Shown here in pieces: positions 1 through 64,000 of a stretch of DNA of 64,000 nt. Positions within the stretch are counted from its first letter, which is position 1. Every line of letters starts with the position of its first letter. The notes under the pieces were generated by a model. The model was given only the letters and a program-made list of their open reading frames with translations, searched no databases and was not told the origin of the DNA. A program made the translations under genes and the position numbers. This stretch comes from Amycolatopsis alkalitolerans (lineage in GTDB: Bacteria > Actinomycetota > Actinomycetes > Mycobacteriales > Pseudonocardiaceae): assembly GCF_006152065.1 (NCBI RefSeq), contig NZ_VDFW01000011.1, positions 1-64,000 of the forward strand, written 5' to 3'.

Positions 1-80
1 CAACCGCCCAGCCACCACCACCATCGACATCCAGCCGATCTTGACAACACCGCCGCCGACCTAACTGAACGGCTTTGGGC

Positions 81-374
81 CTAGGGCAGGTAGCGGTCGA
101 TCCGCCGCAGCAGGGCACCGAGCAGCCCACGGCGATGCCAGCCTTTGCGGATCACCAGGTCGCGGCCCGCGTCGATGCCCCCGCGGAGGCGGGCCGACGG
201 ACCGGGATGCCGGCTGTCGTGGCGTTGCCGCGCGCGCCGTTGGAGCCAGCGGGCGCACTCGAGGCAGACACCGACTTCGGGATGTGAGCCGAGGCGGACG
301 AGTTCGGTCTCGGGCTTGTCGCGGCCACAGCACCAGCAGAAGGGTTCGGTGTCCTGCGCGCTCCGTGGGGTCAT
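81..374 (-). CDS. small CxxC zinc-ribbon protein, hypothetical
   Basis: 97-residue basic protein. Two Cys pairs (CWCC near residue 13 and CLEC near residue 37) about 23 residues apart look like a zinc ribbon. The C-terminal half is rich in Arg and Gly with no recognisable domain. The start at 374 places the Cys pairs near the N-terminus; a start at 419 adds 15 residues. It lies tail-to-tail with nothing and 69 bp from the XRE regulator transcribed in the same direction. I do not recognise the family, so function is unassigned; nucleic-acid or protein binding would be a guess. Confidence 0.55.
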   Translation of the reverse strand: MTPRSAQDTEPFCWCCGRDKPETELVRLGSHPEVGVCLECARWLQRRARQRHDSRHPGPSARLRGGIDAGRDLVIRKGWHRRGLLGALLRRIDRYLP

Positions 375-443
375 GATCGATCCGCTTCTGTCCGGGAGCC
401 GTGTCGAGGGCCACCGCATGGGGCCCTCCGGGCGGTGACGGCC

Positions 444-1037
444 TCAGCGCGAGCCGGGCCGGTAGCGGGCCTTGATGTGGAAGCGCTCGCCCTGGGGCCC
501 GAAGATACTCAGGAACTCCACCGCGTGGGCGTCGGCGTTGCCGAACCAGTGCGGGAGGTGGGTGTCGAACTCGGCGACCTCCCCGGCGGTGAGGACGAAG
601 TCCTGGTCGCCGAGGATCATCCGTAGCCGTCCATTGAGGATGTACAGCCAGTGGTATCCCTCGTGCGAGCGGGGATCCGGCTCGAGACAGTCCGTCCGTC
701 CGGCGGGGAGGATCTGCTTGAACACCTGCAGCCCGCCGGGGGTGCGGCTCAGCGGGATGACGGTCATGCCGTGGTGGTTGACCGGGCGCGGATACACCCG
801 CGGGTCACCGCTGGGCGGGGCGTCGACCAGTTCGTCGAGCGGCACGCGGTAGGCCCTGGCCAGGGGGAGCAGGAGCTCCAGGCCCGGCTTGCGCTGCCCG
901 GACTCCAGCCGGGACAGCGTGCTGACCGGAATGCCGGTGGTCTCCGACAGCGCGGTGAGGGTGGCTCCGCTGCGGCGGCGCAACTCGCGGAGCCGGGGCC
1001 CGACCGCGGCCAGCACGGCGTCGAACTCTTCGCTCAT
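444..1037 (-). CDS. XRE-family transcriptional regulator with C-terminal cupin
   Basis: 197 residues. An XRE helix-turn-helix spans roughly residues 10-65 (RLRELRRRSGATLTALSETT, then STLSRLESGQRKP). A cupin follows at about 110-190, with an H-x-x-x-x-W-L-Y-I-L-x-G strand and a later H-W-F-G. Proteins of this XRE-cupin class usually bind a small metabolite in the cupin and control an adjacent catabolic or transport operon. It is divergent from the NCS1 permease/5-oxoprolinase genes across a 241-bp spacer, so those genes are its most likely target (inference). The start at 1037 was chosen because the HTH follows at the usual distance; the upstream extension to 1133 has no domain. Confidence 0.85.
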   Translation of the reverse strand: MSEEFDAVLAAVGPRLRELRRRSGATLTALSETTGIPVSTLSRLESGQRKPGLELLLPLARAYRVPLDELVDAPPSGDPRVYPRPVNHHGMTVIPLSRTPGGLQVFKQILPAGRTDCLEPDPRSHEGYHWLYILNGRLRMILGDQDFVLTAGEVAEFDTHLPHWFGNADAHAVEFLSIFGPQGERFHIKARYRPGSR

Positions 1038-1278
1038 GCCTCCATGGTGCATGCGGTTTCCGCAAAGCGCTTTGCCAGCTCCTCGCGCCGGGCCCAACGA
1101 TTCAGTCTCGCCGAACGGCGGGGGCACCCGCACTGTGCACGGGCACAGTTTCGCGGACCGTTGGCTGACAGGTCATCTCTTGTTCGCCGTATTCGCTGGT
1201 GGTGAACTTTCCGACCAATGACAGCAGCCGGACGGGCGTGGCGACGCGGGCACGTCTGGAGACCCAGCGGAGGTGGGT

Positions 1279-2955
1279 ATGACCAGCACACCCGACGGTG
1301 CGGGAACCAGGCCGGTGAAGGCAGCCCTGATCCCCAGAGGGGCGCAGGCCCGGCGCGAGGCGGCCGAGGACTACGCCCTGCGCAAGGTGCCCGCGCACTG
1401 GAAGCGGCCGGCGTTCAGTTTCGCCATGTCGCTGAGCGGGCTGACCTCGTCGGTGTTCTTCCTGGCACTCGGCGGGCAGTTGACGCTGACCTTCGGCTTC
1501 CCCGCGGCGATGACGGCGTTCGCCGTGGGCACCGTGCTCGGCTGGCTCGGCTCCGCGGTGATCGCGCGGGTGACCGCGATGACCGGCCTCGACCTCGACC
1601 TGATCACCCGCGGCAGCGGATTCGGCTTCCTCGGATCCGCCGTCACGTCACTCATCTACGCCGTGAACTGGATGATGTACGCGGCGATCGAGGCGGCCTA
1701 CCTCGGGACCGCGCTGCACACGGAATGGCCCGCGGTGCCGGCCCCGGTGTGGTTCCTCATCACCGCGTTCGTGTCCGTGCCGATCTGCTGGTACGGCTTC
1801 ACCCAGAACGACTTCGTGCAGCGCTGGCTCGGCCCGGTGTTCCTGGTGGGCCTGGGCTGGCTGGTGATCGCCGCGGTGGGGCATTCGGACCTGTCGCCGT
1901 CGTTCTCGCAACCGGGCTTCACCGCAGCCGGGTTCTTCGGCGCACTCGGCGCGCTCCTGCCGAACGTCGTCATCCAGATCCTCGGCACCGGTGACTTCTC
2001 GCGGTTCATCCGCAAGACGGAGGTCAAGCGCGCGATGGTGGTGGGCCCGTTCGTGGTGATCGCCGCCGTGTACCTGGTGTCGTTCCCGCTCGGCGCCGTG
2101 CTCGCGCTCTACACCGGCAGCGACAACCCGGGCAGCTACATCACCGGGGTCCTCGGCCTCTTCGGCGTGCTCTGGGTCGCGGCCACCCAGTTGCGGATCA
2201 ACAACATGAACTTCTACAGCGGTTCGCTGGCGCTGGCCAACTTCGCCTCCCGGATCCTGCACTGGGTGCCGGGGCGCCGGTTCTGGGTCATGTTCGTCGG
2301 GGTGGTGGCCTTCGCCGGCGCCCTGCTGCACGTCGAGGAGCACCTGATCGCGGTGGTGTCGTTCATGGGCATCTTCTGCCTGGCCTGGCTGGGTGTGCTG
2401 CTCGCCGACATCCTGGTCATCAAGCCGAAACTGCGGGTACCGCCGGCCCATATCGAGCACCGCCGCGGCTACCTGGCCAACTGGGGTCTCCCCGCGCTGG
2501 GCAGCCTGTTGCTCGGGGCGCTCGTGGGCGCCATCCTGTCGATGGCCGCGATCCCGGACGCCGTCGTGGGCTCGATCCTCGGTGACGCGCTCGCGCTGGC
2601 GATCGGCTTCGGCGGCCCGATCGTCGTCGAGCTCGCCGGGAAGGGGCGGTTCAAGCGCCTGGCCCGCGACCCGGATCCGGACTGGCTGGACGACTTCTCG
2701 CGTGACGACGACCAGATGGAGGCCGCGGAGAACATGCTCGCGTGCGGCAAATGCGGGGAGCGGGTCATGCGGCAGGACATGGTGACCTGCCCGGTGACCG
2801 ACACGCACGTGCTGTGCTCGGTGTGCTGCGCCGCGCACCGCACCTGCGGCGAACGCTGCAAGACCGAGGCGTTCACCCCCTCCGACGCCGACATCCGGCG
2901 GCATCTCGAAGTGATCGCCGTCCGCCATCCGGCGACACCGGTGGAACCGACATGA
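1279..2955 (+). CDS. NCS1-family cytosine/purine-type permease with Cys-rich C-terminal tail
   Basis: 558-residue membrane protein with about 12 hydrophobic segments up to about residue 450, in the pattern of nucleobase:cation symporter-1 permeases (cytosine, allantoin, hydantoin transporters). The start follows a GGAGGTGG ribosome site. After the last membrane segment comes a cytoplasmic tail with C489, C492, C504, C513, C516, C517, C523 and C527, spaced like a zinc-binding module; standard NCS1 permeases do not have this. The stop overlaps the start of pxpB, so it is translationally coupled to the 5-oxoprolinase genes. I infer uptake of a lactam or cyclic amide such as 5-oxoproline; substrate is not visible from sequence. 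Confidence 0.85.
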   Translation: MTSTPDGAGTRPVKAALIPRGAQARREAAEDYALRKVPAHWKRPAFSFAMSLSGLTSSVFFLALGGQLTLTFGFPAAMTAFAVGTVLGWLGSAVIARVTAMTGLDLDLITRGSGFGFLGSAVTSLIYAVNWMMYAAIEAAYLGTALHTEWPAVPAPVWFLITAFVSVPICWYGFTQNDFVQRWLGPVFLVGLGWLVIAAVGHSDLSPSFSQPGFTAAGFFGALGALLPNVVIQILGTGDFSRFIRKTEVKRAMVVGPFVVIAAVYLVSFPLGAVLALYTGSDNPGSYITGVLGLFGVLWVAATQLRINNMNFYSGSLALANFASRILHWVPGRRFWVMFVGVVAFAGALLHVEEHLIAVVSFMGIFCLAWLGVLLADILVIKPKLRVPPAHIEHRRGYLANWGLPALGSLLLGALVGAILSMAAIPDAVVGSILGDALALAIGFGGPIVVELAGKGRFKRLARDPDPDWLDDFSRDDDQMEAAENMLACGKCGERVMRQDMVTCPVTDTHVLCSVCCAAHRTCGERCKTEAFTPSDADIRRHLEVIAVRHPATPVEPT

Positions 2956-3752
2956 CGGAGATCGTGTTCCGCTCGCTGGGCGATCTCGAACTGTGCGTCG
3001 AGTTCGGCGACCGGATCGATCTGGCGCTGAACTTCCGGGTGCTCGCGCTCGACCGGGCACTCAAGGACGCGAAGGTGCCCGGCATGCGCGAAACGGTGCC
3101 CACGCACCGGTCGCTCGGGGTGGTCTACGACCCGGTGCTGATCCGCCGCCGCGATCTCGAGCGCGTGCTCACCGATCTGGTCACAGATCTCGTCGAGCTC
3201 ACGGAGTTCCCGTCGAGGTTGGTCACGATCCCGGTCTGGTACGACGATCCGTGGTCGCGGGAATGCGCGCGGGCACACGGTGTGGGCAACAACATCGACT
3301 ACCTGGCCGAGGTCAACGGCGTGCCGCGCGAGGAGGTCGTCGCGCGGCACGCCGGGGTGCTGCACTGGGTGTCGGCCGTGGGTTTCCAGCCCAGCACCTA
3401 CCAGGCGGTGCCGCTGGGCGAGATGGGGCTGACCGGCCCGAAGTACGAACGCCCGCGCAAGTGGACCGACCCCGGCATCGTCTGCCTGGCCGGCACCATC
3501 ACCTCCTACTACCCGGTGCGCAGCCCCGGCGGCTACCAGCTGCTCGGCCGGACGCCGATCGACCTCTTCGATCCGTCGCGCCGCAACGCCGCGTTCGCGG
3601 ACGGGCCGGTGCTGCCCCGGGTGGGGGACCGGCACCGGTACGTGCCGATCAGCGGCGAGGAGTACGAGGAGATCCGGGCCGCGGTCGTGTCCGGGCGCTA
3701 CGAGTACCAGATCGAGGCCGGGGTGCACCGGTTGGCGGCCGCCGATGCGTGA
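2952..3752 (+). CDS. pxpB: 5-oxoprolinase subunit PxpB (KipI-like)
   Basis: 266 residues, related to PxpB/allophanate hydrolase subunit 1, which works with PxpC and PxpA to open 5-oxoproline to glutamate using ATP. The C-terminal segment ending in S-P-G-G-Y-Q-L-L-G-R-T-P-I-D-L-F-D-P is the recognisable family signature. The loop that normally reads G-F-x-P-G-F-P-Y is here GFQPSTYQAVPLGEMGLTGP, and the N-terminal part is longer than usual, so this is a divergent member and may act on another cyclic amide. ATG overlaps the permease stop (ATGA). It overlaps pxpC by 8 bp. Confidence 0.8.
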   Translation: MTEIVFRSLGDLELCVEFGDRIDLALNFRVLALDRALKDAKVPGMRETVPTHRSLGVVYDPVLIRRRDLERVLTDLVTDLVELTEFPSRLVTIPVWYDDPWSRECARAHGVGNNIDYLAEVNGVPREEVVARHAGVLHWVSAVGFQPSTYQAVPLGEMGLTGPKYERPRKWTDPGIVCLAGTITSYYPVRSPGGYQLLGRTPIDLFDPSRRNAAFADGPVLPRVGDRHRYVPISGEEYEEIRAAVVSGRYEYQIEAGVHRLAAADA

Positions 3753-4770
3753 GCGCAATGTGCTCGAAGTACTCGATCCCGGGCTGCAGACGACGATCCA
3801 GGACCTGGGCAGGCCGGGCTACCTGGCCGACGGGATCCCGCCGTCCGGCGCGTTCGACGCGTCCGCGCTGAAGCTCGCGAACCTGCTGGTGGGCAACGAG
3901 GTCGGGGACCACGTGCTGGTCGGCGCGGAAACCGGCGCGGCCGGGCTGGAGATCCTGCTCGCCGGGCCGAGGCTGCGCGTGCTGGGCAGCACGGTCGTCG
4001 CGGTCACCGGCGCCGACCTCCAGCCGACGCTCAACGGCGAGCCGATTCCACTGTGGACATCGGTCGCGGTGCACGCGGCCGACGAGATCGCGTTCGGCGC
4101 GCCCCGCGCCGGAGCCCGGGCGTACCTGGCCGTCGCCGGGGGCCTGGCCGTGGAGCCGGTGCTCGGAAGCCGGTCCACCAATGTCCGGGCCGGCATCGGC
4201 GGTCTCGGCGGGCGCGGCCTGCAGGCACGCGATGTGCTCGCCGCCTACGAACCGGGCCGCCGGCTCGAATACCTTGCCCGGCGGCGGATCCGGCCCGCGC
4301 TCGTGCCCGGCCACCGGGCACCGGCGTGCCTGCGGGTGGTGCTCGGCCCGCAGGACCACCTGTTCACCGAAGAGAGTGTGGAAACCTTCCTGACCACCGA
4401 GTGGCGGCTGTCTCCCACGTCCGACCGGATGGGCTGCCGCTTCGTCGGCCCCGCCCTGCATTTCCGGCCGCGCCCGGAACACCTTGTCGCGCAAGCGGGT
4501 TCCGATCCGTCGAACATCGTCGACGACTCGATCTGCATCGGTTCCATCCAGGTGCCGAGCGGGCTGGAGCCCATCGTGATGGGCGTGGACGGGCCGAGCC
4601 TCGGCGGGTACGCGAAGATAGCGACGGTGATCAGCCCGGATCTGGCGGTTCTCGCGCAGCTCAAACCGCATGACGTGACGACGTTCCGCGCGATCGATCC
4701 AGACGTTGCCCACGACGCCCATCTCGCCGCCCGCGCGGTGGGCTCTCCCGAGTACCTGGAGCCGCGATGA
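3745..4770 (+). CDS. pxpC: 5-oxoprolinase subunit PxpC (KipA-like)
   Basis: 341 residues, biotin-dependent carboxyltransferase-like fold (KipA/allophanate hydrolase subunit 2 C-terminal type). The N-terminus carries the family hallmark P-G-L-Q-T-T-I-Q-D-L-G-R-P-G-Y followed by P-x-S-G-A-F-D. Near residue 290 there is G-G-Y-A-K-I-A-T-V-I-S-P-D-L, also typical. It forms the ATP-dependent 5-oxoprolinase with PxpB and PxpA. Overlaps both neighbours by 8 and 4 bp, indicating an operon with fixed stoichiometry. Confidence 0.87.
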   Translation: MRERNVLEVLDPGLQTTIQDLGRPGYLADGIPPSGAFDASALKLANLLVGNEVGDHVLVGAETGAAGLEILLAGPRLRVLGSTVVAVTGADLQPTLNGEPIPLWTSVAVHAADEIAFGAPRAGARAYLAVAGGLAVEPVLGSRSTNVRAGIGGLGGRGLQARDVLAAYEPGRRLEYLARRRIRPALVPGHRAPACLRVVLGPQDHLFTEESVETFLTTEWRLSPTSDRMGCRFVGPALHFRPRPEHLVAQAGSDPSNIVDDSICIGSIQVPSGLEPIVMGVDGPSLGGYAKIATVISPDLAVLAQLKPHDVTTFRAIDPDVAHDAHLAARAVGSPEYLEPR

Positions 4771-5534
4771 CCTGGCGTGTCAACATCAATTCCGATATGG
4801 GCGAAGGCTTCGGCCGCTGGCAGCTCGGCCCGGACGAGGACCTGATCCCGCTCGTGCCGACGGTCAACATCGCGTGCGGTTTCCACGCCGGGGATCCGCG
4901 CATCATGCACCGGGTCACCAAGGCCGCGATCGCCGCCGGTGCCGATGTCGGCGCCCATGTGGCGCTGCCGGATCTGCGCGGGTTCGGCCGCCGCCCACTG
5001 GAGATCGCCGCGGAAGACCTGCTCGACGACATCCTGTACCAGATCGGCGCGCTGGACGCGTTCGTGCGGGCCGAGGGCGGCACGATGCGGCATGTCAAAC
5101 CGCACGGTTCGCTGTATGCCATGTGCGGACGCCGCGAGGAGTACGCCCGCGCGCTGCTGGAGGCCGTGTCGCGGTACGACCGGAGCCTGCTCGTGATCGT
5201 CGGCCAGGGCTGGCCGGAACGGCTCGCCGGTGAGTACGGGCTCACGGTCCGGCACGAGGGCTACGTGGACCTCGACTACCAGCCCGACGGTTTTCCCGTG
5301 GTGGAACCGATGAAGCAGCCGCGCGACGCCGAAGACGTGGCGCGCCGGGCGATCCGGCTCGTCACCGAACACGCCGCGACCGCGGTCGACGGATCGTCGC
5401 TGCGGGTGGACACGCCGACGCTGTGCCTGCACGGCGACATGCCTGGCGTCGTGGACGTCGCCGTGACGCTGCGAAAGCGCCTGGCCGAACACGACATCGA
5501 AGTGGTGGATCTCGCGACCGCGGTGGCCGGATAG
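4767..5534 (+). CDS. pxpA: 5-oxoprolinase subunit PxpA (LamB/YcsF family)
   Basis: 255 residues, close to the usual PxpA length. It starts with N-I-N-S-D-M-G-E-G-F-G, then V-N-I-A-C-G-F-H-A-G-D-P, the metal/substrate motifs of the LamB/YcsF family, and D-L-R-G-F-G-R-R. The motif usually written H-P-S-Y-P-D-L-x-G-F-G-R is V-A-L-P-D-L-R-G-F-G-R here, a small departure. Expected to complete the PxpABC ring-opening enzyme. It overlaps pxpC by ATGA and is the last gene of the tightly overlapped set; 79 bp separate it from the next gene. Confidence 0.88.
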   Translation: MTWRVNINSDMGEGFGRWQLGPDEDLIPLVPTVNIACGFHAGDPRIMHRVTKAAIAAGADVGAHVALPDLRGFGRRPLEIAAEDLLDDILYQIGALDAFVRAEGGTMRHVKPHGSLYAMCGRREEYARALLEAVSRYDRSLLVIVGQGWPERLAGEYGLTVRHEGYVDLDYQPDGFPVVEPMKQPRDAEDVARRAIRLVTEHAATAVDGSSLRVDTPTLCLHGDMPGVVDVAVTLRKRLAEHDIEVVDLATAVAG

Positions 5535-5613
5535 TGCTCGTGCACAATCCGGCCACCGGTCCCGTGATCCCCGCACATTGCCCGGGCCACGGCGGACCGA
5601 TTGACTCGCAGAC

Positions 5614-8433
5614 GTGAAGCCTTCCCAGATCCAGACCGTGCTGAGCGAGCACTACGGCCTTGACGCGGTGCGGCAAGAAGTTCTCGGCGGCGAAAGCGAT
5701 CACAACGTGCGCATCGTCACCGCGGACGGCGAGGAGTTCCTGCTCAAGGCGACGAAAGGGTCCACAGAGGACGTCGTGCTCCGGTGGCAGACCGACGTGC
5801 TGGCCCATCTGGCCGAGCGGGTGCCCCAGGTTCCCGTGTCGCGCCTCGTGCCCGCGCGCTCCGGCGACTCACTCGTGGCCTACGGCCCCTACGTCGTCCG
5901 GTTGCTGACCTGGCTGCCCGGGACACTGTTCGCCGAGGTCCCGCACCATCCTCCGGCACTGCTCACCGAACTGGGACAGGTCGCGGGCCGGCTGACTCTC
6001 GCGCTGGCCGATCTCCCGGTCCGCGACGGGATCACGTCGCACCACTGGGATGTCCGCAGGGCACGCGACGCCATCGAAACCGGGCTGCCCTTCGTCACGA
6101 ACGAGAACGACCGTGGCAATGTGGCACGGGTACTGAGCTGGTTCGACCGGTGTGCGGGCGAGTTCGGCGAGCTGCCAGCGGGCGTCGTCCACCACGACAT
6201 CAACGATTTCAACGTGCTCGCCGAGCCGGGCGACGGGGGAGAGTGGCGCCTGAGCGGAGTGCTCGACGTCGGCGACGCCCTGCACACGATCCGGGTCGCC
6301 GAGGTCGCGATCGCGGTGGCCTACGCCATGCTGCGCAAGGAAGACCCGCTCGCCGCCGCGGTCGCCGTCGTGGCCGGGTTCCATTCGGTGGTGCCGCTGA
6401 CGGAGTCCGAACTCGCGGTGATCTTCCCGCTCGCCGCCGCCCGGCTCTGCGTCAACGCCACGACGTGGACACGGCGTACCGCGGAGGCCGAAGACGGTTA
6501 CGGCCGGGCACGTATGCGGCACACCTGGCCCGCCGTGGCGCGCATCGTGCGCATCCACCCTGCCCTGGCCGAGGCCGCGTTCCGTGCGGCGTGTGGGTTT
6601 TCGCGGCCGGAATCGCCCCGGCCCCGCGCGGATTCTGCGGTGGTTTCCGGGCCGCTCACCGAAATCGACCTCACCCCCGCCAGTGACCTCTACGACGGGC
6701 TCGACTGGACCGAGCCGCACGCGGTGGCGCGGGCGACCGGCGCGCGGGGCTTCTCCCGGCACCTGAGCGCCTCTTTGCTGGCGGCCGAGCCACGATCCGG
6801 CGCGGCCGAGACCGTCCAGCTGGGCATCCGGCTTTTCCTGCCCGAGGGCGAGCCCCTGCGCGCGCCGCTGGCCGCCAAGGTCGAACGGACCGGGGAACAG
6901 TTGGTGTTGCGCCACCAGGATTTCTGGAGCATCTGGTGGGGAGTGGACAGTCCACTCGGGACCGGAGAGCGGGCCGAGCCCGGGGCGATCTTGGGTAAGG
7001 CCGGTGCGGATGTGCAGGTCCAGGTGGTGACGGCGCCGGCGTTCGTGGCCGAACCGCCGCCACGCCACGTGCGCCCCGCCGACGTTCCATTGTGGACTAT
7101 TCTGTCGCCCGATCCCGCTGCACTGCTGGGCGCCGCACCCGCCGGATCCGCCCGGAGGGACGTGCACGACATCGTTTCCGTGCGCCGGAGCCGGTTCGCC
7201 CGCTCCCAGCGCGCTTACTACCGGCGCCCGATGAACCTGGTGCGCGGGCGCGGGGTGTGGCTCTACGACGAGGACGGGTTCGGCTACCTCGACGCGATCA
7301 ACAACGTCACGCACGTCGGCCATGCCGAACCCCGGGTTTCCGCGGCGGCCGCCCGGCAGTTGGCCAAGCTCAACACGAACAGCCGGTTCGTCTACGAGGG
7401 CATCGCCGCGTACGCCGAACGCCTGTGCGCCACACTGCCGGACCCGCTCGAGGTCGCGTTCCTGGTCTGTACCGGCAGCGAGGCGAACGACCTCGCGCTG
7501 CGCATCGCGCGGCAGGTCACCGGCCGCACCGACGTGCTCGTGCTCGACGGCGCGTACCACGGCAACACCACCGCCGTGACCGGTATCAGCCCCAATCGCT
7601 ACAAGGGCCCTGGCGGCACCGGCGCCCCGCCCACCACGCACGAGGTGGTGCGCCCCGACCGTTACCGGGGTCCGTACGGCTACGACGATCCGGACGCGGG
7701 CGCGCGTTACGCGGCCGACGTGGCGGCGGTGGTGGCGGGCCTGGACAGCCCGCCGGCCGCGTTCATCGCCGAGTCGCTGATGGGCACCGCGGGCACGATC
7801 ATGCTGCCCGACGGGTACCTGCCCGCCGCGTTCTCCGCCGTGCGGGCGGCCGGCGGGCTGTGCATCTCCGACGAGGTCCAGGTCGGCGTCGGCCGGCTGG
7901 GGAGCGCGTTCTGGGGCTTCGAGACCCACGGTGTCGTACCGGACATCGTGACCATGGGCAAACCCCTCGGCAACGGCCATCCCATCGCCGCCGTGGTGAC
8001 GACGCGCGAGATCGCCGACGCGTTCGACACCGGTATGAAGTACTTCAACACCTTCGGCGGCAACCCGGTGTCGTGCGCGATCGGCCAGACGGTGCTGGAC
8101 ATCGTGCAGGGCGACGGGCTGCAGGAGCACGCCGCCGACGTCGGTGCCTACTTCCTGCGGACGCTTCACGAGCTACGGGAGCGGCACGCGGTGGTCGGCG
8201 ACGTCCGCGGGCAGGGTCTCTACCTCGGCATCGAACTGGTCCGCGACGGGCGGGAGCCGGCCACCGCCGAGGCCATGGCGGTGGCCGAGGCGATGAAGGA
8301 CCGTGGGGTGATCGTGTACCCGACCGGCGTCCACGACAATGTGCTCAAGATCAAGCCGCCCATGGTGTTCGACCGCGAGCATGTGACCCGGTTCGCCGAG
8401 ACGCTCGACGCCGTGCTGCTCAGTCTTCGGTGA
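5614..8433 (+). CDS. APH-type kinase / degenerate M23 / class-III aminotransferase fusion (phospho-lyase type)
   Basis: 939 residues in three parts. Residues about 20-300 are an aminoglycoside-phosphotransferase fold with the catalytic H-H-D-I-N-D-F-N-V-L near 195-204. Residues about 390-460 resemble an M23 (LytM) beta domain, but the positions of the zinc ligands are altered (Q402, R406, V444). Residues about 510-935 are a class-III PLP enzyme with G-S-E-A-N-D and the PLP lysine K783 in M-G-K-P-L-G-N-G. In animals a separate hydroxylysine kinase and PLP phospho-lyase degrade 5-hydroxylysine, and ethanolamine-phosphate phospho-lyase is related; fusions of these parts occur in bacteria. A kinase-then-eliminase on an amino alcohol is the likely activity; substrate unknown. 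GTG start; it overlaps the PucR gene tail-to-tail. Confidence 0.82.
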   Translation: MKPSQIQTVLSEHYGLDAVRQEVLGGESDHNVRIVTADGEEFLLKATKGSTEDVVLRWQTDVLAHLAERVPQVPVSRLVPARSGDSLVAYGPYVVRLLTWLPGTLFAEVPHHPPALLTELGQVAGRLTLALADLPVRDGITSHHWDVRRARDAIETGLPFVTNENDRGNVARVLSWFDRCAGEFGELPAGVVHHDINDFNVLAEPGDGGEWRLSGVLDVGDALHTIRVAEVAIAVAYAMLRKEDPLAAAVAVVAGFHSVVPLTESELAVIFPLAAARLCVNATTWTRRTAEAEDGYGRARMRHTWPAVARIVRIHPALAEAAFRAACGFSRPESPRPRADSAVVSGPLTEIDLTPASDLYDGLDWTEPHAVARATGARGFSRHLSASLLAAEPRSGAAETVQLGIRLFLPEGEPLRAPLAAKVERTGEQLVLRHQDFWSIWWGVDSPLGTGERAEPGAILGKAGADVQVQVVTAPAFVAEPPPRHVRPADVPLWTILSPDPAALLGAAPAGSARRDVHDIVSVRRSRFARSQRAYYRRPMNLVRGRGVWLYDEDGFGYLDAINNVTHVGHAEPRVSAAAARQLAKLNTNSRFVYEGIAAYAERLCATLPDPLEVAFLVCTGSEANDLALRIARQVTGRTDVLVLDGAYHGNTTAVTGISPNRYKGPGGTGAPPTTHEVVRPDRYRGPYGYDDPDAGARYAADVAAVVAGLDSPPAAFIAESLMGTAGTIMLPDGYLPAAFSAVRAAGGLCISDEVQVGVGRLGSAFWGFETHGVVPDIVTMGKPLGNGHPIAAVVTTREIADAFDTGMKYFNTFGGNPVSCAIGQTVLDIVQGDGLQEHAADVGAYFLRTLHELRERHAVVGDVRGQGLYLGIELVRDGREPATAEAMAVAEAMKDRGVIVYPTGVHDNVLKIKPPMVFDREHVTRFAETLDAVLLSLR

Positions 8434-9646
8434 GCTCGCGCCCGGCGGAACCTCGCAACCACGCCACGGCGAGTGCGACGGTCGCGAGGTCCCGCGGGCG
8501 CGACAGCTGCAGCCCGGTGATCCTTTCCAGCGACTGCAGCCGGTTCCGGATCGTGTTGCGGTGCCGGTACAGCTTGGCGGCCACCTCCGGCAAGGAACCG
8601 TCGCCGTCGAGGTAGGTCTCGAGTGTCTCGAGCATGGCGGCTCGTTCGTGCTCCGGCAGCGCGAGGACCTTGCCCAGCACGTCACGGGCCAGCACGCCGC
8701 CGAGCTCACTGTCCACATTGGCCAGCGTCGCCAGCCAGGAGGTGTTGAGCAGCCGCAACCCCGGCCCCGGCATCGCCCGGATGACCGCGCGGGCGAGCCG
8801 GACCGCCTGCGCCACCCCGGCCAGCCCGTCGGCCACGAACGCCCCGCACCGCCACGCGTCCAGGGCACCCACCGCCGGAAGCACCTCGTCGATCCGCCGC
8901 CCGCCCAGCGCGGCGAGGATGTACAGCTCGTCCGGGCGCCACGCCTGGTAATGCGCGAGCCCGAGGGAGCGCAGCCGGGTCGCGGTGATCCGGCCGGCGT
9001 CGTGCTGGTGCGGAACGTCCTCCGCGACGACGACCAGGGTCGGCTCGGCCAATGGCAGGTCCAGCCGCTTGGCGGCCTCCCGCGCGGCCGCCGGGTCCCC
9101 TTCGCCGGACCCGATGAGCCGCTCGAACGCCGCGTGCCGCAACTCGTCGAGGTGCAGCGCCATATCGTGCTCGGTGCCCCGGTACGCGTCGACCATTTCG
9201 GCGGTGTTGCGTTCCACGGCCTCCCACAACAGGACCGAACTCTCCACGAACGACTCGTTGGCGGTCAGCCCGACCTTGCGCCCTTCGTCGATCACGGCCT
9301 CCCACAGGATGCGCAGATCGATGCGGAAGGCGTGCAGGAGCGCCGGCAGCGGCAGGCGCTGGCGGGCGCGCACCCGGCCCGCTTCCGCGGCGGCGTCCGC
9401 GATCGCGGCCGGGATGGGCCGCCCGGCGGCGCGGGTGAGCGCCAGCGCCAGCGTGCGGCGCATCATGTTCACCAGGTCGGCCCGGCTGACCTCCGACGTC
9501 GCGTACTCCGGTTCGTCGGCGCGAAGCCGGTCCACCGCCTGGTGCACCAGCTCGTCAAGGCGGGTGTCGAGCAGCCGCCCGGCCACGAGCCGGATCGCGT
9601 CCTGCGGATCCGTCACCGCGTCCAATTCGGCCATGGTCACCAGCAT
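8420..9646 (-). CDS. PucR/CdaR-family transcriptional regulator
   Basis: 408 residues. The C-terminal 60 residues hold the PucR HTH_30 motif, with L-Y-R-H-R-N-T-I-R-N-R-L followed by L-Q-S-L-E-R-I-T-G-L. The central region resembles the GGDEF-like/CdaR sensory fold and the N-terminal part is a helical domain seen in RsbT co-antagonist-like regulators. PucR regulators typically activate purine or amino-acid catabolic genes. It faces the kinase/aminotransferase gene, overlapping it by 14 bp, so it plausibly controls the 1.3-8.4 kb genes. A start at 9634 (MAEL) is equally possible. Confidence 0.85.
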   Translation of the reverse strand: MLVTMAELDAVTDPQDAIRLVAGRLLDTRLDELVHQAVDRLRADEPEYATSEVSRADLVNMMRRTLALALTRAAGRPIPAAIADAAAEAGRVRARQRLPLPALLHAFRIDLRILWEAVIDEGRKVGLTANESFVESSVLLWEAVERNTAEMVDAYRGTEHDMALHLDELRHAAFERLIGSGEGDPAAAREAAKRLDLPLAEPTLVVVAEDVPHQHDAGRITATRLRSLGLAHYQAWRPDELYILAALGGRRIDEVLPAVGALDAWRCGAFVADGLAGVAQAVRLARAVIRAMPGPGLRLLNTSWLATLANVDSELGGVLARDVLGKVLALPEHERAAMLETLETYLDGDGSLPEVAAKLYRHRNTIRNRLQSLERITGLQLSRPRDLATVALAVAWLRGSAGRELTED

Positions 9647-9748
9647 CGCAGACGGCCGGCCGGGACCATGACTAGTGTCGTGTGATCCTGTCCGGTTTAC
9701 GTTGCCGTGTTTGCCCGTGAGGTCGGTGGGTTTGTCCGCTGCGGTGTC

Positions 9749-9858
9749 GAGTTGGCTGGTCCGGTCGCTGACCTTGCCCTAGGCGACAGCGGCCGGCCAA
9801 CTCGATAACGCCCCGAGCCAACTCAGCGACACCAAGGGCCAACTCAGTGCCCTGGCAA
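9749..9858. repeat. 21-bp imperfect tandem repeat with inverted copy
   Basis: The octamer GCCAACTC recurs at 9796, 9817 and 9838, exactly 21 bp apart, with partly conserved sequence between. Its reverse complement GAGTTGGC lies at 9749-9756, so 9748-9804 can also form a long-range inverted repeat. On the minus strand the repeats would encode seven-residue units (ELALGVA, ELARGVI, ELAGRCR) in a 100-codon open frame with no ribosome site. I regard it as a repeat element, not a gene. The rest of the 571-bp spacer 9647-10217 holds the promoter and operator listed below and no supported gene. Confidence 0.6.
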
Positions 9859-9981
9859 GCAAACACACCCGCGCGTAAAGACAACAAGATCACGAACCGA
9901 GCATGTCTGGTCCTGGTTGACCCGGTGGTCGTGAGCCACGGGTAAGCAGGCGGTGGCCCTCGGACCAGTCGCACCTCAGCC

Positions 9982-10010
9982 TTGTCTCTGACTCGCAGTC
10001 AATATACTAT
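9982..10010 (+). promoter_or_regulatory. promoter of the UbiD1-transporter-UbiD2 operon
   Basis: A -35 element TTGTCT (9982-9987), a 17-nt spacer and a -10 element TACTAT (10005-10010). The same -35, spacer length and -10 are found on the opposite strand at 25255-25283 ahead of the oxygenase operon. The -10 lies inside the 18-bp operator 10004-10021, so repressor binding would block RNA polymerase. The untranslated leader would be about 200 nt. Confidence 0.7.
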
Positions 10011-10021
10011 CCGGTCAGTAT
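10004..10021. promoter_or_regulatory. TetR-type operator, copy 1
   Basis: ATACTATCCGGTCAGTAT. The reverse complement, ATACTGACCGGATAGTAT, differs from operator copy 2 (25244-25261) at one of 18 positions. One arm is the perfect half-site ATACTGA, the other the variant ATACTAT. The match to the sites flanking tetR at 25.3 kb suggests that TetR controls this promoter 15 kb away. Confidence 0.75.
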
Positions 10022-10217
10022 GTAGCTGACGCGCCGCGGCCGGCGGTCTCTCGAAGGGCTCTGAGGGAGTCCTGGCGAGCAGCTCAATCGGTACGCGGTC
10101 CCACGGAAGGGCGATGGTGCTCATGGCGTGGTCTCCTCCGGCCATCCAGTGGCCGCGCGCCGCGACCGACCGGCGCCGCCGGCTCCACCTCAACGGCCCA
10201 GCACCAAAGGGAGTGTC

Positions 10218-11666
10218 ATGGAGGACTTGAGAACCTGGGTGGACCAGATGAGCTCCCGCGATATCGTCCGCGATGTTCTGGAAGCCGATCCGCACCTGGA
10301 GATCGGTGCCATCACGGATCTCAATGCGAAGAACCACAAATGGGTGCTTCTCTTCGACCGGATCAAGGGGTACGAGCCGGGGTTCCGGATACTGACCGGC
10401 TCACTGCTGGACGCCGAGCGGGTCGGCTACAGCCTCGGTTGCGAGCCGGGCGGCGGCAGCCAGCACCTCGTCCGGCAGTTGCGCTCCCGTCTGCGGCACC
10501 CGGCCGCCACCGATGTCGTGGGCCGCGCCCGCGATGACCAGAGCGCTCCGCTGTTCCAGAACCAGATGCGCGGCAGCGACGTCGACCTGTCGAAGTTCCC
10601 GGCGCCGCTGTGGCACGAGCACGACGGCGGGAACTACCTCGGTACCTTCGACGCCGTCGTGACCCGCGACCCCGAGACGGGCTGGGTCAATGTCGGCACC
10701 TACCGCATGATGCGTTACGACTCCCGGCGCCTGTGCCTGTTCGTCAATTCCAGCCACCACGCGCGGCTGCATATGGAGAAGTACCGGCGTCGCGGCGAAC
10801 GCGTTCCGGTCGCCGTCTCGCTCGGTCATCATCCGGCACTGTCCGCGCTCGGCGGGATGGAACTGCCCGCCGGCACGTCGGAATACGACGTCTTCGACCA
10901 GTTGCGCGGCGACCTGGATCTGGTGACGCTGCCCATCACGAAGCTGCCGGTCCCGGCGACGAGCGAGATCGTCGCCGAGGGCTATCTGTCCGAGGAGGTC
11001 GTCTTCGACGGGCCCTACGGGGAATTCCTCGGCTACTACGCCGGCGGCAAGATGCCGACACCCACGCTCGACGTGGAAGCGGTCTACTACCGGGACGAGC
11101 CGATCATTCTCGGCACCTGCGCCGGGATTCCGCCCTATGACTATTCCTATTTCCGTTGTCCCATGCGGTCGGCGATGATCTGGGACGCGCTGGAAGAAGC
11201 CGGTGTACCGAACGTCACCGGTGTGTGGTGCCACGAGGCCGGCTATACCCGGGCGCTCAACGTCGTCTCCATCGACCAGGCCTATCTCGGTCACGCCCAG
11301 CAAGCCGGCATGGTGGCTTCCCAGGTGCGGGAGGGCGCCTTCGGCGGCAAGTACACGATCGTCGTCGACGACGACATCGATCCGGGCAACCTCGACGAGG
11401 TGATGTGGGCGCTCACCACCCGGACCGATCCGGTGGACGCCATCGAGTTCATCCGCCATTCCTGGGGTATGGCACTGGATCCCATGGTCGAGCGGGCGCC
11501 GGACGAGTCATTGGGCGCACTGTCGATGTCCCGGGCCGTCATCATCGCCTGCCAGCCGTACGGGCGCCGGGCACAAGGTACGTTCCCCGCTCCGGTTACG
11601 GTCCGGCAGGACGTGGCCGCTCGGGTCATGCGGCAGTTCCCTCAGGTTTTCCCTAGCAAGAGTTAG
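10218..11666 (+). CDS. UbiD-family (de)carboxylase 1
   Basis: 482 residues, usual UbiD length. UbiD enzymes use prenylated FMN made by UbiX to reversibly decarboxylate unsaturated or aromatic acids. Visible are the prFMN-binding segment around N-V-G-T-Y-R and the Glu-containing motif E-I-V-A-E-G-Y-L followed by G-P-Y-G-E-F, which supplies the conserved acid/Arg network. ATG at 10218 follows AAAGGGA. It is the first gene after promoter 9982-10010 and is followed by the transporter after 157 bp. A UbiX gene is on the convergent transcript. Substrate unknown. Confidence 0.9.
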   Translation: MEDLRTWVDQMSSRDIVRDVLEADPHLEIGAITDLNAKNHKWVLLFDRIKGYEPGFRILTGSLLDAERVGYSLGCEPGGGSQHLVRQLRSRLRHPAATDVVGRARDDQSAPLFQNQMRGSDVDLSKFPAPLWHEHDGGNYLGTFDAVVTRDPETGWVNVGTYRMMRYDSRRLCLFVNSSHHARLHMEKYRRRGERVPVAVSLGHHPALSALGGMELPAGTSEYDVFDQLRGDLDLVTLPITKLPVPATSEIVAEGYLSEEVVFDGPYGEFLGYYAGGKMPTPTLDVEAVYYRDEPIILGTCAGIPPYDYSYFRCPMRSAMIWDALEEAGVPNVTGVWCHEAGYTRALNVVSIDQAYLGHAQQAGMVASQVREGAFGGKYTIVVDDDIDPGNLDEVMWALTTRTDPVDAIEFIRHSWGMALDPMVERAPDESLGALSMSRAVIIACQPYGRRAQGTFPAPVTVRQDVAARVMRQFPQVFPSKS

Positions 11667-11823
11667 GGAACGGCGAAAAGTCTGACCAAGCGAACCGGCG
11701 GGATGGCCTGTCAGACCTGGTTCCCGCGTTATCGGCAAAGTCCCCACCTCAACCCGGGCGCGGCGACGATCGTCAATGTCGACACCGTGCTCCGGCCGGA
11801 TTGTGCAGTGGCAGGAGAACACC

Positions 11824-13257
11824 ATGACCGCAGTCGATCTTTCCCGCCCCGCGACGACCACCTCACCGGATTCCAGGACGCCACTGAACACCGGCCTGCG
11901 CTGGGCGGCCGGAATAACGGTGGGACTCGTCGTATGGTTCATCCACATACCCGACCTGAATGTGCGCCAGGAGCACGGCGCGGCACTGATCCTGGCGACG
12001 ATCGTGTTGTGGCTGCTCAGGGCGGCACCCCAGGGCGTCGTCGCGTTGCTCTTCGTCGTCACGGCCATCCTCTCGGGGGTTTCCGACGGCGAAACGCTGC
12101 TGAGGCCCTCCTGGACCTCCTCACAGATCTGGTTTGTCTTCGCGTCGTTCGGTTTCGGCTACATGATCGCCGACACCAGCCTCGGCGAGCGCCTGACGAG
12201 CAGGCTGCTCCGGTATTTCTCCCGGTCGTTCTGGTCGTTCGGGCTCTTCGCGATCGTCTCCGGCACGGTTTTCTCCGTCATCGGAATGGCCGGGGACTTC
12301 GCCAGGGTCGGCATCCTCTACCCGGTCATCGCGGCCGCCGGGGCGACCATGAAAGGGCTTCGCCGGGAAGCCAGCACCAGGGCGATGGCCATGATGATCC
12401 TCGGGGTCGGCCAGCCGACCCTGATGTATGTGTTCAACGGTTTCTGGTTGAACCAGACGTTCCTCGGCCTGGCCCAGGAAAAGTTGAGCTACGTGGGCTG
12501 GTTCACCCATTTCATGGTTCCTTCGCTGGCCGTCTCGGTACTCGGCCTCATCGCGATCAGAATCCTGTTCGCGGCGGATATCAAGATCCCGGCGGATATC
12601 AGCCGGAGCAAGCTCGAGAGTCTGGGACGGCTGACCCCAGCGGAATGGCGCACCATGGGCTTCATCGGTCTCGCCATCGCGTTGTGGCTCACGAGTTCCT
12701 GGACCGGGCTGGACGCCGGGTGGATCGCGTTGAGCGTGTTCGTGCTCATGTTGCTGCCCGGCATCGGCGTGATGAACTTCCAGGACTTCACCCGCCGGAT
12801 GAACTGGAACATCATTTTCTTCCTGACCGGCGCCTTCGCCTTGGGCGCACTGATCAAGGAGCTTCACCTCGCCCCGATCGTCGAGCATTGGCTGGTTCCC
12901 AGCCAGCTGCCGAACAACCCGTTCGTGCTCGGCATCGTGGCCAGCCTGCTGTCGATGCTCATCCACCTGTTCACCGGCGACGCGGCGTCGGCGATGGCGG
13001 TGACGGTCCCGGTGTTCCATCATGCGGCGGTCATGTACGGGCTGAACCCGCTGGTGTACGGGTTCGTCGCCTACATGAGCATCTTCTCGCAGTACTTCTT
13101 CCTCTATCAGGCGGCCGGTGTCCTGTTCGCCTATGGCTACGGGTTGTTCACCCAGAAAGACATCTTCAAGTTCGGGCTGGCTTCCGTGATCACCACCTCG
13201 CTGGGGCTCGGCGTCGTCGGCGTCTTCTACTGGCAGGTGACGGGAATGCTGCACTGA
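11824..13257 (+). CDS. DASS/SLC13-type anion transporter
   Basis: 477 residues, strongly hydrophobic with about 11-12 membrane segments and two related halves, as in divalent-anion:Na+ symporters (citrate, succinate and dicarboxylate carriers). Start ATG follows AGGAG. Located between two UbiD genes, it most likely imports the carboxylic acid that the operon degrades; this is inferred from position and family. The stop is 37 bp from UbiD2, consistent with one transcript. Confidence 0.82.
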   Translation: MTAVDLSRPATTTSPDSRTPLNTGLRWAAGITVGLVVWFIHIPDLNVRQEHGAALILATIVLWLLRAAPQGVVALLFVVTAILSGVSDGETLLRPSWTSSQIWFVFASFGFGYMIADTSLGERLTSRLLRYFSRSFWSFGLFAIVSGTVFSVIGMAGDFARVGILYPVIAAAGATMKGLRREASTRAMAMMILGVGQPTLMYVFNGFWLNQTFLGLAQEKLSYVGWFTHFMVPSLAVSVLGLIAIRILFAADIKIPADISRSKLESLGRLTPAEWRTMGFIGLAIALWLTSSWTGLDAGWIALSVFVLMLLPGIGVMNFQDFTRRMNWNIIFFLTGAFALGALIKELHLAPIVEHWLVPSQLPNNPFVLGIVASLLSMLIHLFTGDAASAMAVTVPVFHHAAVMYGLNPLVYGFVAYMSIFSQYFFLYQAAGVLFAYGYGLFTQKDIFKFGLASVITTSLGLGVVGVFYWQVTGMLH

Positions 13258-13294
13258 CAACGCCTTCGGCTCTCATCGCGACGAGAGGAAACAG

Positions 13295-14899
13295 ATGACC
13301 AGCTATCCGGATCTCCATGAGCATGTGCGCCGGCTGGAGGAAGCCGGGTTGCTCATTCGGGTACACCGCCCCATCGACAAGAACACCGAACTCCACCCGT
13401 TGGTGCGGTGGCAGTTCTGCGGGGGCGTTCCGCCGGAGCAGCGCAAGGCGTTCTTGTTCGAGAACGTGGTCGACGGAAACGGGCGCCGGTACGACATACC
13501 CGTCCTGGTGGGCGCGCTCGCCTCCAACCGGGAGATCTATGCGCTGTCCATGGGTTGCCCGCTGGACGAGGTGACGCCGACCTGGGCCCGCGCCATGGGC
13601 AACCCCATCGAACCCCAGGTGGTGTCCGACGCGCCGTGCCAGGAGATCGTGGTCGAAGGCGGGGAACTGAACACGAACGGCCTGGACGCGCTGCCGGTGC
13701 CGATCTCGACGCCAGGGTGGGACAACGCGCCCTACCTCACCAGCGGTCACTACCTCACCCGCGATCCGGAGACCGGGGTACAGAACTCGGGCAACTACCG
13801 GGGGCAGATCAAGAGTCCGACCTGCGTCGGCATGAACGCTTCGCACGAACTCAACCAGGGAATCACGGTGCACTGGAACAAGGCCCGCGCCCTCGGCCAG
13901 AAGTTGCCATGTGCGATCGTCGTCGGCGCGCCCCCGTGCGTGACGCTCACCGCGGTGCAGAAGGTCCCGATGGGATTGGACGAACTGGCGGTGGCCGGCG
14001 GTCTCGTGGGATCCCCGCTGCGGGTCGCCAAGGCCCGCACGGTCGACGTCCTGGTGCCGGCCGAAGCCGAGATCGTGATCGAGGGCTACATCGACACCGA
14101 GTTCCTCGAGCCGGAGGCGCCGTTCGGCGAGTCACACGGTCATGTGAACCTGCAGGAATACAACGCCTTCATGGACGTCACCGCCATCACCCGCCGCCGG
14201 GACGCCATCTTCACCTCGATCCTGAGCCAGGTGACCCCGAGCGAGTCGAGCCTGATCAAGCGCATCGCCTACGAGGAACGGTTTCTCACCACGCTGCACG
14301 AGATCGGCATCCACGGCCTCAAACGTGTCTTCCTGCACGAGCCACTGACCAACATCCGCAAGTTCGTCGTGCTGGTGTTCGAGAACGGCGCCGAAGAGAC
14401 CAACGTGTGGCGGGCGATGTACGCCGCGAGTTCGCTGCAGAACGCGGTGGGCAAGTTCACCATCGCGGTGAACGAGGACATCGACCCGGAGAACACGGAC
14501 GCCATTCTGTGGGCGCTGGCCTACCGCATGGACCCGCGCCGGGACATGCAGGTGGTGGAACACCGTTCGTGGGGGCACGGCCCGGCCGGGCCGGTGAACG
14601 ACGGGCAGGACGCGGCCATCCTGCTGGACGCCACCCTCAAGCAGCCGTACCCGCCGATCTCGCTGCCGAAGCGGGAGTACATGGAGCGCGCTCGCACGAT
14701 CTGGGAGGAGCTGGGGCTGCCGGCCCTGGAACCGCGGGCGCCCTGGTTCGGCTACTCCCTGGGCGACTGGAGCGACGAGTTCGAGCAGGAGGCACAGCTC
14801 GCGGTCCGGGGCGAGTTCTGGAGCACGGCCGAAAAGCACGCCGCCCACCGCCGGAGCGACGTTCCGATGAACACGCCGGTTCGGTCGTCCGACGACTGA
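13295..14899 (+). CDS. UbiD-family (de)carboxylase 2
   Basis: 534 residues. The family features are N-S-G-N-Y-R in the prFMN/substrate region, E-A-E-I-V-I-E-G-Y-I and then E-A-P-F-G-E-S, i.e. the standard Glu-x-x-x-Glu plus P-F-G-E arrangement. It is about 50 residues longer than UbiD1 and clearly not a recent duplicate of it. A good ribosome site (GAGAGGAAA) precedes ATG. Together with UbiD1 and UbiD3 it makes three paralogues in one regulon with a single UbiX, suggesting successive decarboxylations, different isomers or a heteromeric complex. Confidence 0.9.
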   Translation: MTSYPDLHEHVRRLEEAGLLIRVHRPIDKNTELHPLVRWQFCGGVPPEQRKAFLFENVVDGNGRRYDIPVLVGALASNREIYALSMGCPLDEVTPTWARAMGNPIEPQVVSDAPCQEIVVEGGELNTNGLDALPVPISTPGWDNAPYLTSGHYLTRDPETGVQNSGNYRGQIKSPTCVGMNASHELNQGITVHWNKARALGQKLPCAIVVGAPPCVTLTAVQKVPMGLDELAVAGGLVGSPLRVAKARTVDVLVPAEAEIVIEGYIDTEFLEPEAPFGESHGHVNLQEYNAFMDVTAITRRRDAIFTSILSQVTPSESSLIKRIAYEERFLTTLHEIGIHGLKRVFLHEPLTNIRKFVVLVFENGAEETNVWRAMYAASSLQNAVGKFTIAVNEDIDPENTDAILWALAYRMDPRRDMQVVEHRSWGHGPAGPVNDGQDAAILLDATLKQPYPPISLPKREYMERARTIWEELGLPALEPRAPWFGYSLGDWSDEFEQEAQLAVRGEFWSTAEKHAAHRRSDVPMNTPVRSSDD

Positions 14900-14924
14900 G
14901 CCGCGCCGATCCCGGAGGCAGAAC

Positions 14925-15749
14925 GTGCCGAAAGTACGAGTCAATGGCGTGGACCTTTCCTACGAGGTGCGGGGGAGCGGCCCACCGGTCGTGCTCGTCG
15001 CCGGCACCGGATACCCGGGGGCGTCCTGGCCGGCCCGCTTCCTGGACGCGCTCAGCCGGGCGCATCGGGTCTTGACCTTCGACCACCGGGGTACCGGAGC
15101 AAGCCAGGACAGCGACGGCCCTTACTCGACCCGGATGCTGGCCGAGGACGCGCTGGGCCTTGTGGACCGGGTGTTCGGCACGTCGGCGGACGTGGTCGGG
15201 CATTCCATGGGCGGCCGGGTCGCCCAGTGGATGGCACTCGATGCCCCGGCCTCGGTGCGGTCCCTGGTATTGGCCGCGACCGGCGCCGGCCCGTTGCCGG
15301 GGACATCCCGGCACGAAACCGGGCTTCCTCCGGCCACCGTCGAGCGCATGGTGGAGGCGGGATACGAGCGGTTCATCCGGGACTCGCAGCGGAACCACTT
15401 CTTCACGGATTCCTTCGCCGGGCAACGGCCCGAGGAAGTCGACCGGCTGTTCTCGTCCTGGTGGTCGCACCGTCCTTCCCTTCGCTGCTACCTCAAACAT
15501 GTTCTCGCCCGCCAGCAACACGACACCGTGGCCCGGCTGACCGATATCAGGCAGCCGGCGCTGGTCCTGGTCGGCGAGGCGGACACCGCGCTCATGGGCA
15601 CCTATTCCCACCTGGAGCAGTCGCACTACCTGGCCACCGCACTGCCCCGCGCCACGCTCAAGGTGCTTCCGGGACTGAAACACGGGCTGTTCTGGGAAGC
15701 ACCGCGCGAATCGGCCCGCGCGGTGATGTCGTGGCTGGAGCACCGTTGA
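14925..15749 (+). CDS. alpha/beta hydrolase
   Basis: 274 residues. Classic alpha/beta hydrolase with oxyanion region near V-L-V-A-G-T-G, nucleophile elbow G-H-S94-M-G-G, a D in L-V-G-E-A-D and the late catalytic His in L-K-H-G-L-F-W. Such enzymes in aromatic pathways cleave C-C bonds of ring-fission products, esters or enol-lactones. GTG start 25 bp after UbiD2; its stop overlaps the TTG start of the amidohydrolase, so it belongs to the plus-strand operon. Substrate not predictable. Confidence 0.85.
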   Translation: MPKVRVNGVDLSYEVRGSGPPVVLVAGTGYPGASWPARFLDALSRAHRVLTFDHRGTGASQDSDGPYSTRMLAEDALGLVDRVFGTSADVVGHSMGGRVAQWMALDAPASVRSLVLAATGAGPLPGTSRHETGLPPATVERMVEAGYERFIRDSQRNHFFTDSFAGQRPEEVDRLFSSWWSHRPSLRCYLKHVLARQQHDTVARLTDIRQPALVLVGEADTALMGTYSHLEQSHYLATALPRATLKVLPGLKHGLFWEAPRESARAVMSWLEHR

Positions 15750-17488
15750 TCCCCGGTCCGGTCAGCGCCGCCGAGGCGGCCGATCTCGTTGCCGTCGCCA
15801 CCCGGCGCGCACCGGCGGATCTGGTGATCCGGCGGGGCACGATCGTGAACGTCTACTCCGAGGAGCTCTCGGTCGGGGACGTCGCGGTGAAGGGCGGGCG
15901 GATCGCGGCCGTCGGAACGGACCTCGACGTCCAGGGCGACCGGACCGAGGTGATCGAGGCCGAAGGAAGGTACGTGCTGCCGGGCTACCTCGAGCCACAC
16001 TGCCATCCCTGGGCCCTGTACAACCCGGACACGCTCGCCCGTGCCGTCCTGCCCCTCGGCAACACCGCCCTGGTGGGCGAGCTGCTCAACCTGCAGCTCA
16101 CGGCCGAGCCCGACGCGATCCTCGCCGTCTACGAACAGCTCCAGCGCAGCCCGATGCGCTGGTACTGGGCGGTGCGGGTGGCCGGGCAGAGCAACGAGGG
16201 GCTCGACCGGCACTTCCCGCTCGCGGCGGTGGAGAAGCTGCTCGCCGCGCCCGGTGTCGTGCAGATCGCGGAGGTGACCGCGTGGCCCCGGGTGCTGGCC
16301 GGCGACGCCGATCTGCTCCGCCGGACCGCGCTCGCACAGGAGCACGGGGTGCGACTGGACGGGCACACCGCCGGTGCGACCGCGTCCAAGGTGGCGGCGA
16401 TCGCGGCCGCCGGGTTCAGCGCCGACCACGAGTCGATCACCTACGACGAGGCGCTCACCCGGCTGCGGCTCGGGTACCACGTCATCCTGCGCAACAGTTC
16501 GCTACGGCCCGATCTGGACGCGCTGGTCGAGCTGGCGCGCGAAGGGCGAGGCACCGCCCGGATCTCCCTGACCTCGGACGGCTCCGGCCCGCTGTGGTTA
16601 CGTGAGCACGGCATGGTGGACAGCTTGGTCCGGACGCTGGTGCGGGCCGGCGTGCCGGTCCCGCGCGCGGTGGCGATGGCGACCCTGAATCCGGCGACCT
16701 ACCTGCGGATCGACGAGCACCTTGGCGGGATCGCCCCCGGTCGGTGCGCCGACATCCAGGTGCTGAGCGGGTTCGACGGGCCGCCGCCCGAGACCGTCGT
16801 GGTCGGTGGCCGGGTGGTGGCCTCGGCCGGGCGCCTGACCGGGCAGTGGCCCGCGTGGCGATGGGCGGATCATCTTGAGCGCGACCACCAGGTCGACCTC
16901 GACCGGCTTGGTGACCCGGCCACGTACGACTCGCCGTGCCGGCCCGGCGAGCGGGTCCCGCTCATGAGGTTCGTCTCCGCCGGTATCGCCCGGCACGCCA
17001 CCGAGACCACCGGCGCCGACGGCCGGCCGGGAGACGCCGTACTCGCCGTGCTGTTCACCCGGGACGGGCGGCGGCGCGCCTGGGCCTGGCTCGACCACTT
17101 CGCCCCCCGGCTGGACGGCCTGGCGACCAGCTACACGACTTCGGGGCACTTCCTGGTCATCGGCCGCAACCCCCGCTCCATGGCGGTGGCGGCCCGGGCG
17201 GCGTTCGCCGGCGGCGGTGGCATCGCGGTCGCCACCGGCACCACCGTCACCGCCCGCCTGGAGCTGGACATCGTCGGCGCCATGTCGTCGCGTCCGATGG
17301 ACGAGCTGGCCGAGCAGTGGGCGGCGGTGGAGGAACACGTGAAGCGGGCGGGTTACCCGTTCGCCGAACTGCTGTACTGCCTGTGCTTCATCACCTGCGA
17401 CTTCCTGCCCGACCTCCGGCTCACTGCCGACGGCCTGCTCGAGGTCAAGACCGGCCGCATTCTCGTACCGGCCGAGCCGCTCAGCTGA
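15746..17488 (+). CDS. adenine-deaminase-like amidohydrolase
   Basis: 580 residues, size and layout of adenine deaminase: N-terminal A-D-L-V-I-R-R-G-T-I-V-N-V, metal motif P-H-C-H-P near residue 85, further His in D-G-H-T-A-G and A-D-H-E, an Asp in S-D-G-S, and the C-terminal adenine-deaminase domain. The usual I-D-x-H-x-H is E-P-H-C-H here. The likely start is TTG at 15746, overlapping the previous stop and preceded by GGAG at 5 nt; GTG at 15731 is an alternative. It is last in the operon and overlaps the convergent MaoC gene by 8 bp. In this setting it may hydrolyse a cyclic C-N bond or deaminate a heteroaromatic; that is inference. Confidence 0.8.
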   Translation: MIPGPVSAAEAADLVAVATRRAPADLVIRRGTIVNVYSEELSVGDVAVKGGRIAAVGTDLDVQGDRTEVIEAEGRYVLPGYLEPHCHPWALYNPDTLARAVLPLGNTALVGELLNLQLTAEPDAILAVYEQLQRSPMRWYWAVRVAGQSNEGLDRHFPLAAVEKLLAAPGVVQIAEVTAWPRVLAGDADLLRRTALAQEHGVRLDGHTAGATASKVAAIAAAGFSADHESITYDEALTRLRLGYHVILRNSSLRPDLDALVELAREGRGTARISLTSDGSGPLWLREHGMVDSLVRTLVRAGVPVPRAVAMATLNPATYLRIDEHLGGIAPGRCADIQVLSGFDGPPPETVVVGGRVVASAGRLTGQWPAWRWADHLERDHQVDLDRLGDPATYDSPCRPGERVPLMRFVSAGIARHATETTGADGRPGDAVLAVLFTRDGRRRAWAWLDHFAPRLDGLATSYTTSGHFLVIGRNPRSMAVAARAAFAGGGGIAVATGTTVTARLELDIVGAMSSRPMDELAEQWAAVEEHVKRAGYPFAELLYCLCFITCDFLPDLRLTADGLLEVKTGRILVPAEPLS

Positions 17489-17942
17489 CGGGGCAGGGGC
17501 GGCGGGCGAAGAAGGCCGTTCCGATCATGCGCAGCACGACCACCCCGTCCGGCCGGGCACATTCCCAGCGCATCTCCACCGTGCCCCGCCCCCGCGTGGT
17601 CGAGGACACCGAAGTCCGCAGCACGGTGGCCGAAGCACACAGCACCTGCCCCGGCCGCACCGGCTCCAGCCAGCGCATGTCGCGTACCCCCGGGCTGCCC
17701 AAGCTGGCCGAGCCGGCCAGCAGGTGCTCGTAGTACAGCCGCATGAACAGGCACGCGGTGTGCCAGCCGCTGGCGATCAGGCCCCCGAACGGTGAGTCGC
17801 GGGCCGAGGCCTCGTCGACGTGGAACGGCTGGGGAATCCAGCGCCGGCCGAAGTCGACGATGTCGTCCTTACTCACGGTCGCGGAACCGAGATCGAATAC
17901 CTGACCCTCCCGGAAGTCCTCCCAATAGCGCGTCACGGTCAC
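17481..17942 (-). CDS. MaoC-like hotdog protein lacking the usual catalytic Asp
   Basis: 153 residues, MaoC dehydratase family. The hydratase motif normally reads D-P-Q-P-F-H-x-D-E; here it is I36-P-Q-P-F-H41-V-D-E, so the catalytic Asp is Ile while His41 and the following F-G-G-L-I-A-S-G-W-H remain. It may have lost hydratase activity or act as an isomerase or thioesterase-like protein. GTG start, 9 bp after UbiX on the same strand; last gene of the minus-strand operon. Confidence 0.82.
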   Translation of the reverse strand: MTVTRYWEDFREGQVFDLGSATVSKDDIVDFGRRWIPQPFHVDEASARDSPFGGLIASGWHTACLFMRLYYEHLLAGSASLGSPGVRDMRWLEPVRPGQVLCASATVLRTSVSSTTRGRGTVEMRWECARPDGVVVLRMIGTAFFARRPCPVS

Positions 17943-17951
17943 CCCGTCCCG

Positions 17952-18590
17952 TCAGCTGCCTTCCCGGAACCGGCGGAAGTCCTGGGCCCGGCGCGCGGCG
18001 CGCTTGCTCCCTCCCCACCGTTCCACCACCCCGGTATCGAACCCGAACAGGTCGAGCGTCCGCCCCACCGTCTGGTTGACGATGTCGTCGACCGTCTTCG
18101 GGTGGTGGTAGAAGGCCGGGACCGGGGGCACCACGATCGCGCCCGCGGAGGTGACCTCGCTCATCAGCCGCAGGTGCAACGCGTGCAGCGGGGTTTCGCG
18201 CACCAGCAGCGCCAGCCGCCGGCGCTCTTTCAGCACGACGTCGGCCGCCCGCACCACCAGGTTGTCGTCGTAGCAGTTGGCGATCCCGGACAGGGTCTTG
18301 ATGCTGCACGGAGCGATGATCATGCCCTCGGTCCGGAAGGAACCGCTCGAGATCGCCGCCGCCAGGTCGTCCTCGCGATAGGTCACCGCGGCACTCGACG
18401 CGATGCTGTCGGGGTCGATCGCGGTCTCGTAGGCCAGCGTCCGGCGGGCCCCGGCCGTGATGACCAGATGGGTCTCGACCTCCGGCAGGTCGCCGAGCAT
18501 CTCGACGAGGCGGGCGCCGTACACCGCACCGGAGGCGCCGGTGATGGCGACGATGATGCGGCGCGGAGAGGCCGGGCAGGGCGCGGTCAC
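17952..18590 (-). CDS. ubiX: UbiX-type flavin prenyltransferase
   Basis: 212 residues. It begins R-R-I-I-V-A-I-T-G-A-S-G-A-V-Y-G, the UbiX FMN-binding start, and has A-P-C-S-I-K-T-L-S-G-I-A, R-E-T-P-L-H and P-P-V-P-A-F-Y, all family marks. UbiX attaches dimethylallyl phosphate to FMN to give prFMN, the cofactor of UbiD. GTG overlaps the UbiD3 stop (GTGA), so the two are coupled. It is the only UbiX in the window and probably serves all three UbiD proteins. Confidence 0.92.
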   Translation of the reverse strand: MTAPCPASPRRIIVAITGASGAVYGARLVEMLGDLPEVETHLVITAGARRTLAYETAIDPDSIASSAAVTYREDDLAAAISSGSFRTEGMIIAPCSIKTLSGIANCYDDNLVVRAADVVLKERRRLALLVRETPLHALHLRLMSEVTSAGAIVVPPVPAFYHHPKTVDDIVNQTVGRTLDLFGFDTGVVERWGGSKRAARRAQDFRRFREGS

Positions 18591-20131
18591 TGGCCGGACT
18601 GCGCCAGCAGCCGGATCCAGCCCCGCTGTTCCCGGGTGAGCCGGTCGACGACGTCCTGGTCGAACCACTGGCGCAGATCGACCTGTTCGACGGCGTAGCG
18701 GGGCCGGGCGAACTGGCTGGCCGTGCCGTACGGGATGGTCGCGTCGATGGCCATCCCGCCTTCGAACCCGGTCGCCGAGCCCAGTCGTCCCCCCGAGGCT
18801 CGCTCGCTCGGCTGGAACGCCTGGCCGGCGCCGCCCGGCACCGGGACGATGATGTCGTTGTTGGGGTCCACCCGGGTGGTCAACGCCCACAGCACGTCGT
18901 CGCTGCTGTAGATGTCGATGTCCTCGTCGACCGCGATGGCGATCCGCATTCCCCGGGAACTGGCCAGCGCGGCCACGAGTACGTTGCGCTGGTAGCCCTC
19001 GTCGACCTTGCTGCGCTTGTCGATCTGGAAAACGGCGCCGCCCCAGTCGGTCATCGCGAACGGGATGTGCACGTCGCGGACCAGGCCCGGCATGATCCGG
19101 TTGCCCAGCTCGTACAGGGCGGCGGTCCGGACGCTGGTCTGGATGTTGTTCTCCTCGGCACCGTGCACGATCATCGGCTGGATGAGCGGCCGGCTGTCGA
19201 GCGCGCGGTGGGTGACGGCGGTGACCTGGAAGGTCGGCGCGCGGTAGGCCTTGCCCATATAGCCTGCCCACTCCGGGTGGAACGGGTGCTCGCCCTGTTG
19301 ACCGGTCTCTTCCGCCTTGCCGGTCTCGAAGCGCCGGTCGGTCGGGTCGAGGTAGCCCTCGATGACGTACTCGGCGTTGGCGACCGCCCACGCGTCGGGC
19401 ACCGACACCGCGGGGACCAGGTCGACGGCCGATCCCTGCAGCGCCCCCGCGATCCCGAGCTCGTCGCAGCCGTAGGGCAGCACCAGGTAGTCGAAGCCGG
19501 CCCCGGCCGCCAGGGTGACCGCCGGTGGCAGGCCGAAGTTGATGGTCAGCGGGATCCGCTCCCGGCCGTAGTTCTCCGCCGAGGCCATCCACATGTGGCT
19601 GCCCGGCGCGATCTGGAAGGTGCCGGTCTCACCCCAGCGGAAGTTCTGCCGGTTGTAGCCGATGTGGCTGCCGCCCCCGAAGAACCGCCCGGCCAGCAGC
19701 GTGACACCGCTGCCGAGGGTGGCCTCTTCCTCCTCCAGGGTGTGCCGGATCGGCGTCACGTACCGGATCGGGTTGAGGTTGCCGGTCTGCACGACTTCCT
19801 GGGCCGGTGCCTGGTCGCGGGTGAGGATGCGGGGCGGGATCGGCTTCCGGAGCGCGTCGGCGATGCGCCGCGTCTTCTCGGTCGCGTTTTCGAAACCGAA
19901 GAGCCGGTTGACGATGTCGGTCTGGGCGAACAGGTTCATCACGAACCGGGCATGGTCGTAGCCTTTGATCTGCTCGAAGAGGACCGGTGGGCCGCCGTCC
20001 ATCCGTTTCTGCACCGCCGCGAACTCCACGTCCGGGTCGATCGGCTCGGACGTGGTCACCAGCAGCTCGTGGCCGGCCAGGCCCTCGAGCGTCGAGCGCA
20101 GGCTGGAGATGTCGATCGGGCGGTCAGTCAT
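18587..20131 (-). CDS. UbiD-family (de)carboxylase 3, divergent active-site region
   Basis: 514 residues. UbiD family with Y-V-I-E-G-Y-L-D in the middle, but the G-P-F/Y-G-E block that normally follows is replaced by an insertion of roughly 25 residues ending in F-H-P-E-W-A-G-Y-M-G. The other regions (F-G-G-G-S-H-I-G-Y, N-F-G-L-P-P-A-V) are conserved enough to call the family. Directly coupled to UbiX downstream and overlapping the ligase by 8 bp upstream, which hints that it may act on a CoA ester or on the acid just before activation. Confidence 0.87.
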   Translation of the reverse strand: MTDRPIDISSLRSTLEGLAGHELLVTTSEPIDPDVEFAAVQKRMDGGPPVLFEQIKGYDHARFVMNLFAQTDIVNRLFGFENATEKTRRIADALRKPIPPRILTRDQAPAQEVVQTGNLNPIRYVTPIRHTLEEEEATLGSGVTLLAGRFFGGGSHIGYNRQNFRWGETGTFQIAPGSHMWMASAENYGRERIPLTINFGLPPAVTLAAGAGFDYLVLPYGCDELGIAGALQGSAVDLVPAVSVPDAWAVANAEYVIEGYLDPTDRRFETGKAEETGQQGEHPFHPEWAGYMGKAYRAPTFQVTAVTHRALDSRPLIQPMIVHGAEENNIQTSVRTAALYELGNRIMPGLVRDVHIPFAMTDWGGAVFQIDKRSKVDEGYQRNVLVAALASSRGMRIAIAVDEDIDIYSSDDVLWALTTRVDPNNDIIVPVPGGAGQAFQPSERASGGRLGSATGFEGGMAIDATIPYGTASQFARPRYAVEQVDLRQWFDQDVVDRLTREQRGWIRLLAQSGQ

Positions 20132-21698
20132 GCGCTGTCTCCGGCTCGGGCTTCCGCACCGCGGCGTAGCGTTCGGTCAATTTGGCTCTCGGAACCGACT
20201 GGGTCGGCGTCTTCGGCAGCTCGTCGGTGAAAAAGATCTGCTTGGGGATCTCGTAGCGCGCCAGCTTGCCGCCCGAGCTGCAGAACTCCAGCAGCTCGGT
20301 GGGGGTGACCGAGCTGGCCACCCTGACCACCACCGCGACACACACCTGCTGTCCCCACCGTTCGTGTGGCAGGGGGAACGCCGCCGCTTCCACCACGTCC
20401 GGGTGCGCGGAAACGACGTTCTCGACGGTCCGCGGGCTGACGTTCTCGCCGCCGCTGATGATGATCTCGTCGCGGCGCCGGAGGTGGCGGGCGTGCCCGT
20501 TCTCGATCTGGACGATGTCACCGCTGATGTACCAGCCGTCCTCGGTGAACGACTGGGCCGTGCGCTCGGGCATGTTGAGGTAGCCCGCGAACACCGAGTC
20601 CCCCCTGACCTGAAGCTCGCCTTCGCCTTCCTGCCTGACCTCGCCGGTGACGACATCGATCAGCCGGAACTGGGTCTGGTTGTACAGCGGCGACCCGCAC
20701 GAGCCCGCGATGTGGGCGGGCAGTTCCTCACGCGGTTCGTAGGCGCCGGGCCGCCCGACCTTGTCGACGAAGATGATGCCCGCTTCGGTCATCCCCAACC
20801 GCTCACAAAGGACGAACGAGTAGCGGTCGAGCACCTTCTGGTAGGCCCGGGCCGGCATGGGAGCTCCGCCCGCGATCACCTGCCGCAGGCTGCCGAGGTC
20901 GAACCGCTCCGGGTGCGGATAGTCGGCGATGTCGACCACCATCGAACCGGCGATGTAGGCGGAGTCGGGCCGGTAGCGGTCGACGAGCCGGAAGAAGGCG
21001 TCCTTCTGCCACCGCAACGAGATCACGCTGCCCCCGGCGGCGAGCACCGGCAACGACGACGACTCGAGTCCGGACGTGTGGTAGACGGGCCCCGCGCACA
21101 GCCACCGGCTGGCGGGGCTCAGCTTCCAGGCATGGACCAGGTTGGACACGTGGGCGCCGATGTTGCGGTGCGTCTTCATCACCCCCTTCGGGGTGCCGGT
21201 CGTGCCGCTGGTGTAGGTGATGTTGAACAGGTCGTGGTCGTCCTTGGGGGCGGACTCGATGTAGTGGGGATAGCCGGCCACGATGTCGGCGAGCGCGGTC
21301 ACCCCGTCGCCGGACGGTCCGTCCAGGGTGACGAGGTGACGCACCTCGGTGCCCTGGATCGCGGCCCGGGCGGCCGGCAGGTCCTTGTCCGCCACCACGA
21401 GCACGTCGGCCGAGGAGTCCCGCAGTACGTAGCGGAGCGTCTGCTCGCCGAACATGTAGTTCGCCGCGACGCTCTCCGCGCCCGCTTTCAGCGTGCCGAA
21501 CTCGGCGATGTAGAACTCGTAACAGTTGGTCAGGTAGGTGGCCACGCGGGTGGCCGAACGCTCGCGCACCCAATGCGCGAAAGCAGCGGCGGACCGGTTC
21601 AGCTCGTCGTAGGTCCGGGCCTGGTCGTTGTGGATGATCGCGATCTCACGACCGCGATGATGCACCTGGTTCTCGAACTCATAGATCCAGTTGGACAC
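20124..21698 (-). CDS. AMP-forming acyl-CoA ligase (ANL superfamily)
   Basis: 524 residues. Core motif Y-T-S-G-T-T-G-T-P-K-G near residue 170, then Y-H-T-S-G, L-G-M-T-E and S-G-E/D-I-V late. The C-terminal motif that commonly reads P-K-T-x-T-G-K is P-K-T-P-T-Q-S-V-P-R-A-K, a variant also seen in some CaiC-like ligases. Makes the CoA thioester that PaaABC-type oxygenases need. GTG start at 21698 has a strong GAGGAGA site; the open frame upstream to 21875 is out of the gene. Overlaps UbiD3 by 8 bp. Confidence 0.88.
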   Translation of the reverse strand: MSNWIYEFENQVHHRGREIAIIHNDQARTYDELNRSAAAFAHWVRERSATRVATYLTNCYEFYIAEFGTLKAGAESVAANYMFGEQTLRYVLRDSSADVLVVADKDLPAARAAIQGTEVRHLVTLDGPSGDGVTALADIVAGYPHYIESAPKDDHDLFNITYTSGTTGTPKGVMKTHRNIGAHVSNLVHAWKLSPASRWLCAGPVYHTSGLESSSLPVLAAGGSVISLRWQKDAFFRLVDRYRPDSAYIAGSMVVDIADYPHPERFDLGSLRQVIAGGAPMPARAYQKVLDRYSFVLCERLGMTEAGIIFVDKVGRPGAYEPREELPAHIAGSCGSPLYNQTQFRLIDVVTGEVRQEGEGELQVRGDSVFAGYLNMPERTAQSFTEDGWYISGDIVQIENGHARHLRRRDEIIISGGENVSPRTVENVVSAHPDVVEAAAFPLPHERWGQQVCVAVVVRVASSVTPTELLEFCSSGGKLARYEIPKQIFFTDELPKTPTQSVPRAKLTERYAAVRKPEPETAHD

Positions 21699-21715
21699 CG
21701 TCGGATCTCCTCGAG

Positions 21716-22510
21716 TCAGCGGCCGATGAACTTCGCGGGGCGCTTCTCCCGCAAGGCGTTGATCCCCTCCTGATGGTCGTGCGTCAGGTTGGACTTGGCT
21801 TCGAGCGAGAGCGACAGCTCCATGTTCGAGGCGACCAGTGCTCGCAGCGGCGCGTTGACCGCCTGCTTGGTCCACTGGATCGCCCGGATGGCGCCGGCGG
21901 CGAGCTGATCGGCGAAGGCGTCGACGGTGGCGTCCAGCTCGTCGTGCGGCACACAGCGATTGATCAGCCCCATGTCGGCGGCCCGGGTCGCCGGAATGAA
22001 CTCACCGGTGTAGAGGTACTCGCGGGCGCGGGCGAAACCGATGAGGTAGGGCCAGATGGCGCTTCCACCGTCACCGGCGACCAGCCCGATCTTGACGTGC
22101 GGGTCGCCGATCCGGGCCTTGTCCGAGGCGAAGATGACGTCACAGAACAGCGCCAGCGTGGCGCCGAGGCCGGCCGCCACCCCGTTCAGCTTGGCGATGA
22201 CGGGCTGGCGGCATTCGAGGATCCCGTTCATCGTCCGGCGGTTCTCCTCGCTCAGCTTCTCCCAGCCGAGCGGGTCCTGAATCAGCGTGTCGAGCCAATC
22301 CGCGTCGCCACCGGCGCAGAATGCCCGCCCGGTGCCGGTCAGCACGGCCACGTCGATCTCGCGGTCGCGGTTCAACTCGTCGAAGACGCGCGACAGTTCC
22401 TCGTGCAGCACGCCGTCGATGGCGTTCAGCTTTTCGGGCCGGTTGAGCGCGATGGTCAGCACCCGATCGCGACGGCTGATCTGCAACGATTCGTAATCCT
22501 GGTAGTTCAC
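21716..22510 (-). CDS. enoyl-CoA hydratase/isomerase-family protein (crotonase fold)
   Basis: 264 residues. Crotonase fold with N-R-P-E-K-L-N-A-I-D and oxyanion-hole G-x-G segments. The two Glu of classical hydratases (in G-G-G-C-E and Q-P-E) are Thr and His here (G-L-G-A-T, D-P-H), followed by V-A-G-D-G-G; this points to an isomerase, hydrolase or other crotonase chemistry, such as the epoxide-to-oxepin isomerisation done by PaaG. GTG start overlaps the stop of the small zinc-ribbon gene by 4 bp. Confidence 0.85.
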   Translation of the reverse strand: MNYQDYESLQISRRDRVLTIALNRPEKLNAIDGVLHEELSRVFDELNRDREIDVAVLTGTGRAFCAGGDADWLDTLIQDPLGWEKLSEENRRTMNGILECRQPVIAKLNGVAAGLGATLALFCDVIFASDKARIGDPHVKIGLVAGDGGSAIWPYLIGFARAREYLYTGEFIPATRAADMGLINRCVPHDELDATVDAFADQLAAGAIRAIQWTKQAVNAPLRALVASNMELSLSLEAKSNLTHDHQEGINALREKRPAKFIGR

Positions 22511-22731
22511 GTTTCCTCCGTCATTATCGGAATCGGCGGTAGCCGGTGCGACCATTTGACCCAGTTGAACAAGGAGCGGCACCGCAGGCACTGGAACAAC
22601 ACCTCGGAGGCACTGCTCCCGAAGAGAGAGACGACTTCGATTTCCGCCGTGTCACAGTCGGGGCAGGTGACCCCCGCGAATTCCGAATCCGCTGGGAACA
22701 GTAATCGGTCAGGTGGTCGTTCGCCGCTCAT
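22507..22731 (-). CDS. PaaD C-terminal zinc-ribbon as a stand-alone protein
   Basis: 74 residues. C23-P-D-C26 and C48-L-R-C51 enclose S-L-F-G-S-S-A-S-E-V-L-F, matching the C-terminal ribbon of PaaD (which has S-x-F-G-S-T-A-C-K-A-L-Y and a final C-x-x-C-R). In ordinary PaaD this ribbon is joined to the DUF59 domain; here the DUF59 part is a separate gene at 23860-24177. PaaD is thought to help assemble the iron centre of the phenylacetyl-CoA epoxidase. Coupled to the crotonase gene by a 4-bp overlap. A VdcD-like role is less likely because the S-L-F-G core is PaaD-like. Confidence 0.78.
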   Translation of the reverse strand: MSGERPPDRLLFPADSEFAGVTCPDCDTAEIEVVSLFGSSASEVLFQCLRCRSLFNWVKWSHRLPPIPIMTEET

Positions 22732-22773
22732 CAGCTTCTTTCCGTTCTCGCCCGCGCTGCCGGGCGGCCGTGG

Positions 22774-23547
22774 TCAACGCGCCAGTTCGGCGTCCTTGAA
22801 ACGGATCACCTCGAACAACCGAGCCGGCAGGGAACCGGTTCGGCGAGCCCGCGGCCGCCATTCCGGCGGAAAGTCCGGGCCGGGCAAGGTCGCCAGGTCG
22901 ATGCCGAGCGGAGTCACCGACCGCTGCACCTCGTCGGCAAGTCCGGCGCGTATGTCGCCGATTCCCGGATCCCGCCAGCCGGCGGCGGCCAGCCGGTCGA
23001 CCGGCTCGGCGGGGCCGAACCACCGCAATGCCAACGGCCAGCGGAGCGACAACGCCTCACGCGCACGTCCCCGGTCGTCGTCCGCCCCGTTCAGGATGCG
23101 CAACCAGCCCGAGGCGTACTTCAGGTGGAAGTATGCTTCTTCCCCTATCTTCCGGGCGATTCCCGCGATGGTCCGGTCCGGGCTGCGCAGGAAGCCGGAC
23201 GCCATGGACCACGACGCCTGCTCGGCGAGCCAGATCGAGATGATGAAGTCCGGCCAGTCTCGGGGCGGTTCGTCGAGGAGGTCCATCGAGCGGATCTCGC
23301 CCGCCGCCCGGCCCTTTTCCAGGTGACCGTACGAGTGGTCGAGGAGGTCGAGGTACCGGTAGATGGCCCGAGTTTGGCCGTAGGAAGCCGTGCACATGCC
23401 GAGCATCGCGGCAAAGTCGGGGAGTGACTTGCCGTTCATCACGCATTCGGCGAACCAGTTACCGAGAACCAGCTTCGTGTCCGCCAGGCACAGCAACTCG
23501 TCCTGCACCGGCTCGCGAACTTCGGCGTCGATTTTGTCAGACGTCAC
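22774..23547 (-). CDS. paaC: PaaC-like structural subunit of a CoA-ester epoxidase
   Basis: 257 residues, helical ferritin-like protein of the PaaC type (L-A-D-T-K-L-V-L-G-N-W near residue 20, Y-F-H-L-K-Y-A-S-G-W-L near 120). In the phenylacetyl-CoA epoxidase PaaC is the non-catalytic partner of PaaA. GTG at 23547 follows GGAAGGTGG; the longer frame to 23658 has no support. It lies between the PaaB gene (26 bp) and the zinc-ribbon gene (42 bp). Confidence 0.87.
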   Translation of the reverse strand: MTSDKIDAEVREPVQDELLCLADTKLVLGNWFAECVMNGKSLPDFAAMLGMCTASYGQTRAIYRYLDLLDHSYGHLEKGRAAGEIRSMDLLDEPPRDWPDFIISIWLAEQASWSMASGFLRSPDRTIAGIARKIGEEAYFHLKYASGWLRILNGADDDRGRAREALSLRWPLALRWFGPAEPVDRLAAAGWRDPGIGDIRAGLADEVQRSVTPLGIDLATLPGPDFPPEWRPRARRTGSLPARLFEVIRFKDAELAR

Positions 23548-23573
23548 GCGTGTCCACCTTCCACGATTGTCCG

Positions 23574-23846
23574 TCAGGCCATCTTGATTCTGGTGGAGTG
23601 ATTTCCGAGCCGAACTGGGATAATCATGTCGGTCGGCACGACGCACATCTCGCGCCATTTGTGCTGATCGTAGATGTACCAGGCTCGTACCTGCGCGAGG
23701 TCGTCGTTCGGCGCCTCGACGGACCCCACGTGCGCGAGTTCGTCATCCGAGGTCTTTCTGGCGAACACCTCGTAGTAGCGGGGCGTCGTACCGCCGCGTT
23801 CTCGTTGCGGGTCGAACGTCTTCTTGCGTGCCATCCGCTCGTCCAT
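23574..23846 (-). CDS. paaB: PaaB-like subunit
   Basis: 90 residues, same size as PaaB. The family hallmarks are Y-Y-E-V-F-A-R near residue 25, H-V-G-S-V-E-A-P-N-D near 40 and R-A-W-Y-I-Y-D near 55, ending in a V-P motif. PaaB bridges PaaA-PaaC heterodimers. An alternative start is at 23834 (MARKK). Part of the minus-strand oxygenase operon, 13 bp from the DUF59 gene. Confidence 0.87.
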   Translation of the reverse strand: MDERMARKKTFDPQRERGGTTPRYYEVFARKTSDDELAHVGSVEAPNDDLAQVRAWYIYDQHKWREMCVVPTDMIIPVRLGNHSTRIKMA

Positions 23847-23859
23847 CCGGCCACCACTT

Positions 23860-24177
23860 TCAGAGTTGGATTCCGTGTTCGCGCATCAGGGCGCGCGTCT
23901 CGTCGTCGACCGCGCCCCGATCCCAGCGCAGGTGAAACCCGGTGCCCACCTCGACCGAGACCACGCCGGCGAGGGCGAGCAGCCGCTCACGAATCTGCTC
24001 GCCGAGGTAGGAGGTCGCCGGGCAGGCCATGCACGGTATGCACAGTTCGACATACACGTCGCCGCCGTCGACCCGCACGCCGGAGAGCATCCCCATGCCA
24101 CGCAGGCTGGCGGGGACATGTGCGTCGTGGACCGACTCGAGGGCGGCGATCACCTCATCCTTCGTAACCGCGCTCAT
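23860..24177 (-). CDS. paaD: PaaD N-terminal (DUF59/MIP18) part as a stand-alone protein
   Basis: 105 residues, DUF59 fold. L-C-I-P-C-M-A-C-P-A-T-S corresponds to the Y-S-G-C-P-A-T motif of PaaD, with Cys46, Cys49 and Cys52; the end, E-T-R-A-L-M-R-E-H-G-I, corresponds to the end of the PaaD DUF59 domain. The usual zinc-ribbon extension is missing and is encoded 1.1 kb downstream as its own gene. DUF59 proteins act in Fe-S or di-iron cofactor assembly. ATG at 24177 with GGAGTG upstream. Confidence 0.82.
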   Translation of the reverse strand: MSAVTKDEVIAALESVHDAHVPASLRGMGMLSGVRVDGGDVYVELCIPCMACPATSYLGEQIRERLLALAGVVSVEVGTGFHLRWDRGAVDDETRALMREHGIQL

Positions 24178-24204
24178 CGGCGGCACTCCCGTTCGCCTCG
24201 CCGG

Positions 24205-25161
24205 TCACCACAGGTCGGCGCCCCAGGCCTCGTGATGCAGCCGGCTGATCGAGGGCACCTTGTGCCTGCTGCCGGTCTTCCAGATCCGGAACTGCTCGGC
24301 CCAGCTGATCCGCCGGTCGTAGTCCCAGGTGCGCGTCTGCTCGTCGAGGTGAATGGGCGGCTCGTAGTCGAGCACGAAGTGGCCGCTGTCCTCGTCGAAA
24401 TGAGCCGGAACCCGGATGCCGACCGATTCGCTGAACGGCACGACCTGGGAAAGCCACTTCTGGCGCATCTGGTCGTTCGAAGCACCACGAATCTTGTAGG
24501 CCAGCTGGTCGGTGCGCTTCTTCATCTCGTCCGGGACACCGAACCACGCGGCACACAGGGGGAAATAGAAGTCCACCGACTCCTGCACCCGCTCCCGCGA
24601 TCTCTCGTTCAGGTTCCAGAAGAACTTGACCCACCGCTCGCCGTGGGCGACGTGAAAGGTCTCCTCGAAGTTGACCTTGCGCAAGGACCGGGCGAACGGC
24701 GCGAAGGAGCAGTTCTCCTCCAGGTCGACGGTGGTGATGTACCCGGCGCGGTCGCCGTAGCACATGGACACCACGGACTCGATGTAGTCCTCGTGCGGGA
24801 ACTCCAGCATCTGGAACGTGCGCCACTCGTGCGGATCACGCTCGAACAGGAAGTACTGGGTGTCGTACCCGAACTCCTCCAGGAGCCGGTAGATGACCTG
24901 GGCGTGGCCCAGTTCGTCCTGGCACGCGGAGGCGATGGCGATCTTGTCCTCCAGCGTGGGCGCGGTCCTGATCGCCGGCGAGTAGGTGGGCAAGGTGACC
25001 ACTTCCAGGTCGGCCGCGATATGCATCGTGTTGACCAGGACGTCGTGGTACCGAGGTGTCATCTCGGTGGGGTCTTCGAGCTGGTAACCCGCTTTGACGC
25101 GCTCGCGCAGCGCGGCCTCGCGTGGATCGTCGACCACGGGCTGGACTGGCTGGCTGACCAT
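24205..25161 (-). CDS. paaA: PaaA-like catalytic subunit of a di-iron CoA-ester epoxidase
   Basis: 318 residues, length of PaaA. Two E-x-x-H di-iron motifs are visible: D-E-L-G-H-A near residue 85 and E-E-T-F-H-V-A-H-G near 155, with the extra carboxylate in D-L-E-E-N. PaaA epoxidises the aromatic ring of phenylacetyl-CoA; a related reaction on another aryl-CoA is expected here. It is the first gene after the operator-controlled promoter 25255-25283. No PaaE reductase follows. Confidence 0.88.
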   Translation of the reverse strand: MVSQPVQPVVDDPREAALRERVKAGYQLEDPTEMTPRYHDVLVNTMHIAADLEVVTLPTYSPAIRTAPTLEDKIAIASACQDELGHAQVIYRLLEEFGYDTQYFLFERDPHEWRTFQMLEFPHEDYIESVVSMCYGDRAGYITTVDLEENCSFAPFARSLRKVNFEETFHVAHGERWVKFFWNLNERSRERVQESVDFYFPLCAAWFGVPDEMKKRTDQLAYKIRGASNDQMRQKWLSQVVPFSESVGIRVPAHFDEDSGHFVLDYEPPIHLDEQTRTWDYDRRISWAEQFRIWKTGSRHKVPSISRLHHEAWGADLW

Positions 25162-25243
25162 TCGATCTCGCCCTTTCCGTAGGTTGCGGCTCGACAGGGG
25201 TTCCTCTGCGAGGCAGCGCGGCCTTCGACCGGCTCCCATTCGC

Positions 25244-25261
25244 ATACTGACTGGATAGTAT
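25244..25261. promoter_or_regulatory. TetR-type operator, copy 2
   Basis: ATACTGACTGGATAGTAT. Overlaps the -10 of the oxygenase promoter. Same 18-bp layout as copy 1 (17 of 18 positions when copy 1 is reverse-complemented) and shares the half-site ATACTGA with copy 3. Confidence 0.75.
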
Positions 25262-25283
25262 CTTTGTGGAGAGCTGAAGACAA
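25255..25283 (-). promoter_or_regulatory. promoter of the oxygenase-UbiD3-UbiX operon
   Basis: Read on the minus strand: -35 TTGTCT (25278-25283), 17-nt spacer, -10 TACTAT (25255-25260). This is identical in all three respects to the promoter at 9982-10010, which drives the other arm of the cluster. The leader would be about 85-90 nt. Confidence 0.7.
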
Positions 25284-25331
25284 GGTCCGCGTAGAGCGAC
25301 CTGACTACACGGGGCGCCGGGGCACTTCGGT

Positions 25332-25349
25332 ATACTGACTGATCAGTAT
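25332..25349. promoter_or_regulatory. TetR-type operator, copy 3 (autoregulatory)
   Basis: ATACTGACTGATCAGTAT: arms ATACTGA and TCAGTAT are perfect inverted repeats around 4 bp. It sits 34 bp upstream of tetR and overlaps a possible -10 TATACT (25331-25336), so it would give autorepression. Confidence 0.75.
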
Positions 25350-25382
25350 GCGCGAAGAAAAGATCGAGGTCAGGCGGCCCAA

Positions 25383-26015
25383 GTGGTGACGGACGGACCC
25401 GACGCTCGTCAGAATCGCAAAGCCGAGCAACGCAAGGCGAGCATGGATCGGCTGATGGCCATCGCCCGGCAGCAGGTCATCTCCAAGGGGTACCTGTCGA
25501 CCAGCGTCGAGGAGATCGCCGCCGGCGCCGGCCTGAGCAAGGGTGCCGTCTACTTCTACTTCAAGAGCAAGGCGAACCTGCTGCTGGCCTTGATCGACGA
25601 GGCTGAGCGCCTCATCGTCGATCCGGCCGTTGCGGCTGTGGCGGAGAAGAAGGGTTCGGCTCGGGACCAGCTCGTCGCCTTCCTGCATGCCCAGTCGAGA
25701 GCCGGTCAGCAGCACGCCGAGTGGATGATGCTGATCATCCTGATGTCGGTCGAGCTGCACGGAAAGGGCGGCGCCGCCGAGCAGCGCTTGGTGGCTATCA
25801 ACGACCGCGTCAAGGCAACGATCTCGGACATCGTCGAGGCCGGGATGCGGGAAGGCACCTTCACGAGCGACGTGTCCGTCAGAGAGCTGGTCACGGTGAT
25901 CTTCGCGGTGAACCAAGGCTGCTTCCTCGAGTGGTACCGCTACGGCGCCGACCTGGACGGGCACGCCCTGGTGCGCGCCCTGCGCACCACCGTCCTGCGA
26001 GGTGTTCTCGCCTAG
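25383..26015 (+). CDS. TetR-family repressor of the UbiD/Paa-like regulon
   Basis: 210 residues. N-terminal TetR HTH with V-E-E-I-A-A-G-A-G-L-S-K-G-A-V-Y-F-Y-F-K-S-K near residues 35-60; the C-terminal helical domain is the ligand part. Divergent from paaA across a 221-bp region containing operators 2 and 3. The third operator copy, ahead of UbiD1, ties both arms to this repressor (inference from identical sites). The inducer may be the free acid or a CoA ester. GTG start; GTG at 25386 is the alternative. Confidence 0.87.
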   Translation: MVTDGPDARQNRKAEQRKASMDRLMAIARQQVISKGYLSTSVEEIAAGAGLSKGAVYFYFKSKANLLLALIDEAERLIVDPAVAAVAEKKGSARDQLVAFLHAQSRAGQQHAEWMMLIILMSVELHGKGGAAEQRLVAINDRVKATISDIVEAGMREGTFTSDVSVRELVTVIFAVNQGCFLEWYRYGADLDGHALVRALRTTVLRGVLA

Positions 26016-26338
26016 CCGGTGACTTCTGGCCCGTTCGGCGTGGCCGGGGTGTGCGCGACGTCGGTTTCTTCGGGTTGCCCGCGGTGGCGACCTGCACGTC
26101 CCGACGGCCGGCATGTTTGTCCCCACGGACGACCGCCCACTGACCTGCTCAGATAGGGCCGGGCGCCATTCGCGGACCGCGTCGGGACCGCAGGGGAGCG
26201 GTAATGGCTGGCCAGCAGATGGTCAGACGTGCCCGGTACGGTCTTGCGAGCCGACTGACCGCGGGGGTTCTGGTGCCACGCGGCGCTGGACTGTCGGGAA
26301 CACCGAAAGTTGACCAGTCAAACCTCGGGAGGTGCACC
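26016..26338. other. non-coding spacer
   Basis: 323 bp between tetR and the small gene at 26339. I see no supported gene. A short palindrome TTGAC-CA-GTCAA at 26310-26321 lies just ahead of the next ribosome site and could include a -35 element. Confidence 0.5.
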
Positions 26339-26578
26339 ATGACCACGAACACTGCTCACTATCCGCATTCCGCTGGGCGCCCTGAGCCCTCGGTGGATGA
26401 GTTGTTCCGGGGTGCTGTGCTGGTCGAATCGGCCGATGACTTGGCGCAGGACGGGGTGTTCGACGACGGTGAACTGGAGGAATTCCTGACTGACCTGGCG
26501 ACCATGCGGTGCGCTGACCAGGGTGACCGTTCGAGAGGCTTCTGTACGTCTCGTACAAGCCGTACTATTGAGACATGA
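26339..26578 (+). CDS. small acidic hypothetical protein
   Basis: 79 residues. ATG follows GGGAGGTG. The middle (S-V-D-E-L-F-R-G-A-V-L then D-D-L-A-Q-D-G-V-F-D-D-G-E-L-E-E-F-L) resembles small acidic proteins common in actinobacteria whose role is unknown. The last 20 residues are basic and unlike the rest, so the reading frame may be frayed. Its stop overlaps the antitoxin ATG by 4 bp. Confidence 0.5.
   Translation: MTTNTAHYPHSAGRPEPSVDELFRGAVLVESADDLAQDGVFDDGELEEFLTDLATMRCADQGDRSRGFCTSRTSRTIET
26544..26568 (+). promoter_or_regulatory. toxin-antitoxin promoter with GTAC repeats
   Basis: GTAC occurs at 26544, 26553 and 26562, exactly 9 bp apart, just ahead of the antitoxin. A -10-like TACTAT at 26563-26568 ends 6 bp before the antitoxin ATG, so the message could be leaderless. 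The repeats are a plausible Phd/toxin-complex operator. Confidence 0.45.
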
Positions 26579-26868
26579 CCGCTGCATATGAGCTAGGGGA
26601 CGACGCGACCGAGGTCCCGGTCAGCGACGTACGCGAACATCTGGCAGACCTGCTCGACCTCGTGGATCGCACCGGTCGCCGCGTGTACGTGACCAAGCGA
26701 GGCCGCCGTGTCGGCGCACTGGTACCGGTCGCCGACGCCGAGCGTTCCGAGGCCGAAGAAGATGCGTACTGGGGTGCGCGCGCTGCGCGCGTAATGGAGT
26801 CCGGCGAACCCACCGTGCCGTGGGATGAAGCCCTGCGGCGGCTGGAGACCGGGGCTGTCGACGAGTGA
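26575..26868 (+). CDS. Phd/YefM-family antitoxin
   Basis: 97 residues. N-terminal Phd/YefM DNA-binding fold: V-P-V-S-D-V-R-E-H-L-A-D-L-L-D, then R-V-Y-V-T-K-R-G-R-R-V-G-A-L-V-P. The C-terminal acidic tail would wrap the toxin. The toxin gene overlaps its end by 4 bp, the usual antitoxin-first order. Confidence 0.88.
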   Translation: MTAAYELGDDATEVPVSDVREHLADLLDLVDRTGRRVYVTKRGRRVGALVPVADAERSEAEEDAYWGARAARVMESGEPTVPWDEALRRLETGAVDE

Positions 26869-27128
26869 GCTATTCGATCGAGATTACCCGCGAGGCATTG
26901 CGGGCACTTGCGAAGCTCGACAAGCCGATCCGCCGTCGCCTGCAAGCAGCGATCGACAAACTCGGTAGCGAGCCACGACCCCACGGGGCGCGAGCCCTGC
27001 AAGGGCTCAAGGGTGCGTATCGGGTGCGCGTTGGCGACTACCGCGTCGTCTACACGATCGACGACGGTCGCCTGATCGTGGTCATCGTCGACCTCGGACA
27101 CCGACGCGAGATCTACCGCAACCTCTGA
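26865..27128 (+). CDS. RelE/ParE-family toxin
   Basis: 87 residues, full length for the family. I-T-R-E-A-L-R-A-L-A-K-L-D near the start, L-Q-G-L-K-G-A-Y-R-V-R-V-G-D-Y-R-V-V-Y and the terminal H-R-R-E-I-Y are RelE-type signatures; the His/Arg/Tyr set suggests a ribosome-dependent RNase, though gyrase-targeting ParE is not excluded. GTG overlaps the antitoxin stop. Confidence 0.88.
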   Translation: MSYSIEITREALRALAKLDKPIRRRLQAAIDKLGSEPRPHGARALQGLKGAYRVRVGDYRVVYTIDDGRLIVVIVDLGHRREIYRNL

Positions 27129-27143
27129 ATAGCCGTAATATCG

Positions 27144-27445
27144 CAACTGCGCGCCGCTACGGCCATTTCAAGGCGATTCCGCCGGATTCCTGGCGCTCTA
27201 TCGGACGCCGGCATGCGTGCGTGTCCGCGTGGCTCGGTGCGGGCGTGCCCTCCACACAGGTCGCCGAGTGGGCCGGGCATTCGGTCGCGGTGCTGCACCG
27301 GATCTACGCGAAGGTCCTGGCCGGGCAGGCGGCCAGCGCGCGTCAGCGCATCGAGGCTGCGCTGGAGTTGCCGCCCGATCCCGAGACCGCGAATAGACCG
27401 CAGACGCCCGATGACGGCCGGGCAGAGCCGGACACGGCCGGATAG
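27144..27445 (+). pseudogene. tyrosine recombinase (integrase) C-terminal remnant
   Basis: In frame, R-R-H-A-C-V-S-A-W-L-G-A-G-V-P is followed by Q-V-A-E-W-A-G-H-S-V-A-V-L-H-R-I-Y-A-K-V-L, matching the last boxes of actinobacterial phage-type integrases (Arg-His, Gly-His and the catalytic Tyr). The core-binding domain and the first catalytic Arg are missing upstream, where the toxin gene sits. It ends 65 bp from a tRNA 3' end, the normal position of an integrase relative to its attachment site. The left limit is approximate. Confidence 0.65.
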
Positions 27446-27451
27446 CACAAG

Positions 27452-27490
27452 ATCGGCCCCTCACCTCGTTTCCGCAGGTGAGGGGCCGAT
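27452..27490 (-). terminator. strong hairpin downstream of the tRNA
   Basis: Perfect 15-bp arms (27452-27466 and 27476-27490) with a 9-nt loop. It lies 19 bp past the tRNA 3' end and just after the integrase remnant, so it could stop both. No long T run follows on either strand. Confidence 0.6.
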
Positions 27491-27509
27491 TCTGGCTGGT
27501 CTAGGGGAG

Positions 27510-27583
27510 TGCCCCCGGTGAGATTCGAACTCACACTGGACGGGTTTTGAATCCGTTGCCTCTGCCAGTTGGGCTACGGGGGC
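27510..27583 (-). tRNA. tRNA with anticodon CAA, short variable loop (Leu-CAA-like)
   Basis: 74 nt. Acceptor GCCCCCG pairs with CGGGGGC plus discriminator A; T arm GTGAG-TTCGAAT-CTCAC; anticodon loop TTCAAAA gives CAA. The variable region is only about 5 nt, whereas leucine tRNAs normally have a long arm, and the last anticodon-stem pair is A-C. CCA is not encoded. It reads TTG codons on paper; amino-acid identity needs checking. Confidence 0.8.
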
Positions 27584-27777
27584 GGCGACGCCAAACTTTA
27601 CGCGTCCCGAGTGTGAGCTGGAGCAGCGGGGGTAGCCCTGTGTAACTGAGACCTACACCGGTCCGGCTCGGCGCACCACGTGGTGAACACCATCTCACGT
27701 TCTGGATCGTTCCGGGTAGGCTCGTGGTTCGCGGTACGCCGCGTTTCCCAATCCGTCGAGCACGCAGGAGGACCCCG

Positions 27778-28395
27778 GTGACCGAACAGGCTGCCGAGGC
27801 AACCGGTATCGCCACCGAGCCGCAGCGTCGGGTGCTCGTCGCCGAAGACGAAGCACTGATCCGGCTTGACCTCGTCGAGATGTTGCGCGAAGAGGGCTAC
27901 CAGGTGGTGGGTGAGGCAGGCGACGGCGAAGAGGCGATCAAGCTCGCCACCGAGCTCAAGCCCGACCTGGTGATCCTGGACGTCAAGATGCCCAAGCTGG
28001 ACGGCATCGAAGCCGCGGCGAAGATCACCGGCGACCGGGTGGCCCCCGTTGTCATTCTGACCGCCTTCAGCCAGCGCGAGCTGGTCGAGCGCGCCCGTGA
28101 CGCGGGCACCATGGCCTACCTGGTCAAGCCCTTCGCCAAGCGTGACCTGGTGCCGGCCATCGAGCTCGCCATCAGCCGGTTCTCCGAGCTGCAGGCGCTC
28201 GAGGCCGAGGTCGCGGGGCTCAGCGACCGGCTGGAGACCCGCAAGATCATCGACCGGGCCAAGGGCCTGCTGATGAGCCAGCAGGGCCTGACCGAGCCGG
28301 ACGCGTTCCGCTGGATCCAGCGCACCGCGATGGACCGGCGCACCACGATGAAGGCGGTCGCACAGGCCGTGGTCGAAAGCATCGGCCAGCGCTAG
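27778..28395 (+). CDS. pdtaR: PdtaR-type response regulator with ANTAR domain
   Basis: 205 residues. Receiver domain at about 15-130 with L-V-A-E-D-E-A-L-I-R-L and phospho-acceptor D68 in V-I-L-D-V-K-M-P, then V-K-P-F; ANTAR RNA-binding domain at about 145-200 (K-I-I-D-R-A-K-G-L-L-M then A-F-R-W-I-Q-R-T-A-M-D-R-R). PdtaR is activated by the sensor kinase PdtaS and binds dual hairpins in mRNAs. GTG follows AGGAGG. A 12-bp palindrome CACCACGTGGTG (27674-27685) lies about 92 bp upstream. A terminator hairpin follows. Confidence 0.93.
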   Translation: MTEQAAEATGIATEPQRRVLVAEDEALIRLDLVEMLREEGYQVVGEAGDGEEAIKLATELKPDLVILDVKMPKLDGIEAAAKITGDRVAPVVILTAFSQRELVERARDAGTMAYLVKPFAKRDLVPAIELAISRFSELQALEAEVAGLSDRLETRKIIDRAKGLLMSQQGLTEPDAFRWIQRTAMDRRTTMKAVAQAVVESIGQR

Positions 28396-28437
28396 GTCGT
28401 TAACCCGCTCGGATGAGCGACACATTACTGTTTGTCA

Positions 28438-28471
28438 ACACCCGGTTGTCGCCTTTGCGACAACTGGGTGT
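28438..28471 (+). terminator. terminator after pdtaR
   Basis: 15-bp arms (28438-28452 and 28457-28471) with one G-T pair and a 4-nt loop, 43 bp past the pdtaR stop. It separates pdtaR from the liv operon. Confidence 0.65.
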
Positions 28472-28639
28472 AAATCGTGCATAAACCCTTGCGGCGACCG
28501 TCACGATGTGGATACAAGACACGGCGTACCGCTGTGCAAGCAGCGCCCGAAACGCTACGTTTTGCGCCCAGTCAAGGTTCCCACGAAATGGGAAGCAGCC
28601 GCGTGCTCGATGCGGCAGACCGGCATTGGGAGGAAACGA

Positions 28640-29842
28640 GTGTCAAGAGCACGACTCAAGGGGCTCATCGTGCTGGCGGCCGCAGCGTCGCTCACGCTGG
28701 GCGCCTGCGCGGCGCGGGACAACGGCGGCTCGTCGGGGAACACCAACAGCTCCGCCGCGGCTCCTTCGCAGGCCGCCAACGCCGCCAACCCGGCAGGCGA
28801 CGGCAAGGCCGTCTGTTCGGGTGTCTCCCTCGCGTACGCGGGCACGATCAACGGCGCGAGCGCGGCACTGGGGCAGAACATCCTGCGCGGCGCGGATCTC
28901 GCGGTGAAGCAGCACAACAAGGCCAACCCGAACTGCCAGGTGACCCTCAAGCAGTTCGACACCGAGGGCAAGCCCGACAAGGCGCCCGGCATCGTCACCC
29001 AGGTGATCAACGAGGCCGACATCATCGGCGTCGTCGGCCTGCCGTTCTCGGGTGAGTCGAAGGCCGCGGGCAACCTGTTCAACCAGGCCGGCCTCGTCAC
29101 GATCAGCCCGTCGGCGACCAACCCGGCACTCGCCGACAACGGCTGGAAGACCTTCTTCCGCGGGATGGGCAACGACGCGGCGCAGGGTCCGGCCGCGGCG
29201 AAGCTGCTCACCGACACCCTCAAGGCCAACAAGGTCTGCGTCATCGAGGACGACTCGGAGTACGGCATCGGCCTCGCCACCCAGCTCAAGCAGGCGCTGG
29301 GATCGAAGGCGACCTGCTCGGACAAGGTGAAGACCGGTCAGACCGACTTCTCCGCGGTGGTCAACAAGATCGCCACCGAGAGCCCGGACGCGATCTTCTA
29401 CTCGGGCTACTACCCCGAGGCCGGCCCGTTCGCGCAGCAGCTCAACGACAAGGGCGTCACCGCGAAGTTCGTCGGACCGGACGGCGTGAAGGACCCCGAG
29501 TTCCTCAAGGCGGCCGGTGCGGCGGCGAACAACGCCTACTTCACCTGCCCGTGTGTCCCGGAGGACAACTTCAAGGACTTCACCGCCGCCTTCAAGGCGA
29601 CCGAAGGGGCAGACCCGGGCACCTATTCGCCCGAAGGCTACGACGTCACCACTATCCTCCTGAAGGGCATCGACTCGGGCATCAAGGACCGGGCCGGGCT
29701 GCTGAACTTCGTCAAGAACTACGACGGGCAGGGGCTGACCAAGCACTTCAAGTGGAATGACAAGGGCGAGCTGTCCGACACGCCGGTGTGGAGCTACCGC
29801 GTGCAGAACGGCAAGATCGTCAACAACGGCCAGATCAGCTAG
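28640..29842 (+). CDS. livK: branched-chain amino acid ABC transporter substrate-binding lipoprotein
   Basis: 400 residues. GTG start after GGGAGGAAA. Lipoprotein signal with A-A-S-L-T-L-G-A-C at about residue 18, then a Ser/Asn-rich linker and a Leu/Ile/Val-binding-protein fold (V-S-L-A-Y-A-G-T-I-N-G-A, I-G-V-V-G-L-P-F-S, I-S-P-S-A-T-N-P, V-C-V-I-E-D-D-S-E-Y-G). It captures the ligand outside the membrane and delivers it to LivHM. First gene of the liv set. Confidence 0.92.
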   Translation: MSRARLKGLIVLAAAASLTLGACAARDNGGSSGNTNSSAAAPSQAANAANPAGDGKAVCSGVSLAYAGTINGASAALGQNILRGADLAVKQHNKANPNCQVTLKQFDTEGKPDKAPGIVTQVINEADIIGVVGLPFSGESKAAGNLFNQAGLVTISPSATNPALADNGWKTFFRGMGNDAAQGPAAAKLLTDTLKANKVCVIEDDSEYGIGLATQLKQALGSKATCSDKVKTGQTDFSAVVNKIATESPDAIFYSGYYPEAGPFAQQLNDKGVTAKFVGPDGVKDPEFLKAAGAAANNAYFTCPCVPEDNFKDFTAAFKATEGADPGTYSPEGYDVTTILLKGIDSGIKDRAGLLNFVKNYDGQGLTKHFKWNDKGELSDTPVWSYRVQNGKIVNNGQIS

Positions 29843-29860
29843 ACACGTCAGACCGACGAC

Positions 29861-29895
29861 GGGCATGCGCGCGGCCGAACGCCGCGTGCATGCCC
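29861..29895 (+). terminator. intercistronic hairpin between livK and livH
   Basis: 15-bp arms (29861-29875 and 29881-29895) with one mismatch/G-T pair and a 5-nt loop, 18 bp after the livK stop. No T run follows. Such structures between a binding protein and its permease often stabilise the upstream message or attenuate the downstream genes, giving more binding protein. Confidence 0.5.
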
Positions 29896-29923
29896 GATCC
29901 GTACCCGGGAATAGAGTGAATCC

Positions 29924-30931
29924 TTGCACCCCGCGATCACCGCTGCCCTGACCCAGACCGACAGCTGGATCCAGTTCGACGTCCACGGCCTGGCAGACCA
30001 GTTCTGGAACAACACCGTCGACGGCCTGGCGCAGGGCGGCATCTACGCCCTCATCGCGCTGGGCTACACCCTCGTCTACGGCGTGCTGAAACTCATCAAC
30101 TTCGCCCACTCCGAGGTGTTCATCGTCGGCACGTTCGCCGCCTGGATCACCTTCTGGCTGCTGGGCTTCCGGCCCGGCGCCGATCCGGAGCTCCCGACGA
30201 TCCAGGTCATCGGCTTCCTGGCGGTGGCCGGGCTGGCCGCGATGGCGGTGTCGGGCGCGGTCGCCGTCGCACTGGAACGCGTGGCGTACCGGCCACTGCG
30301 GAACCGGAACGCGCCCCGCCTGGTCTTCCTGATCACCGCGATCGGCGCTTCGTTCGCGATCCAGCAGACGCTGAAGCTGATCTTCGGGCTGAACCAGCAG
30401 CCGCAGATCCGGCTCCTGCAGCCGGCGCCGCTGTTCCGGATCTTCGGCGCCGTGGTGACCAACCGCGACATCATCCTGTTCGTGGCCGCGGTGCTGCTGT
30501 GGTTCGTGGCGGACTACTTCGTGAACAAGACCCGGCTCGGCCGCGGGATCCGCGCCGTGGCACAGGATCCCGACACCGCGACGCTGATGGGCGTGAACAA
30601 GGAACGCGTCATCATCGTGACGTTCCTCGTCGGCGGCCTGCTCGCGGGCGCGGCGGCACTGTTCTACATGATGAAGATCCCGCAGGGCGCGATCTACAAC
30701 GGCGGCTTCCTGCTGGGCATCAAGGCGTTCACGGCGGCCGTGCTCGGCGGCATCGGCAACCTGCGGGGCGCGCTGCTCGGCGGGTTCGTGCTCGGCCTGG
30801 TCGAGAACTACGGCCAGTCGCTGTTCGGCGGCGAGTGGAAGGACATCGTCGCGTTCGTGGTGCTGGTCATCGTGCTGATGTTCCGGCCGACCGGGATTCT
30901 CGGTGAGTCGCTGGGGAAGGCGCGGGTATGA
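29924..30931 (+). CDS. livH: branched-chain amino acid ABC permease LivH
   Basis: 335 residues, about 8 membrane segments. The typical start of the transmembrane part is G-L-A-Q-G-G-I-Y-A-L-I-A-L-G-Y-T-L-V-Y-G-V, and the EAA-like loop is G-R-G-I-R-A-V-A-Q-D-P. TTG at 29924 appears to be the start; no in-frame ATG or GTG precedes the first helix at a sensible distance. Overlaps livM by 4 bp. Confidence 0.9.
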   Translation: MHPAITAALTQTDSWIQFDVHGLADQFWNNTVDGLAQGGIYALIALGYTLVYGVLKLINFAHSEVFIVGTFAAWITFWLLGFRPGADPELPTIQVIGFLAVAGLAAMAVSGAVAVALERVAYRPLRNRNAPRLVFLITAIGASFAIQQTLKLIFGLNQQPQIRLLQPAPLFRIFGAVVTNRDIILFVAAVLLWFVADYFVNKTRLGRGIRAVAQDPDTATLMGVNKERVIIVTFLVGGLLAGAAALFYMMKIPQGAIYNGGFLLGIKAFTAAVLGGIGNLRGALLGGFVLGLVENYGQSLFGGEWKDIVAFVVLVIVLMFRPTGILGESLGKARV

Positions 30932-32004
30932 CCGGCATCAGGGAGCGTTGGAACAGCCTGTCCCGCCCGGCCCAGTGGGGGATTCTGATCCCCGTGCTGG
31001 CGCTCATCTACTTCCTGCCGGTGCTCGACCCGCCGATCCTGGCCACCACCGGGACGGACTTCCCGACCGCGATGTTCGACGTGGCCCGCTACGCGCTGGT
31101 CGCCGTCGGCCTCAACGTCGTGGTCGGTCAGGCAGGCCTGCTGGACCTCGGGTACGTGGGGTTCTTCGCCGTCGGCGCGTATGTGGCGGCGTTGTTCACG
31201 TCGCCGAACTCGTCCCTGCACAAGCTGCCCTACCTGTGGACGCTGCCGCTGGCGATGGCGATCACGATGATCTTCGGGATCATCCTCGGCACCCCGACGC
31301 TGCGGCTGCGCGGCGACTATCTCGCGATCGTGACCCTCGGGTTCGGCGAGATCATCCGCCTGCTCGCGGACAACGTGACCCCGCTGCGCGGACAGTCCGG
31401 CTTCGAACGGGTCGGCACGAACAACGCCGGCGTCCCGTTCTTCGGGAACGCGACCCAGTGGTACTGGCTCACCGTCACGATCATCGTCGCCGTGCTGTTG
31501 CTGGTCGGGAACCTGGAACGGTCGCGTGTCGGCCGGGCGTGGGTCGCGATCCGCGAGGACGAGGACGTCGCGGAGATCATGGGCGTGGCCACCTACAAGT
31601 TCAAGATCTGGGCGTTCGTGATCGGCGCGGCGATCGGAGGGCTGTCGGGCTCCCTCTACGCCGGGAAGCTCGGGTTCGTGAACAACCAGTCGTTCGACGT
31701 GGTCACCTCGATGCTCTTCCTCGCCGCGGTCGTGCTCGGCGGCGCCGGCAACAAGGTGGGCGTTCTGCTGGGCGCGGTCGTCGTGGCGTACCTGCCGCTG
31801 CGGTTCGTGCAGATCGCCGAGTATAACTACCTCATCTTCGGCATCGCCTTGATCGTCCTGATGATCTTCCGGCCGCAGGGCCTGCTCGGCGCCCGCCAGC
31901 GCCTGCTCGCGAAGGGCCGCCAGGCCTACCGACGCCTGATCGGCCGGGGCGAGCAGCTGTCCGGGGAAAGCGCGCTGGCCGGTGAGCACGGAGGGAACCG
32001 ATGA
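30928..32004 (+). CDS. livM: branched-chain amino acid ABC permease LivM
   Basis: 358 residues with around nine membrane segments. [25 protein letters not shown] is the LivM signature, and [12 protein letters not shown] is the coupling loop to the ATPases. ATG overlaps the livH stop; its own stop overlaps livG. Forms the membrane channel with LivH. Confidence 0.92.
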
Positions 32005-32918
32005 CCGACCCGAACGACCAGACCGGGGAAGTGGGCGGCCTCGTCGCCGAGGTGGCCCACATGACGGCGCAGCAGCGGGCCGACCACGAGGCGGAGGTCG
32101 CCGAAGCGGTCGCGCCCGACCGTGAGATCGGTGTCGAGGTCGGTGCGACGCTGCTCGAACTGCGAGATGTCACCCTGCGGTTCGGGGGCTTGACCGCGCT
32201 CGACTCGGTCTCCTTCGGCATCCGCCGCGGGGAGATCCTCGGCCTGATCGGCCCGAACGGCGCGGGCAAGACCACCTGCTTCAACGCGATGACCGGCGTT
32301 TACCGGCCCACCTCGGGCCGGGTGCTGCTGGAGGACAAGCCGCTTGGCAAGGCCACGCGGCACAAGATCACCCAGAGGGGCATCGCGCGCACGTTCCAGA
32401 ACATCCGGCTCTTCGGCGAGATGACGGCGCTGGAGAACGTCGTGGTCGGGGCGGACGCGCGCGCGAAGACCAGCGTGCTAGGGGCGCTGCTGCGGTTGCC
32501 GAGGCACCACCACGAGGAACAGCACGCGGTCGATCGGGCGATGGCACTGCTGGAGTTCGTCGGGATCGCCGATCGCGCCGCGGACAAGGCGAAGAACCTC
32601 CCGTACGGCTACCAGCGCCGCCTCGAGATCGCCCGCGCGCTGGCGACCGAGCCGAAGCTGCTGTGCCTGGACGAGCCGGCGGCCGGGTTTAACCCGGCCG
32701 AGAAGGAGGACCTGATGGAGCTGATCCGCAGGATCCGCTCCGACGGCTACACCGTCCTGCTCATCGAGCACGACATGAAACTCGTCATGGGTGTCACCGA
32801 CCGCATCGTCGTGCTGGAGTTCGGGAAGAAGATCGCCGACGGACTGCCGGCGGAGATCCGGGAGAACCCCGCGGTCATCGCCGCGTATTTGGGAGTGCCT
32901 GACGATGACGCTGCTTGA
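32001..32918 (+). CDS. livG: branched-chain amino acid ABC ATPase LivG
   Basis: 305 residues. Walker [10 protein letters not shown] and LivG-type [12 protein letters not shown]; Walker [11 protein letters not shown]. The signature helix is [11 protein letters not shown]. It has about 50 extra N-terminal residues, rich in Glu and Ala, before the ABC domain; they are absent from typical LivG. Overlaps livM by 4 bp and livF by 14 bp. Confidence 0.92.
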
Positions 32919-33618
32919 GCTGTCCGGGGTTTCCGTGCACTACGGCCGGATCCAGGCCGTGTCGGACCTGTCCATCACCGTCGACGAGGGCGAGGTCGTC
33001 GCGCTGATCGGCGCGAACGGCGCCGGCAAGTCGACCACGATGCGGGCCATCTCCGGGATCCGGCCGCTCTCGGCCGGAAAGATCACGTTCGCCGGCGAGG
33101 ACATCACCAAACTGCGTGCGGATCTGCGTGTCGTGCGGGGGATCTCGCAGGTGCCCGAAGGGCGCGGGGTGTTCCCCGGGATGACCGTCGCGGAGAACCT
33201 GGACATGGGCGCCTACGCCCGCAAGGACCGCAAGAACCTGGCGGCAGACCTGGAGCGGGTGTTCGAGCTGTTCCCGCGGCTGAAGGAGCGGCAGTCGCAG
33301 CAGGGCGGCACGCTTTCGGGTGGTGAGCAGCAGATGCTCGCGATCGGGCGGGCGCTGATGGCGAAGCCGAAGCTGCTGCTGCTCGACGAGCCTTCGATGG
33401 GGCTCGCGCCCCAGTTCATCGCGCAGATCTTCCGCATCGTCACCGAGATCAACCAGCAGGGTACGACGGTGCTGCTCGTCGAGCAGAACGCGCAGCAGGC
33501 GCTGTCCCGCGCGCACCGCGCGTATGTGCTGGAGACCGGGCGCATCACGCGGTACGGCGCGGGCCGGGAACTACTCGCCGACGACTCCATCAAGGAGGCG
33601 TACCTCGGCGTCGGCTGA
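32905..33618 (+). CDS. livF: branched-chain amino acid ABC ATPase LivF
   Basis: 237 residues. Walker A G-A-N-G-A-G-K-S-T, signature L-S-G-G-E-Q-Q-M-L-A-I-G-R-A-L, Walker B L-L-L-L-D-E-P-S-M-G-L-A-P. This is the standard second ATPase of the liv transporter. ATG lies inside the end of livG, so the two ATPases are co-translated. It is the last liv gene and converges on the thioesterase gene. Confidence 0.93.
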   Translation: MTLLELSGVSVHYGRIQAVSDLSITVDEGEVVALIGANGAGKSTTMRAISGIRPLSAGKITFAGEDITKLRADLRVVRGISQVPEGRGVFPGMTVAENLDMGAYARKDRKNLAADLERVFELFPRLKERQSQQGGTLSGGEQQMLAIGRALMAKPKLLLLDEPSMGLAPQFIAQIFRIVTEINQQGTTVLLVEQNAQQALSRAHRAYVLETGRITRYGAGRELLADDSIKEAYLGVG

Positions 33619-33659
33619 GCGGCGCGCGGTCGAATCGCGAAAGCCGGAGGCGGTGCAAC

Positions 33660-34097
33660 CTAGGCGGCGGGCCGGTCCCGGACGATGCAGCTGAGCCGGG
33701 CGGTGCAGGTGCGCCGCCCGGATTCGTCGGTCAGCACGATCTCCGTGGTGATCGTGCCGCGGCCCACGTGCACCGGCACCGCCGTCCCGGTGACCAGGCC
33801 GTCGCGGACGCCGCGGTGGTGCGTGCACGACAGCTCGAAGCCGAGCGTCATCTTGTCCGGTCCGGCGTTGAGCGCGGCGACGGTCGAACCGAGCGCCTCG
33901 GCGAGCACCGCGTTGGCGCCGCCGTGCAGCAGCCCGTACGGCTGGCGGTTGCCCTCGACCGGCATCGTGCCGACCACCCGCTCCGCGCCGACTTCGACGA
34001 ACCGCAGCCCGATCTTGTCGTTGAGCTGCTGTTCGGTGGCGGTCGGGTCCACGCCCGCGTACTGGGCGAGGCTGTCTTCGGACACGTACTCGGTCAC
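33660..34097 (-). CDS. PaaI-type hotdog thioesterase
   Basis: 145 residues. Hotdog thioesterase of the YdiI/PaaI kind: N-R-Q-P-Y-G-L-L-H-G-G-A-N-A-V-L-A-E near residue 55 holds the helix with the H-G-G and catalytic Glu. Expected to hydrolyse acyl- or aryl-CoA. Divergent from polA across 50 bp, convergent to livF. GTG start. Confidence 0.88.
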   Translation of the reverse strand: MTEYVSEDSLAQYAGVDPTATEQQLNDKIGLRFVEVGAERVVGTMPVEGNRQPYGLLHGGANAVLAEALGSTVAALNAGPDKMTLGFELSCTHHRGVRDGLVTGTAVPVHVGRGTITTEIVLTDESGRRTCTARLSCIVRDRPAA

Positions 34098-34147
34098 ACA
34101 CGGCTCCTCAGGCGATTCTGTCGGACCTTCACCCTAGACTCGCTCCC

Positions 34148-36883
34148 GTGAGCCCCAGCCAGAACCAAACCGTAGTGAACGCCACAGCGACAGCCGCCCC
34201 GGGAGACCGGCCTCGCCTGTTGCTGATCGACGGCCATTCGATGGCCTACCGCGCGTTCTTCGCGCTGCCCGCGGAGAACTTCAAGACGAAGACCGGGCAG
34301 ACCACCAACGCCGTCTTCGGGTTCACCTCCATGCTCATCAACCTGCTGCGCGACGAGCAGCCCACGCATCTGGCCGTGGCGTTCGACGTGTCGCGGCAGA
34401 CGTTCCGGTCGGAGACGTACGCCGAGTACAAGGCCGGCCGCTCCGCCACGCCCGACGAGTTCCGGGGCCAGGTCGACCTCGTCAAAGACGTGCTCGGGGT
34501 GCTCGGCATCCCGGTGCTGGCCAAGGAGGGTTTCGAGGCCGACGACATCATCGCCACGCTCACTTCGCAGGCCGTCGGCGAGAACTTCGACGTCCTGATC
34601 TGTACCGGTGACCGGGACGCGTTGCAGCTGGTGAACGAGTCCGTGACGGTGCTCTACCCGCGCAAGGGCGTGTCCGACCTGGTCCGGTACGACCCGGCCG
34701 CGGTCAGCGACAAGTACGGCCTCTCGCCGGAGCAGTACCCGGACTTCGCGGCGCTGCGCGGGGACCCGTCGGACAACCTGCCCGGTATCCCGGGCGTGGG
34801 GGAGAAGACGGCCACCAAGTGGATCCAGCAGTTCGGCTCCCTGGCCACCCTCATCGACCGGGTCGACGAGGTGAAGGGCAAGGTCGGTGACGCGCTGCGC
34901 GCCCACCTCGACGCGGTGATGCTCAACCGCCAGCTCACCGAACTGGTCCGCGACGTGCCGCTCGAGGCCGTGCCGGAAGATCTGGGGCTGCGCGCGTGGG
35001 ATCGTGACGCGGTGCACAGGCTGTTCGACGACCTGGAGTTCCGGGTGCTGCGGGAACGCCTGTTCGCGACGCTGCAGAGCGCCGAGCCCGAGGCCGATCA
35101 GGGCTTCGACGTCTCCGGCGCCGCACTGCCCACCGGCGGGCTCGCCGCCTGGCTCGGTGAGCACGTCGAACCCGGCAAGGCGGTCGGGCTGTCCCTCCGC
35201 ACCACCGGCGCCTCGGTCACCGCGGACGCCCAGTCGATCACGTTCGCCGCCGCGGACGGGCAGGGTGCGTATGTCGATCTGTCCACTATGGACGAGCAGG
35301 ACGAGCGGGCGCTCGCGGCCTGGCTCGCCGATCCCGCGATGCTCAAGGTGGGGCACTCGCTCAAGGTCGCCCTGCACGCCGTGCTCGCCCGCGGCTGGAC
35401 GTTCGCCGGCCTGAAGCTGGACACCGCGCTGGCCGCGTACCTCGTGCGCCCCGGCCAGCGCTCCTTCGAGCTCGACGACCTTGTGCTCCGGTACCTGCAG
35501 CGCGAGCTGCGCTCGGAGGCCGACGAGGGTGACGGGCAGCTGTCGCTGCTCGACGGTGCCGACGGCGACCAGAAGCTGGTGCAGGCCGAGCTGGTCCGCG
35601 CGCGGGCGGTGGCCGAACTGGCCGGGGCGCTCACGAGCGAGCTGGACAAGATCGGTGGCACGAAGCTCCTGGACGAGATCGAGCTGCCGCTGCTGGAGGT
35701 CATCACCGAACTGGAGGCCGCCGGAGTCGCGGTGGATCTCGAGCAGCTGACCGGGCTCGAGGCGCACTACGCGAGCCGGGTGCGCCAGGCCGAGGCGGAC
35801 GCGTTCGCGGTCATCGGCAAGCAGATCAACCTGGGCTCGCCCAAGCAGTTGCAGGTGGTGCTGTTCGACGAGCTGCAGATGCCGAAGACCAAGCGCACCA
35901 AGACCGGTTACACCACCGACGCCGACGCGCTGCAGACGCTGTTCGAGAAGACCGAGCATCCGTTCCTGCAGCATCTGCTCGAGCATCGGGACGCGACGCG
36001 GCTGCGGGTCACGGTCGAAGGGCTGATCAAGTCCGTCGCCGACGACGGGCGGATCCACACCACGCTGCACCAGACCATCGCCGCGACCGGGCGGCTGTCC
36101 TCTGTGGACCCGAACCTGCAGAACATCCCGATCCGCACCGACGAAGGGCGCCGCATCCGCGACGCGTTCGTGGTGGGCGCGGGCTACGCGGAGCTGATGA
36201 CCGCGGACTACAGCCAGATCGAGATGCGGATCATGGCCCACCTGTCCGAGGACGCCGCGCTGATCGAGGCGTTCCAGTCGGGCTTCGACTTCCACGCCGC
36301 GACCGCGGCGACGGTGTTCTCGTGCGATCCGGGCGAGGTCACCGGCGCCCAGCGGGCGAAGATCAAGGCGATGAACTACGGGCTCGCGTACGGGCTGTCC
36401 GCCTACGGCCTGTCGAATCAGCTGCGCATCACCACCGAAGAGGCACGCGCCCTGATGGACGACTACTTCGAACGGTTCGGCGGGGTGCGCGACTACCTGC
36501 AGAACGTCGTCGCCGAGGCCGGCAAGACCGGCTACACCGAGACGATCTTCGGCCGCCGCCGCTACCTGCCCGATCTCAACAGCGACAACCGGCAGCGCCG
36601 CGAGATGGCCGAGCGGATGGCGCTCAACGCGCCGATCCAGGGCAGCGCCGCCGACATCATCAAGGTCGCGATGCTGGGCGTGCAGCGCGCGCTGAAGGAG
36701 TCGCGGCTGCGCAGCCGGCTGCTGCTCCAGGTGCACGACGAACTCGTGCTCGAGGTCGCCGAAGGCGAGCACGGCGAGGTGGAGGCCCTGGTGCGCAAGC
36801 AGATGGGCGCCGCCTGCGAACTGGCGGTGCCGCTGGAGGTGTCGGTCGGCTTCGGCCGCTCCTGGAACGACGCGGCGCACTGA
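34148..36883 (+). CDS. polA: DNA polymerase I
   Basis: 911 residues. 5' nuclease domain at about 20-300 (L-L-I-D-G-H-S-M-A-Y-R, G-I-P-G-V-G-E-K-T-A). A 3'-5' exonuclease-like domain follows, which in actinobacterial PolA usually lacks the catalytic carboxylates. Polymerase motifs: A, D-Y-S-Q-I-E-M-R-I-M-A-H-L; B, R-E-M-A-E-R-M-A-L-N-A-P-I-Q-G-S-A-A-D; C, V-H-D-E-L-V-L-E-V. Gap filling and Okazaki-fragment maturation. GTG start. Its stop overlaps the ATG of the AraC gene. Confidence 0.96.
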   Translation: MSPSQNQTVVNATATAAPGDRPRLLLIDGHSMAYRAFFALPAENFKTKTGQTTNAVFGFTSMLINLLRDEQPTHLAVAFDVSRQTFRSETYAEYKAGRSATPDEFRGQVDLVKDVLGVLGIPVLAKEGFEADDIIATLTSQAVGENFDVLICTGDRDALQLVNESVTVLYPRKGVSDLVRYDPAAVSDKYGLSPEQYPDFAALRGDPSDNLPGIPGVGEKTATKWIQQFGSLATLIDRVDEVKGKVGDALRAHLDAVMLNRQLTELVRDVPLEAVPEDLGLRAWDRDAVHRLFDDLEFRVLRERLFATLQSAEPEADQGFDVSGAALPTGGLAAWLGEHVEPGKAVGLSLRTTGASVTADAQSITFAAADGQGAYVDLSTMDEQDERALAAWLADPAMLKVGHSLKVALHAVLARGWTFAGLKLDTALAAYLVRPGQRSFELDDLVLRYLQRELRSEADEGDGQLSLLDGADGDQKLVQAELVRARAVAELAGALTSELDKIGGTKLLDEIELPLLEVITELEAAGVAVDLEQLTGLEAHYASRVRQAEADAFAVIGKQINLGSPKQLQVVLFDELQMPKTKRTKTGYTTDADALQTLFEKTEHPFLQHLLEHRDATRLRVTVEGLIKSVADDGRIHTTLHQTIAATGRLSSVDPNLQNIPIRTDEGRRIRDAFVVGAGYAELMTADYSQIEMRIMAHLSEDAALIEAFQSGFDFHAATAATVFSCDPGEVTGAQRAKIKAMNYGLAYGLSAYGLSNQLRITTEEARALMDDYFERFGGVRDYLQNVVAEAGKTGYTETIFGRRRYLPDLNSDNRQRREMAERMALNAPIQGSAADIIKVAMLGVQRALKESRLRSRLLLQVHDELVLEVAEGEHGEVEALVRKQMGAACELAVPLEVSVGFGRSWNDAAH

Positions 36884-37374
36884 TGCCCGCGAGCCCGGCC
36901 ATCGGCGGCCGCGAGTCAGGCGTTAAGGACCCGCGAGCCGCGCGTCCGGGCACGGCGAGTCCGGCATCCGGGCGCCGCCGGTCCGCCGGGCAGCCCGCCG
37001 TCGCGCACCTGCGGCGAGCCAAGGACTGGATGGACGCGCACTACGGCGAGCCGCTCGACGTCGAGCGGCTCGCCGCCGTCGCGGGCTGGTCGCGCTCGCA
37101 TTTCATCCGGAACTTCGCCGCGGCCTACGGCGAGACGCCGAAGGCCTACCTCACCCGGCGGCGCATCGAGCGCGCCCAGGATCTGCTGCGCTCGGTGAAC
37201 CTCACCGTCACCGAGGTCTGCCTCGCGGTCGGCTTCACCAGCCTGGGCACGTTCAGCCGCCGTTTCACCGAGCTCACCGGGCAGACGCCCTCGCAGTACC
37301 GTGCCGAGCACGGGGCGCACGCGATTCCCGGCTGCTACCTCATGATGTGGACCAGGCCCAGCACTTTCGGATAA
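36883..37374 (+). CDS. AraC-family transcriptional regulator (DNA-binding part only)
   Basis: 163 residues: about 40 disordered residues, then the double-HTH AraC domain (L-A-A-V-A-G-W-S-R-S-H-F-I-R-N-F and V-C-L-A-V-G-F-T-S-L-G-T-F-S-R-R-F). No ligand domain. ATG overlaps the polA stop (TGATG). The 34-bp gap to a VOC gene on the same strand suggests the pair is a unit: this layout is common for AraC-VOC gene pairs in actinobacteria. Confidence 0.87.
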   Translation: MPASPAIGGRESGVKDPRAARPGTASPASGRRRSAGQPAVAHLRRAKDWMDAHYGEPLDVERLAAVAGWSRSHFIRNFAAAYGETPKAYLTRRRIERAQDLLRSVNLTVTEVCLAVGFTSLGTFSRRFTELTGQTPSQYRAEHGAHAIPGCYLMMWTRPSTFG

Positions 37375-37408
37375 GACACCGCGGCCGGGCGCGCATTACG
37401 GTTGGCAC

Positions 37409-37843
37409 ATGATCAAACGACTTTCGCACGCGAGCATCTACGTGCTCGACCAGGATTCCGCCAAAACGTTCTACACCGAAAAGCTCGGTTTCGAAGTGCG
37501 GCAGGACCTGCGGATCGGGAACGGTTTCCGGTGGTTGACGGTGGGCCCGCCGGACCAGCCCCATTTCGACGTCATCCTGATGCAGCCCGGCCCGCCGCAG
37601 CACGATCCGGAGACGGAGAAGGCCGTGCGTGAGCTGGTCGCGAAGGGTGCGATGAGCTCCGGCGTCTGGTCGACCGACGACTGCCGCAAGACCTACGAGG
37701 AGCTCTCGGCGCGCGGAGTGACCTTCCTGCAGGAACCCGCCGACCGGCCCTACGGCGTGGAAGCGGTGTTCCGCGACGATTCCGGTAACTGGTTCAGCCT
37801 CACCCAGCCCCACGCATTCGACGGGTCGAAGGACTGGGGTTAG
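37409..37843 (+). CDS. VOC-superfamily (glyoxalase/bleomycin resistance-like) protein
   Basis: 144 residues with two beta-alpha-beta-beta-beta units. S-H-A-S-I-Y-V-L-D-Q-D-S-A-K-T-F-Y near the start; H-F-D-V-I-L-M near residue 50; a late D-S-G-N-W-F-S-L. The usual metal ligands (early His, His of second strand, late Glu) are only partly present. Function could be glyoxalase, dioxygenase or antibiotic binding; not resolvable. Confidence 0.85.
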   Translation: MIKRLSHASIYVLDQDSAKTFYTEKLGFEVRQDLRIGNGFRWLTVGPPDQPHFDVILMQPGPPQHDPETEKAVRELVAKGAMSSGVWSTDDCRKTYEELSARGVTFLQEPADRPYGVEAVFRDDSGNWFSLTQPHAFDGSKDWG

Positions 37844-37940
37844 GCGATCACGAGATCGCCGTATGAACGCTGTGTTTCCAACACAAAAAGCCACGGATGG
37901 CGTGCTGCGAATGCCCGAACACGGCGGTAACGTCGTGTTT

Positions 37941-38546
37941 ATGGCGGGCAGGCGAGCGTTGATTCTGGCGGGAACCGGCATGCTGTCTCCGGCGGCGGAG
38001 GCACTGGTCCGCGACGGCTGGCACGTCGTGTTGCCCTCGCGGCGCTACAGGCCGATCGCCGTCCCGGAGACGAAACAGGGCGTCGCGGCGCTCAAGGCGC
38101 TACGCCCCCGTGGCCACCGGCCGGCGAACGGCAACGGCGGCCGCGAACCGGGGCGCGCGCTGTGGGTCGAAGCGCACTGCGACCGCCCGCGCGAACTGGC
38201 CACGAAGGCCGAAGCGGCGCTCGGCGCCCCGGCGGACCTGCTGGTCGCCTGGGTGCACGAGCAGTACCGGCGCTCGGTGCTGGGCGCGTGCGAGCGGCTG
38301 CTCGCCCCGCGCGCGCCGGTCGTCGAGGTACGTAGCGCGGGCGGGCCGCCCGCGGAGGCGGAACCGGTGCTCGCCGCGCATCCCACGCAGCTGGTCATGG
38401 TCGGTTCGCTGTCCGAGATCGGCGACGGCCGCCCGCTGTCGCATGCGGAGCTGACCGAGGCGGTCCTCCACGCGATGGCACGGGCCATCGAAGGGCGGGC
38501 CGCGTCGGTGCACCAGGTCGGCCAGTCTCGCCCGCTGGTGCGCTGA
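37941..38546 (+). CDS. conserved hypothetical, Rossmann-like N-terminus
   Basis: About 201 residues from M-A-G-R-R-A-L-I-L-A-G-T-G-M-L-S-P-A-A, which looks like the nucleotide-binding start of a short-chain dehydrogenase. The Tyr-x-x-x-Lys catalytic pair is not visible. The start is uncertain: ATG codons at 37863 and 37911 are also in frame. Function unknown. Confidence 0.6.
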   Translation: MAGRRALILAGTGMLSPAAEALVRDGWHVVLPSRRYRPIAVPETKQGVAALKALRPRGHRPANGNGGREPGRALWVEAHCDRPRELATKAEAALGAPADLLVAWVHEQYRRSVLGACERLLAPRAPVVEVRSAGGPPAEAEPVLAAHPTQLVMVGSLSEIGDGRPLSHAELTEAVLHAMARAIEGRAASVHQVGQSRPLVR

Positions 38547-38608
38547 GCAGCTCAGCCGAAGTAGTACCTCTCGTTGAGGTCGAAGCCACCGGCGAATCGC
38601 TCGGTCAG

Positions 38609-39187
38609 TCAGCGGGTGAACCCGCGCAAGAGAAGGAGAACCCCGTCACGCACCTCGGCTCGTGCGCGCTGCGGCTGGAACACCTGCCAGTCCAGCGCCA
38701 CCACCAGCAGGGTGCCGAACAGCCCCGCCGCGGCAGTCGGGATCAGCACGCCCTCGGGTAGCCGTCCCGCGTCCGAGACCCGCTGCAACTGGTCCTTCAC
38801 GATCGAGACGATCTCTTCCCGCAGCGGCGTCAGGGTCTCGTGCCACTGACCCGGCGTCCGCCACATCTCGCTGACCAGGATCTGCGAGAAACCCCGGTAC
38901 TCGGCGACGAACGCGAGCCCTTCGTCGACAAGGGACTCGAGCCCGGCGACGGGGTCCGGCTTGCCGGTGTGCGCCCGCAACCGGCCGGCGAGCTGCCCGA
39001 CGCCGTACCGCAGCAGCGCCTCGATGAGCCCGTCCTTACTGCCGAAGTTGTAGTACACCGTGCCTTTCGCGACCCCGGCTTCGGCGGCGATCTCGTCGAC
39101 CGTGAGCCCCACCAGCCCACGGCTCGACGCCAGCTTCAGCGTTGCTTCGAACAGCCGTTGCTTCGTGCGGTCGGCTCGGGAGGTCAC
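38609..39187 (-). CDS. TetR-family regulator
   Basis: 192 residues. HTH with V-D-E-I-A-A-E-A-G-V-A-K-G-T-V-Y-Y-N-F-G-S-K near residues 28-50. GTG overlaps the end of the ABC/YhgE fusion gene, so it is expressed with it. A 24-bp palindrome (40369-40392) ahead of that gene is the probable operator, and the pair would be autoregulated. Confidence 0.88.
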   Translation of the reverse strand: MTSRADRTKQRLFEATLKLASSRGLVGLTVDEIAAEAGVAKGTVYYNFGSKDGLIEALLRYGVGQLAGRLRAHTGKPDPVAGLESLVDEGLAFVAEYRGFSQILVSEMWRTPGQWHETLTPLREEIVSIVKDQLQRVSDAGRLPEGVLIPTAAAGLFGTLLVVALDWQVFQPQRARAEVRDGVLLLLRGFTR

Positions 39188-40356
39188 AGGCTCAGCTCCG
39201 GTTGTAGCTTCGACACGGTCCACACGCGTTGCTTGCGCGCGGCGAGCACGGACACCACGATCGCCGCGGCCAGCCAGCCGCACAGCACCCCGACGTCGAG
39301 CAGGCTCTGCAGCGACGCGCCCGTGTAGAGCAGGTGCCGCAGGCCGTCGACGACGTACCCCATGGGCAGGACCAGGTGCAGCGGGTACAGCGCGTCCGGC
39401 AGGGTCTGCCAGGGGAAGGTACCGCCCGCGCTGACCAGCTGGAGCACCAGCAGCACCAAGCCCAGGAACTTGCCGACCGCGCCGAACATGGCGTTGAGCG
39501 CGTGCACGATCGCGGTGAACGCACCTGACGCGAGGATCGCGAACCCGATGGCGCCGAGCGGATGCGCGACGTGGATGCCGACGAGCCAGGTCACCGCGCC
39601 GAACAGCACCAGCACCTGCGCGATGCCCAGCACCGCCGCGGCGAGCCAGCCGCCGACCGCGACCCGCAGCGGCGCGACCCCGGCGGCGAGCGCGCGGGCC
39701 GAGAGCGGGCGCAGCAACAGGAACAGCACGAACGCACCGATCCAGGTGGCCAGCGAGATGAAGAACGGCGCGAGCCCGGCGCCGTAGGTGCCGGCCGAGG
39801 CGATGCCGGCCGAGTCGACGGCCACCGGGTCGGCGATCGTGTCCGCCGTCGCGGTGCGCGCCGGGTCGCCGGGGTTCGGGATCTGCTTGAGGCCTTCGTT
39901 CAACCCGTCCCGCAGCTGGTTCGCACCTGCCGAGAGCTGGTCGGTGCCCTCCAGCGCGGACTTCTCACCGTTGGCGAGCCGTGCCGCCAGCCCCGCGGCG
40001 TCGTGCCCGGCCAGCCAGCGGGCGACGTCCTGCTTTCCGGCCGCTCGCCCGCCCAGCGCCAGTTCCTCCCCGACGACCACACGCACCGGCAGCGCTTCGT
40101 CGGGCTCGCTGACCCCGGGCGCGTCGACGACCGCGGTCAGCCTGCGGAGCGCGGCGTCGTCGGCCTTGCCGTTCACCGCGACCACGCCGGTGGCCGGCTT
40201 CATGCGCCCGGTCAGCACGAGCGCGAGCGCGGTCACGCCGGGCCCCGGCTCGCCGTGGACGATCCCCAGCTCACCATCGCCGACGGTCAGCGAAGTCGGC
40301 GCCAGCACGGGCCCGTGCGGCCCCGCGACGGTCACCTGGTCTACCTCCACCCGCAC
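39184..40356 (-). CDS. ABC ATPase fragment fused to YhgE/Pip C-terminal membrane half
   Basis: 390 residues. Residues 1-112 look like the start of an ABC ATPase, but the Walker A Lys is Val41 (G-E-P-G-P-G-V-T) and no ABC signature or Walker B follows. From about 121 the sequence is that of YhgE/Pip exporters: L-S-A-G-A-N-Q-L-R-D-G-L repeat, then A-G-T-Y-G-A-G-L-A-P-F-F-I-S-L and about six membrane helices. The ATPase C-terminal half and the YhgE N-terminal half are missing, as if an in-frame deletion joined two genes near 39966-40011. Export activity is doubtful. GTG start. Confidence 0.75.
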   Translation of the reverse strand: MRVEVDQVTVAGPHGPVLAPTSLTVGDGELGIVHGEPGPGVTALALVLTGRMKPATGVVAVNGKADDAALRRLTAVVDAPGVSEPDEALPVRVVVGEELALGGRAAGKQDVARWLAGHDAAGLAARLANGEKSALEGTDQLSAGANQLRDGLNEGLKQIPNPGDPARTATADTIADPVAVDSAGIASAGTYGAGLAPFFISLATWIGAFVLFLLLRPLSARALAAGVAPLRVAVGGWLAAAVLGIAQVLVLFGAVTWLVGIHVAHPLGAIGFAILASGAFTAIVHALNAMFGAVGKFLGLVLLVLQLVSAGGTFPWQTLPDALYPLHLVLPMGYVVDGLRHLLYTGASLQSLLDVGVLCGWLAAAIVVSVLAARKQRVWTVSKLQPELSL

Positions 40357-40368
40357 AAGTGCCCCCTA

Positions 40369-40392
40369 TTTGAACTGACTGGTCAGTTCAAA
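40369..40392. promoter_or_regulatory. 24-bp palindromic TetR operator
   Basis: Arms TTTGAACTGAC and GTCAGTTCAAA are perfect inverted repeats around TG. It lies 13 bp before the start of the fusion gene, which shares its transcript with tetR (38609-39187). The size and symmetry fit a TetR dimer pair. Confidence 0.75.
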
Positions 40393-40439
40393 TTACGGCG
40401 TGTGGCAGTGGCCCGCAACCCGGGGCGCCCCGGATGTGG

Positions 40440-41360
40440 TCAGCGCAACGCCGACGCGGGCCGGACCTCCCAGAAGGTCCACAGTGGACGATAGCCCTGG
40501 CGGGGCCAGAACACCGAAGACAGCGGGTTGGTCGGGTTGTAGTAGAGGTAGGTGCCCGTGGCGCCGCGACGGGCGAAGTCGCGGTGCACCGTGGACATCA
40601 GCGCGCGGCCGATCCCGTTGCCGCGCGAGCCCGGCCGGGTCGCCACGTTGTTCACGTAGCCCCAGTGCCCCTTCGGCAGCAGTTCGGCCGCCCAGGTGCC
40701 GGGGGCGGAGTCGACCCAGCCGCAGTCCGCGACGGCCGTCGCGACCCCGCCCGTCTCGGCGAGCCAGATCGGGGCGCCGGCGGCGAGATTGCGCCGCAAC
40801 TGCGGGGCCATCAGCTCGGCCGCGTCGGGCCGGTGGTGCGAGGTGACCAGCGCGGTGTAGTCGAAGGTCGCCTTGGTCAGCGCGAGTACCTCTTCGAAGT
40901 CCTCGGGCCGGGCGAGCCGCACGGTGACCTCCTCGGGCGGGATCTCGGCCGGTGGCGGACCGGTGCGGAGCGCGAGCACGGAGACGGGGACCATGCCGTG
41001 CCGCAGGAACGCGTGGATCGCGGGCGCGTCGCGGCTCGGCCAGGTCACGGTGCAGGCCGAGTCCGGGCCGGGCGACTCGGCGTCCATCCGCCGCCGCCAC
41101 GCGCGCAGCAGCGCGTCCATCCCCTCGGTGCCGGTTTCGCCCGGGTACGGGAACAGCTGCCACACCCGCTGCGCCGACCACAGCAGGTCGAGCGTGCCGG
41201 GCGCGTGGGTCTTGGTCTGCAGGACGCCCGCGACCTGCTCGCCGGACGCGGTCGCCGCGGTCACCACCTCGCCGTCCGGCGGCGGGGGCGGCGTGGGCAC
41301 GAGCGGGTCCGCGGCGGCGAACCGGTCGCGCTGGGCCGTGCGCAGCCGCTGGCCGATCAC
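40440..41360 (-). CDS. GNAT-family N-acetyltransferase
   Basis: 306 residues. The C-terminal GNAT domain has V-N-N-V-A-T-R-P-G-S-R-G-N-G-I-G-R-A-L-M, the acetyl-CoA motif A. The N-terminal 140 residues resemble a second, degenerate GNAT fold. GTG overlaps the methyltransferase stop, so the two are co-translated. Substrate unknown. Confidence 0.85.
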   Translation of the reverse strand: MIGQRLRTAQRDRFAAADPLVPTPPPPPDGEVVTAATASGEQVAGVLQTKTHAPGTLDLLWSAQRVWQLFPYPGETGTEGMDALLRAWRRRMDAESPGPDSACTVTWPSRDAPAIHAFLRHGMVPVSVLALRTGPPPAEIPPEEVTVRLARPEDFEEVLALTKATFDYTALVTSHHRPDAAELMAPQLRRNLAAGAPIWLAETGGVATAVADCGWVDSAPGTWAAELLPKGHWGYVNNVATRPGSRGNGIGRALMSTVHRDFARRGATGTYLYYNPTNPLSSVFWPRQGYRPLWTFWEVRPASALR

Positions 41361-42199
41361 CGGTCGGCCCGCCGCGTGCGGAAGATCGCCGTGCCCGGGA
41401 AGAGCTTTCCCCGCAGGGGGCTCCACTGGCCCCATTCGCGCAGATGCCCCTCCGGCCACTCGGGCTCGATGAGGTCCTCCAGCACGAACCCGCCCGCGGT
41501 CAGCGCCCGCACCCAGTCGCCCAGCGTCCGGTGGTACTCGACGTAGGTCGCGCGACCTTCCTCGTCGATCTCCACGTAGGGCGTGCGGTCGAAGTACGGC
41601 TGGGTCGCGGTCAGCCCGTTCGGGCCCGGATCGTCGGGGAAGATCCAGCGCATCGGGTGGGTCACCGCAAACACCCAGCGCCCGCCCGGCCGCAGCACCC
41701 GGTGCAGTCCGGCGAACACGGTTTCCGGCGAGGAGACGAACGGCAGGGCGCCGAACGCGGAGCAGGCGAGGTCCATGCTCGCGGCCGCCAGCGGCAGCTC
41801 CTCGGCGCTCGCCTGTATCAAAGGAATATCGATTCCCGTCCGTGCGTTGGCTTGCTTTGCATGACGAAGCATTCCGCCGGACAGGTCCAGGGCCACCGGG
41901 TGCGCGCCCGCCTTGGCGAGCCAGCGCGCGCACGCGGCCTGGCCGCAGCCGATCTCCACAACATCTTTGTCACGGACGTCGCCCAGGAGGGCGGCGTCGG
42001 CTTCGCGGACTCCTTCCGGGCACCAGACGAAGTCGGCGTCCCCGAGGAACTCGCCGTGAGTGGCCTGGTAGTCGTCGGCATCGGCGTCCCACCAGGCCAG
42101 ATTGGCCGCGACGGCTTCCCGCCGGCCCACCTGCCGGTGGGCGATGCCGACTGTGCCCAGCCGGCGTTCCGCCGAGTCGTGGGAGTCCTGTGCGGTCAC
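41357..42199 (-). CDS. class I SAM-dependent methyltransferase
   Basis: 280 residues. SAM motif I is D-V-V-E-I-G-C-G-Q-A-A-C near residue 75; next L-D-L-S-G-G-M-L-R-H, then a L-R-P-G-G-R-W-V-F strand. The N-terminal segment A-W-W-D-A-D-A-D-D-Y is typical of actinobacterial methyltransferases beside rpsA. GTG at 42199 was chosen; the frame upstream to 42433 has no domain. Divergent from rpsA. Confidence 0.87.
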   Translation of the reverse strand: MTAQDSHDSAERRLGTVGIAHRQVGRREAVAANLAWWDADADDYQATHGEFLGDADFVWCPEGVREADAALLGDVRDKDVVEIGCGQAACARWLAKAGAHPVALDLSGGMLRHAKQANARTGIDIPLIQASAEELPLAAASMDLACSAFGALPFVSSPETVFAGLHRVLRPGGRWVFAVTHPMRWIFPDDPGPNGLTATQPYFDRTPYVEIDEEGRATYVEYHRTLGDWVRALTAGGFVLEDLIEPEWPEGHLREWGQWSPLRGKLFPGTAIFRTRRADR

Positions 42200-42246
42200 G
42201 ATCGCATTCTCGCCGCCGATACCCGGGCGGGCACGGGAGCCCCTGT

Positions 42247-42276
42247 TTGTGCCGCTTACTGCCCGCCGCGTACGAT
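42247..42276 (+). promoter_or_regulatory. possible rpsA promoter
   Basis: TTGTGC (42247-42252), 18-nt spacer, TACGAT (42271-42276), leaving a leader of about 190 nt before rpsA. The rest of the 271-bp spacer shows no gene. Confidence 0.35.
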
Positions 42277-42470
42277 ATCTCCAGCGCAGTGGGTTCGCGC
42301 TACCTTCCTCCCGGCACAGCTCGAGCCGGGGTCCGGGTCGCGCGTCGTCGGCGGAACTGCTCGCGGCCGTTCGTATGGACGTTTGCCAGCCGGTCTGCCG
42401 TCGTGCCGCTCGCCGCGCCAGCAAACTGCACACCCACTATTCCCAAGCCGTTACCGGAGCAACCCACCTA

Positions 42471-43970
42471 ATGACCACCGACACCACCACCGTCCCGACG
42501 ACCGGCCCGCAGACCCAGCAGGTCGCGGTCAACGACATCGGGTCGGAGGAAGACTTCCTCGCGGCGATCGACAAGACGATCAAGTACTTCAACGACGGCG
42601 ATATCGTTGAGGGCACCATCGTCAAGGTCGATCGCGACGAGGTGCTGCTCGACATCGGGTACAAGACCGAGGGCGTCATCCCCTCGCGCGAGCTGTCGAT
42701 CAAACACGATGTCGATCCCGGCGAGGTGGTCAGCGTCGGTGACGAGGTCGAGGCTCTCGTTCTCCAGAAGGAGGACAAGGAAGGCCGCCTGATCCTGTCC
42801 AAGAAGCGCGCCCAGTACGAGCGCGCGTGGGGCACGATCGAGGAGCTCAAGGAGAAGGACGAGCCCGTCAAGGGCACCGTCATCGAGGTCGTCAAGGGTG
42901 GCCTGATCCTCGACATCGGTCTCCGTGGCTTCCTGCCCGCCTCCCTGGTGGAGATGCGCCGCGTGCGCGATCTGCAGCCGTATGTCGGCCGCGAGCTCGA
43001 GGCCAAGATCATCGAGCTGGACAAGAACCGCAACAACGTGGTGCTCTCGCGCCGGGCGTACCTGGAGCAGACCCAGTCCGAGGTGCGCAGCGAGTTCCTC
43101 AACGCGCTCGCCAAGGGCCAGGTCCGCAAGGGTGTCGTCTCCTCGATCGTCAACTTCGGCGCGTTCGTGGACCTCGGCGGCGTCGACGGCCTGGTGCACG
43201 TCTCGGAGCTGTCCTGGAAGCACATCGACCACCCGAGCGAGGTCGTCGAGGTCGGCCAGGAGGTCACCGTCGAGGTGCTCGACGTGGACATGGACCGCGA
43301 GCGCGTGTCCCTGTCGCTGAAGGCCACCCAGGAAGACCCGTGGCGCCAGTTCGCCCGCACCCACGCGATCGGCCAGATCGTGCCGGGCAAGGTCACCAAG
43401 CTCGTCCCGTTCGGCGCGTTCGTCCGGGTCGAGGAGGGCATCGAGGGCCTGGTGCACATCTCCGAGCTGGCCGAGCGCCACGTGGAGATCCCGGAGCAGG
43501 TCGTGCAGGTCGGCGGCGACGTCATGGTCAAGGTCATCGACATTGACCTCGAGCGGCGCCGCATCTCGCTGTCGCTGAAGCAGGCGAACGAGGGCGTCAC
43601 GTCGGAGACCGAGTTCGACCCGACCCAGTACGGCATGGCCGCCGAGTACGACGACCAGGGCAACTACATCTACCCCGAAGGCTTCGACCCGGACACCAAC
43701 GAGTGGCAGGACGGGTTCGAGAAGCAGCGTGAGGAGTGGGAGCGCCAGTACGCCGAGGCGCAGGCCCGCTACGAGGCGCACATGCGCCAGGTCGCCAAGG
43801 CCGCCGAGGCGGACGCGGCCGCTGCCGCCGACGCCGCGACCGGCGTCGAGGGTGGCGAGCAGAGCTACAGCTCCGCGCAGGCCGACCCGGGCGCCAAGCC
43901 CAGCGGCGGCACCCTCGCCTCCGACGAGCAGCTCGCCGCTCTGCGCGAGAAGCTCTCCGGTGGTGCGTAA
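42471..43970 (+). CDS. rpsA: 30S ribosomal protein S1
   Basis: 499 residues, four S1 domains beginning near residues 44, 125, 215 and 300 (for example G-D-I-V-E-G-T-I-V-K-V, P-V-K-G-T-V-I-E-V-V, V-R-K-G-V-V-S-S-I, I-V-P-G-K-V-T-K-L), as usual in actinobacteria, followed by an acidic Ala-rich tail. S1 recruits mRNA to the 30S subunit. ATG at 42471. A strong terminator follows. In mycobacteria rpsA also follows polA, supporting the housekeeping synteny. Confidence 0.97.
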   Translation: MTTDTTTVPTTGPQTQQVAVNDIGSEEDFLAAIDKTIKYFNDGDIVEGTIVKVDRDEVLLDIGYKTEGVIPSRELSIKHDVDPGEVVSVGDEVEALVLQKEDKEGRLILSKKRAQYERAWGTIEELKEKDEPVKGTVIEVVKGGLILDIGLRGFLPASLVEMRRVRDLQPYVGRELEAKIIELDKNRNNVVLSRRAYLEQTQSEVRSEFLNALAKGQVRKGVVSSIVNFGAFVDLGGVDGLVHVSELSWKHIDHPSEVVEVGQEVTVEVLDVDMDRERVSLSLKATQEDPWRQFARTHAIGQIVPGKVTKLVPFGAFVRVEEGIEGLVHISELAERHVEIPEQVVQVGGDVMVKVIDIDLERRRISLSLKQANEGVTSETEFDPTQYGMAAEYDDQGNYIYPEGFDPDTNEWQDGFEKQREEWERQYAEAQARYEAHMRQVAKAAEADAAAAADAATGVEGGEQSYSSAQADPGAKPSGGTLASDEQLAALREKLSGGA

Positions 43971-43990
43971 GCAGCCCTAGCCAGCTGACC

Positions 43991-44027
43991 GGAAACCCCC
44001 GGCTCCCAACGGGAGCCGGGGGTTTCC
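43991..44027 (+). terminator. terminator after rpsA
   Basis: Perfect 17-bp arms (43991-44007 and 44011-44027) with a 3-nt loop, 20 bp past the rpsA stop, ending in GGTTTCC. It also faces the convergent TetR gene and may serve both. Confidence 0.8.
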
Positions 44028-44099
44028 CAGCTCCGCCGAGATCTACCCTCAAACCGCCGAGTTCGGTGTCCGGGCGGTCCGGGTGGCGCGCGGGACGGG

Positions 44100-44738
44100 T
44101 CAGCGGGTGGGGCGCGTGTCGAGGCCCGCGACGATGGCCGTGAGGCCTTCCCGGAAGATCCGGGCGTAGGAATCGTCGCTCTGGCCGAGGAACCAGCCCG
44201 GCGGGGACGTCCGCGCCCGATGCGTCAGCTCGAGGCTCACCAGGCCGTGCATCGTCGTCCAGACGAGATAGCCCGCACGCTCCGCCGCTTCGGCCGACCG
44301 CGCCGCGGGGCGCGCCCGTGCCACCAGCTCGTCATAGGTGTCGCGTTGCGCGAGCATCCGCAGATCCGGGTCCGGGACGTAGCCCGGCACCGCCCGCTCG
44401 AACATGAACGCGTACCGCGCCGGACTCTCCAATGCGAACTCCCGGTACGCCCGCCCGAACGCCAGCACATCCGGCAGCGCGTGACCGGAGCCGGGGCCGA
44501 GCCGCCCGATCTGCTCGTGCAGGAGTTCGAAGGTGCGCTCGTACAACGCGTCCAGCACGCCCGTCCGGCCGCCGAAGCGGGTGTAGACCCCGATGGTCGT
44601 GCTGCCGGCGGCCCCGGCGAGCCCTCGTACGGTCAGCCCCGCGACGCCCTGCTCGACGAGGACATTCAGCGCGGCCTGCAGGAAGCGTTCCCTGCTGTGG
44701 GTCTCGGCTGGACCCGCGTCGCTGTGGCGAGTGGCCAT
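44100..44738 (-). CDS. TetR-family regulator
   Basis: 212 residues. N-terminal HTH with L-A-G-A-A-G-S-T-T-I-G-V-Y-T-R-F-G-G-R near residues 40-60, then a WHG-type C-terminal domain (A-G-Y-L-V-W-T-T-M-H-G-L-V-S-L-E). Divergent from the folP2-like gene by 89 bp; no clear palindrome seen between them. Confidence 0.87.
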   Translation of the reverse strand: MATRHSDAGPAETHSRERFLQAALNVLVEQGVAGLTVRGLAGAAGSTTIGVYTRFGGRTGVLDALYERTFELLHEQIGRLGPGSGHALPDVLAFGRAYREFALESPARYAFMFERAVPGYVPDPDLRMLAQRDTYDELVARARPAARSAEAAERAGYLVWTTMHGLVSLELTHRARTSPPGWFLGQSDDSYARIFREGLTAIVAGLDTRPTR

Positions 44739-44827
44739 CCGCGCGCACCCCCTTCGGGTCTGTCCCCTGCAACGTAGGCTATAACGGCCGTTCTCGCGTC
44801 CTGGGCGGGCCCAGGCATGATGGAACC

Positions 44828-45700
44828 GTGTCCCTCGTCGAACTCGAGTTCCGCGGCCGCCCGCTGCACCGTGACCGTGCCCTGGTCATGGCGATCGTGA
44901 ACCGCACGCCCGATTCCTTCTACGACCACGGCGCCACGTTCGCCGACGACGAGGCCATCGCCACTGTGGACCGGGTCGTGTCCGAAGGCGCGGACATCGT
45001 CGACGTCGGCGGGGTGAAGGCCGGCCCTGGCAGCGAGGTGGGTGTGGCCGAGGAGATCCGGCGCGTGGTGCCGTTCGTGGCGGAGATCCGGCGACGCCAC
45101 CCGGATCTCGTGATCAGTGTGGACACCTGGCGCCACGAGGTGGGCAGGCTCGCGTGCGAGGCGGGTGCCGACCTGCTCAACGACACCTGGGCCGGTGCGG
45201 ATCCGCGGCTCGCCGAGGTCGCCGCGGAGTTCGGCGCGGGCTACGTGTGCTCGCACACCGGGGGAGCGGTGCCGCGCACGCGCCCGTTCCGGGTGCGCTA
45301 CGACGACGTCGTGCGCGATGTCGTCGAAGAGACCACGCGCCGCGCGGAGGAGGTCGTCGCGCTCGGCGTGCCCCGGGCGGGCGTACTCATCGACCCGACG
45401 CACGACTTCGGCAAGAACACCTGGCACAGCCTGGCCCTGCTGCGGCACGCGGCCACCCTCGCCGGCACCGGATGGCCCGTCCTGATGGCACTGTCCAATA
45501 AGGACTTCGTCGGTGAGGCACTCGGCGTCCCGCTGCACGAGCGGCTCGACGGGACCCTGGCCGCGACGGCGCTGGCCGCCCGTGACGGGGCGCGGGTGTT
45601 CCGTGTGCACGAGGTGCGCCAGACGCGGCGCGTGCTGGAGATGGTGGCCGCGATCGACGGCGACCGCCCGCCGGCCCGTGCCGTTCGCGGGCTGGCCTGA
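44828..45700 (+). CDS. folP2: dihydropteroate synthase homologue, FolP2 type
   Basis: 290 residues. N-R-T-P-D-S-F-Y-D near residue 25, D-V-G-G-V-K-A-G-P-G near 60 where true DHPS has the G-G-E-S-T-R-P-G motif, then D-T-W-R and D-P-T-H-D-F-G-K-N-T. The altered pABA/pterin loop matches mycobacterial FolP2, which does not replace FolP1 in folate synthesis. GTG start. Not next to other folate genes. A true DHPS activity is therefore doubtful. Confidence 0.85.
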   Translation: MSLVELEFRGRPLHRDRALVMAIVNRTPDSFYDHGATFADDEAIATVDRVVSEGADIVDVGGVKAGPGSEVGVAEEIRRVVPFVAEIRRRHPDLVISVDTWRHEVGRLACEAGADLLNDTWAGADPRLAEVAAEFGAGYVCSHTGGAVPRTRPFRVRYDDVVRDVVEETTRRAEEVVALGVPRAGVLIDPTHDFGKNTWHSLALLRHAATLAGTGWPVLMALSNKDFVGEALGVPLHERLDGTLAATALAARDGARVFRVHEVRQTRRVLEMVAAIDGDRPPARAVRGLA

Positions 45701-45721
45701 GGTGTCCTAACCGGACAGTGC

Positions 45722-46228
45722 TCAGCCGTGGTTGCCGCGATTGAGACCGTAGAGGACGCGCTGGAGGATCTGGGAGTCGGCGTCCACCCGCGGCTGCTCG
45801 GCGGTGTGCTCGATGGCCGGGGCCGGCGCGCGGTTGGGGGCGCGCTGCGGCAGCGGCACCGCCGCGGCGGACATCCCCGTCGGCAGCGGCAGTTCGGACC
45901 AGACGTTGCGCCGTGAACCGGGCAGGGTCACCGCGTTGATCTGTGCGCCGGCCAGTTCGGGCGGCTCGCCGGTCAGGTCGTCGTCGAGTTCGATCACCAG
46001 CGCGTCGCCGTGCAGGCGCAGCCGCACGGTGAGAAACCTCGGCACCGCGCTCTTCGTGGCGTTGACCGACGAGGACACCAGGTGGCGGGCGATCCGCGTG
46101 GCCTCGCCGATGAGCTCGCGCAGCCGCCATTCGGCGAGCGCGAAGCGCACGAACATCTCGGCGCAGTTGACGGCACTGGGCAGCGCGACAAGCCGCAGGT
46201 CGTCGACCTGGGTGGTCTGGCCGATCAC
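45722..46228 (-). CDS. ATP-binding (RsbW/HATPase-like) regulator, probable
   Basis: 168 residues. The N-terminal 95 residues follow the pattern of anti-sigma-factor-type HATPases ([15 protein letters not shown], then [14 protein letters not shown], then a V-R-L-R-L-H-G strand and D-D-D-L). The glycine-rich ATP-lid boxes are not obvious. The C-terminal 60 residues are Pro/Ala-rich. Family call tentative. Confidence 0.6.
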
Positions 46229-46311
46229 GAGCGTCCTCCGTTTCGCCTGGCGCGAACCTGATCAGTGTCCGTATCGCGACGTATGGTGGCCGACGATGCG
46301 TGCACTGGCTG

Positions 46312-47061
46312 TTAAGGGAGCGTGCGGGACAGCGTAAGGGCAGTGGTCCGGACAGCGGGAGCCACCCGTCCGGCACGGACCCGGTTGCTCCAGCCGGAGA
46401 TCGAGACGGCCGCTCGCGCGCGCCCCGACCGGTCGAGCATTGGGCTCGCGACGCAGATGACGCCGGTGCCCGATTCTTCCCTTTCGTACGCGATGCCCTC
46501 CTCGCACACCTTGGACAGTTGCCTGCGCAGCAGACCCGGCGCGGTGAGCGTCCGCGGGCCGATGCGGGGCAGGCCCGCAGAGATTACCGCCTGGAGCACC
46601 GGACCGGGAGAGTGCGCGAGTATCGCTTTTCCAACGGCGGTGGCGTGGGCGGGAAATCGCCCACCGATGCGCGACGGCAGTTCGGGCGCGTCCGGCCCGC
46701 GCACGATATCGAGATAGACGACCTCGGTGCCTTCGAGTACCGCCAGGTGAACCGTGTTGCGGGTGGCTTCGCGCAGGTCGGCGAGGTACGGGCGGGCGGC
46801 GTCGACGAGCCCGCGCCTGGCCGCGGCGAGCTGCCCGATCTCGAACAGCCGGATGCCCAGCCGGACCGTGCCGGCCTCCCTTTCGAGCAGCCCCTCGTGC
46901 ACGAGATGGCCGGTCAGCCGGTGCGCCGAGGACTTCGGCATTCCGGTACGGCGGGCGAGTTCCGAGACGCCGAGGAACTCGTCGCCGGGGCGGAACGCGC
47001 TCAGCAACGCGGTCAGGCGGGCGGCGGTCAGTCCCGCCGCGTCCCGCTCAGCGGCACACAT
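46312..47061 (-). CDS. IclR-family regulator
   Basis: 249 residues. N-terminal winged HTH ([20 protein letters not shown]) and C-terminal IclR effector domain ([11 protein letters not shown] and C-V-A-S-P-M-L-D). Divergent from the acetaldehyde dehydrogenase/aldolase pair with only 39 bp between starts, so it surely regulates them. ATG at 47061. Confidence 0.9.
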
Positions 47062-47072
47062 GAGTTGAGTGT

Positions 47073-47100
47073 GCCCTATCCGGCGGCGGACGGTAAGGGC
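47073..47100. promoter_or_regulatory. inverted repeat between IclR and dmpF starts
   Basis: GCCCTATCCG (47073-47082) and CGGTAAGGGC (47091-47100) are inverted repeats matching at 8 of 10 positions, directly before the ATG of the dehydrogenase. Likely IclR operator. Confidence 0.45.
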
Positions 47101-48000
47101 ATGAGGAAAGCCATCGCGGCGATCGTCGGTCCGGGCAACATCGGTACCGATCTGCTCGCCAAGCTCCGCCGCAGCGAGTTCGTGGACGTGCGCTACATGG
47201 TCGGCGTGGATCCGGCCTCCGACGGGCTCGCGCGCGCGGCGCAGCTCGGCCTGCAGACCTCCGCCGAAGGGGTCGGCTGGCTGCTCGCCCAGGCGGAGAA
47301 GCCCGATCTGGTCTTCGAAGCCACCTCGGCGAAGGCGCACCTGGCCAACGCGCCGCGCTACGCCGAGGCCGGCATCCAGGCGGTCGACCTGACGCCGGCG
47401 GCGGTCGGGCCGTTCACCTGCCCGGCGGTCGCGCAGCCAGAACAGCTCGACGCGCCCAACCTGAACATGATCACCTGCGGCGGGCAGGCCACCATCCCCA
47501 TCGTGCACGCGGTCTCGCGGGTGACGCCGGTGCCCTACGCCGAGATCGTCGCCTCGGTGTCCTCGCGCTCGGCCGGTCCCGGTACGCGCGCGAACATCGA
47601 CGAGTTCACCGAGACCACCGCGCACGCGATCGAGTCCGTCGGCGGCGCCGCGCGTGGCAAGGCGATCATCATCATCAACCCGGTCGAGCCGCCGATGATC
47701 ATGCGGGACACCGTGTTCTGCGCGATCGACCCCGGCGCCGACCGGGACGCGATCACCGAGTCGATCGAGCGCATGGTCAAGACGGTGCAGCAGTACGTGC
47801 CGGGTTACGTGCTCAAGGCCGCGCCGCAGTACGACGAGCCGCGTCCCGACTGGAACGGGCAGGCCCGGGTCGCGGTGTTCCTCGAAGTGGCGGGCAACGG
47901 CGACTACCTGCCGCCCTACGCCGGGAACCTGGACATCATGACGGCGGCCGCCGCCCGCGTCGGCGAACTGCTGGCACAGCGGCAGGCGGTGGCGGCATGA
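47101..48000 (+). CDS. dmpF: acetaldehyde dehydrogenase (acylating)
   Basis: 299 residues. Rossmann start [13 protein letters not shown], catalytic Cys126 in [19 protein letters not shown]. Converts acetaldehyde, channelled from the aldolase, to acetyl-CoA with NAD and CoA. Known names include MhpF, BphJ, HsaG. ATGA overlap with the aldolase. The upstream hydratase (MhpD type) is not in the window. Confidence 0.95.
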
Positions 48001-49037
48001 CCTGGGATGGAGCCGAGCGCGAGGTCCGGATCGTCGACACGAGCTTGCGCGACGGCAGCCACGCGATGGCACACCAGTTCACCGAGGAGAACGTGCGTGA
48101 CACCGTGCGGGCGCTGGACACCGCCGGGATCTCGCTGATCGAGGTGACCCACGGCGACGGGCTCGGCGGCTCGACGTTCAACTACGGGTTCTCGCTCGTC
48201 GACGAGCGGAAGCTGATCGCGGCGGCCGTCGACGAGGCCAAGCAGGCGAAGATCGCGGTGCTGCTGCTGCCGGGCCTTGGCACGGTCACCGATCTGAAGG
48301 CCGCGGCCGACCTCGGCGCGGGCGCGGTGCGGATCGCGACGCACTGCACCGAGGCGGACGTGTCGATCCAGCATTTCACCGAGGCGCGCAAGCTCGGGCT
48401 GGAAACGGTCGGGTTCCTCATGCTGTCGCATATGTCCACTCCGGACGCGCTGGCGAAGCAGGGCCGGATCATGGTCGACGCCGGCTGCCAGTGTGTGTAC
48501 ATTGTGGACTCCGCGGGCGCGCTGATCCTGGAGGACGCCTCGGCACGCGTCGCGGCGCTCGTCGCCGAGTTCGGCGACCAGGCGCAGGTCGGCTACCACG
48601 GGCACCAGAACCTGAGCTTCGGCGTCGCCAACTCGGTGCTGGCCTACCGGGCGGGCGCGCGGCAGATCGACGGTTCCGTGGTCGCGCTCGGCGCGGGCGC
48701 GGGCAACTCGCCGACCGAGGTACTGGCCGCCGTGTTCGAGCGGCTCGGGGTCAAGACGGGTGTGGACAAGGACGTTCTGATGGATGCCGCGGAGAACGTC
48801 GTCAAGCCGTACATCACGCGGCTGCCGGTGATGGACCGGTCCTCGATCGTGCAGGGCTTCGCCGGGGTGTACTCGAGCTTCCTGCTGCACGCCGAGCGTG
48901 CGGCGGAGCGGTACGGGGTGCCGGCGCACGAGATCCTCTACCGCGTGGGCGCGAACAAGTACGTCGGCGGGCAGGAGGACATGATCATCGACATCGCGCT
49001 GCGGATCGTCGCCGAGCGCGGCGGGCAGCCCGCCTGA
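47997..49037 (+). CDS. dmpG: 4-hydroxy-2-oxovalerate aldolase
   Basis: 346 residues, full length. [10 protein letters not shown] near the start carries the metal Asp and catalytic Arg; [11 protein letters not shown] gives the HxH metal ligands. Splits 4-hydroxy-2-oxovalerate (or a longer homologue) to pyruvate and an aldehyde. Forms a channelling complex with DmpF. Final steps of a meta-cleavage or cholesterol-ring pathway; which one cannot be told. Confidence 0.95.
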
Positions 49038-49072
49038 ACGTCGAACTCACCCATCGAACGTAGAGCTCGGCG

Positions 49073-49657
49073 TTAGGGGTGGGCCAGGAGATGGACGCAG
49101 TGGCTGATCAGGCGGGGCCGCGAGACGGCGAGGGTGCCGGCGAGGTAGGCGGTGAACAGGTTCGCGAGGGCGCCGACGAGGCCGAGCGCGGTCATCTCGC
49201 GCTCGTCGGGGGCCATCCGGTCCGGCAGTTGTTCGCGGATCAGCGCGGTGAAGGCGGGCAGCAGCGCCACACCGCGTGCGGACAGCGCCGGCTCGGTGAC
49301 CGGGGCGAGCAGCAGGACCCGCCCCTTCCGCGGGTCGTCGACCATCAATGCGACGAACGCGGTCACGGCCGCCTTCGCGCGCACCTCGGGATCGGCACGC
49401 GTGTCGGGCACCGCGTCGATCAGGGCCTGCCGCAACTGTTCGGCGACCTGCTCGTAGACGGCGACGACGAGTTGCTCGCGATCACGGAAGCTCTCGTAGA
49501 AGTACCGCTCGGTCAGCTTCGCGCGACGGCACACCGCTCGGACGCTGACCGTGGCGCCGCCGCCCGTGCCCAGCAGGTCGAGACCGGCGGCGAGCAGCAG
49601 CGCGCGGCGCGCCGCCTTGCGGTCGTCCAGCGTGGTGCCTGCCCAGGTGCGGGTCAT
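49073..49657 (-). CDS. TetR-family regulator
   Basis: 194 residues. HTH with V-R-A-V-C-R-R-A-K-L-T-E-R-Y-F-Y-E-S-F near residues 40-58. Divergent from the F420-type oxidoreductase gene; the 74-bp gap contains an ATTGAC/GTCAAT inverted repeat that is the likely binding site. Confidence 0.87.
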   Translation of the reverse strand: MTRTWAGTTLDDRKAARRALLLAAGLDLLGTGGGATVSVRAVCRRAKLTERYFYESFRDREQLVVAVYEQVAEQLRQALIDAVPDTRADPEVRAKAAVTAFVALMVDDPRKGRVLLLAPVTEPALSARGVALLPAFTALIREQLPDRMAPDEREMTALGLVGALANLFTAYLAGTLAVSRPRLISHCVHLLAHP

Positions 49658-49667
49658 CGCGCCCCCA

Positions 49668-49689
49668 ATTGACTACGGGTGTTGTCAAT
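49668..49689. promoter_or_regulatory. inverted repeat between TetR and oxidoreductase genes
   Basis: ATTGAC (49668-49673) and GTCAAT (49684-49689), 10 bp apart. TTGAC may also act as -35. Candidate TetR operator. Confidence 0.5.
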
Positions 49690-49731
49690 CGTAGCGTGCT
49701 CGGCACGCATGTACCCATCGCTGGAGGCGAA

Positions 49732-50757
49732 GTGAAGCTGGGCTACCACCTCGGATACTGGCAGTCCGGGCCGCCCGAGGGCGCGCTCGAAGCGATCCTG
49801 GCCGCGGAGGATCTCGGCTTCGACTCGGTATGGACCGCCGAGGGCTACGGCTCCGACGCGCTGACGCCGCTCGCCTGGTGGGGTGCCTCGACGAGCCGGG
49901 TGAAGCTGGGCACCAACATCGTCCAGATGTCCGCGCGCACACCCACCGCCGTCGGGATGAGCGCGCTGACGCTCGACCACCTCTCCGGCGGGCGGTTCGT
50001 GCTCGGGCTCGGCGTCTCCGGGCCGCAGGTCGTGGAGGGCTGGTACGGCCAGCCGTACCCGAAGCCGCTGGCGCGCACCCGCCAGTACGTCGACATCGTG
50101 CGGAAAGTGGTGGCCCGCTCCGAACCCGTGACCAGCGACGGGCCGTTCTACCCGCTTCCGCTCGACGGCGGGACCGGCCTCGGCAAGCCGTTGAAGTCCA
50201 CGGTGCACCCATTGCGCGAGGAGATCCCGATCTACCTCGCCGCCGAAGGGCCGAAGAACGTCTCGCTCGCGGCGGAGATCTGCGACGGCTGGCTGCCGCT
50301 GTTCTTCTCGCCCAAGAGCGACGCCTTCTACCGCGCCGCGCTCGAGGAGGGCTTCGCGCGTGCGGGCGCGCGAAGGACGGCTGAGGATTTCGAGGTGGCC
50401 GCGTCGGTTCCGGTGATCGTCCACGAGGACGTCGAGACGGCCGCGAGCTTCATCAAGCCGTCGCTCGCGCTCTACATCGGAGGGATGGGGGCGAAAGAGG
50501 TCAACTTCCACCACGACGTGTACGCGCGTCTTGGCTACGGCGATGTCGCGGACAAGGTTCAGGAGCTGTACCTGTCCGGCCGCAAGCAGGAGGCCGCCGC
50601 GGCCATCCCGACCTCGCTCGTCGAGGACACCGCGCTGATCGGGCCGCCCGGGAAGATCCGCGACGAACTGGCGCGCTGGGAGGGGACCGTGGTCACCACG
50701 CTCCTGCTGCGCGGGAACGCCGACACCCTGCGGCAGGTCGCGCCCGTCTTGTCCTGA
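49732..50757 (+). CDS. LLM-class F420-dependent oxidoreductase
   Basis: 341 residues. Luciferase-like fold: V-K-L-G-Y-H-L-G-Y at the start, [34 protein letters not shown] and Y-V-D-I-V-R-K. These match the F420 rather than FMN branch used in mycobacteria-like organisms. GTG follows GGAGGCG. Substrate unknown; often steroid, lipid or antibiotic modification. Confidence 0.88.
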
Positions 50758-50818
50758 CGGATACCAGCGGGTAACCTCACGTCTCAATGTGAATGACGTT
50801 CATGTTGGGGGTGATGGC

Positions 50819-52822
50819 ATGGCGGTGACCAGGAGAAGCGTGCTGGCCGGGGTGGCGGCCGCGCCGCTCGCGGCGGGACTGCCCGGACGGCAGGCGACCG
50901 CCGCGCCCGGTGGGTATCTGGTCGGCGCCGGGCTCTCCGACGTGACCGGGCCCGCCGCCGAATGCGGCATGATGGGCTACTCGATGCCGCAGCAGCAGAC
51001 CGCCGGCATTCACCTGCGCACCCGCGCCCGCGCGTACGTCGTCGTCGCCGGCGGGACGCGGATCTGTTACGTGAACGCGGATCTCGGGGCGCTCTTCCAG
51101 TCCGTGCACCAGGGTGTGCTCGCCAAGCTGGCCGCCTCGTACGGCGATCTGTACACCGAGCGCAACGTGCTCCTCAACGCGACGCACACGCATGCGGGTT
51201 GCGGCGGATCTTCCTGGTATGCCGCCTACAACCTGTCGATCCTCGGTTTCCAGCAGCAGACCTACGACGCCAATGTGGACGGCATCGTCGAGGCGATCCA
51301 GCGCGCGCACGAGAACCTCGCGCCCGGCACGATCAGTCTCGGCCGCGCCGAACTGACCGATGCGAGCGTGAACCGGTCGCGCGTCGCGTTCGAGCTCAAC
51401 CCCCAGCCCGACAAGGACCATTTCCCGCTCGCGATCGACCCCGCCGTGACCGTGCTGCGGTTCCGCCAGGGCGGCCGGGACGTCGGCGCGATCGCGTGGT
51501 TCGCCACCCACGGCACGTCCATGACCAACGGCAACCATCTGATCAGCGGCGACAACAAGGGTTACGCCGCCTACGCGTGGGAGCACGGTGGCGGCCCGGG
51601 TTTCGTGGCCTGCTTCCCGCAGACCAACTCCGGCGACATGTCGCCCAACCTCAACCTCAAACCCGGTTCCGGGCCGACCGAGGACGAATTCGAGAACACC
51701 CGGATCATCGGGCAGCGCCAGTTCGACGCGGCCAAGCGCGCGTACGACAACGCCACCGAGCCGATCGAGCAGTCACTCGACACCCGGTTCTGCTACGTCG
51801 ACATGTCGAAGGTGACCGTCGACGGCCGCTACACGCCGGACGGGCGCGAGCACACGACGGCGCCGGCCGCGATCGGCGTGTCCATGCTCGCCGGCAGCAC
51901 CGAGGACGGGCCGGGTCTGCCGCTGCCCGAAGGCGTGAGCAACCCGTTCATCGACGCGCTCGGCGGGGTCGATGCCCCGATCCCGCGCGAACTCGCCGGC
52001 GCGCAGGCGCCGAAGGCCGTCGCGGTGCCGTTCGGTGCGATGAAACCGTACCCGTGGGCGCCGGAGGTGCTGCCGCTGCAGATCGTCCGGCTCGGGCAGT
52101 TGTACCTGGCCGCCGGGCCCGCCGAGTACACGATCGTGGCGGGCCTGCGCATCCGGCGCACGGTCGCGGCGGAACTCGGCGTGCCGCTGGAAAACGTGCT
52201 GGTGCAGGGCTACGCGAACGCTTACAGCCAGTACGTGACAACGCCCGAGGAGTACGACTCGCAGCAGTACGAGGGCGCCTCGACGCTGTTCGGCCGTTAC
52301 ACGCTGCCCGCCTACCAGCAGGAGTTCGCGAAGCTCGCGGCGGCCATGCGAACGGGTGCGCCCGTCGCGCACGGGCCCGTGCCGCGAGACCTGTCCGATG
52401 ATCAGCTGAACTTCCAGCCCGGTGTCGTCCTCGATACCGCGCCGTTGCTGAAGAAGTTCGGCGACGTGCTGACCGAGGCCAAGAGCGGTTACCGGCGTGG
52501 CGAGCAGGTGCTCGTCGAGTTCGTGACCGGGCATCCGAAGAACGACCTGCACCGCGGCGGCACCTTCCTGGAGATCCAGCGGCTCGTCAACGGCGCGTGG
52601 ACCCGCCACGCCGACGACGGGGACTGGTCCACCAAGTACCACTGGACCCGCACTCTGCTGTCCGGCGCCGAAACTGCGTCTTCCATAGCCACCATCACCT
52701 GGGACATCCCGCCGGACACGCCGGTCGGCCGGTACCGGGTCGTTCATCACGGCGACTGGAAGAGCCTCGGCGGCGCGATCACGGCGTTCAGCGGGACCTC
52801 CCGCGCGTTCGCCGTGTCCTGA
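50819..52822 (+). CDS. neutral ceramidase-like hydrolase, Tat-exported
   Basis: 667 residues. Twin-arginine signal T-R-R-S-V-L-A-G-V-A-A-A-P-L at residues 4-17. Neutral/alkaline ceramidase family: N-A-T-H-T-H-A-G near residue 125 (zinc His) and N-S-G-D-M-S275-P-N with the catalytic Ser of the family, plus T-H-G-T-S-M. A C-terminal immunoglobulin-like domain follows from about 540. Splits ceramide into sphingoid base and fatty acid outside the cell. Followed by a transporter and an S1P-lyase-like gene. Confidence 0.88.
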   Translation: MAVTRRSVLAGVAAAPLAAGLPGRQATAAPGGYLVGAGLSDVTGPAAECGMMGYSMPQQQTAGIHLRTRARAYVVVAGGTRICYVNADLGALFQSVHQGVLAKLAASYGDLYTERNVLLNATHTHAGCGGSSWYAAYNLSILGFQQQTYDANVDGIVEAIQRAHENLAPGTISLGRAELTDASVNRSRVAFELNPQPDKDHFPLAIDPAVTVLRFRQGGRDVGAIAWFATHGTSMTNGNHLISGDNKGYAAYAWEHGGGPGFVACFPQTNSGDMSPNLNLKPGSGPTEDEFENTRIIGQRQFDAAKRAYDNATEPIEQSLDTRFCYVDMSKVTVDGRYTPDGREHTTAPAAIGVSMLAGSTEDGPGLPLPEGVSNPFIDALGGVDAPIPRELAGAQAPKAVAVPFGAMKPYPWAPEVLPLQIVRLGQLYLAAGPAEYTIVAGLRIRRTVAAELGVPLENVLVQGYANAYSQYVTTPEEYDSQQYEGASTLFGRYTLPAYQQEFAKLAAAMRTGAPVAHGPVPRDLSDDQLNFQPGVVLDTAPLLKKFGDVLTEAKSGYRRGEQVLVEFVTGHPKNDLHRGGTFLEIQRLVNGAWTRHADDGDWSTKYHWTRTLLSGAETASSIATITWDIPPDTPVGRYRVVHHGDWKSLGGAITAFSGTSRAFAVS

Positions 52823-52896
52823 AGGTGGCCCCGGTCACCGCCGGACCGGGCGGCGATGACACGATTCGTCCGCGATCAGGCTGGCGAAGGAGGAGC

Positions 52897-54201
52897 ATGG
52901 CCGCGCTACCGGCTTCGACGAGGTTCGGCTACTCGCTCGGGTCCTTCACCACGGGCGCTTTCGGCACGGTGCCCGGGCTGCTCCTGTTGCCGTACCTGAC
53001 CGACACGATGGCGGTGCCCGGCGCGGTGGCCGGGGTGATCGTGCTGGTGCCGAAGGCCTGGGACGTCGTGTTCAACCCGTTCGCCGGACGGCTGTCTGAC
53101 GCGAGCCTGGCCCGCCACGGCAGCAGGCGCCGGTTCCTGCTCTTCGGCGGGATCGCGATCGCGGTGCTGTTCGCGGCGATCTTCGCGCATCCCGGGTTCG
53201 GCGGCACTGCGGCCGACGCGTCCTACGTCGTGGTCATGTTCCTGCTGTGCGCCACGGCATACGGCATCTTCCAGGTGCCCTACAACGCGCTGCCGGCCGA
53301 ACTGACCCAGGACGCGCACGAGCGCACGCGGCTCACGAGCTGGCGGATCGGCCTGCTGGCCATCGCGATCCTCATCTCTGGCGGCGGCGCCCCGGCGATC
53401 ACCGAAGGCATCGGCGGGGTCGCCGGCTACCGCGCGATGGGCGTCGTGATCGGGCTGGTCATCCTGATCGGCACGATCGGGGTCACGCTCGGGATCCGCC
53501 GCGCGCCGGTCGGTGCGCTCCGGCCGACCACGCCGGGCTGGCGCGACCTGCTCGCCACGATGCGCGAATGGCGGGCGTTCCGGTGGCTGTTGGGCGTGTA
53601 TTTCATCCAGGCGCTCGGCCTCGGCACGCTGCTCGCGGGCGTGAACTACGCGGCGCGGTACGTGTTCGGGAACGCCGACCTGCAGACGGTGCTGTTCGTG
53701 TGCTTCGTCGGCCCGGCACTGATCACGATGCCGCTGTGGCCGAGGATCGGCGCCCGCTGGGGCAAGCTGTGGGGCTTCCGCTTCGCCTGTGTCGCGTTCG
53801 GCGTCGGCACCGCGTTCCTGTGCGCGGCTCTCGTGCTGCCGCTGGGCGTGTCGCTCGTGTTCGTCGCGCTCGCGGGCGTGGGCTACGCGGGCATCCAGGT
53901 GTTCCCGCTCGCGATCCTGCCCGATCTGATCACCATGGAAGAGGAGCGCACCGGCGCGACCCGCGCGGGCGTGGCCGCCGGGGTGTGGACGGCCTCGGAG
54001 ACCCTCGGCCTCGCCCTGGGGCCCGGGCTGTTCGGGCTGCTGTTGACGATCGGCGGTTACGTGTCCACAGTGGACGCGTCGGCCGCGCAGCCCTCGAGCG
54101 CGGTGACGGCCATCCTGCTCGGCTTCTCCCTGCTGCCGGGAATCCTGGTGGCGGCGGGCATTCTGTTCCTGCGGCGCCCGGTGCTGGAAGGCGTGTCGTG
54201 A
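52897..54201 (+). CDS. MFS transporter, GPH (glycoside-pentoside-hexuronide) type
   Basis: 434 residues, 12 membrane helices. It starts R-F-G-Y-S-L-G-S-F, then K-A-W-D-V-V-F-N-P-F-A-G-R-L-S-D and the Q-V-P-Y-N-A-L-P-A-E-L-T motif, all typical of GPH carriers. ATG follows AAGGAGGAG. Overlaps the next gene by GTGA. Sits between ceramidase and lyase, so it may import a sphingoid base or its head-group sugar (inference). Confidence 0.85.
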   Translation: MAALPASTRFGYSLGSFTTGAFGTVPGLLLLPYLTDTMAVPGAVAGVIVLVPKAWDVVFNPFAGRLSDASLARHGSRRRFLLFGGIAIAVLFAAIFAHPGFGGTAADASYVVVMFLLCATAYGIFQVPYNALPAELTQDAHERTRLTSWRIGLLAIAILISGGGAPAITEGIGGVAGYRAMGVVIGLVILIGTIGVTLGIRRAPVGALRPTTPGWRDLLATMREWRAFRWLLGVYFIQALGLGTLLAGVNYAARYVFGNADLQTVLFVCFVGPALITMPLWPRIGARWGKLWGFRFACVAFGVGTAFLCAALVLPLGVSLVFVALAGVGYAGIQVFPLAILPDLITMEEERTGATRAGVAAGVWTASETLGLALGPGLFGLLLTIGGYVSTVDASAAQPSSAVTAILLGFSLLPGILVAAGILFLRRPVLEGVS

Positions 54202-55598
54202 CCGACGTGCTGGCGCAGTTGCGGGCACTGCGCGCGGGCGATCTGCCGACACACGGCGGCCGCACGCTGGCCTACGTCTACGACAGCGGGATCGACGGTC
54301 TCGACGAACTGGCGGCCTCCGCGCACGCGCTCGCGTCGTCGGCGAACGGTCTGGACCCGACGGCGTTCCCGAGCCTCCTGCGGATCGAGAACGACCTCGT
54401 CGCCGCGGCGGGCCGGCTCCTCGGTGGCGGGGTCGGCGCGGTGACCTCCGGCGGCACCGAGTCGTGCCTGCTGTCCGTCCTCGCCGCGCGCGAAGGGCGG
54501 CCGGACATCGCCGAGCCGAACCTGGTGCTGCCCTCGACGGCACACGCGGCGTTCCACAAGGCCGCGCACCTGTTCCGGGTCCGCGCGAAGGTCGTCCCGG
54601 TCGACCCGGAGACCTTCCGCGCCGATCCCGAAGCGATGGCCGCCGCGATCGACGACTCGACGGTGCTGGTGGTCGCGAGCGCGCCGTCGTATGCGCACGG
54701 CGTGCTCGATCCGGTCGAGGCCATCGCCGCCGCGGCCGCCGCGCGCGGGGTCCGGATGCACGTCGACGCCTGCATCGGCGGCTGGGTGCTGCCGTATTTC
54801 CGGCGCCTTGGCCGGACGGTGCCGGAGTTCGGGTTCGGCGTCGAGGGCGTGACAAGCGTTTCGGTGGACCTGCACAAGTACGCGTACTGCCCGAAAGGCG
54901 TTTCGGTGCTGCTGCACCGGGATCCGGATCTGCGCCGCGGACACTACTTCGCGAGCGCGCGCTGGCCCGGCTACACGATGCTCAACACGACGATCCAGTC
55001 GACGCGGTCGGGCGGTCCGCTCGCGGCGGCCTGGGCGGTGCTGCGCACGATCGGCGACGAAGGCTACCTGCGCCTGGCCGAGCACACCCTCGCCGCGGTC
55101 GGGGAGATTCGCGAAGGGATCGAGGCGATCGGCGGGCTGCGCGTGCTCGGTGACCCCGGCTCGACGCTGATCGCGTTCACCGGCGGCGAGGGCTTCGACA
55201 TGTTCACCGTCGCCGACGAGATGCGCGAACGCGGCTGGTACGTGCAGCCACAGTTCGCGTTCGAGTCGTCGCCGGTGAACCTGCACCTGACGATCACGGC
55301 CGCGAACCGGGGGAGCGAGGCGGAGTTCCTTGCCGATCTCGCCGCATCCGTCGCCGCGGCGCGCACCGCCGGACCGGTGACCGTCGATCCGGACGTGGCG
55401 GCGTTCATCGCGGCGCTCGACCCGGAAACCCTGACGGCTGACGAGTTTTCGGGGCTGCTGACCGCCGCCGGGCTGACCGGCGGCGGTGCCCTGCCGACCC
55501 GCATGGCCGGGATCAACGCCCTGCTCGCCGAAGCGGCCCCGGCCCTGCGGGAGCGCCTGCTGCTGGAGTTTCTCGGCGGGCTCTACCGGCCTTCGTGA
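54198..55598 (+). CDS. PLP-dependent lyase, sphingosine-1-phosphate lyase-like
   Basis: 466 residues. Group II decarboxylase/S1P lyase fold: T-S-G-G-T-E-S-C near residue 85, D-A-C-I-G-G near 193, PLP Lys227 in D-L-H-K-Y-A-Y-C-P-K-G, and T-Q-S-T-R-S-G-like S-T-R-S-G-G. S1P lyase cleaves sphingosine phosphate to a fatty aldehyde and phosphoethanolamine; the K-Y-x-x-x-K-G pattern favours it over amino-acid decarboxylases. No sphingosine kinase gene is seen nearby. GTG overlaps the transporter stop. Confidence 0.82.
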   Translation: MTDVLAQLRALRAGDLPTHGGRTLAYVYDSGIDGLDELAASAHALASSANGLDPTAFPSLLRIENDLVAAAGRLLGGGVGAVTSGGTESCLLSVLAAREGRPDIAEPNLVLPSTAHAAFHKAAHLFRVRAKVVPVDPETFRADPEAMAAAIDDSTVLVVASAPSYAHGVLDPVEAIAAAAAARGVRMHVDACIGGWVLPYFRRLGRTVPEFGFGVEGVTSVSVDLHKYAYCPKGVSVLLHRDPDLRRGHYFASARWPGYTMLNTTIQSTRSGGPLAAAWAVLRTIGDEGYLRLAEHTLAAVGEIREGIEAIGGLRVLGDPGSTLIAFTGGEGFDMFTVADEMRERGWYVQPQFAFESSPVNLHLTITAANRGSEAEFLADLAASVAAARTAGPVTVDPDVAAFIAALDPETLTADEFSGLLTAAGLTGGGALPTRMAGINALLAEAAPALRERLLLEFLGGLYRPS

Positions 55599-55749
55599 CG
55601 GCCGAGCCGGGAAGGTTCGTTCGTCCCACGGGATACCGATCAAGGGCAGTGGATGAGCGGGGCGGTGAGTTCGGCGCTCGGGGGTCGAGTTCGCCACATC
55701 GTGCGGGGCTGGGGCGGTGCCGCGGGGTCCGGGCAGTCATGATGTGCCT

Positions 55750-56979
55750 ATGTCCGAAGACCACTACCTCGCCGGCCTGGACCTGCGCGGCCGGCGTGTC
55801 GTGCTGGTCGGCGGCGGCAGCGTGGCCCAGCGCCGGCTGCCGCGGCTGATCGGTACCGGCGCCGCCGTCGAGCTGATCTCACCGCACACGACAGCCGCGG
55901 TGAGCGCGATGGCCGACGCCGGCGAGCTGGTCTGGCACCGCCGCCGCTACGCGGGAGGCGATCTCGAAGGCGCCTGGTACGCGCTCGCCTGCACCAACGA
56001 CCCGCAGGTCAACGCCGCGATCTGCGCCGAGGCGGAGCGCCGCCACATCTTCTGCGTCCGGGCCGACGCCGGGGTCGAGGGCACCGCCGTCACCGCCGCC
56101 ACCGGGCGGCACGAGGGCCTCCTGGTCGGGGTGCTGTCCGGGGGCGAGCCGCAGCGCTCGGCGGCGGTCCGCGACCACATCGTCGAAGCCCTGCACACGG
56201 GCGCGATTCCCGACGGGGCGGCCAAGGCCGGGATCGGCGAACTGCCCGGGGTCGCGCTCGTCGGCGGCGGGCCCGGCGATCCGGAGCTCATCACCGTCAA
56301 GGGCCGCCGCCTGCTCGCGCGCGCCGACGTCGTGATCACCGACCGGCTGGGGCCGCGTGACCTGCTCGACGAGCTGCGGCCGGACGTGGAGATCGTGGAC
56401 GCCGCCAAGATCCCGTACGGCCGCGCCGCGAGCCAGGACGTCATCAACGCGACACTGATCGAGCACGCCAAGGCGGGCAAGTTCGTCGTCCGGCTCAAGG
56501 GCGGCGATCCGTACGTGTTCGGCCGCGGGTTCGAGGAGGTCCTCGCCTGCGCGGAGGCCGGGGTGCCGGTCACCGTCGTCCCCGGCGTCACCAGCGCGTT
56601 CGCCGTCCCGGCGGTGGCCGACGTGCCGGTCACGCACCGCGGCGTCGCGCACGAAGTCGTCGTCGTGTCCGGGCACGTGCCGCCGGGGCACGAGACCTCG
56701 CTCGTCGACTGGGACGCGCTCGGCCGCCTGCGCGGCACGATCGTGCTGATGATGGGCGTCGAGCGGCTGGCGGAATTCGCCGGCGCGCTGCTCGCCGCCG
56801 GCCGTCCCGGCGACACCCCGGTCGCGATCGTGCAGGACGGCACCATGCCGGCGCAGCGCATCACCCGGTCCACTTTGGACTCCGTAGCCGCGGACGCGAA
56901 GGCCGTCGGCGTCCGCCCGCCCGCGGTGACCGTGATCGGACCGGTGGCGGCGCTCGCGCCGGATCAGTCGTCTTCGTAG
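55750..56979 (+). CDS. cysG: siroheme synthase-type uroporphyrinogen-III methyltransferase
   Basis: 409 residues. N-terminal precorrin-2 dehydrogenase/ferrochelatase part (V-V-L-V-G-G-G-S-V-A-Q-R-R near residue 15) and C-terminal SUMT from about 170 (V-A-L-V-G-G-G-P-G-D-P-E-L-I-T and L-K-G-G-D-P-Y-V-F-G-R-G). Two fused steps towards siroheme or cobalamin. The 3' end overlaps the hydrolase gene by 16 bp. The 151 bp before it hold no gene. Confidence 0.93.
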   Translation: MSEDHYLAGLDLRGRRVVLVGGGSVAQRRLPRLIGTGAAVELISPHTTAAVSAMADAGELVWHRRRYAGGDLEGAWYALACTNDPQVNAAICAEAERRHIFCVRADAGVEGTAVTAATGRHEGLLVGVLSGGEPQRSAAVRDHIVEALHTGAIPDGAAKAGIGELPGVALVGGGPGDPELITVKGRRLLARADVVITDRLGPRDLLDELRPDVEIVDAAKIPYGRAASQDVINATLIEHAKAGKFVVRLKGGDPYVFGRGFEEVLACAEAGVPVTVVPGVTSAFAVPAVADVPVTHRGVAHEVVVVSGHVPPGHETSLVDWDALGRLRGTIVLMMGVERLAEFAGALLAAGRPGDTPVAIVQDGTMPAQRITRSTLDSVAADAKAVGVRPPAVTVIGPVAALAPDQSSS

Positions 56980-57785
56980 CGGCGGTGGATGAAGTCGGCG
57001 ATCACTTCGGTGAGCCGCTGCGGGTCCATGCGGAGCTCGACCGGGCTGCGGGCCTGCACGAACTCCGCGTCCGGCAGGTCCGCGGCCAGCGTGTCGGCGT
57101 CGCCGAAGGGATGGATCGGGTCGCGCTGGTGCCCGATCACCAGCGTGGGCACCGTGATCTGCTGCCGCGCCGCCTTCGAGGGCGCGATCCGTCCGAACAG
57201 GACCCCGTGGATGAGCGCGGCCATCGGAGCCGGCTGCTGCTCGAGCGTGTCGGTGATCACGTCGACCCACTGGCTGCCGTGCGGCACCAGCCCCGCCACC
57301 GAAGCGACCCCGGCGACGCTGAACGGCACGAACCGCGCCGCGAACAGCAGCGGCGCGAACGTGAGCAGGCCGGCCACGATCGCGTTGTCCAGCACCGGCA
57401 TCTCGACGATCAGGCCGCGCGTCCGCTCGGGCGCCGCGATGGCCACCTCGAGCGCGACGTTCGCGCCCAATGACGTGCCGCCGATGACCGCCCTGTTGAT
57501 CTCCAGATGGTCGAGCAGCGCCATGACCTGCACCCCGAACGCGGGCATCGAGTACCGCCACGACTCGGTGGGCCGGTCGGACTCGCCGTGCCCGAGCAGG
57601 TCGAGCGTGATGACGCGGCAGCCGTCGTCGGCGAGTCGCCGGGCGAGCGGCGCGTGCATGCGGCGGGTGAACATCAGCCCGTGCGTCAGCACGACCACGC
57701 GCTCGCCCGCGCCGTACTCGGTGTAGGCCAGCCGGTGCCCCTCGAAGGTGAAGGAACCGGCCAGCTCGAGAACCTGCGTGGCCAT
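56964..57785 (-). CDS. alpha/beta hydrolase
   Basis: 273 residues. Oxyanion region L-T-H-G-L, nucleophile elbow G-G-T-S-L-G-A near residue 98 in place of the usual G-x-S-x-G with an early Gly, then V-I-G-H-Q-R-D-P-I-H-P-F-G-D. The usual last His is not obvious: the end reads A-R-S-P-V-E-L. Divergent from the dienoyl-CoA isomerase gene and likely co-regulated with it through 57795-57883. Function unknown. Confidence 0.82.
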   Translation of the reverse strand: MATQVLELAGSFTFEGHRLAYTEYGAGERVVVLTHGLMFTRRMHAPLARRLADDGCRVITLDLLGHGESDRPTESWRYSMPAFGVQVMALLDHLEINRAVIGGTSLGANVALEVAIAAPERTRGLIVEMPVLDNAIVAGLLTFAPLLFAARFVPFSVAGVASVAGLVPHGSQWVDVITDTLEQQPAPMAALIHGVLFGRIAPSKAARQQITVPTLVIGHQRDPIHPFGDADTLAADLPDAEFVQARSPVELRMDPQRLTEVIADFIHRRYEDD

Positions 57786-57794
57786 GGGTCCAGA

Positions 57795-57883
57795 TTACTG
57801 ATCCGACCAAAAGCAGGCCGATCGCGATCAACCGGAAGCCACCTACGCCAAGCGGATCGCCGTGACTGTGGTCGGATCAGTAA
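57795..57883. promoter_or_regulatory. widely spaced inverted operator pair
   Basis: TTACTGATCCGACCA (57795-57809) and its exact reverse complement TGGTCGGATCAGTAA (57869-57883), centres 74 bp apart, lie one at each edge of the intergenic region between the hydrolase and the isomerase. Each copy sits within 25 bp of a start codon, which suggests each overlaps a promoter or transcription start of its own gene. The regulator is not adjacent. Confidence 0.65.
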
Positions 57884-57907
57884 CGATCAGCGCAGTAGTC
57901 TCCAGTC

Positions 57908-58729
57908 ATGACAGACCTCGTTTCGCTCAAGGTCGACCGCGCCGGCGCGGTGGCCGAGGTGACCCTGCTGGGCCCGTCCAAAGGCAACGCGATGGGCCCG
58001 GACTTCTGGCGCGAGCTCCCGCTGGTGTTCTCGGAGCTGGACGCCGATCCGCAGGTGCGCGCGATCGTGCTGACCGGCGGCGGGGCGAACTTCTCCTACG
58101 GTCTCGACCTGCCGGCGATGATGGGCGGCTGGGCGCCGATGCTCTCCGGTGACGCCCTCGCCGGCCCGCGTACCGAGTTCCTCAAGGAGATCCGCAAGCT
58201 GCAGGCTTCGGTCAGCGCCGTGGCCGACTGCCGCACGCCGGTGATCGCCGCGGTCTCGGGCTGGTGCATCGGCGGCGGGGTCGACGTCATCGCCGCCGTG
58301 GACGTGCGGCTCGCGAGCGCGGACGCGAAGTTCAGCGTGCGCGAGGCGAAAGTCGCGATCGTCGCGGACCTGGGCAGCCTCCAGCGGCTCGCCGGCATCA
58401 TCGGCGAGGGCCACCTGCGGGAGCTCGCCCTGACCGGCAAGGACATCGACGCCGCCCGCGCCGAGAAAATCGGCCTGGTCAACGACGTGTACCCGGATCA
58501 GGAGGCGGTGCTGGCCGCCGCGCGAGCGCTCGCCGGGGAGATCGCCGCCAACCCGCCGCTGGTCGTGCAGGGCGTCAAGGACGTCCTCGCCCTCAACACC
58601 AGCCAGCGGATCACCGACGGGTTACGGTACGTCTCGAGCTGGAACGCCGCCTTCTTGCCGAGCAAGGACCTCGGCGAGGCGGTGCAGGCGTTCCTGGAGC
58701 GACGGCAGCCGGACTTCAAAGGAGAATAG
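57908..58729 (+). CDS. enoyl-CoA hydratase/isomerase, dienoyl-CoA isomerase (ECH1) type
   Basis: 273 residues. Crotonase fold; V-R-E-A-K-V-A-I-V-A-D-L-G-S-L-Q-R-L has the Glu and the D-x-G-x-L-Q-R pattern of delta3,5-delta2,4-dienoyl-CoA isomerase. Oxyanion loop S-Y-G-L-D-L. It would move double bonds for beta-oxidation of unsaturated acids. One base before the acyl-CoA synthetase start, so co-transcribed. Confidence 0.88.
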   Translation: MTDLVSLKVDRAGAVAEVTLLGPSKGNAMGPDFWRELPLVFSELDADPQVRAIVLTGGGANFSYGLDLPAMMGGWAPMLSGDALAGPRTEFLKEIRKLQASVSAVADCRTPVIAAVSGWCIGGGVDVIAAVDVRLASADAKFSVREAKVAIVADLGSLQRLAGIIGEGHLRELALTGKDIDAARAEKIGLVNDVYPDQEAVLAAARALAGEIAANPPLVVQGVKDVLALNTSQRITDGLRYVSSWNAAFLPSKDLGEAVQAFLERRQPDFKGE

Positions 58730-58730
58730 G

Positions 58731-60422
58731 GTGAGCAGCGACGCCTTCCGCCAGGCACGGGACTATCTGCTGGCACAGCGCGAGGACTACGACACCGCCT
58801 ATCGCGAGTTCGCCTGGCCGGAGCTCGGGGAGTTCAACTGGGCCCTCGACTGGTTCGACGTCATCGCCCGCGATCCGGCGAACGCCCAGCGGTACGCGCT
58901 GTGGATCGTCGAGGAGGACGGGTCGCAGGGCCGCTGGACCTTCCCGGAGTTGTCGGAGCGCTCGAACCGGGTCGCGAACTGGCTGCGCGGGCTCGGGGTG
59001 CGCCGCGGGGACCGGCTGATCCTCATGCTCGGCAACCAGGTCGAGCTGTGGGAGACGATCCTGGCCTCGATCAAGCTCGGCGCGGTGATCATCCCCGCCT
59101 CGACGCTGCTCGGCCCGGAGGACCTGCGCGACCGCGTGGACCGCGGCGCGGCGAGGCATGTCGTGGTGCGCTCGGCGGACGTGGCGACGTTCGCCGACGT
59201 CGGCGGCGACTACACGCGCATCGCGGTCGGCGAAGCCGCGCAGGGCTGGCAGTCGTTCGCCGGCGCGTACTCGGCCGGCGGCGAGTTCGCGCCCGACGGC
59301 GTGACCGCGGCGACCGACCCGCTGCTGCTCTACTTCACCTCCGGGACCACGGCGAAGCCGAAACTGGTCCAGCACACGCATGTCTCGTACCCGGCCGGCC
59401 ATCTGTCCACAATGTACTGGATCGGGCTCGAACCGGGCGACGTGCACCTCAACATCTCTTCGCCCGGCTGGGCGAAGCACGCGTGGAGCAACGTCTTCGC
59501 GCCCTGGAACGCCGAGGCGACGGTGTTCCTCTACAACTACGCGAGGTTCGACGCCGCCGCGCTGATGGCTCAGATGGATCGCTGCGGCGTCACGAGCTTC
59601 TGCGCTCCGCCGACGGTATGGCGGATGCTCATCCAGGCCGACCTCACCGCGCTGAAGACCCCGCCGCGCAAGGTCGTCGGCGCGGGCGAACCGCTCAACC
59701 CCGAGGTCATCGACCAGGTCGCGAAGGCGTGGGGCGTCACCATCCGCGACGGGTTCGGGCAGACCGAGAGCAGCGTGCAGATCGCGAACACCCCCGGCCA
59801 GCCGGTCAAGTCCGGGTCGATGGGCCGCCCCCTGCCGGGCTTCACCGTCGCGCTGCTCGACCCCGTGACCGGCGAGCGCGCGACCGAGGGCGAGATCTGC
59901 CTCGACCTCGCGCACCGGCCGGTCGGCCTCATGGCCGGCTACGCGGACGACGACGAGCGCACGGCGCGCGCGTTCGAGGGCGGTTTCTACCACACCGGCG
60001 ACGTCGGCTCGGTCGACGACGACGGCTACATCACCTACGTCGGGCGCACCGACGACGTGTTCAAGGCCTCGGACTACCGGATCTCGCCGTTCGAACTGGA
60101 AAGCGTGCTGCTGGAACACGACGCCGTCGCCGAAGCGGCGGTGGTGCCCGCGCCGGACCCGATCCGGCTGAACGTGCCGAAGGCCTACGTCGTGCTCGCC
60201 GCCGGGCACGAACCGGACGCGGCGACCGCGCGCGGCATCCTTGAGTTCTGCCGCGAGCACCTGGCTCCGTACAAGCGGATCCGGCGCCTGCAGTTCACCG
60301 AACTACCCAAGACCATCTCCGGCAAGATCCGCCGCGTCGAACTGCGCGGCAGGGAAGAGACCGCCGACGGGCGCCCGGCCGGTGAGTTCCGCGAGGAGGA
60401 CTTCCCGGACCTGAAGTCCTGA
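58731..60422 (+). CDS. AMP-dependent acyl-CoA synthetase (medium-chain type)
   Basis: 563 residues. P-loop Y-F-T-S-G-T-T-A-K-P-K near residue 204, S-S-P-G-W-A-K-H-A-W-S, G-F-G-Q-T-E-S and the C-terminal L-P-K-T-I-S-G-K-I-R-R with the catalytic Lys. The S-P-G-W-x-K pattern is typical of the ACSM/medium-chain acyl branch. Activates an acid to its CoA thioester for the preceding isomerase. GTG start. Confidence 0.9.
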   Translation: MSSDAFRQARDYLLAQREDYDTAYREFAWPELGEFNWALDWFDVIARDPANAQRYALWIVEEDGSQGRWTFPELSERSNRVANWLRGLGVRRGDRLILMLGNQVELWETILASIKLGAVIIPASTLLGPEDLRDRVDRGAARHVVVRSADVATFADVGGDYTRIAVGEAAQGWQSFAGAYSAGGEFAPDGVTAATDPLLLYFTSGTTAKPKLVQHTHVSYPAGHLSTMYWIGLEPGDVHLNISSPGWAKHAWSNVFAPWNAEATVFLYNYARFDAAALMAQMDRCGVTSFCAPPTVWRMLIQADLTALKTPPRKVVGAGEPLNPEVIDQVAKAWGVTIRDGFGQTESSVQIANTPGQPVKSGSMGRPLPGFTVALLDPVTGERATEGEICLDLAHRPVGLMAGYADDDERTARAFEGGFYHTGDVGSVDDDGYITYVGRTDDVFKASDYRISPFELESVLLEHDAVAEAAVVPAPDPIRLNVPKAYVVLAAGHEPDAATARGILEFCREHLAPYKRIRRLQFTELPKTISGKIRRVELRGREETADGRPAGEFREEDFPDLKS

Positions 60423-60429
60423 GGCCGGT

Positions 60430-60834
60430 TCAGCGGGCGGGCTCGGCCGCGATCTGGCGGCCGTCCTCGGTCGAGCAGGTCGCGGCCGGCACCGAGGCCG
60501 GCTCGCTGGCGCAGGTCCACGGATCCACCGCGACCGGCCCGGCGCCGTCGGGGCTCGCCGCTTCGGCCGGCGTGACCCGCCCGAAGTACTGCGTCAGCAC
60601 CGTGAGCGCTTCGGCGCATTCGACGCCGCCCTGCTGGACCACCACCTTCGCCCGCTGCCCGCCGGGCGCGGGCACCGTGCCGCATTGGACGTCCCGTGTG
60701 GCGGCGACGCCCTGGGCGACACCCGTGTCCGGCGGCGCGGCCGGCGGGGCGGGCTGCCCGCCACCGCACGCGCTGAGGGCGAGCACGCAGGCGGCCACGG
60801 ATCCGGTCGAACCGATGAGGAACTGTCGCGACAC
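60430..60834 (-). CDS. Cys-paired lipoprotein A
   Basis: 134 residues. Signal peptide V-L-A-L-S-A-C at about residue 23 gives the lipid-modified Cys. The mature part has four Cys (in Q-C-G-T-V, V-E-C-A, W-T-C-A, A-T-C-S) in the same order as the neighbour at 60869-61354. Secreted, membrane-anchored, unknown function; resembles small actinobacterial DUF3558-like lipoproteins only loosely. GTG start. Confidence 0.75.
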   Translation of the reverse strand: MSRQFLIGSTGSVAACVLALSACGGGQPAPPAAPPDTGVAQGVAATRDVQCGTVPAPGGQRAKVVVQQGGVECAEALTVLTQYFGRVTPAEAASPDGAGPVAVDPWTCASEPASVPAATCSTEDGRQIAAEPAR

Positions 60835-60868
60835 TTCGGTTTTCCTTGCTGCGGGGAGGGGATTCGGG

Positions 60869-61354
60869 TCATTCGCCGGCGACGCCGGCGAACACGGTCT
60901 GGTCCTGGCGGCTGCAGCTCGTGCCGCCCTGGGACGCGGGCGGGCCGGAGACGCACAGCCAGCCGTCCACGGTCGCGCTCGCGGGCTGGGACGAGCCGGC
61001 GGGCTGCTTACCGGCCAGCTGCGCCTGGAACCGGCTGACCAGCGCTTTCGCGTCGGCACAAGCGATCCCAGGCGATTCGAGGACCTGCAGGGTCAGCCCG
61101 CTCGCGGCGGTGACCGTGCCACAGGTGCCCGGCGCGGGCGGTGACTCGGTGGTCGCTGGCGAGGTGGACGGCGGCGCGGTCGTGGTGGCGGCGGTCGTGG
61201 TGGCCGGCGCGGGCGTGCTCGACGTGGGGGCGACCGTGGTGGGTGCGACACTCTGCGCTCGGGCGGCGGTGTCCCCGCCGCCGGCGCAACCGGCGGCCAG
61301 CAGGAGGGCGCCACCCGCGGCGAGCGAGCCCGTGCTCCGTGCGAGCGCCCCCAT
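60869..61354 (-). CDS. Cys-paired lipoprotein B (paralogue of A)
   Basis: 161 residues. Signal peptide ending L-L-L-A-A-G-C, then a long Thr/Pro/Ala linker and a C-terminal domain with T-C-G-T-V, I-A-C-A, W-L-C-V and T-S-C-S, matching the four Cys of the downstream neighbour. The two are 34 bp apart on the same strand, so a tandem duplication is likely. Start at 61354 places the lipobox at residue 23. Confidence 0.75.
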   Translation of the reverse strand: MGALARSTGSLAAGGALLLAAGCAGGGDTAARAQSVAPTTVAPTSSTPAPATTTAATTTAPPSTSPATTESPPAPGTCGTVTAASGLTLQVLESPGIACADAKALVSRFQAQLAGKQPAGSSQPASATVDGWLCVSGPPASQGGTSCSRQDQTVFAGVAGE

Positions 61355-61575
61355 CCCATCTCCCCTCTGCGTCCGGCAGCGGAAGGCTACCCGCCCGGTC
61401 CCGGTTCCGCTCGCCGGGCCACTAGAAGGTCCACTATGGACGGTCACGTACCGTGTGCCGGCCCCACCGGTGCGGGTGAATTCGCCGCGAACGGCTAACA
61501 CTTCGCCCGCCACGACCGAAATCCGGAGTGTGCCCGCCGCCGCGGGCGCGCCCACCTTCCCGAGCGCTGAGAGCG

Positions 61576-61764
61576 ATGAGCACCGAGATCGAGCACGAAC
61601 CCCCGTCCACCGTCCCCTGCACCGTCGTCTGGAGCGAGGGCCGCCCGTACGTCCTCGAGCCCGGCACCTCGCGCTGGATCGGGACCGACGACCGGGGCCG
61701 TCCCCAGTTCCTCACCACCGCCGACCTCTGCCGCCGCGGCTGGAGCTACCGCCGCACCGCCTGA
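61576..61764 (+). CDS. small hypothetical protein
   Basis: 62 residues from the ATG at 61576, with G-T-S-R-W-I-G-T-D-D and a basic, aromatic end. No family recognised. It lies 29 bp before the CDP-alcohol transferase gene on the same strand. The 221-bp spacer before it contains a GTCCACTATGGAC motif at 61429-61441. Confidence 0.55.
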   Translation: MSTEIEHEPPSTVPCTVVWSEGRPYVLEPGTSRWIGTDDRGRPQFLTTADLCRRGWSYRRTA

Positions 61765-61793
61765 CCTGCGCCGCACCCGGATAGGGTGAGCGG

Positions 61794-62432
61794 GTGAGCG
61801 AGCCCAGCCCGGAGAGAGTCACCGAGCGCCCCCCGGAACGCCGGGGCGAGCCGAGCCTGCTCAAGCAGGCGTTCACCGTGCCGAACATCCTGTCCCTGCT
61901 GCGGCTCGCGGGCGTCCCGGTCTTCCTGTGGCTGCTGCTGGGGCCACGGCAGGACGGCTGGGCACTGGCCCTGCTCGTGTTCAGCGCGCTCACCGACTGG
62001 CTCGACGGCAAGCTCGCCCGCTGGCTCGACCAGATGAGCCGGCTGGGCCAGCTGCTCGACCCCGCCGCCGACCGGCTCTACATCGGCGCGACCCTGATCG
62101 CCTTCCTCGTCCGCGGCATCATCCCGTGGTGGATCTTCGCCCCGCTGGTGCTGCGCGAGCTGGTGGTCGGGGTGTGCATCCTCGCCTTGCGCCGCAACGG
62201 GTTCGCCCCGCCCGACGTGACCTACGTCGGCAAGGCCGCGACGTTCGTGCTGATGTACGCCTTCCCCTTCCTGCTGCTCACCCAGGGCGGCTCCGCGGTG
62301 GCCGCGGTCGCCCGACCCATCGCCTACGCGTTCCTCGCCTGGGGCTGCGTCCTCTACGTGTGGTCGGGCGCGCTCTACCTCATCCAGACGATCTCGGCCA
62401 TCCGGGGTGCCGAGCGCCCGCGCGGGATGTAA
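61794..62432 (+). CDS. CDP-alcohol phosphatidyltransferase, PgsA type
   Basis: 212 residues with six membrane helices. The CDP-alcohol motif D-G-x2-A-R-x8-G-x3-D-x3-D is present as D-G-K-L-A-R, L-G-Q-L-L-D-P-A-A-D. In mycobacteria a pgsA2-type gene lies near gcvH and garA, as here. Makes a phospholipid head-group link (phosphatidylglycerophosphate or a related lipid). GTG start. Confidence 0.88.
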   Translation: MSEPSPERVTERPPERRGEPSLLKQAFTVPNILSLLRLAGVPVFLWLLLGPRQDGWALALLVFSALTDWLDGKLARWLDQMSRLGQLLDPAADRLYIGATLIAFLVRGIIPWWIFAPLVLRELVVGVCILALRRNGFAPPDVTYVGKAATFVLMYAFPFLLLTQGGSAVAAVARPIAYAFLAWGCVLYVWSGALYLIQTISAIRGAERPRGM

Positions 62433-62489
62433 GACTGCCGCGAGCGATTCTCGCGAGACCCGCGAACCAGGCAAGAAAGGGGACCGACG

Positions 62490-62873
62490 TTGTCCACTCC
62501 AGAAGAGTTGCGCTACACCGAAGAGCACGAGTGGGTGGCCACCGGCTCCGGCGGCGCGGTCCGGGTGGGGATCACCGACTACGCGCAGGACCAGCTGGGC
62601 GACGTGGTGTTCGTGGACCTGCCCGAGGTGGGCAAGCGGGTCAGCGCGGGCGAGACCTTCGGCGAGGTCGAGTCGACCAAGAGTGTTTCGGAGCTGTTCG
62701 CCCCCCTCGACGGCGAGGTCGCCGCGGTCAACAGCGCGGTCGTCGACGCCCCGGAGCTGATCAACAGCGACCCGTACGGCGAGGGCTGGCTCATCGAGAT
62801 CAGGATCGCGGACGCGAGCGCCGTCGACGCCCTGCTCGATTCCGGGGCCTACCAGGCGCTCACCGCGGGTTGA
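62490..62873 (+). CDS. gcvH: glycine cleavage system H protein
   Basis: 127 residues. Lipoyl attachment Lys64 in V-E-S-T-K-S-V-S-E-L; start L-R-Y-T-E-E-H-E-W-V is typical. TTG at 62490 with AAAGGGG upstream is the probable start. Carries the methylamine group between P, T and L proteins. The other gcv genes are not adjacent, as in mycobacteria. No glycine riboswitch seen upstream. Confidence 0.94.
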   Translation: MSTPEELRYTEEHEWVATGSGGAVRVGITDYAQDQLGDVVFVDLPEVGKRVSAGETFGEVESTKSVSELFAPLDGEVAAVNSAVVDAPELINSDPYGEGWLIEIRIADASAVDALLDSGAYQALTAG

Positions 62874-62981
62874 GGGCCGGTGCCGACAGGGGAGCCCCGG
62901 GGGCTGCGACCGATCAGGCACGGTACGTTGGCAGCACATGTTCTCAGGCAGGCGAACACTTCAGTGGTGAGGAGAGCTCAG

Positions 62982-63446
62982 GTGAGCACGAACGACGGGC
63001 CCGGCGTTCCCCCGGAGCAGTCTCCGGAGCGGACCTCGGTCTTCCGGGCCGATTTCCTGGCGGACGCCGAAGGTCAGGAGCCCGCAGCTCCCGAGCCCTC
63101 GGTCGCCGGTGTCGACGCGCTGCCGGCCGGTTCGGCACTGCTGGTCGTCAAGCGGGGCCCCAACGCGGGCTCCCGGTTCCTGCTGGACCGCGACACCACC
63201 AGCGCGGGGCGGCACCCCGACAGTGACATCTTCCTCGACGACGTCACGGTTTCGCGGCGCCACGCGGAGTTCCGGCGCGAGGGCGGCGAGTTCGTGGTGA
63301 TCGACGTCGGCAGCCTCAACGGCACCTACGTCAACCGCGAGCCGGTGGACCAGGCCGTCCTCGCCGGCGGTGACGAGGTGCAGATCGGCAAGTTCCGCCT
63401 GGTCTTCCTGACCGGCCCGGGGCAGGGGAGCCAGGGGGCACAGTGA
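62982..63446 (+). CDS. garA: FHA-domain regulator GarA/OdhI
   Basis: 154 residues. FHA domain at about 60-145: S-A-G-R-H-P-D-S-D-I, V-S-R-R-H-A-E-F and G-S-L-N-G-T-Y-V-N. N-terminal phosphorylation motif is R17-T18-S-V-F-R-A-D-F, where mycobacterial GarA has T-T. GarA inhibits 2-oxoglutarate dehydrogenase and stimulates glutamate synthase; phosphorylation by PknG/PknB turns this off. GTG start after a GGAGAG site; overlaps the next gene by 4 bp. Confidence 0.94.
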   Translation: MSTNDGPGVPPEQSPERTSVFRADFLADAEGQEPAAPEPSVAGVDALPAGSALLVVKRGPNAGSRFLLDRDTTSAGRHPDSDIFLDDVTVSRRHAEFRREGGEFVVIDVGSLNGTYVNREPVDQAVLAGGDEVQIGKFRLVFLTGPGQGSQGAQ

Positions 63447-64000
63447 CGGCTGCCGGGCGGCCACAGCGCGATGGGTTGAGCATCGGGGCCGTGCTGGCGC
63501 AGCTGCGCGGCGACTTCCCCGACGTGACCATCTCCAAGATCAGGTTCCTCGAGTCGGAGGGACTGGTGCAGCCCGGCCGCACGCGGTCGGGCTACCGCCA
63601 GTTCGCCCCGGCGGACGTCGAGCGCCTGCGGTTCGTGCTGTCCGCCCAGCGGGATCACTACCTGCCGCTGAAGGTGATCAAGGAGCAGCTCGATGCCGCG
63701 GACCGCGGCGCGGGCGAGCACGAGGCCACCGGGCCCCGGCTGCCTCGCAAGCTCGTGTCGCTTTCGTCCCGTTCCGGCGATGGGTTCGACGGGCTGCCCT
63801 TGGCCGGGGATTTCGCGCCGGGCCGCGAGGTCCGGCTCACCCAGGAGGAACTGCTGGCCGAAGCCGGCATCGACGAGCGCACCCTGGGCGAGCTGGAGCA
63901 GTACGGGCTCGTCCGGCCGGGGGCCGCCGGGTTCTACGACCCGGACGCGGTGCTGGTGGCCCGCACGGTGCGGGCGATGACCGAGTTCGGCATCGAACCG
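63443..64000 (+). CDS. ftsR: MerR-like regulator FtsR, 5' part
   Basis: Runs off the right edge; about 186 residues visible. MerR-type HTH with S-K-I-R-F-L-E-S-E-G-L-V-Q-P-G-R-T-R-S-G-Y-R-Q-F. Adjacent to garA as in mycobacteria and corynebacteria, where the homologue (FtsR) activates ftsZ and cell division. GTG start overlaps the garA stop. Confidence 0.88.
   Translation, partial: MTAAGRPQRDGLSIGAVLAQLRGDFPDVTISKIRFLESEGLVQPGRTRSGYRQFAPADVERLRFVLSAQRDHYLPLKVIKEQLDAADRGAGEHEATGPRLPRKLVSLSSRSGDGFDGLPLAGDFAPGREVRLTQEELLAEAGIDERTLGELEQYGLVRPGAAGFYDPDAVLVARTVRAMTEFGIEP

Follow-up and report, generated by a model that had tools for sequence, protein, structure and literature searches.

What pathway could place three UbiD-type decarboxylases under common control with an epoxidase that resembles the one acting on phenylacetyl-CoA? 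The gene cluster that raises this question occupies positions 10218 to 25161 of the window, the whole 64,000-nucleotide stretch of Amycolatopsis alkalitolerans DNA analyzed here. The original prediction envisaged a single regulon, in a combination of genes not previously known, by which an aromatic or heteroaromatic (poly)carboxylate would be imported, decarboxylated by prFMN-dependent enzymes, activated with CoA, and epoxidized on the ring. We favor, with a probability of roughly 0.45, a TetR-controlled, O2-dependent pathway for a phthalate-type aromatic polycarboxylate that would proceed via phthaloyl-CoA-type and benzoyl-CoA-type esters.

Profile matches accounted for every gene named in that prediction, and three more were present: those for a PaaD-like protein, a split-off PaaD zinc ribbon, and a TetR-family regulator (210 amino acids [aa]; 25383 to 26015, plus strand; PF00440, 53 bits). 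The cluster forms two convergent operons. With gene starts chosen among candidate start codons, intergenic gaps are −4 to 37 bp on the plus strand, except for 157 bp 5′ of the DASS gene, and −8 to 42 bp on the minus strand. The plus-strand operon begins with UbiD-A (482 aa; 10218 to 11666; PF01977 plus UbiD N and C domains) and continues with a DASS-type anion carrier (477 aa; 11824 to 13257; PF00939, 105.9 bits; TIGR00785, 106.4 bits, below the cutoff of 198.6), UbiD-B (534 aa; 13295 to 14899; TIGR00148, 218 bits; cutoff, 244.85), a PcaD-like alpha/beta hydrolase (274 aa; 14925 to 15749; PF00561, 82 bits; PcaDC model, 118 bits; cutoff, 390), and an adenine-deaminase-like amidohydrolase (580 aa; 15746 to 17488; 3nqb, 130 bits) that did not reach the TIGR01178 cutoff for adenine deaminase (209.5 against 472.5 bits). 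The minus-strand operon begins with a PaaA-like di-iron subunit (318 aa; 24205 to 25161; PF05138, 164 bits), followed by the PaaD-like (DUF59/PF01883) protein (108 aa; 23860 to 24186; PF01883, 53.5 bits), PaaB-like (90 aa; 23574 to 23846; PF06243, 27.4 bits; cutoff, 27) and PaaC-like (267 aa; 22774 to 23577; PF05138, 84 bits) subunits, a stand-alone gene for the PaaD zinc ribbon (74 aa; 22507 to 22731; PF23451, 41.1 bits; cutoff, 27), a crotonase (264 aa; 21716 to 22510; NF005595, 221 bits; cutoff, 292; PaaG model, 170 bits; cutoff, 345), an acyl-CoA ligase (524 aa; 20124 to 21698; PF00501, 232 bits), UbiD-C (514 aa; 18587 to 20131), a UbiX flavin prenyltransferase (212 aa; 17952 to 18590; TIGR00421, 234 bits; cutoff, 108.9), and a MaoC-like hydratase (153 aa; 17481 to 17942; PF01575, 46 bits; TIGR02278, a weak 27 bits to the PaaZ C-terminal part). 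The ligase is of the general AMP-forming type, with TIGR02262 falling outside the 25 best of the 105 families that it matches, which counts against our favored reading.

A palindromic pattern, ATACTRWYYRRWYAGTAT, is common to both operons. It defines predicted operators 5′ of UbiD-A (10004 to 10021; ATACTATCCGGTCAGTAT, 0 mismatches), 5′ of the PaaA-like gene (25244 to 25261; ATACTGACTGGATAGTAT), and 5′ of the TetR gene (25332 to 25349; ATACTGACTGATCAGTAT). When up to 3 mismatches are allowed, the pattern occurs nowhere else in the window (0.09 matches expected), and when up to 2 are allowed, it occurs nowhere else in the 6.78-Mb assembly. Since the pattern was built from these same three sites, the independent test is whether it reappears at corresponding positions elsewhere. 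It does so with 0 or 1 mismatch in the genomes G683 and G685 and at the related loci L044 and L046, and weakly (3 mismatches) at L045; at most 0.08 matches with up to 3 mismatches are expected per shuffled related stretch. The regulator itself is 65 to 71% identical in G685, G683, and L044. One operator at three sites, recurring elsewhere, supports the proposed single regulon, and we infer that the cluster's TetR protein binds it.

The three UbiD proteins are indeed nonidentical, sharing 22 to 25% identity with one another, and each retains the Arg, Glu-or-Asp, and Glu catalytic residues (Arg, Asp, and Glu in UbiD-A). The closest solved structure to UbiD-B is 6h6x, titled HmfF, a furandicarboxylate decarboxylase, at only 151 bits. 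UbiD-C matches the solved phthaloyl-CoA decarboxylase (Pcd) structures 8pmk/8oz5 with 607 bits, the next best PDB match scoring 179 bits. It is 51% identical over 511 aligned positions to Pcd of Aromatoleum aromaticum EbN1, shares with it an insertion before HPEWAG that ends in HPEWAGYMGKAY, and likewise keeps the catalytic Arg-Glu-Glu. We conclude from the alignments that UbiD-C is a Pcd homologue, closely related to the enzyme that acts in anaerobic phthalate degradation. UbiX and the CoA ligase, whose putative product is phthaloyl-CoA, are encoded in the same operon. A Pcd homologue would act after CoA activation, so the original order, with decarboxylation before activation, probably fails for at least one decarboxylation; the other elements of that prediction, a carrier for a (poly)carboxylate, decarboxylation with prFMN, activation with CoA, and epoxidation of the ring, are supported.

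The genes are conserved together, as comparison of gene neighborhoods in G683 and G685 showed: UbiD-A, UbiD-B, UbiD-C, TetR, PaaA/D/B/C, the zinc ribbon, the crotonase, and the ligase all recur in both, with the operator. The original prediction thereby withstood its main refuting condition, a lack of joint conservation. There, UbiD-C, a second ligase, and UbiD-A lie in this order on one strand, then come transporter genes behind a second copy of the operator, with UbiD-B further on. The ligase gene between UbiD-C and UbiD-A is benzoate-CoA-ligase-like (TIGR02262, 362 bits in G685, with a cutoff of 375; the G683 and G685 copies share 80% identity). UbiD-B is 83% identical to its G683 copy, and the zinc-ribbon gene is 36 to 69% identical across six related loci. 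On C147, G685 has one more Pcd-like gene together with a Paa-like gene, a pair that is 50% diverged. Among 150 genomes from the order of the L044 genome, UbiD-C (E ≤ 1e-60) was found in 2, both of them among the 3 with a PaaA-like protein; the corresponding chance of 0.0003 assumes independent genomes, which related ones are not, and identical draws, as the genome handles suggest. We conclude that UbiD-C and the PaaA-like protein travel together. Four other components are little conserved and look like accessory parts: across the six related stretches that were compared, the DASS carrier and the amidohydrolase had no match, the alpha/beta hydrolase had a single weak one (57 bits, in G683), and the MaoC-like protein had one, at L046.

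The modeled structure of the PaaA-like subunit (pLDDT, 91) matches PaaA best (TM scores, 0.81 and 0.85). The protein belongs to a clade, found in haloarchaea, Thermus, Rubrobacter, Chloroflexota, Pseudomonadota, and Actinomycetota, in which five of the six PaaA di-iron ligands are kept in 88 of 88 rows and the sixth, E155, in 87. The lysine bridge (K68 and E49) is another matter: Lys or Glu occurs at these positions in none of the 88 rows, the window protein having A79 and Y60, whereas canonical PaaA rows have K68 in 31 of 31 and E49 in 30 of 31. At the F108 position, which orients the phenyl ring in PaaA, Phe is found in 68 of the 88 rows, and Leu in the window protein and 15 others. PaaE-like genes (at least 100 bits) were detected at 0 of 84 Paa-like loci, although 23 of these are shorter than 17 kb, versus 9 of 11 canonical loci; seven haloarchaeal loci show weak PaaE matches (60 to 66 bits), and two PaaE queries had no match in the window. 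The cluster's subunits also fell short of the NCBIfam cutoffs for PaaA (105.7 of 280 bits), PaaB (25.2 of 85), PaaC (48.5 of 133), and PaaD (41.5 of 108). Conversely, benzoate-CoA-ligase-like genes scoring at least 250 bits were present at 43 of the 84 Paa-like loci versus 0 of the 11 canonical ones (53 versus 1 at a threshold of at least 150 bits). The TIGR02262 cutoff was passed by 7 of 10 hand-picked clade ligases, but only narrowly by the two haloarchaeal ones, and the scanned ligases of L046, L047, and L055 had no TIGR02262 match at an E-value limit of 1e-95; these narrow passes and misses, like the lack of a PaaE match in the window, weigh against our favored reading. We conclude that the epoxidase of the cluster falls in a clade of its own, apart from canonical PaaA.

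In the pathway that we favor, the DASS carrier would import the polyanion, and UbiX would supply prFMN to the UbiDs. UbiD-A and UbiD-B may remove carboxyl groups from the free acids, after which the AMP-forming ligase would produce an ortho-carboxy-aroyl-CoA (phthaloyl-CoA or a substituted relative). UbiD-C would decarboxylate this product to a benzoyl-CoA-type thioester, the PaaA/B/C/D-like di-iron enzyme would epoxidize the ring, and the crotonase and MaoC-like protein may isomerize and hydrate the epoxidized ring, leading to ring opening. Each substrate, the order of the steps, and the electron donor are predictions, as are roles for UbiD-A, UbiD-B, the crotonase, the MaoC-like protein, the alpha/beta hydrolase, and the amidohydrolase.

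This combination is not wholly without precedent. Phthaloyl-CoA chemistry is known from anaerobes and denitrifiers. Plasmid 2 of EbN1 carries an anaerobic phthalate pathway (CoA transferase, phthaloyl-CoA decarboxylase, and UbiX) that resembles the window in its Pcd-type UbiD and UbiX, and the same plasmid encodes a UbiD 38% identical to UbiD-A. It differs in having two CoA-transferase genes next to Pcd rather than an AMP-forming ligase, and ABC and TRAP rather than DASS transporters nearby; no Paa-like match was found within the 29.5-kb EbN1 stretch. An aerobic hybrid phthalate pathway reportedly runs through phthaloyl-CoA and then the Box pathway, and so shares Pcd-type decarboxylation followed by O2-dependent aroyl-CoA epoxidation; BoxAB acts there, whereas the coregulated epoxidase of the window is PaaABCD-like. 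We rejected BoxAB as the identity of the cluster enzyme, which is PaaA type; the genuine BoxB of this genome is encoded elsewhere, at C34:116888 (749 bits). Its presence gives benzoyl-CoA another outlet, so the Paa-like substrate may differ, which argues against our favored reading. So does the description of Pcd under anaerobic pathways in part of the review literature.

An N-heteroaromatic (poly)carboxylate, such as a pyridine dicarboxylate or a fused-ring acid, could also be the substrate. The route would then comprise Mo-hydroxylation, decarboxylation by UbiD-A and UbiD-B, CoA activation, decarboxylation by UbiD-C, epoxidation, and amide hydrolysis by the amidohydrolase and alpha/beta hydrolase. 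The closest solved structure to UbiD-A is 7pda, titled phenazine-1-carboxylic acid decarboxylase (283 bits), of the PhdA/PhdB/PhdC system, although identity is low (32% in the structural alignment). G685 has a flavin-reductase-like gene directly before UbiX, placed as a PhdC-like maturase would be; it has no match in the window. An IclR and Mo-hydroxylase module flanks the cluster in G683 and G685 (large subunit, 72 to 80% identical), and in the window's genome its counterpart is found at C45, with a further UbiD gene some 2 kb away; this module and the phenazine relative both fit nitrogen heteroaromatics. An isochorismatase-family gene adjoining UbiD-B in G683 and G685 (42% identity in the latter) and the adenine-deaminase-like amidohydrolase in the window point the same way. 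We take such a substrate to be a serious rival but a less likely one, given the kinship of UbiD-C with Pcd, the frequency of benzoate-CoA-ligase-like genes in related epoxidase loci, the absence of the amidohydrolase from the six related stretches, and the location of the Mo-hydroxylase outside the cluster.

The convergent operons, and the carrier, amidohydrolase, and alpha/beta hydrolase that related stretches match weakly or not at all, could instead reflect two adjoining pathways with a common regulator and UbiX, the minus-strand operon serving phthaloyl-CoA-type esters and the plus-strand operon another substrate. The arrangement in G683 and G685, where UbiD-C, the second ligase, and UbiD-A succeed one another on one strand and transporters and UbiD-B come after, makes this doubtful. 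A second phenylacetyl-CoA epoxidase, linked to UbiDs through conversion of carboxylated phenylacetate, is quite an improbable identity for the Paa-like enzyme: the PaaA fold, the di-iron ligands, and the Phe at the F108 position in most of the clade would suit this function, but the lysine bridge and a clear PaaE are missing, the window protein has Leu at the F108 position, and C45 of the same genome carries a canonical paa set of its own (matches to PaaA, PaaC, PaaE, PaaK, and PaaZ). Finally, UbiD-C (E ≤ 1e-60) is absent from all 18 other genomes of the genus that were searched, which marks the cluster as accessory and would be compatible with chance clustering of unrelated genes in a catabolic island; the conservation of both genes and operator in G683 and G685 largely refutes this and leaves it barely credible.

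Compared with the PaaABCE phenylacetyl-CoA epoxidase, the cluster enzyme is alike in the PaaA fold, the six di-iron ligands, and the PaaB/C/D-like partners, and unlike in lacking the lysine bridge and, within the window, PaaE and a clear PaaK, in its A-D-B-C gene order, and in its separate PaaD zinc ribbon. At somewhat less than even odds, we propose that its clade represents an aroyl-CoA epoxidase of a third type, alongside PaaABCE and BoxAB, namely, a PaaA/B/C/D-type complex that has neither PaaE nor the lysine bridge and acts on benzoyl-CoA-type esters, and that one regulator couples it in the window to three prFMN decarboxylases in an O2-dependent, phthaloyl-CoA-type route for aromatic polycarboxylates. 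If so, phthaloyl-CoA chemistry would also run O2 dependently with a different epoxidase, which matters for what becomes of phthalates and of other aromatic polycarboxylates. A function would then be suggested, too, for the wide Paa-like clade whose members annotation names after phenylacetate. An example of such annotation is paaA_2 on a Thermus plasmid.

Two convergent operons make up the cluster, their 3' ends meeting at 17481-17488. On the plus strand, the operon encodes, in order, UbiD-A, a DASS carrier, UbiD-B, an alpha/beta hydrolase and an adenine-deaminase-like amidohydrolase. The minus-strand operon encodes PaaA-like, PaaD-like, PaaB-like and PaaC-like proteins, a PaaD zinc ribbon, a crotonase, a CoA ligase, UbiD-C, UbiX and a MaoC-like protein, and a TetR gene is divergent from it. 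Palindromes matching ATACTRWYYRRWYAGTAT were found at 10004, 25244 and 25332. These sites are the sole matches in the window with up to three mismatches (0.09 expected), and the sole matches in the whole host genome (6.78 Mb in 84 contigs) with up to two. Since the pattern was itself built from these three sites, recurrence in other genomes is stronger evidence for an operator. A predicted operator lies directly ahead of the TetR-homologous stretch in two other genomes, G683 and G685 (0 mismatches in each), and in L044 (1 mismatch), one of three further DNA stretches with related Paa-like genes. G683 and G685 have a second copy, with one mismatch, between UbiD-A and transporter genes. Of the other two stretches, L046 has a copy ahead of the PaaA-like gene (1 mismatch) and L045 a weak one ahead of TetR (3 mismatches). 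Shuffled stretches, which preserve base content only, gave at most 0.08 matches each at up to three mismatches. Uniqueness in the host genome and recurrence in G683, G685, L044 and L046 argue for a single putative regulon at 10218-25161, as originally predicted.

Upstream, 5-oxoprolinase subunit-like genes (assigned by eye; ~2706-5534) adjoin a gene for a 939-amino-acid aminotransferase-type protein (5614-8433) that scores below cut-off against the PRK06148 and PRK06149 models. We considered these genes as regulon members and rejected them, since the operator is absent there. A Phd-family antitoxin-like gene (26575-26868) lies directly past the TetR gene.

The original prediction had placed the three UbiDs and the Paa-like epoxidase in one pathway for an aromatic or heteroaromatic (poly)carboxylate, and a gene-neighborhood comparison found them together again, with TetR, in G683 (contig C48) and G685 (contig C8). 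Both loci retain TetR (65-68% identity), PaaA (88-89%), PaaD, PaaB, PaaC, the zinc ribbon, the crotonase (86%), the ligase (78-81%), UbiD-C (81%) and UbiD-A (75-76%). UbiD-B is 83% identical in G683 and present in two copies in G685 (61%, and 84% for a copy that reaches the end of the fetched stretch). In G685 the fetched stretch also contains UbiX, which G683 carries on a different contig. In both genomes an extra gene, benzoate-CoA-ligase-like, separates UbiD-C from UbiD-A, and ABC-type transporter genes come after UbiD-A, where the window has DASS; the nearest model for the ABC substrate-binding protein is SsuA_fam (99 bits, below cut-off). The stretches L044, L045 (20.7 kb of genome G299) and L046 retain PaaA, PaaD, PaaB, PaaC, the zinc ribbon and TetR; no UbiD match was found inside them, and L044 stops within the ligase gene. 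In G685, a flavin-reductase-like gene (PF01613; L147:9829-10326) is immediately upstream of UbiX, a position like that of the prFMN maturase PhdC in the available text of PMC13040415.

The predicted PaaA-like epoxidase belongs to a distinct clade. Its score of 105.7 bits falls short of the PaaA cut-off (280), and a tree of 98 rows separated the 10 canonical PaaA proteins, from phenylacetyl-CoA PaaABCE sets, from the 88 others with support of 100/99, although some long branches make the inner joins unsure. The nearest relatives of the window protein in this tree are actinobacterial. Of the six di-iron ligands of PaaA named in the available part of PMC4498308, five are retained in all 88 Paa-like rows and E155 in 87. 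In contrast, neither residue of the lysine bridge, K68 or E49, persists in any of the 88 Paa-like rows, whereas all 31 canonical rows have K68 and 30 of them have E49 (1 of 120 rows was removed by the length filter, and some genes are repeated, L138 duplicating L044, and L142 the host's own canonical row). F108 reportedly orients the phenyl ring in PaaA; this position is Phe in 68 of 88 rows and Leu in the window protein and 15 other rows.

An AlphaFold2 model of the PaaA-like protein (pLDDT 91) matched PaaA best (TM 0.81 / 0.85) and BoxB far more poorly (TM 0.52-0.59 / 0.36-0.41). We therefore rejected a BoxB-type enzyme in the cluster. PaaA and BoxB are described, in the portion of PMC4498308 available, as not cross-reacting on each other's substrates; a distinct enzyme dedicated to yet another ester type would therefore not be odd. 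In this clade, PaaB-like proteins, including that of the window (23574-23846, minus strand), match NCBIfam TIGR04031 (rSAM-partnered candidate RiPP) below cut-off. This model outscores every PaaB model for the window protein and for four of six other clade members scanned, and the two families may be related or confused.

A scan of genome contigs with the PaaA-like protein matched 281 stretches with 147 relatives, of which the best 80 were kept. We compared gene content around 84 Paa-like loci with that around 11 canonical plasmid loci hand-picked for spread (10 among 40 listed rows of 158 records, and 1 from another search). PaaE-like genes of at least 100 bits were found at 0 of 84 Paa-like loci and 9 of 11 canonical loci; weak matches (60-66 bits) occur in seven haloarchaeal loci, and PaaE has no match anywhere in the window. 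PaaK-like genes are present at 2 of 84 loci, compared with 6 of 11 canonical loci. Conversely, benzoate-CoA-ligase-like genes of at least 250 bits are present at 43 of 84 loci and 0 of 11 canonical loci (53 and 1 at 150 bits or more); the queries were drawn from four of the counted loci, without which the count is 39 of 80. The TIGR02262 cut-off was passed by 7 of 10 ligases hand-picked for scanning. The window's own benzoate-CoA-ligase-like matches, the cluster ligase and a gene at ~58.9-60.4 kb, reach at most 135 and 179 bits, respectively. Adenine-deaminase-like amidohydrolases, 36-43% identical to that of the window, lie within ~10 kb of Paa-like genes in L082, L086, L091, L099 and L103, from Rubrobacter-type and ANGP1 genomes. 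As proof of a link these were put aside as suggestive only (5 of 80 loci; the three scanned were all below the Ade cut-off).

The host genome has eight UbiD matches, three of them in the cluster, and two UbiX matches, one in the cluster. UbiD-C is, from its sequence, a homologue of phthaloyl-CoA decarboxylase (Pcd): it scores 607 bits against solved Pcd structures (next family, 179 bits), is 51% identical to the Pcd of Aromatoleum aromaticum EbN1 plasmid 2, and shares with Pcd an insertion ahead of HPEWAGYMGKAY. The available text of PMC13040137 places UbiD-like Pcd and UbiX genes in all known anaerobic phthalate clusters, and describes phthaloyl-CoA as very unstable, its capture by high Pcd levels being thought likely. 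UbiD-A and UbiD-B are members of two further subfamilies, whose nearest solved relatives, phenazine-1-carboxylate decarboxylase (7pda) and HmfF, respectively, are too distant for naming a substrate; the predicted model of UbiD-A is of moderate confidence (pLDDT 72). All three proteins retain the catalytic Arg and acidic residues (motif as given in the accessible part of PMC5818171). UbiD genes beside haloarchaeal Paa-like genes were rejected as equivalents, since among 17 complete genes UbiD-A matched at just 107-139 bits. EbN1 plasmid 2 carries two Pcd genes (3823-5406 and 13950-15533) with equal identity and bits to UbiD-C, each preceded by a UbiX gene.

The most economical reading is that the substrate would be imported, partially decarboxylated by UbiD-A and UbiD-B, activated to a CoA ester, decarboxylated in a Pcd-type step and epoxidized by the PaaABCD-like enzyme; crotonase and MaoC-like enzymes would then isomerize and hydrate the product. 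An aerobic pathway via phthaloyl-CoA and Box reportedly operates in denitrifiers. A plain phthalate/benzoyl-CoA version of our reading is weaker because the host encodes BoxB elsewhere, on contig C34; BoxB had no match in G683 or G685. It is also weaker because other evidence suits a nitrogen heteroaromatic: an IclR and molybdenum-hydroxylase module adjoins the G683 and G685 clusters, with a large subunit 72-73% identical on host contig C45, and UbiD-A is akin to the phenazine-carboxylate enzyme. For these reasons, we hold the predicted class of chemistry, ortho-carboxy-aroyl-CoA decarboxylation followed by a Paa-like epoxidase, more firmly than any substrate. On contig C45, at 233-241 kb, the genes for an IclR regulator and for molybdenum hydroxylase lie close to one that encodes a UbiD with 40% identity to UbiD-A.

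The component parts are all of known kinds. In the open-access literature searched (subscription papers were mostly outside it), we found no description of the UbiD/Paa-like combination, nor of a Paa-like clade that lacks PaaE and the lysine bridge and is tied to benzoate-CoA-ligase-like genes. The gene set is rare in the genomes searched. At E<=1e-60, the window gave the sole UbiD-C match among 19 genomes from the genus, the other 18 having none, and again the sole one among 394 drawn from the class, with none in the other 393 (best three candidates per listed genome scored). No PaaA-like protein of comparable identity was found in other genomes among 298 from the order, the matches listed being 25-28% identical. 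Of 72,556 plasmid records, 390 matched UbiD-C, and among the 30 listed EbN1 (51%) was followed by a match at 31%. Two matches were found in 150 genomes of the order of L044. We also surveyed 17 chosen genomes; in one of them, G299, UbiD-C found 29 matches at E<=1e-10, with identities of up to 52%. G299 is a 3.9-Mb alphaproteobacterial metagenome assembly, and three of its matches are Pcd-like (37-52% identity).
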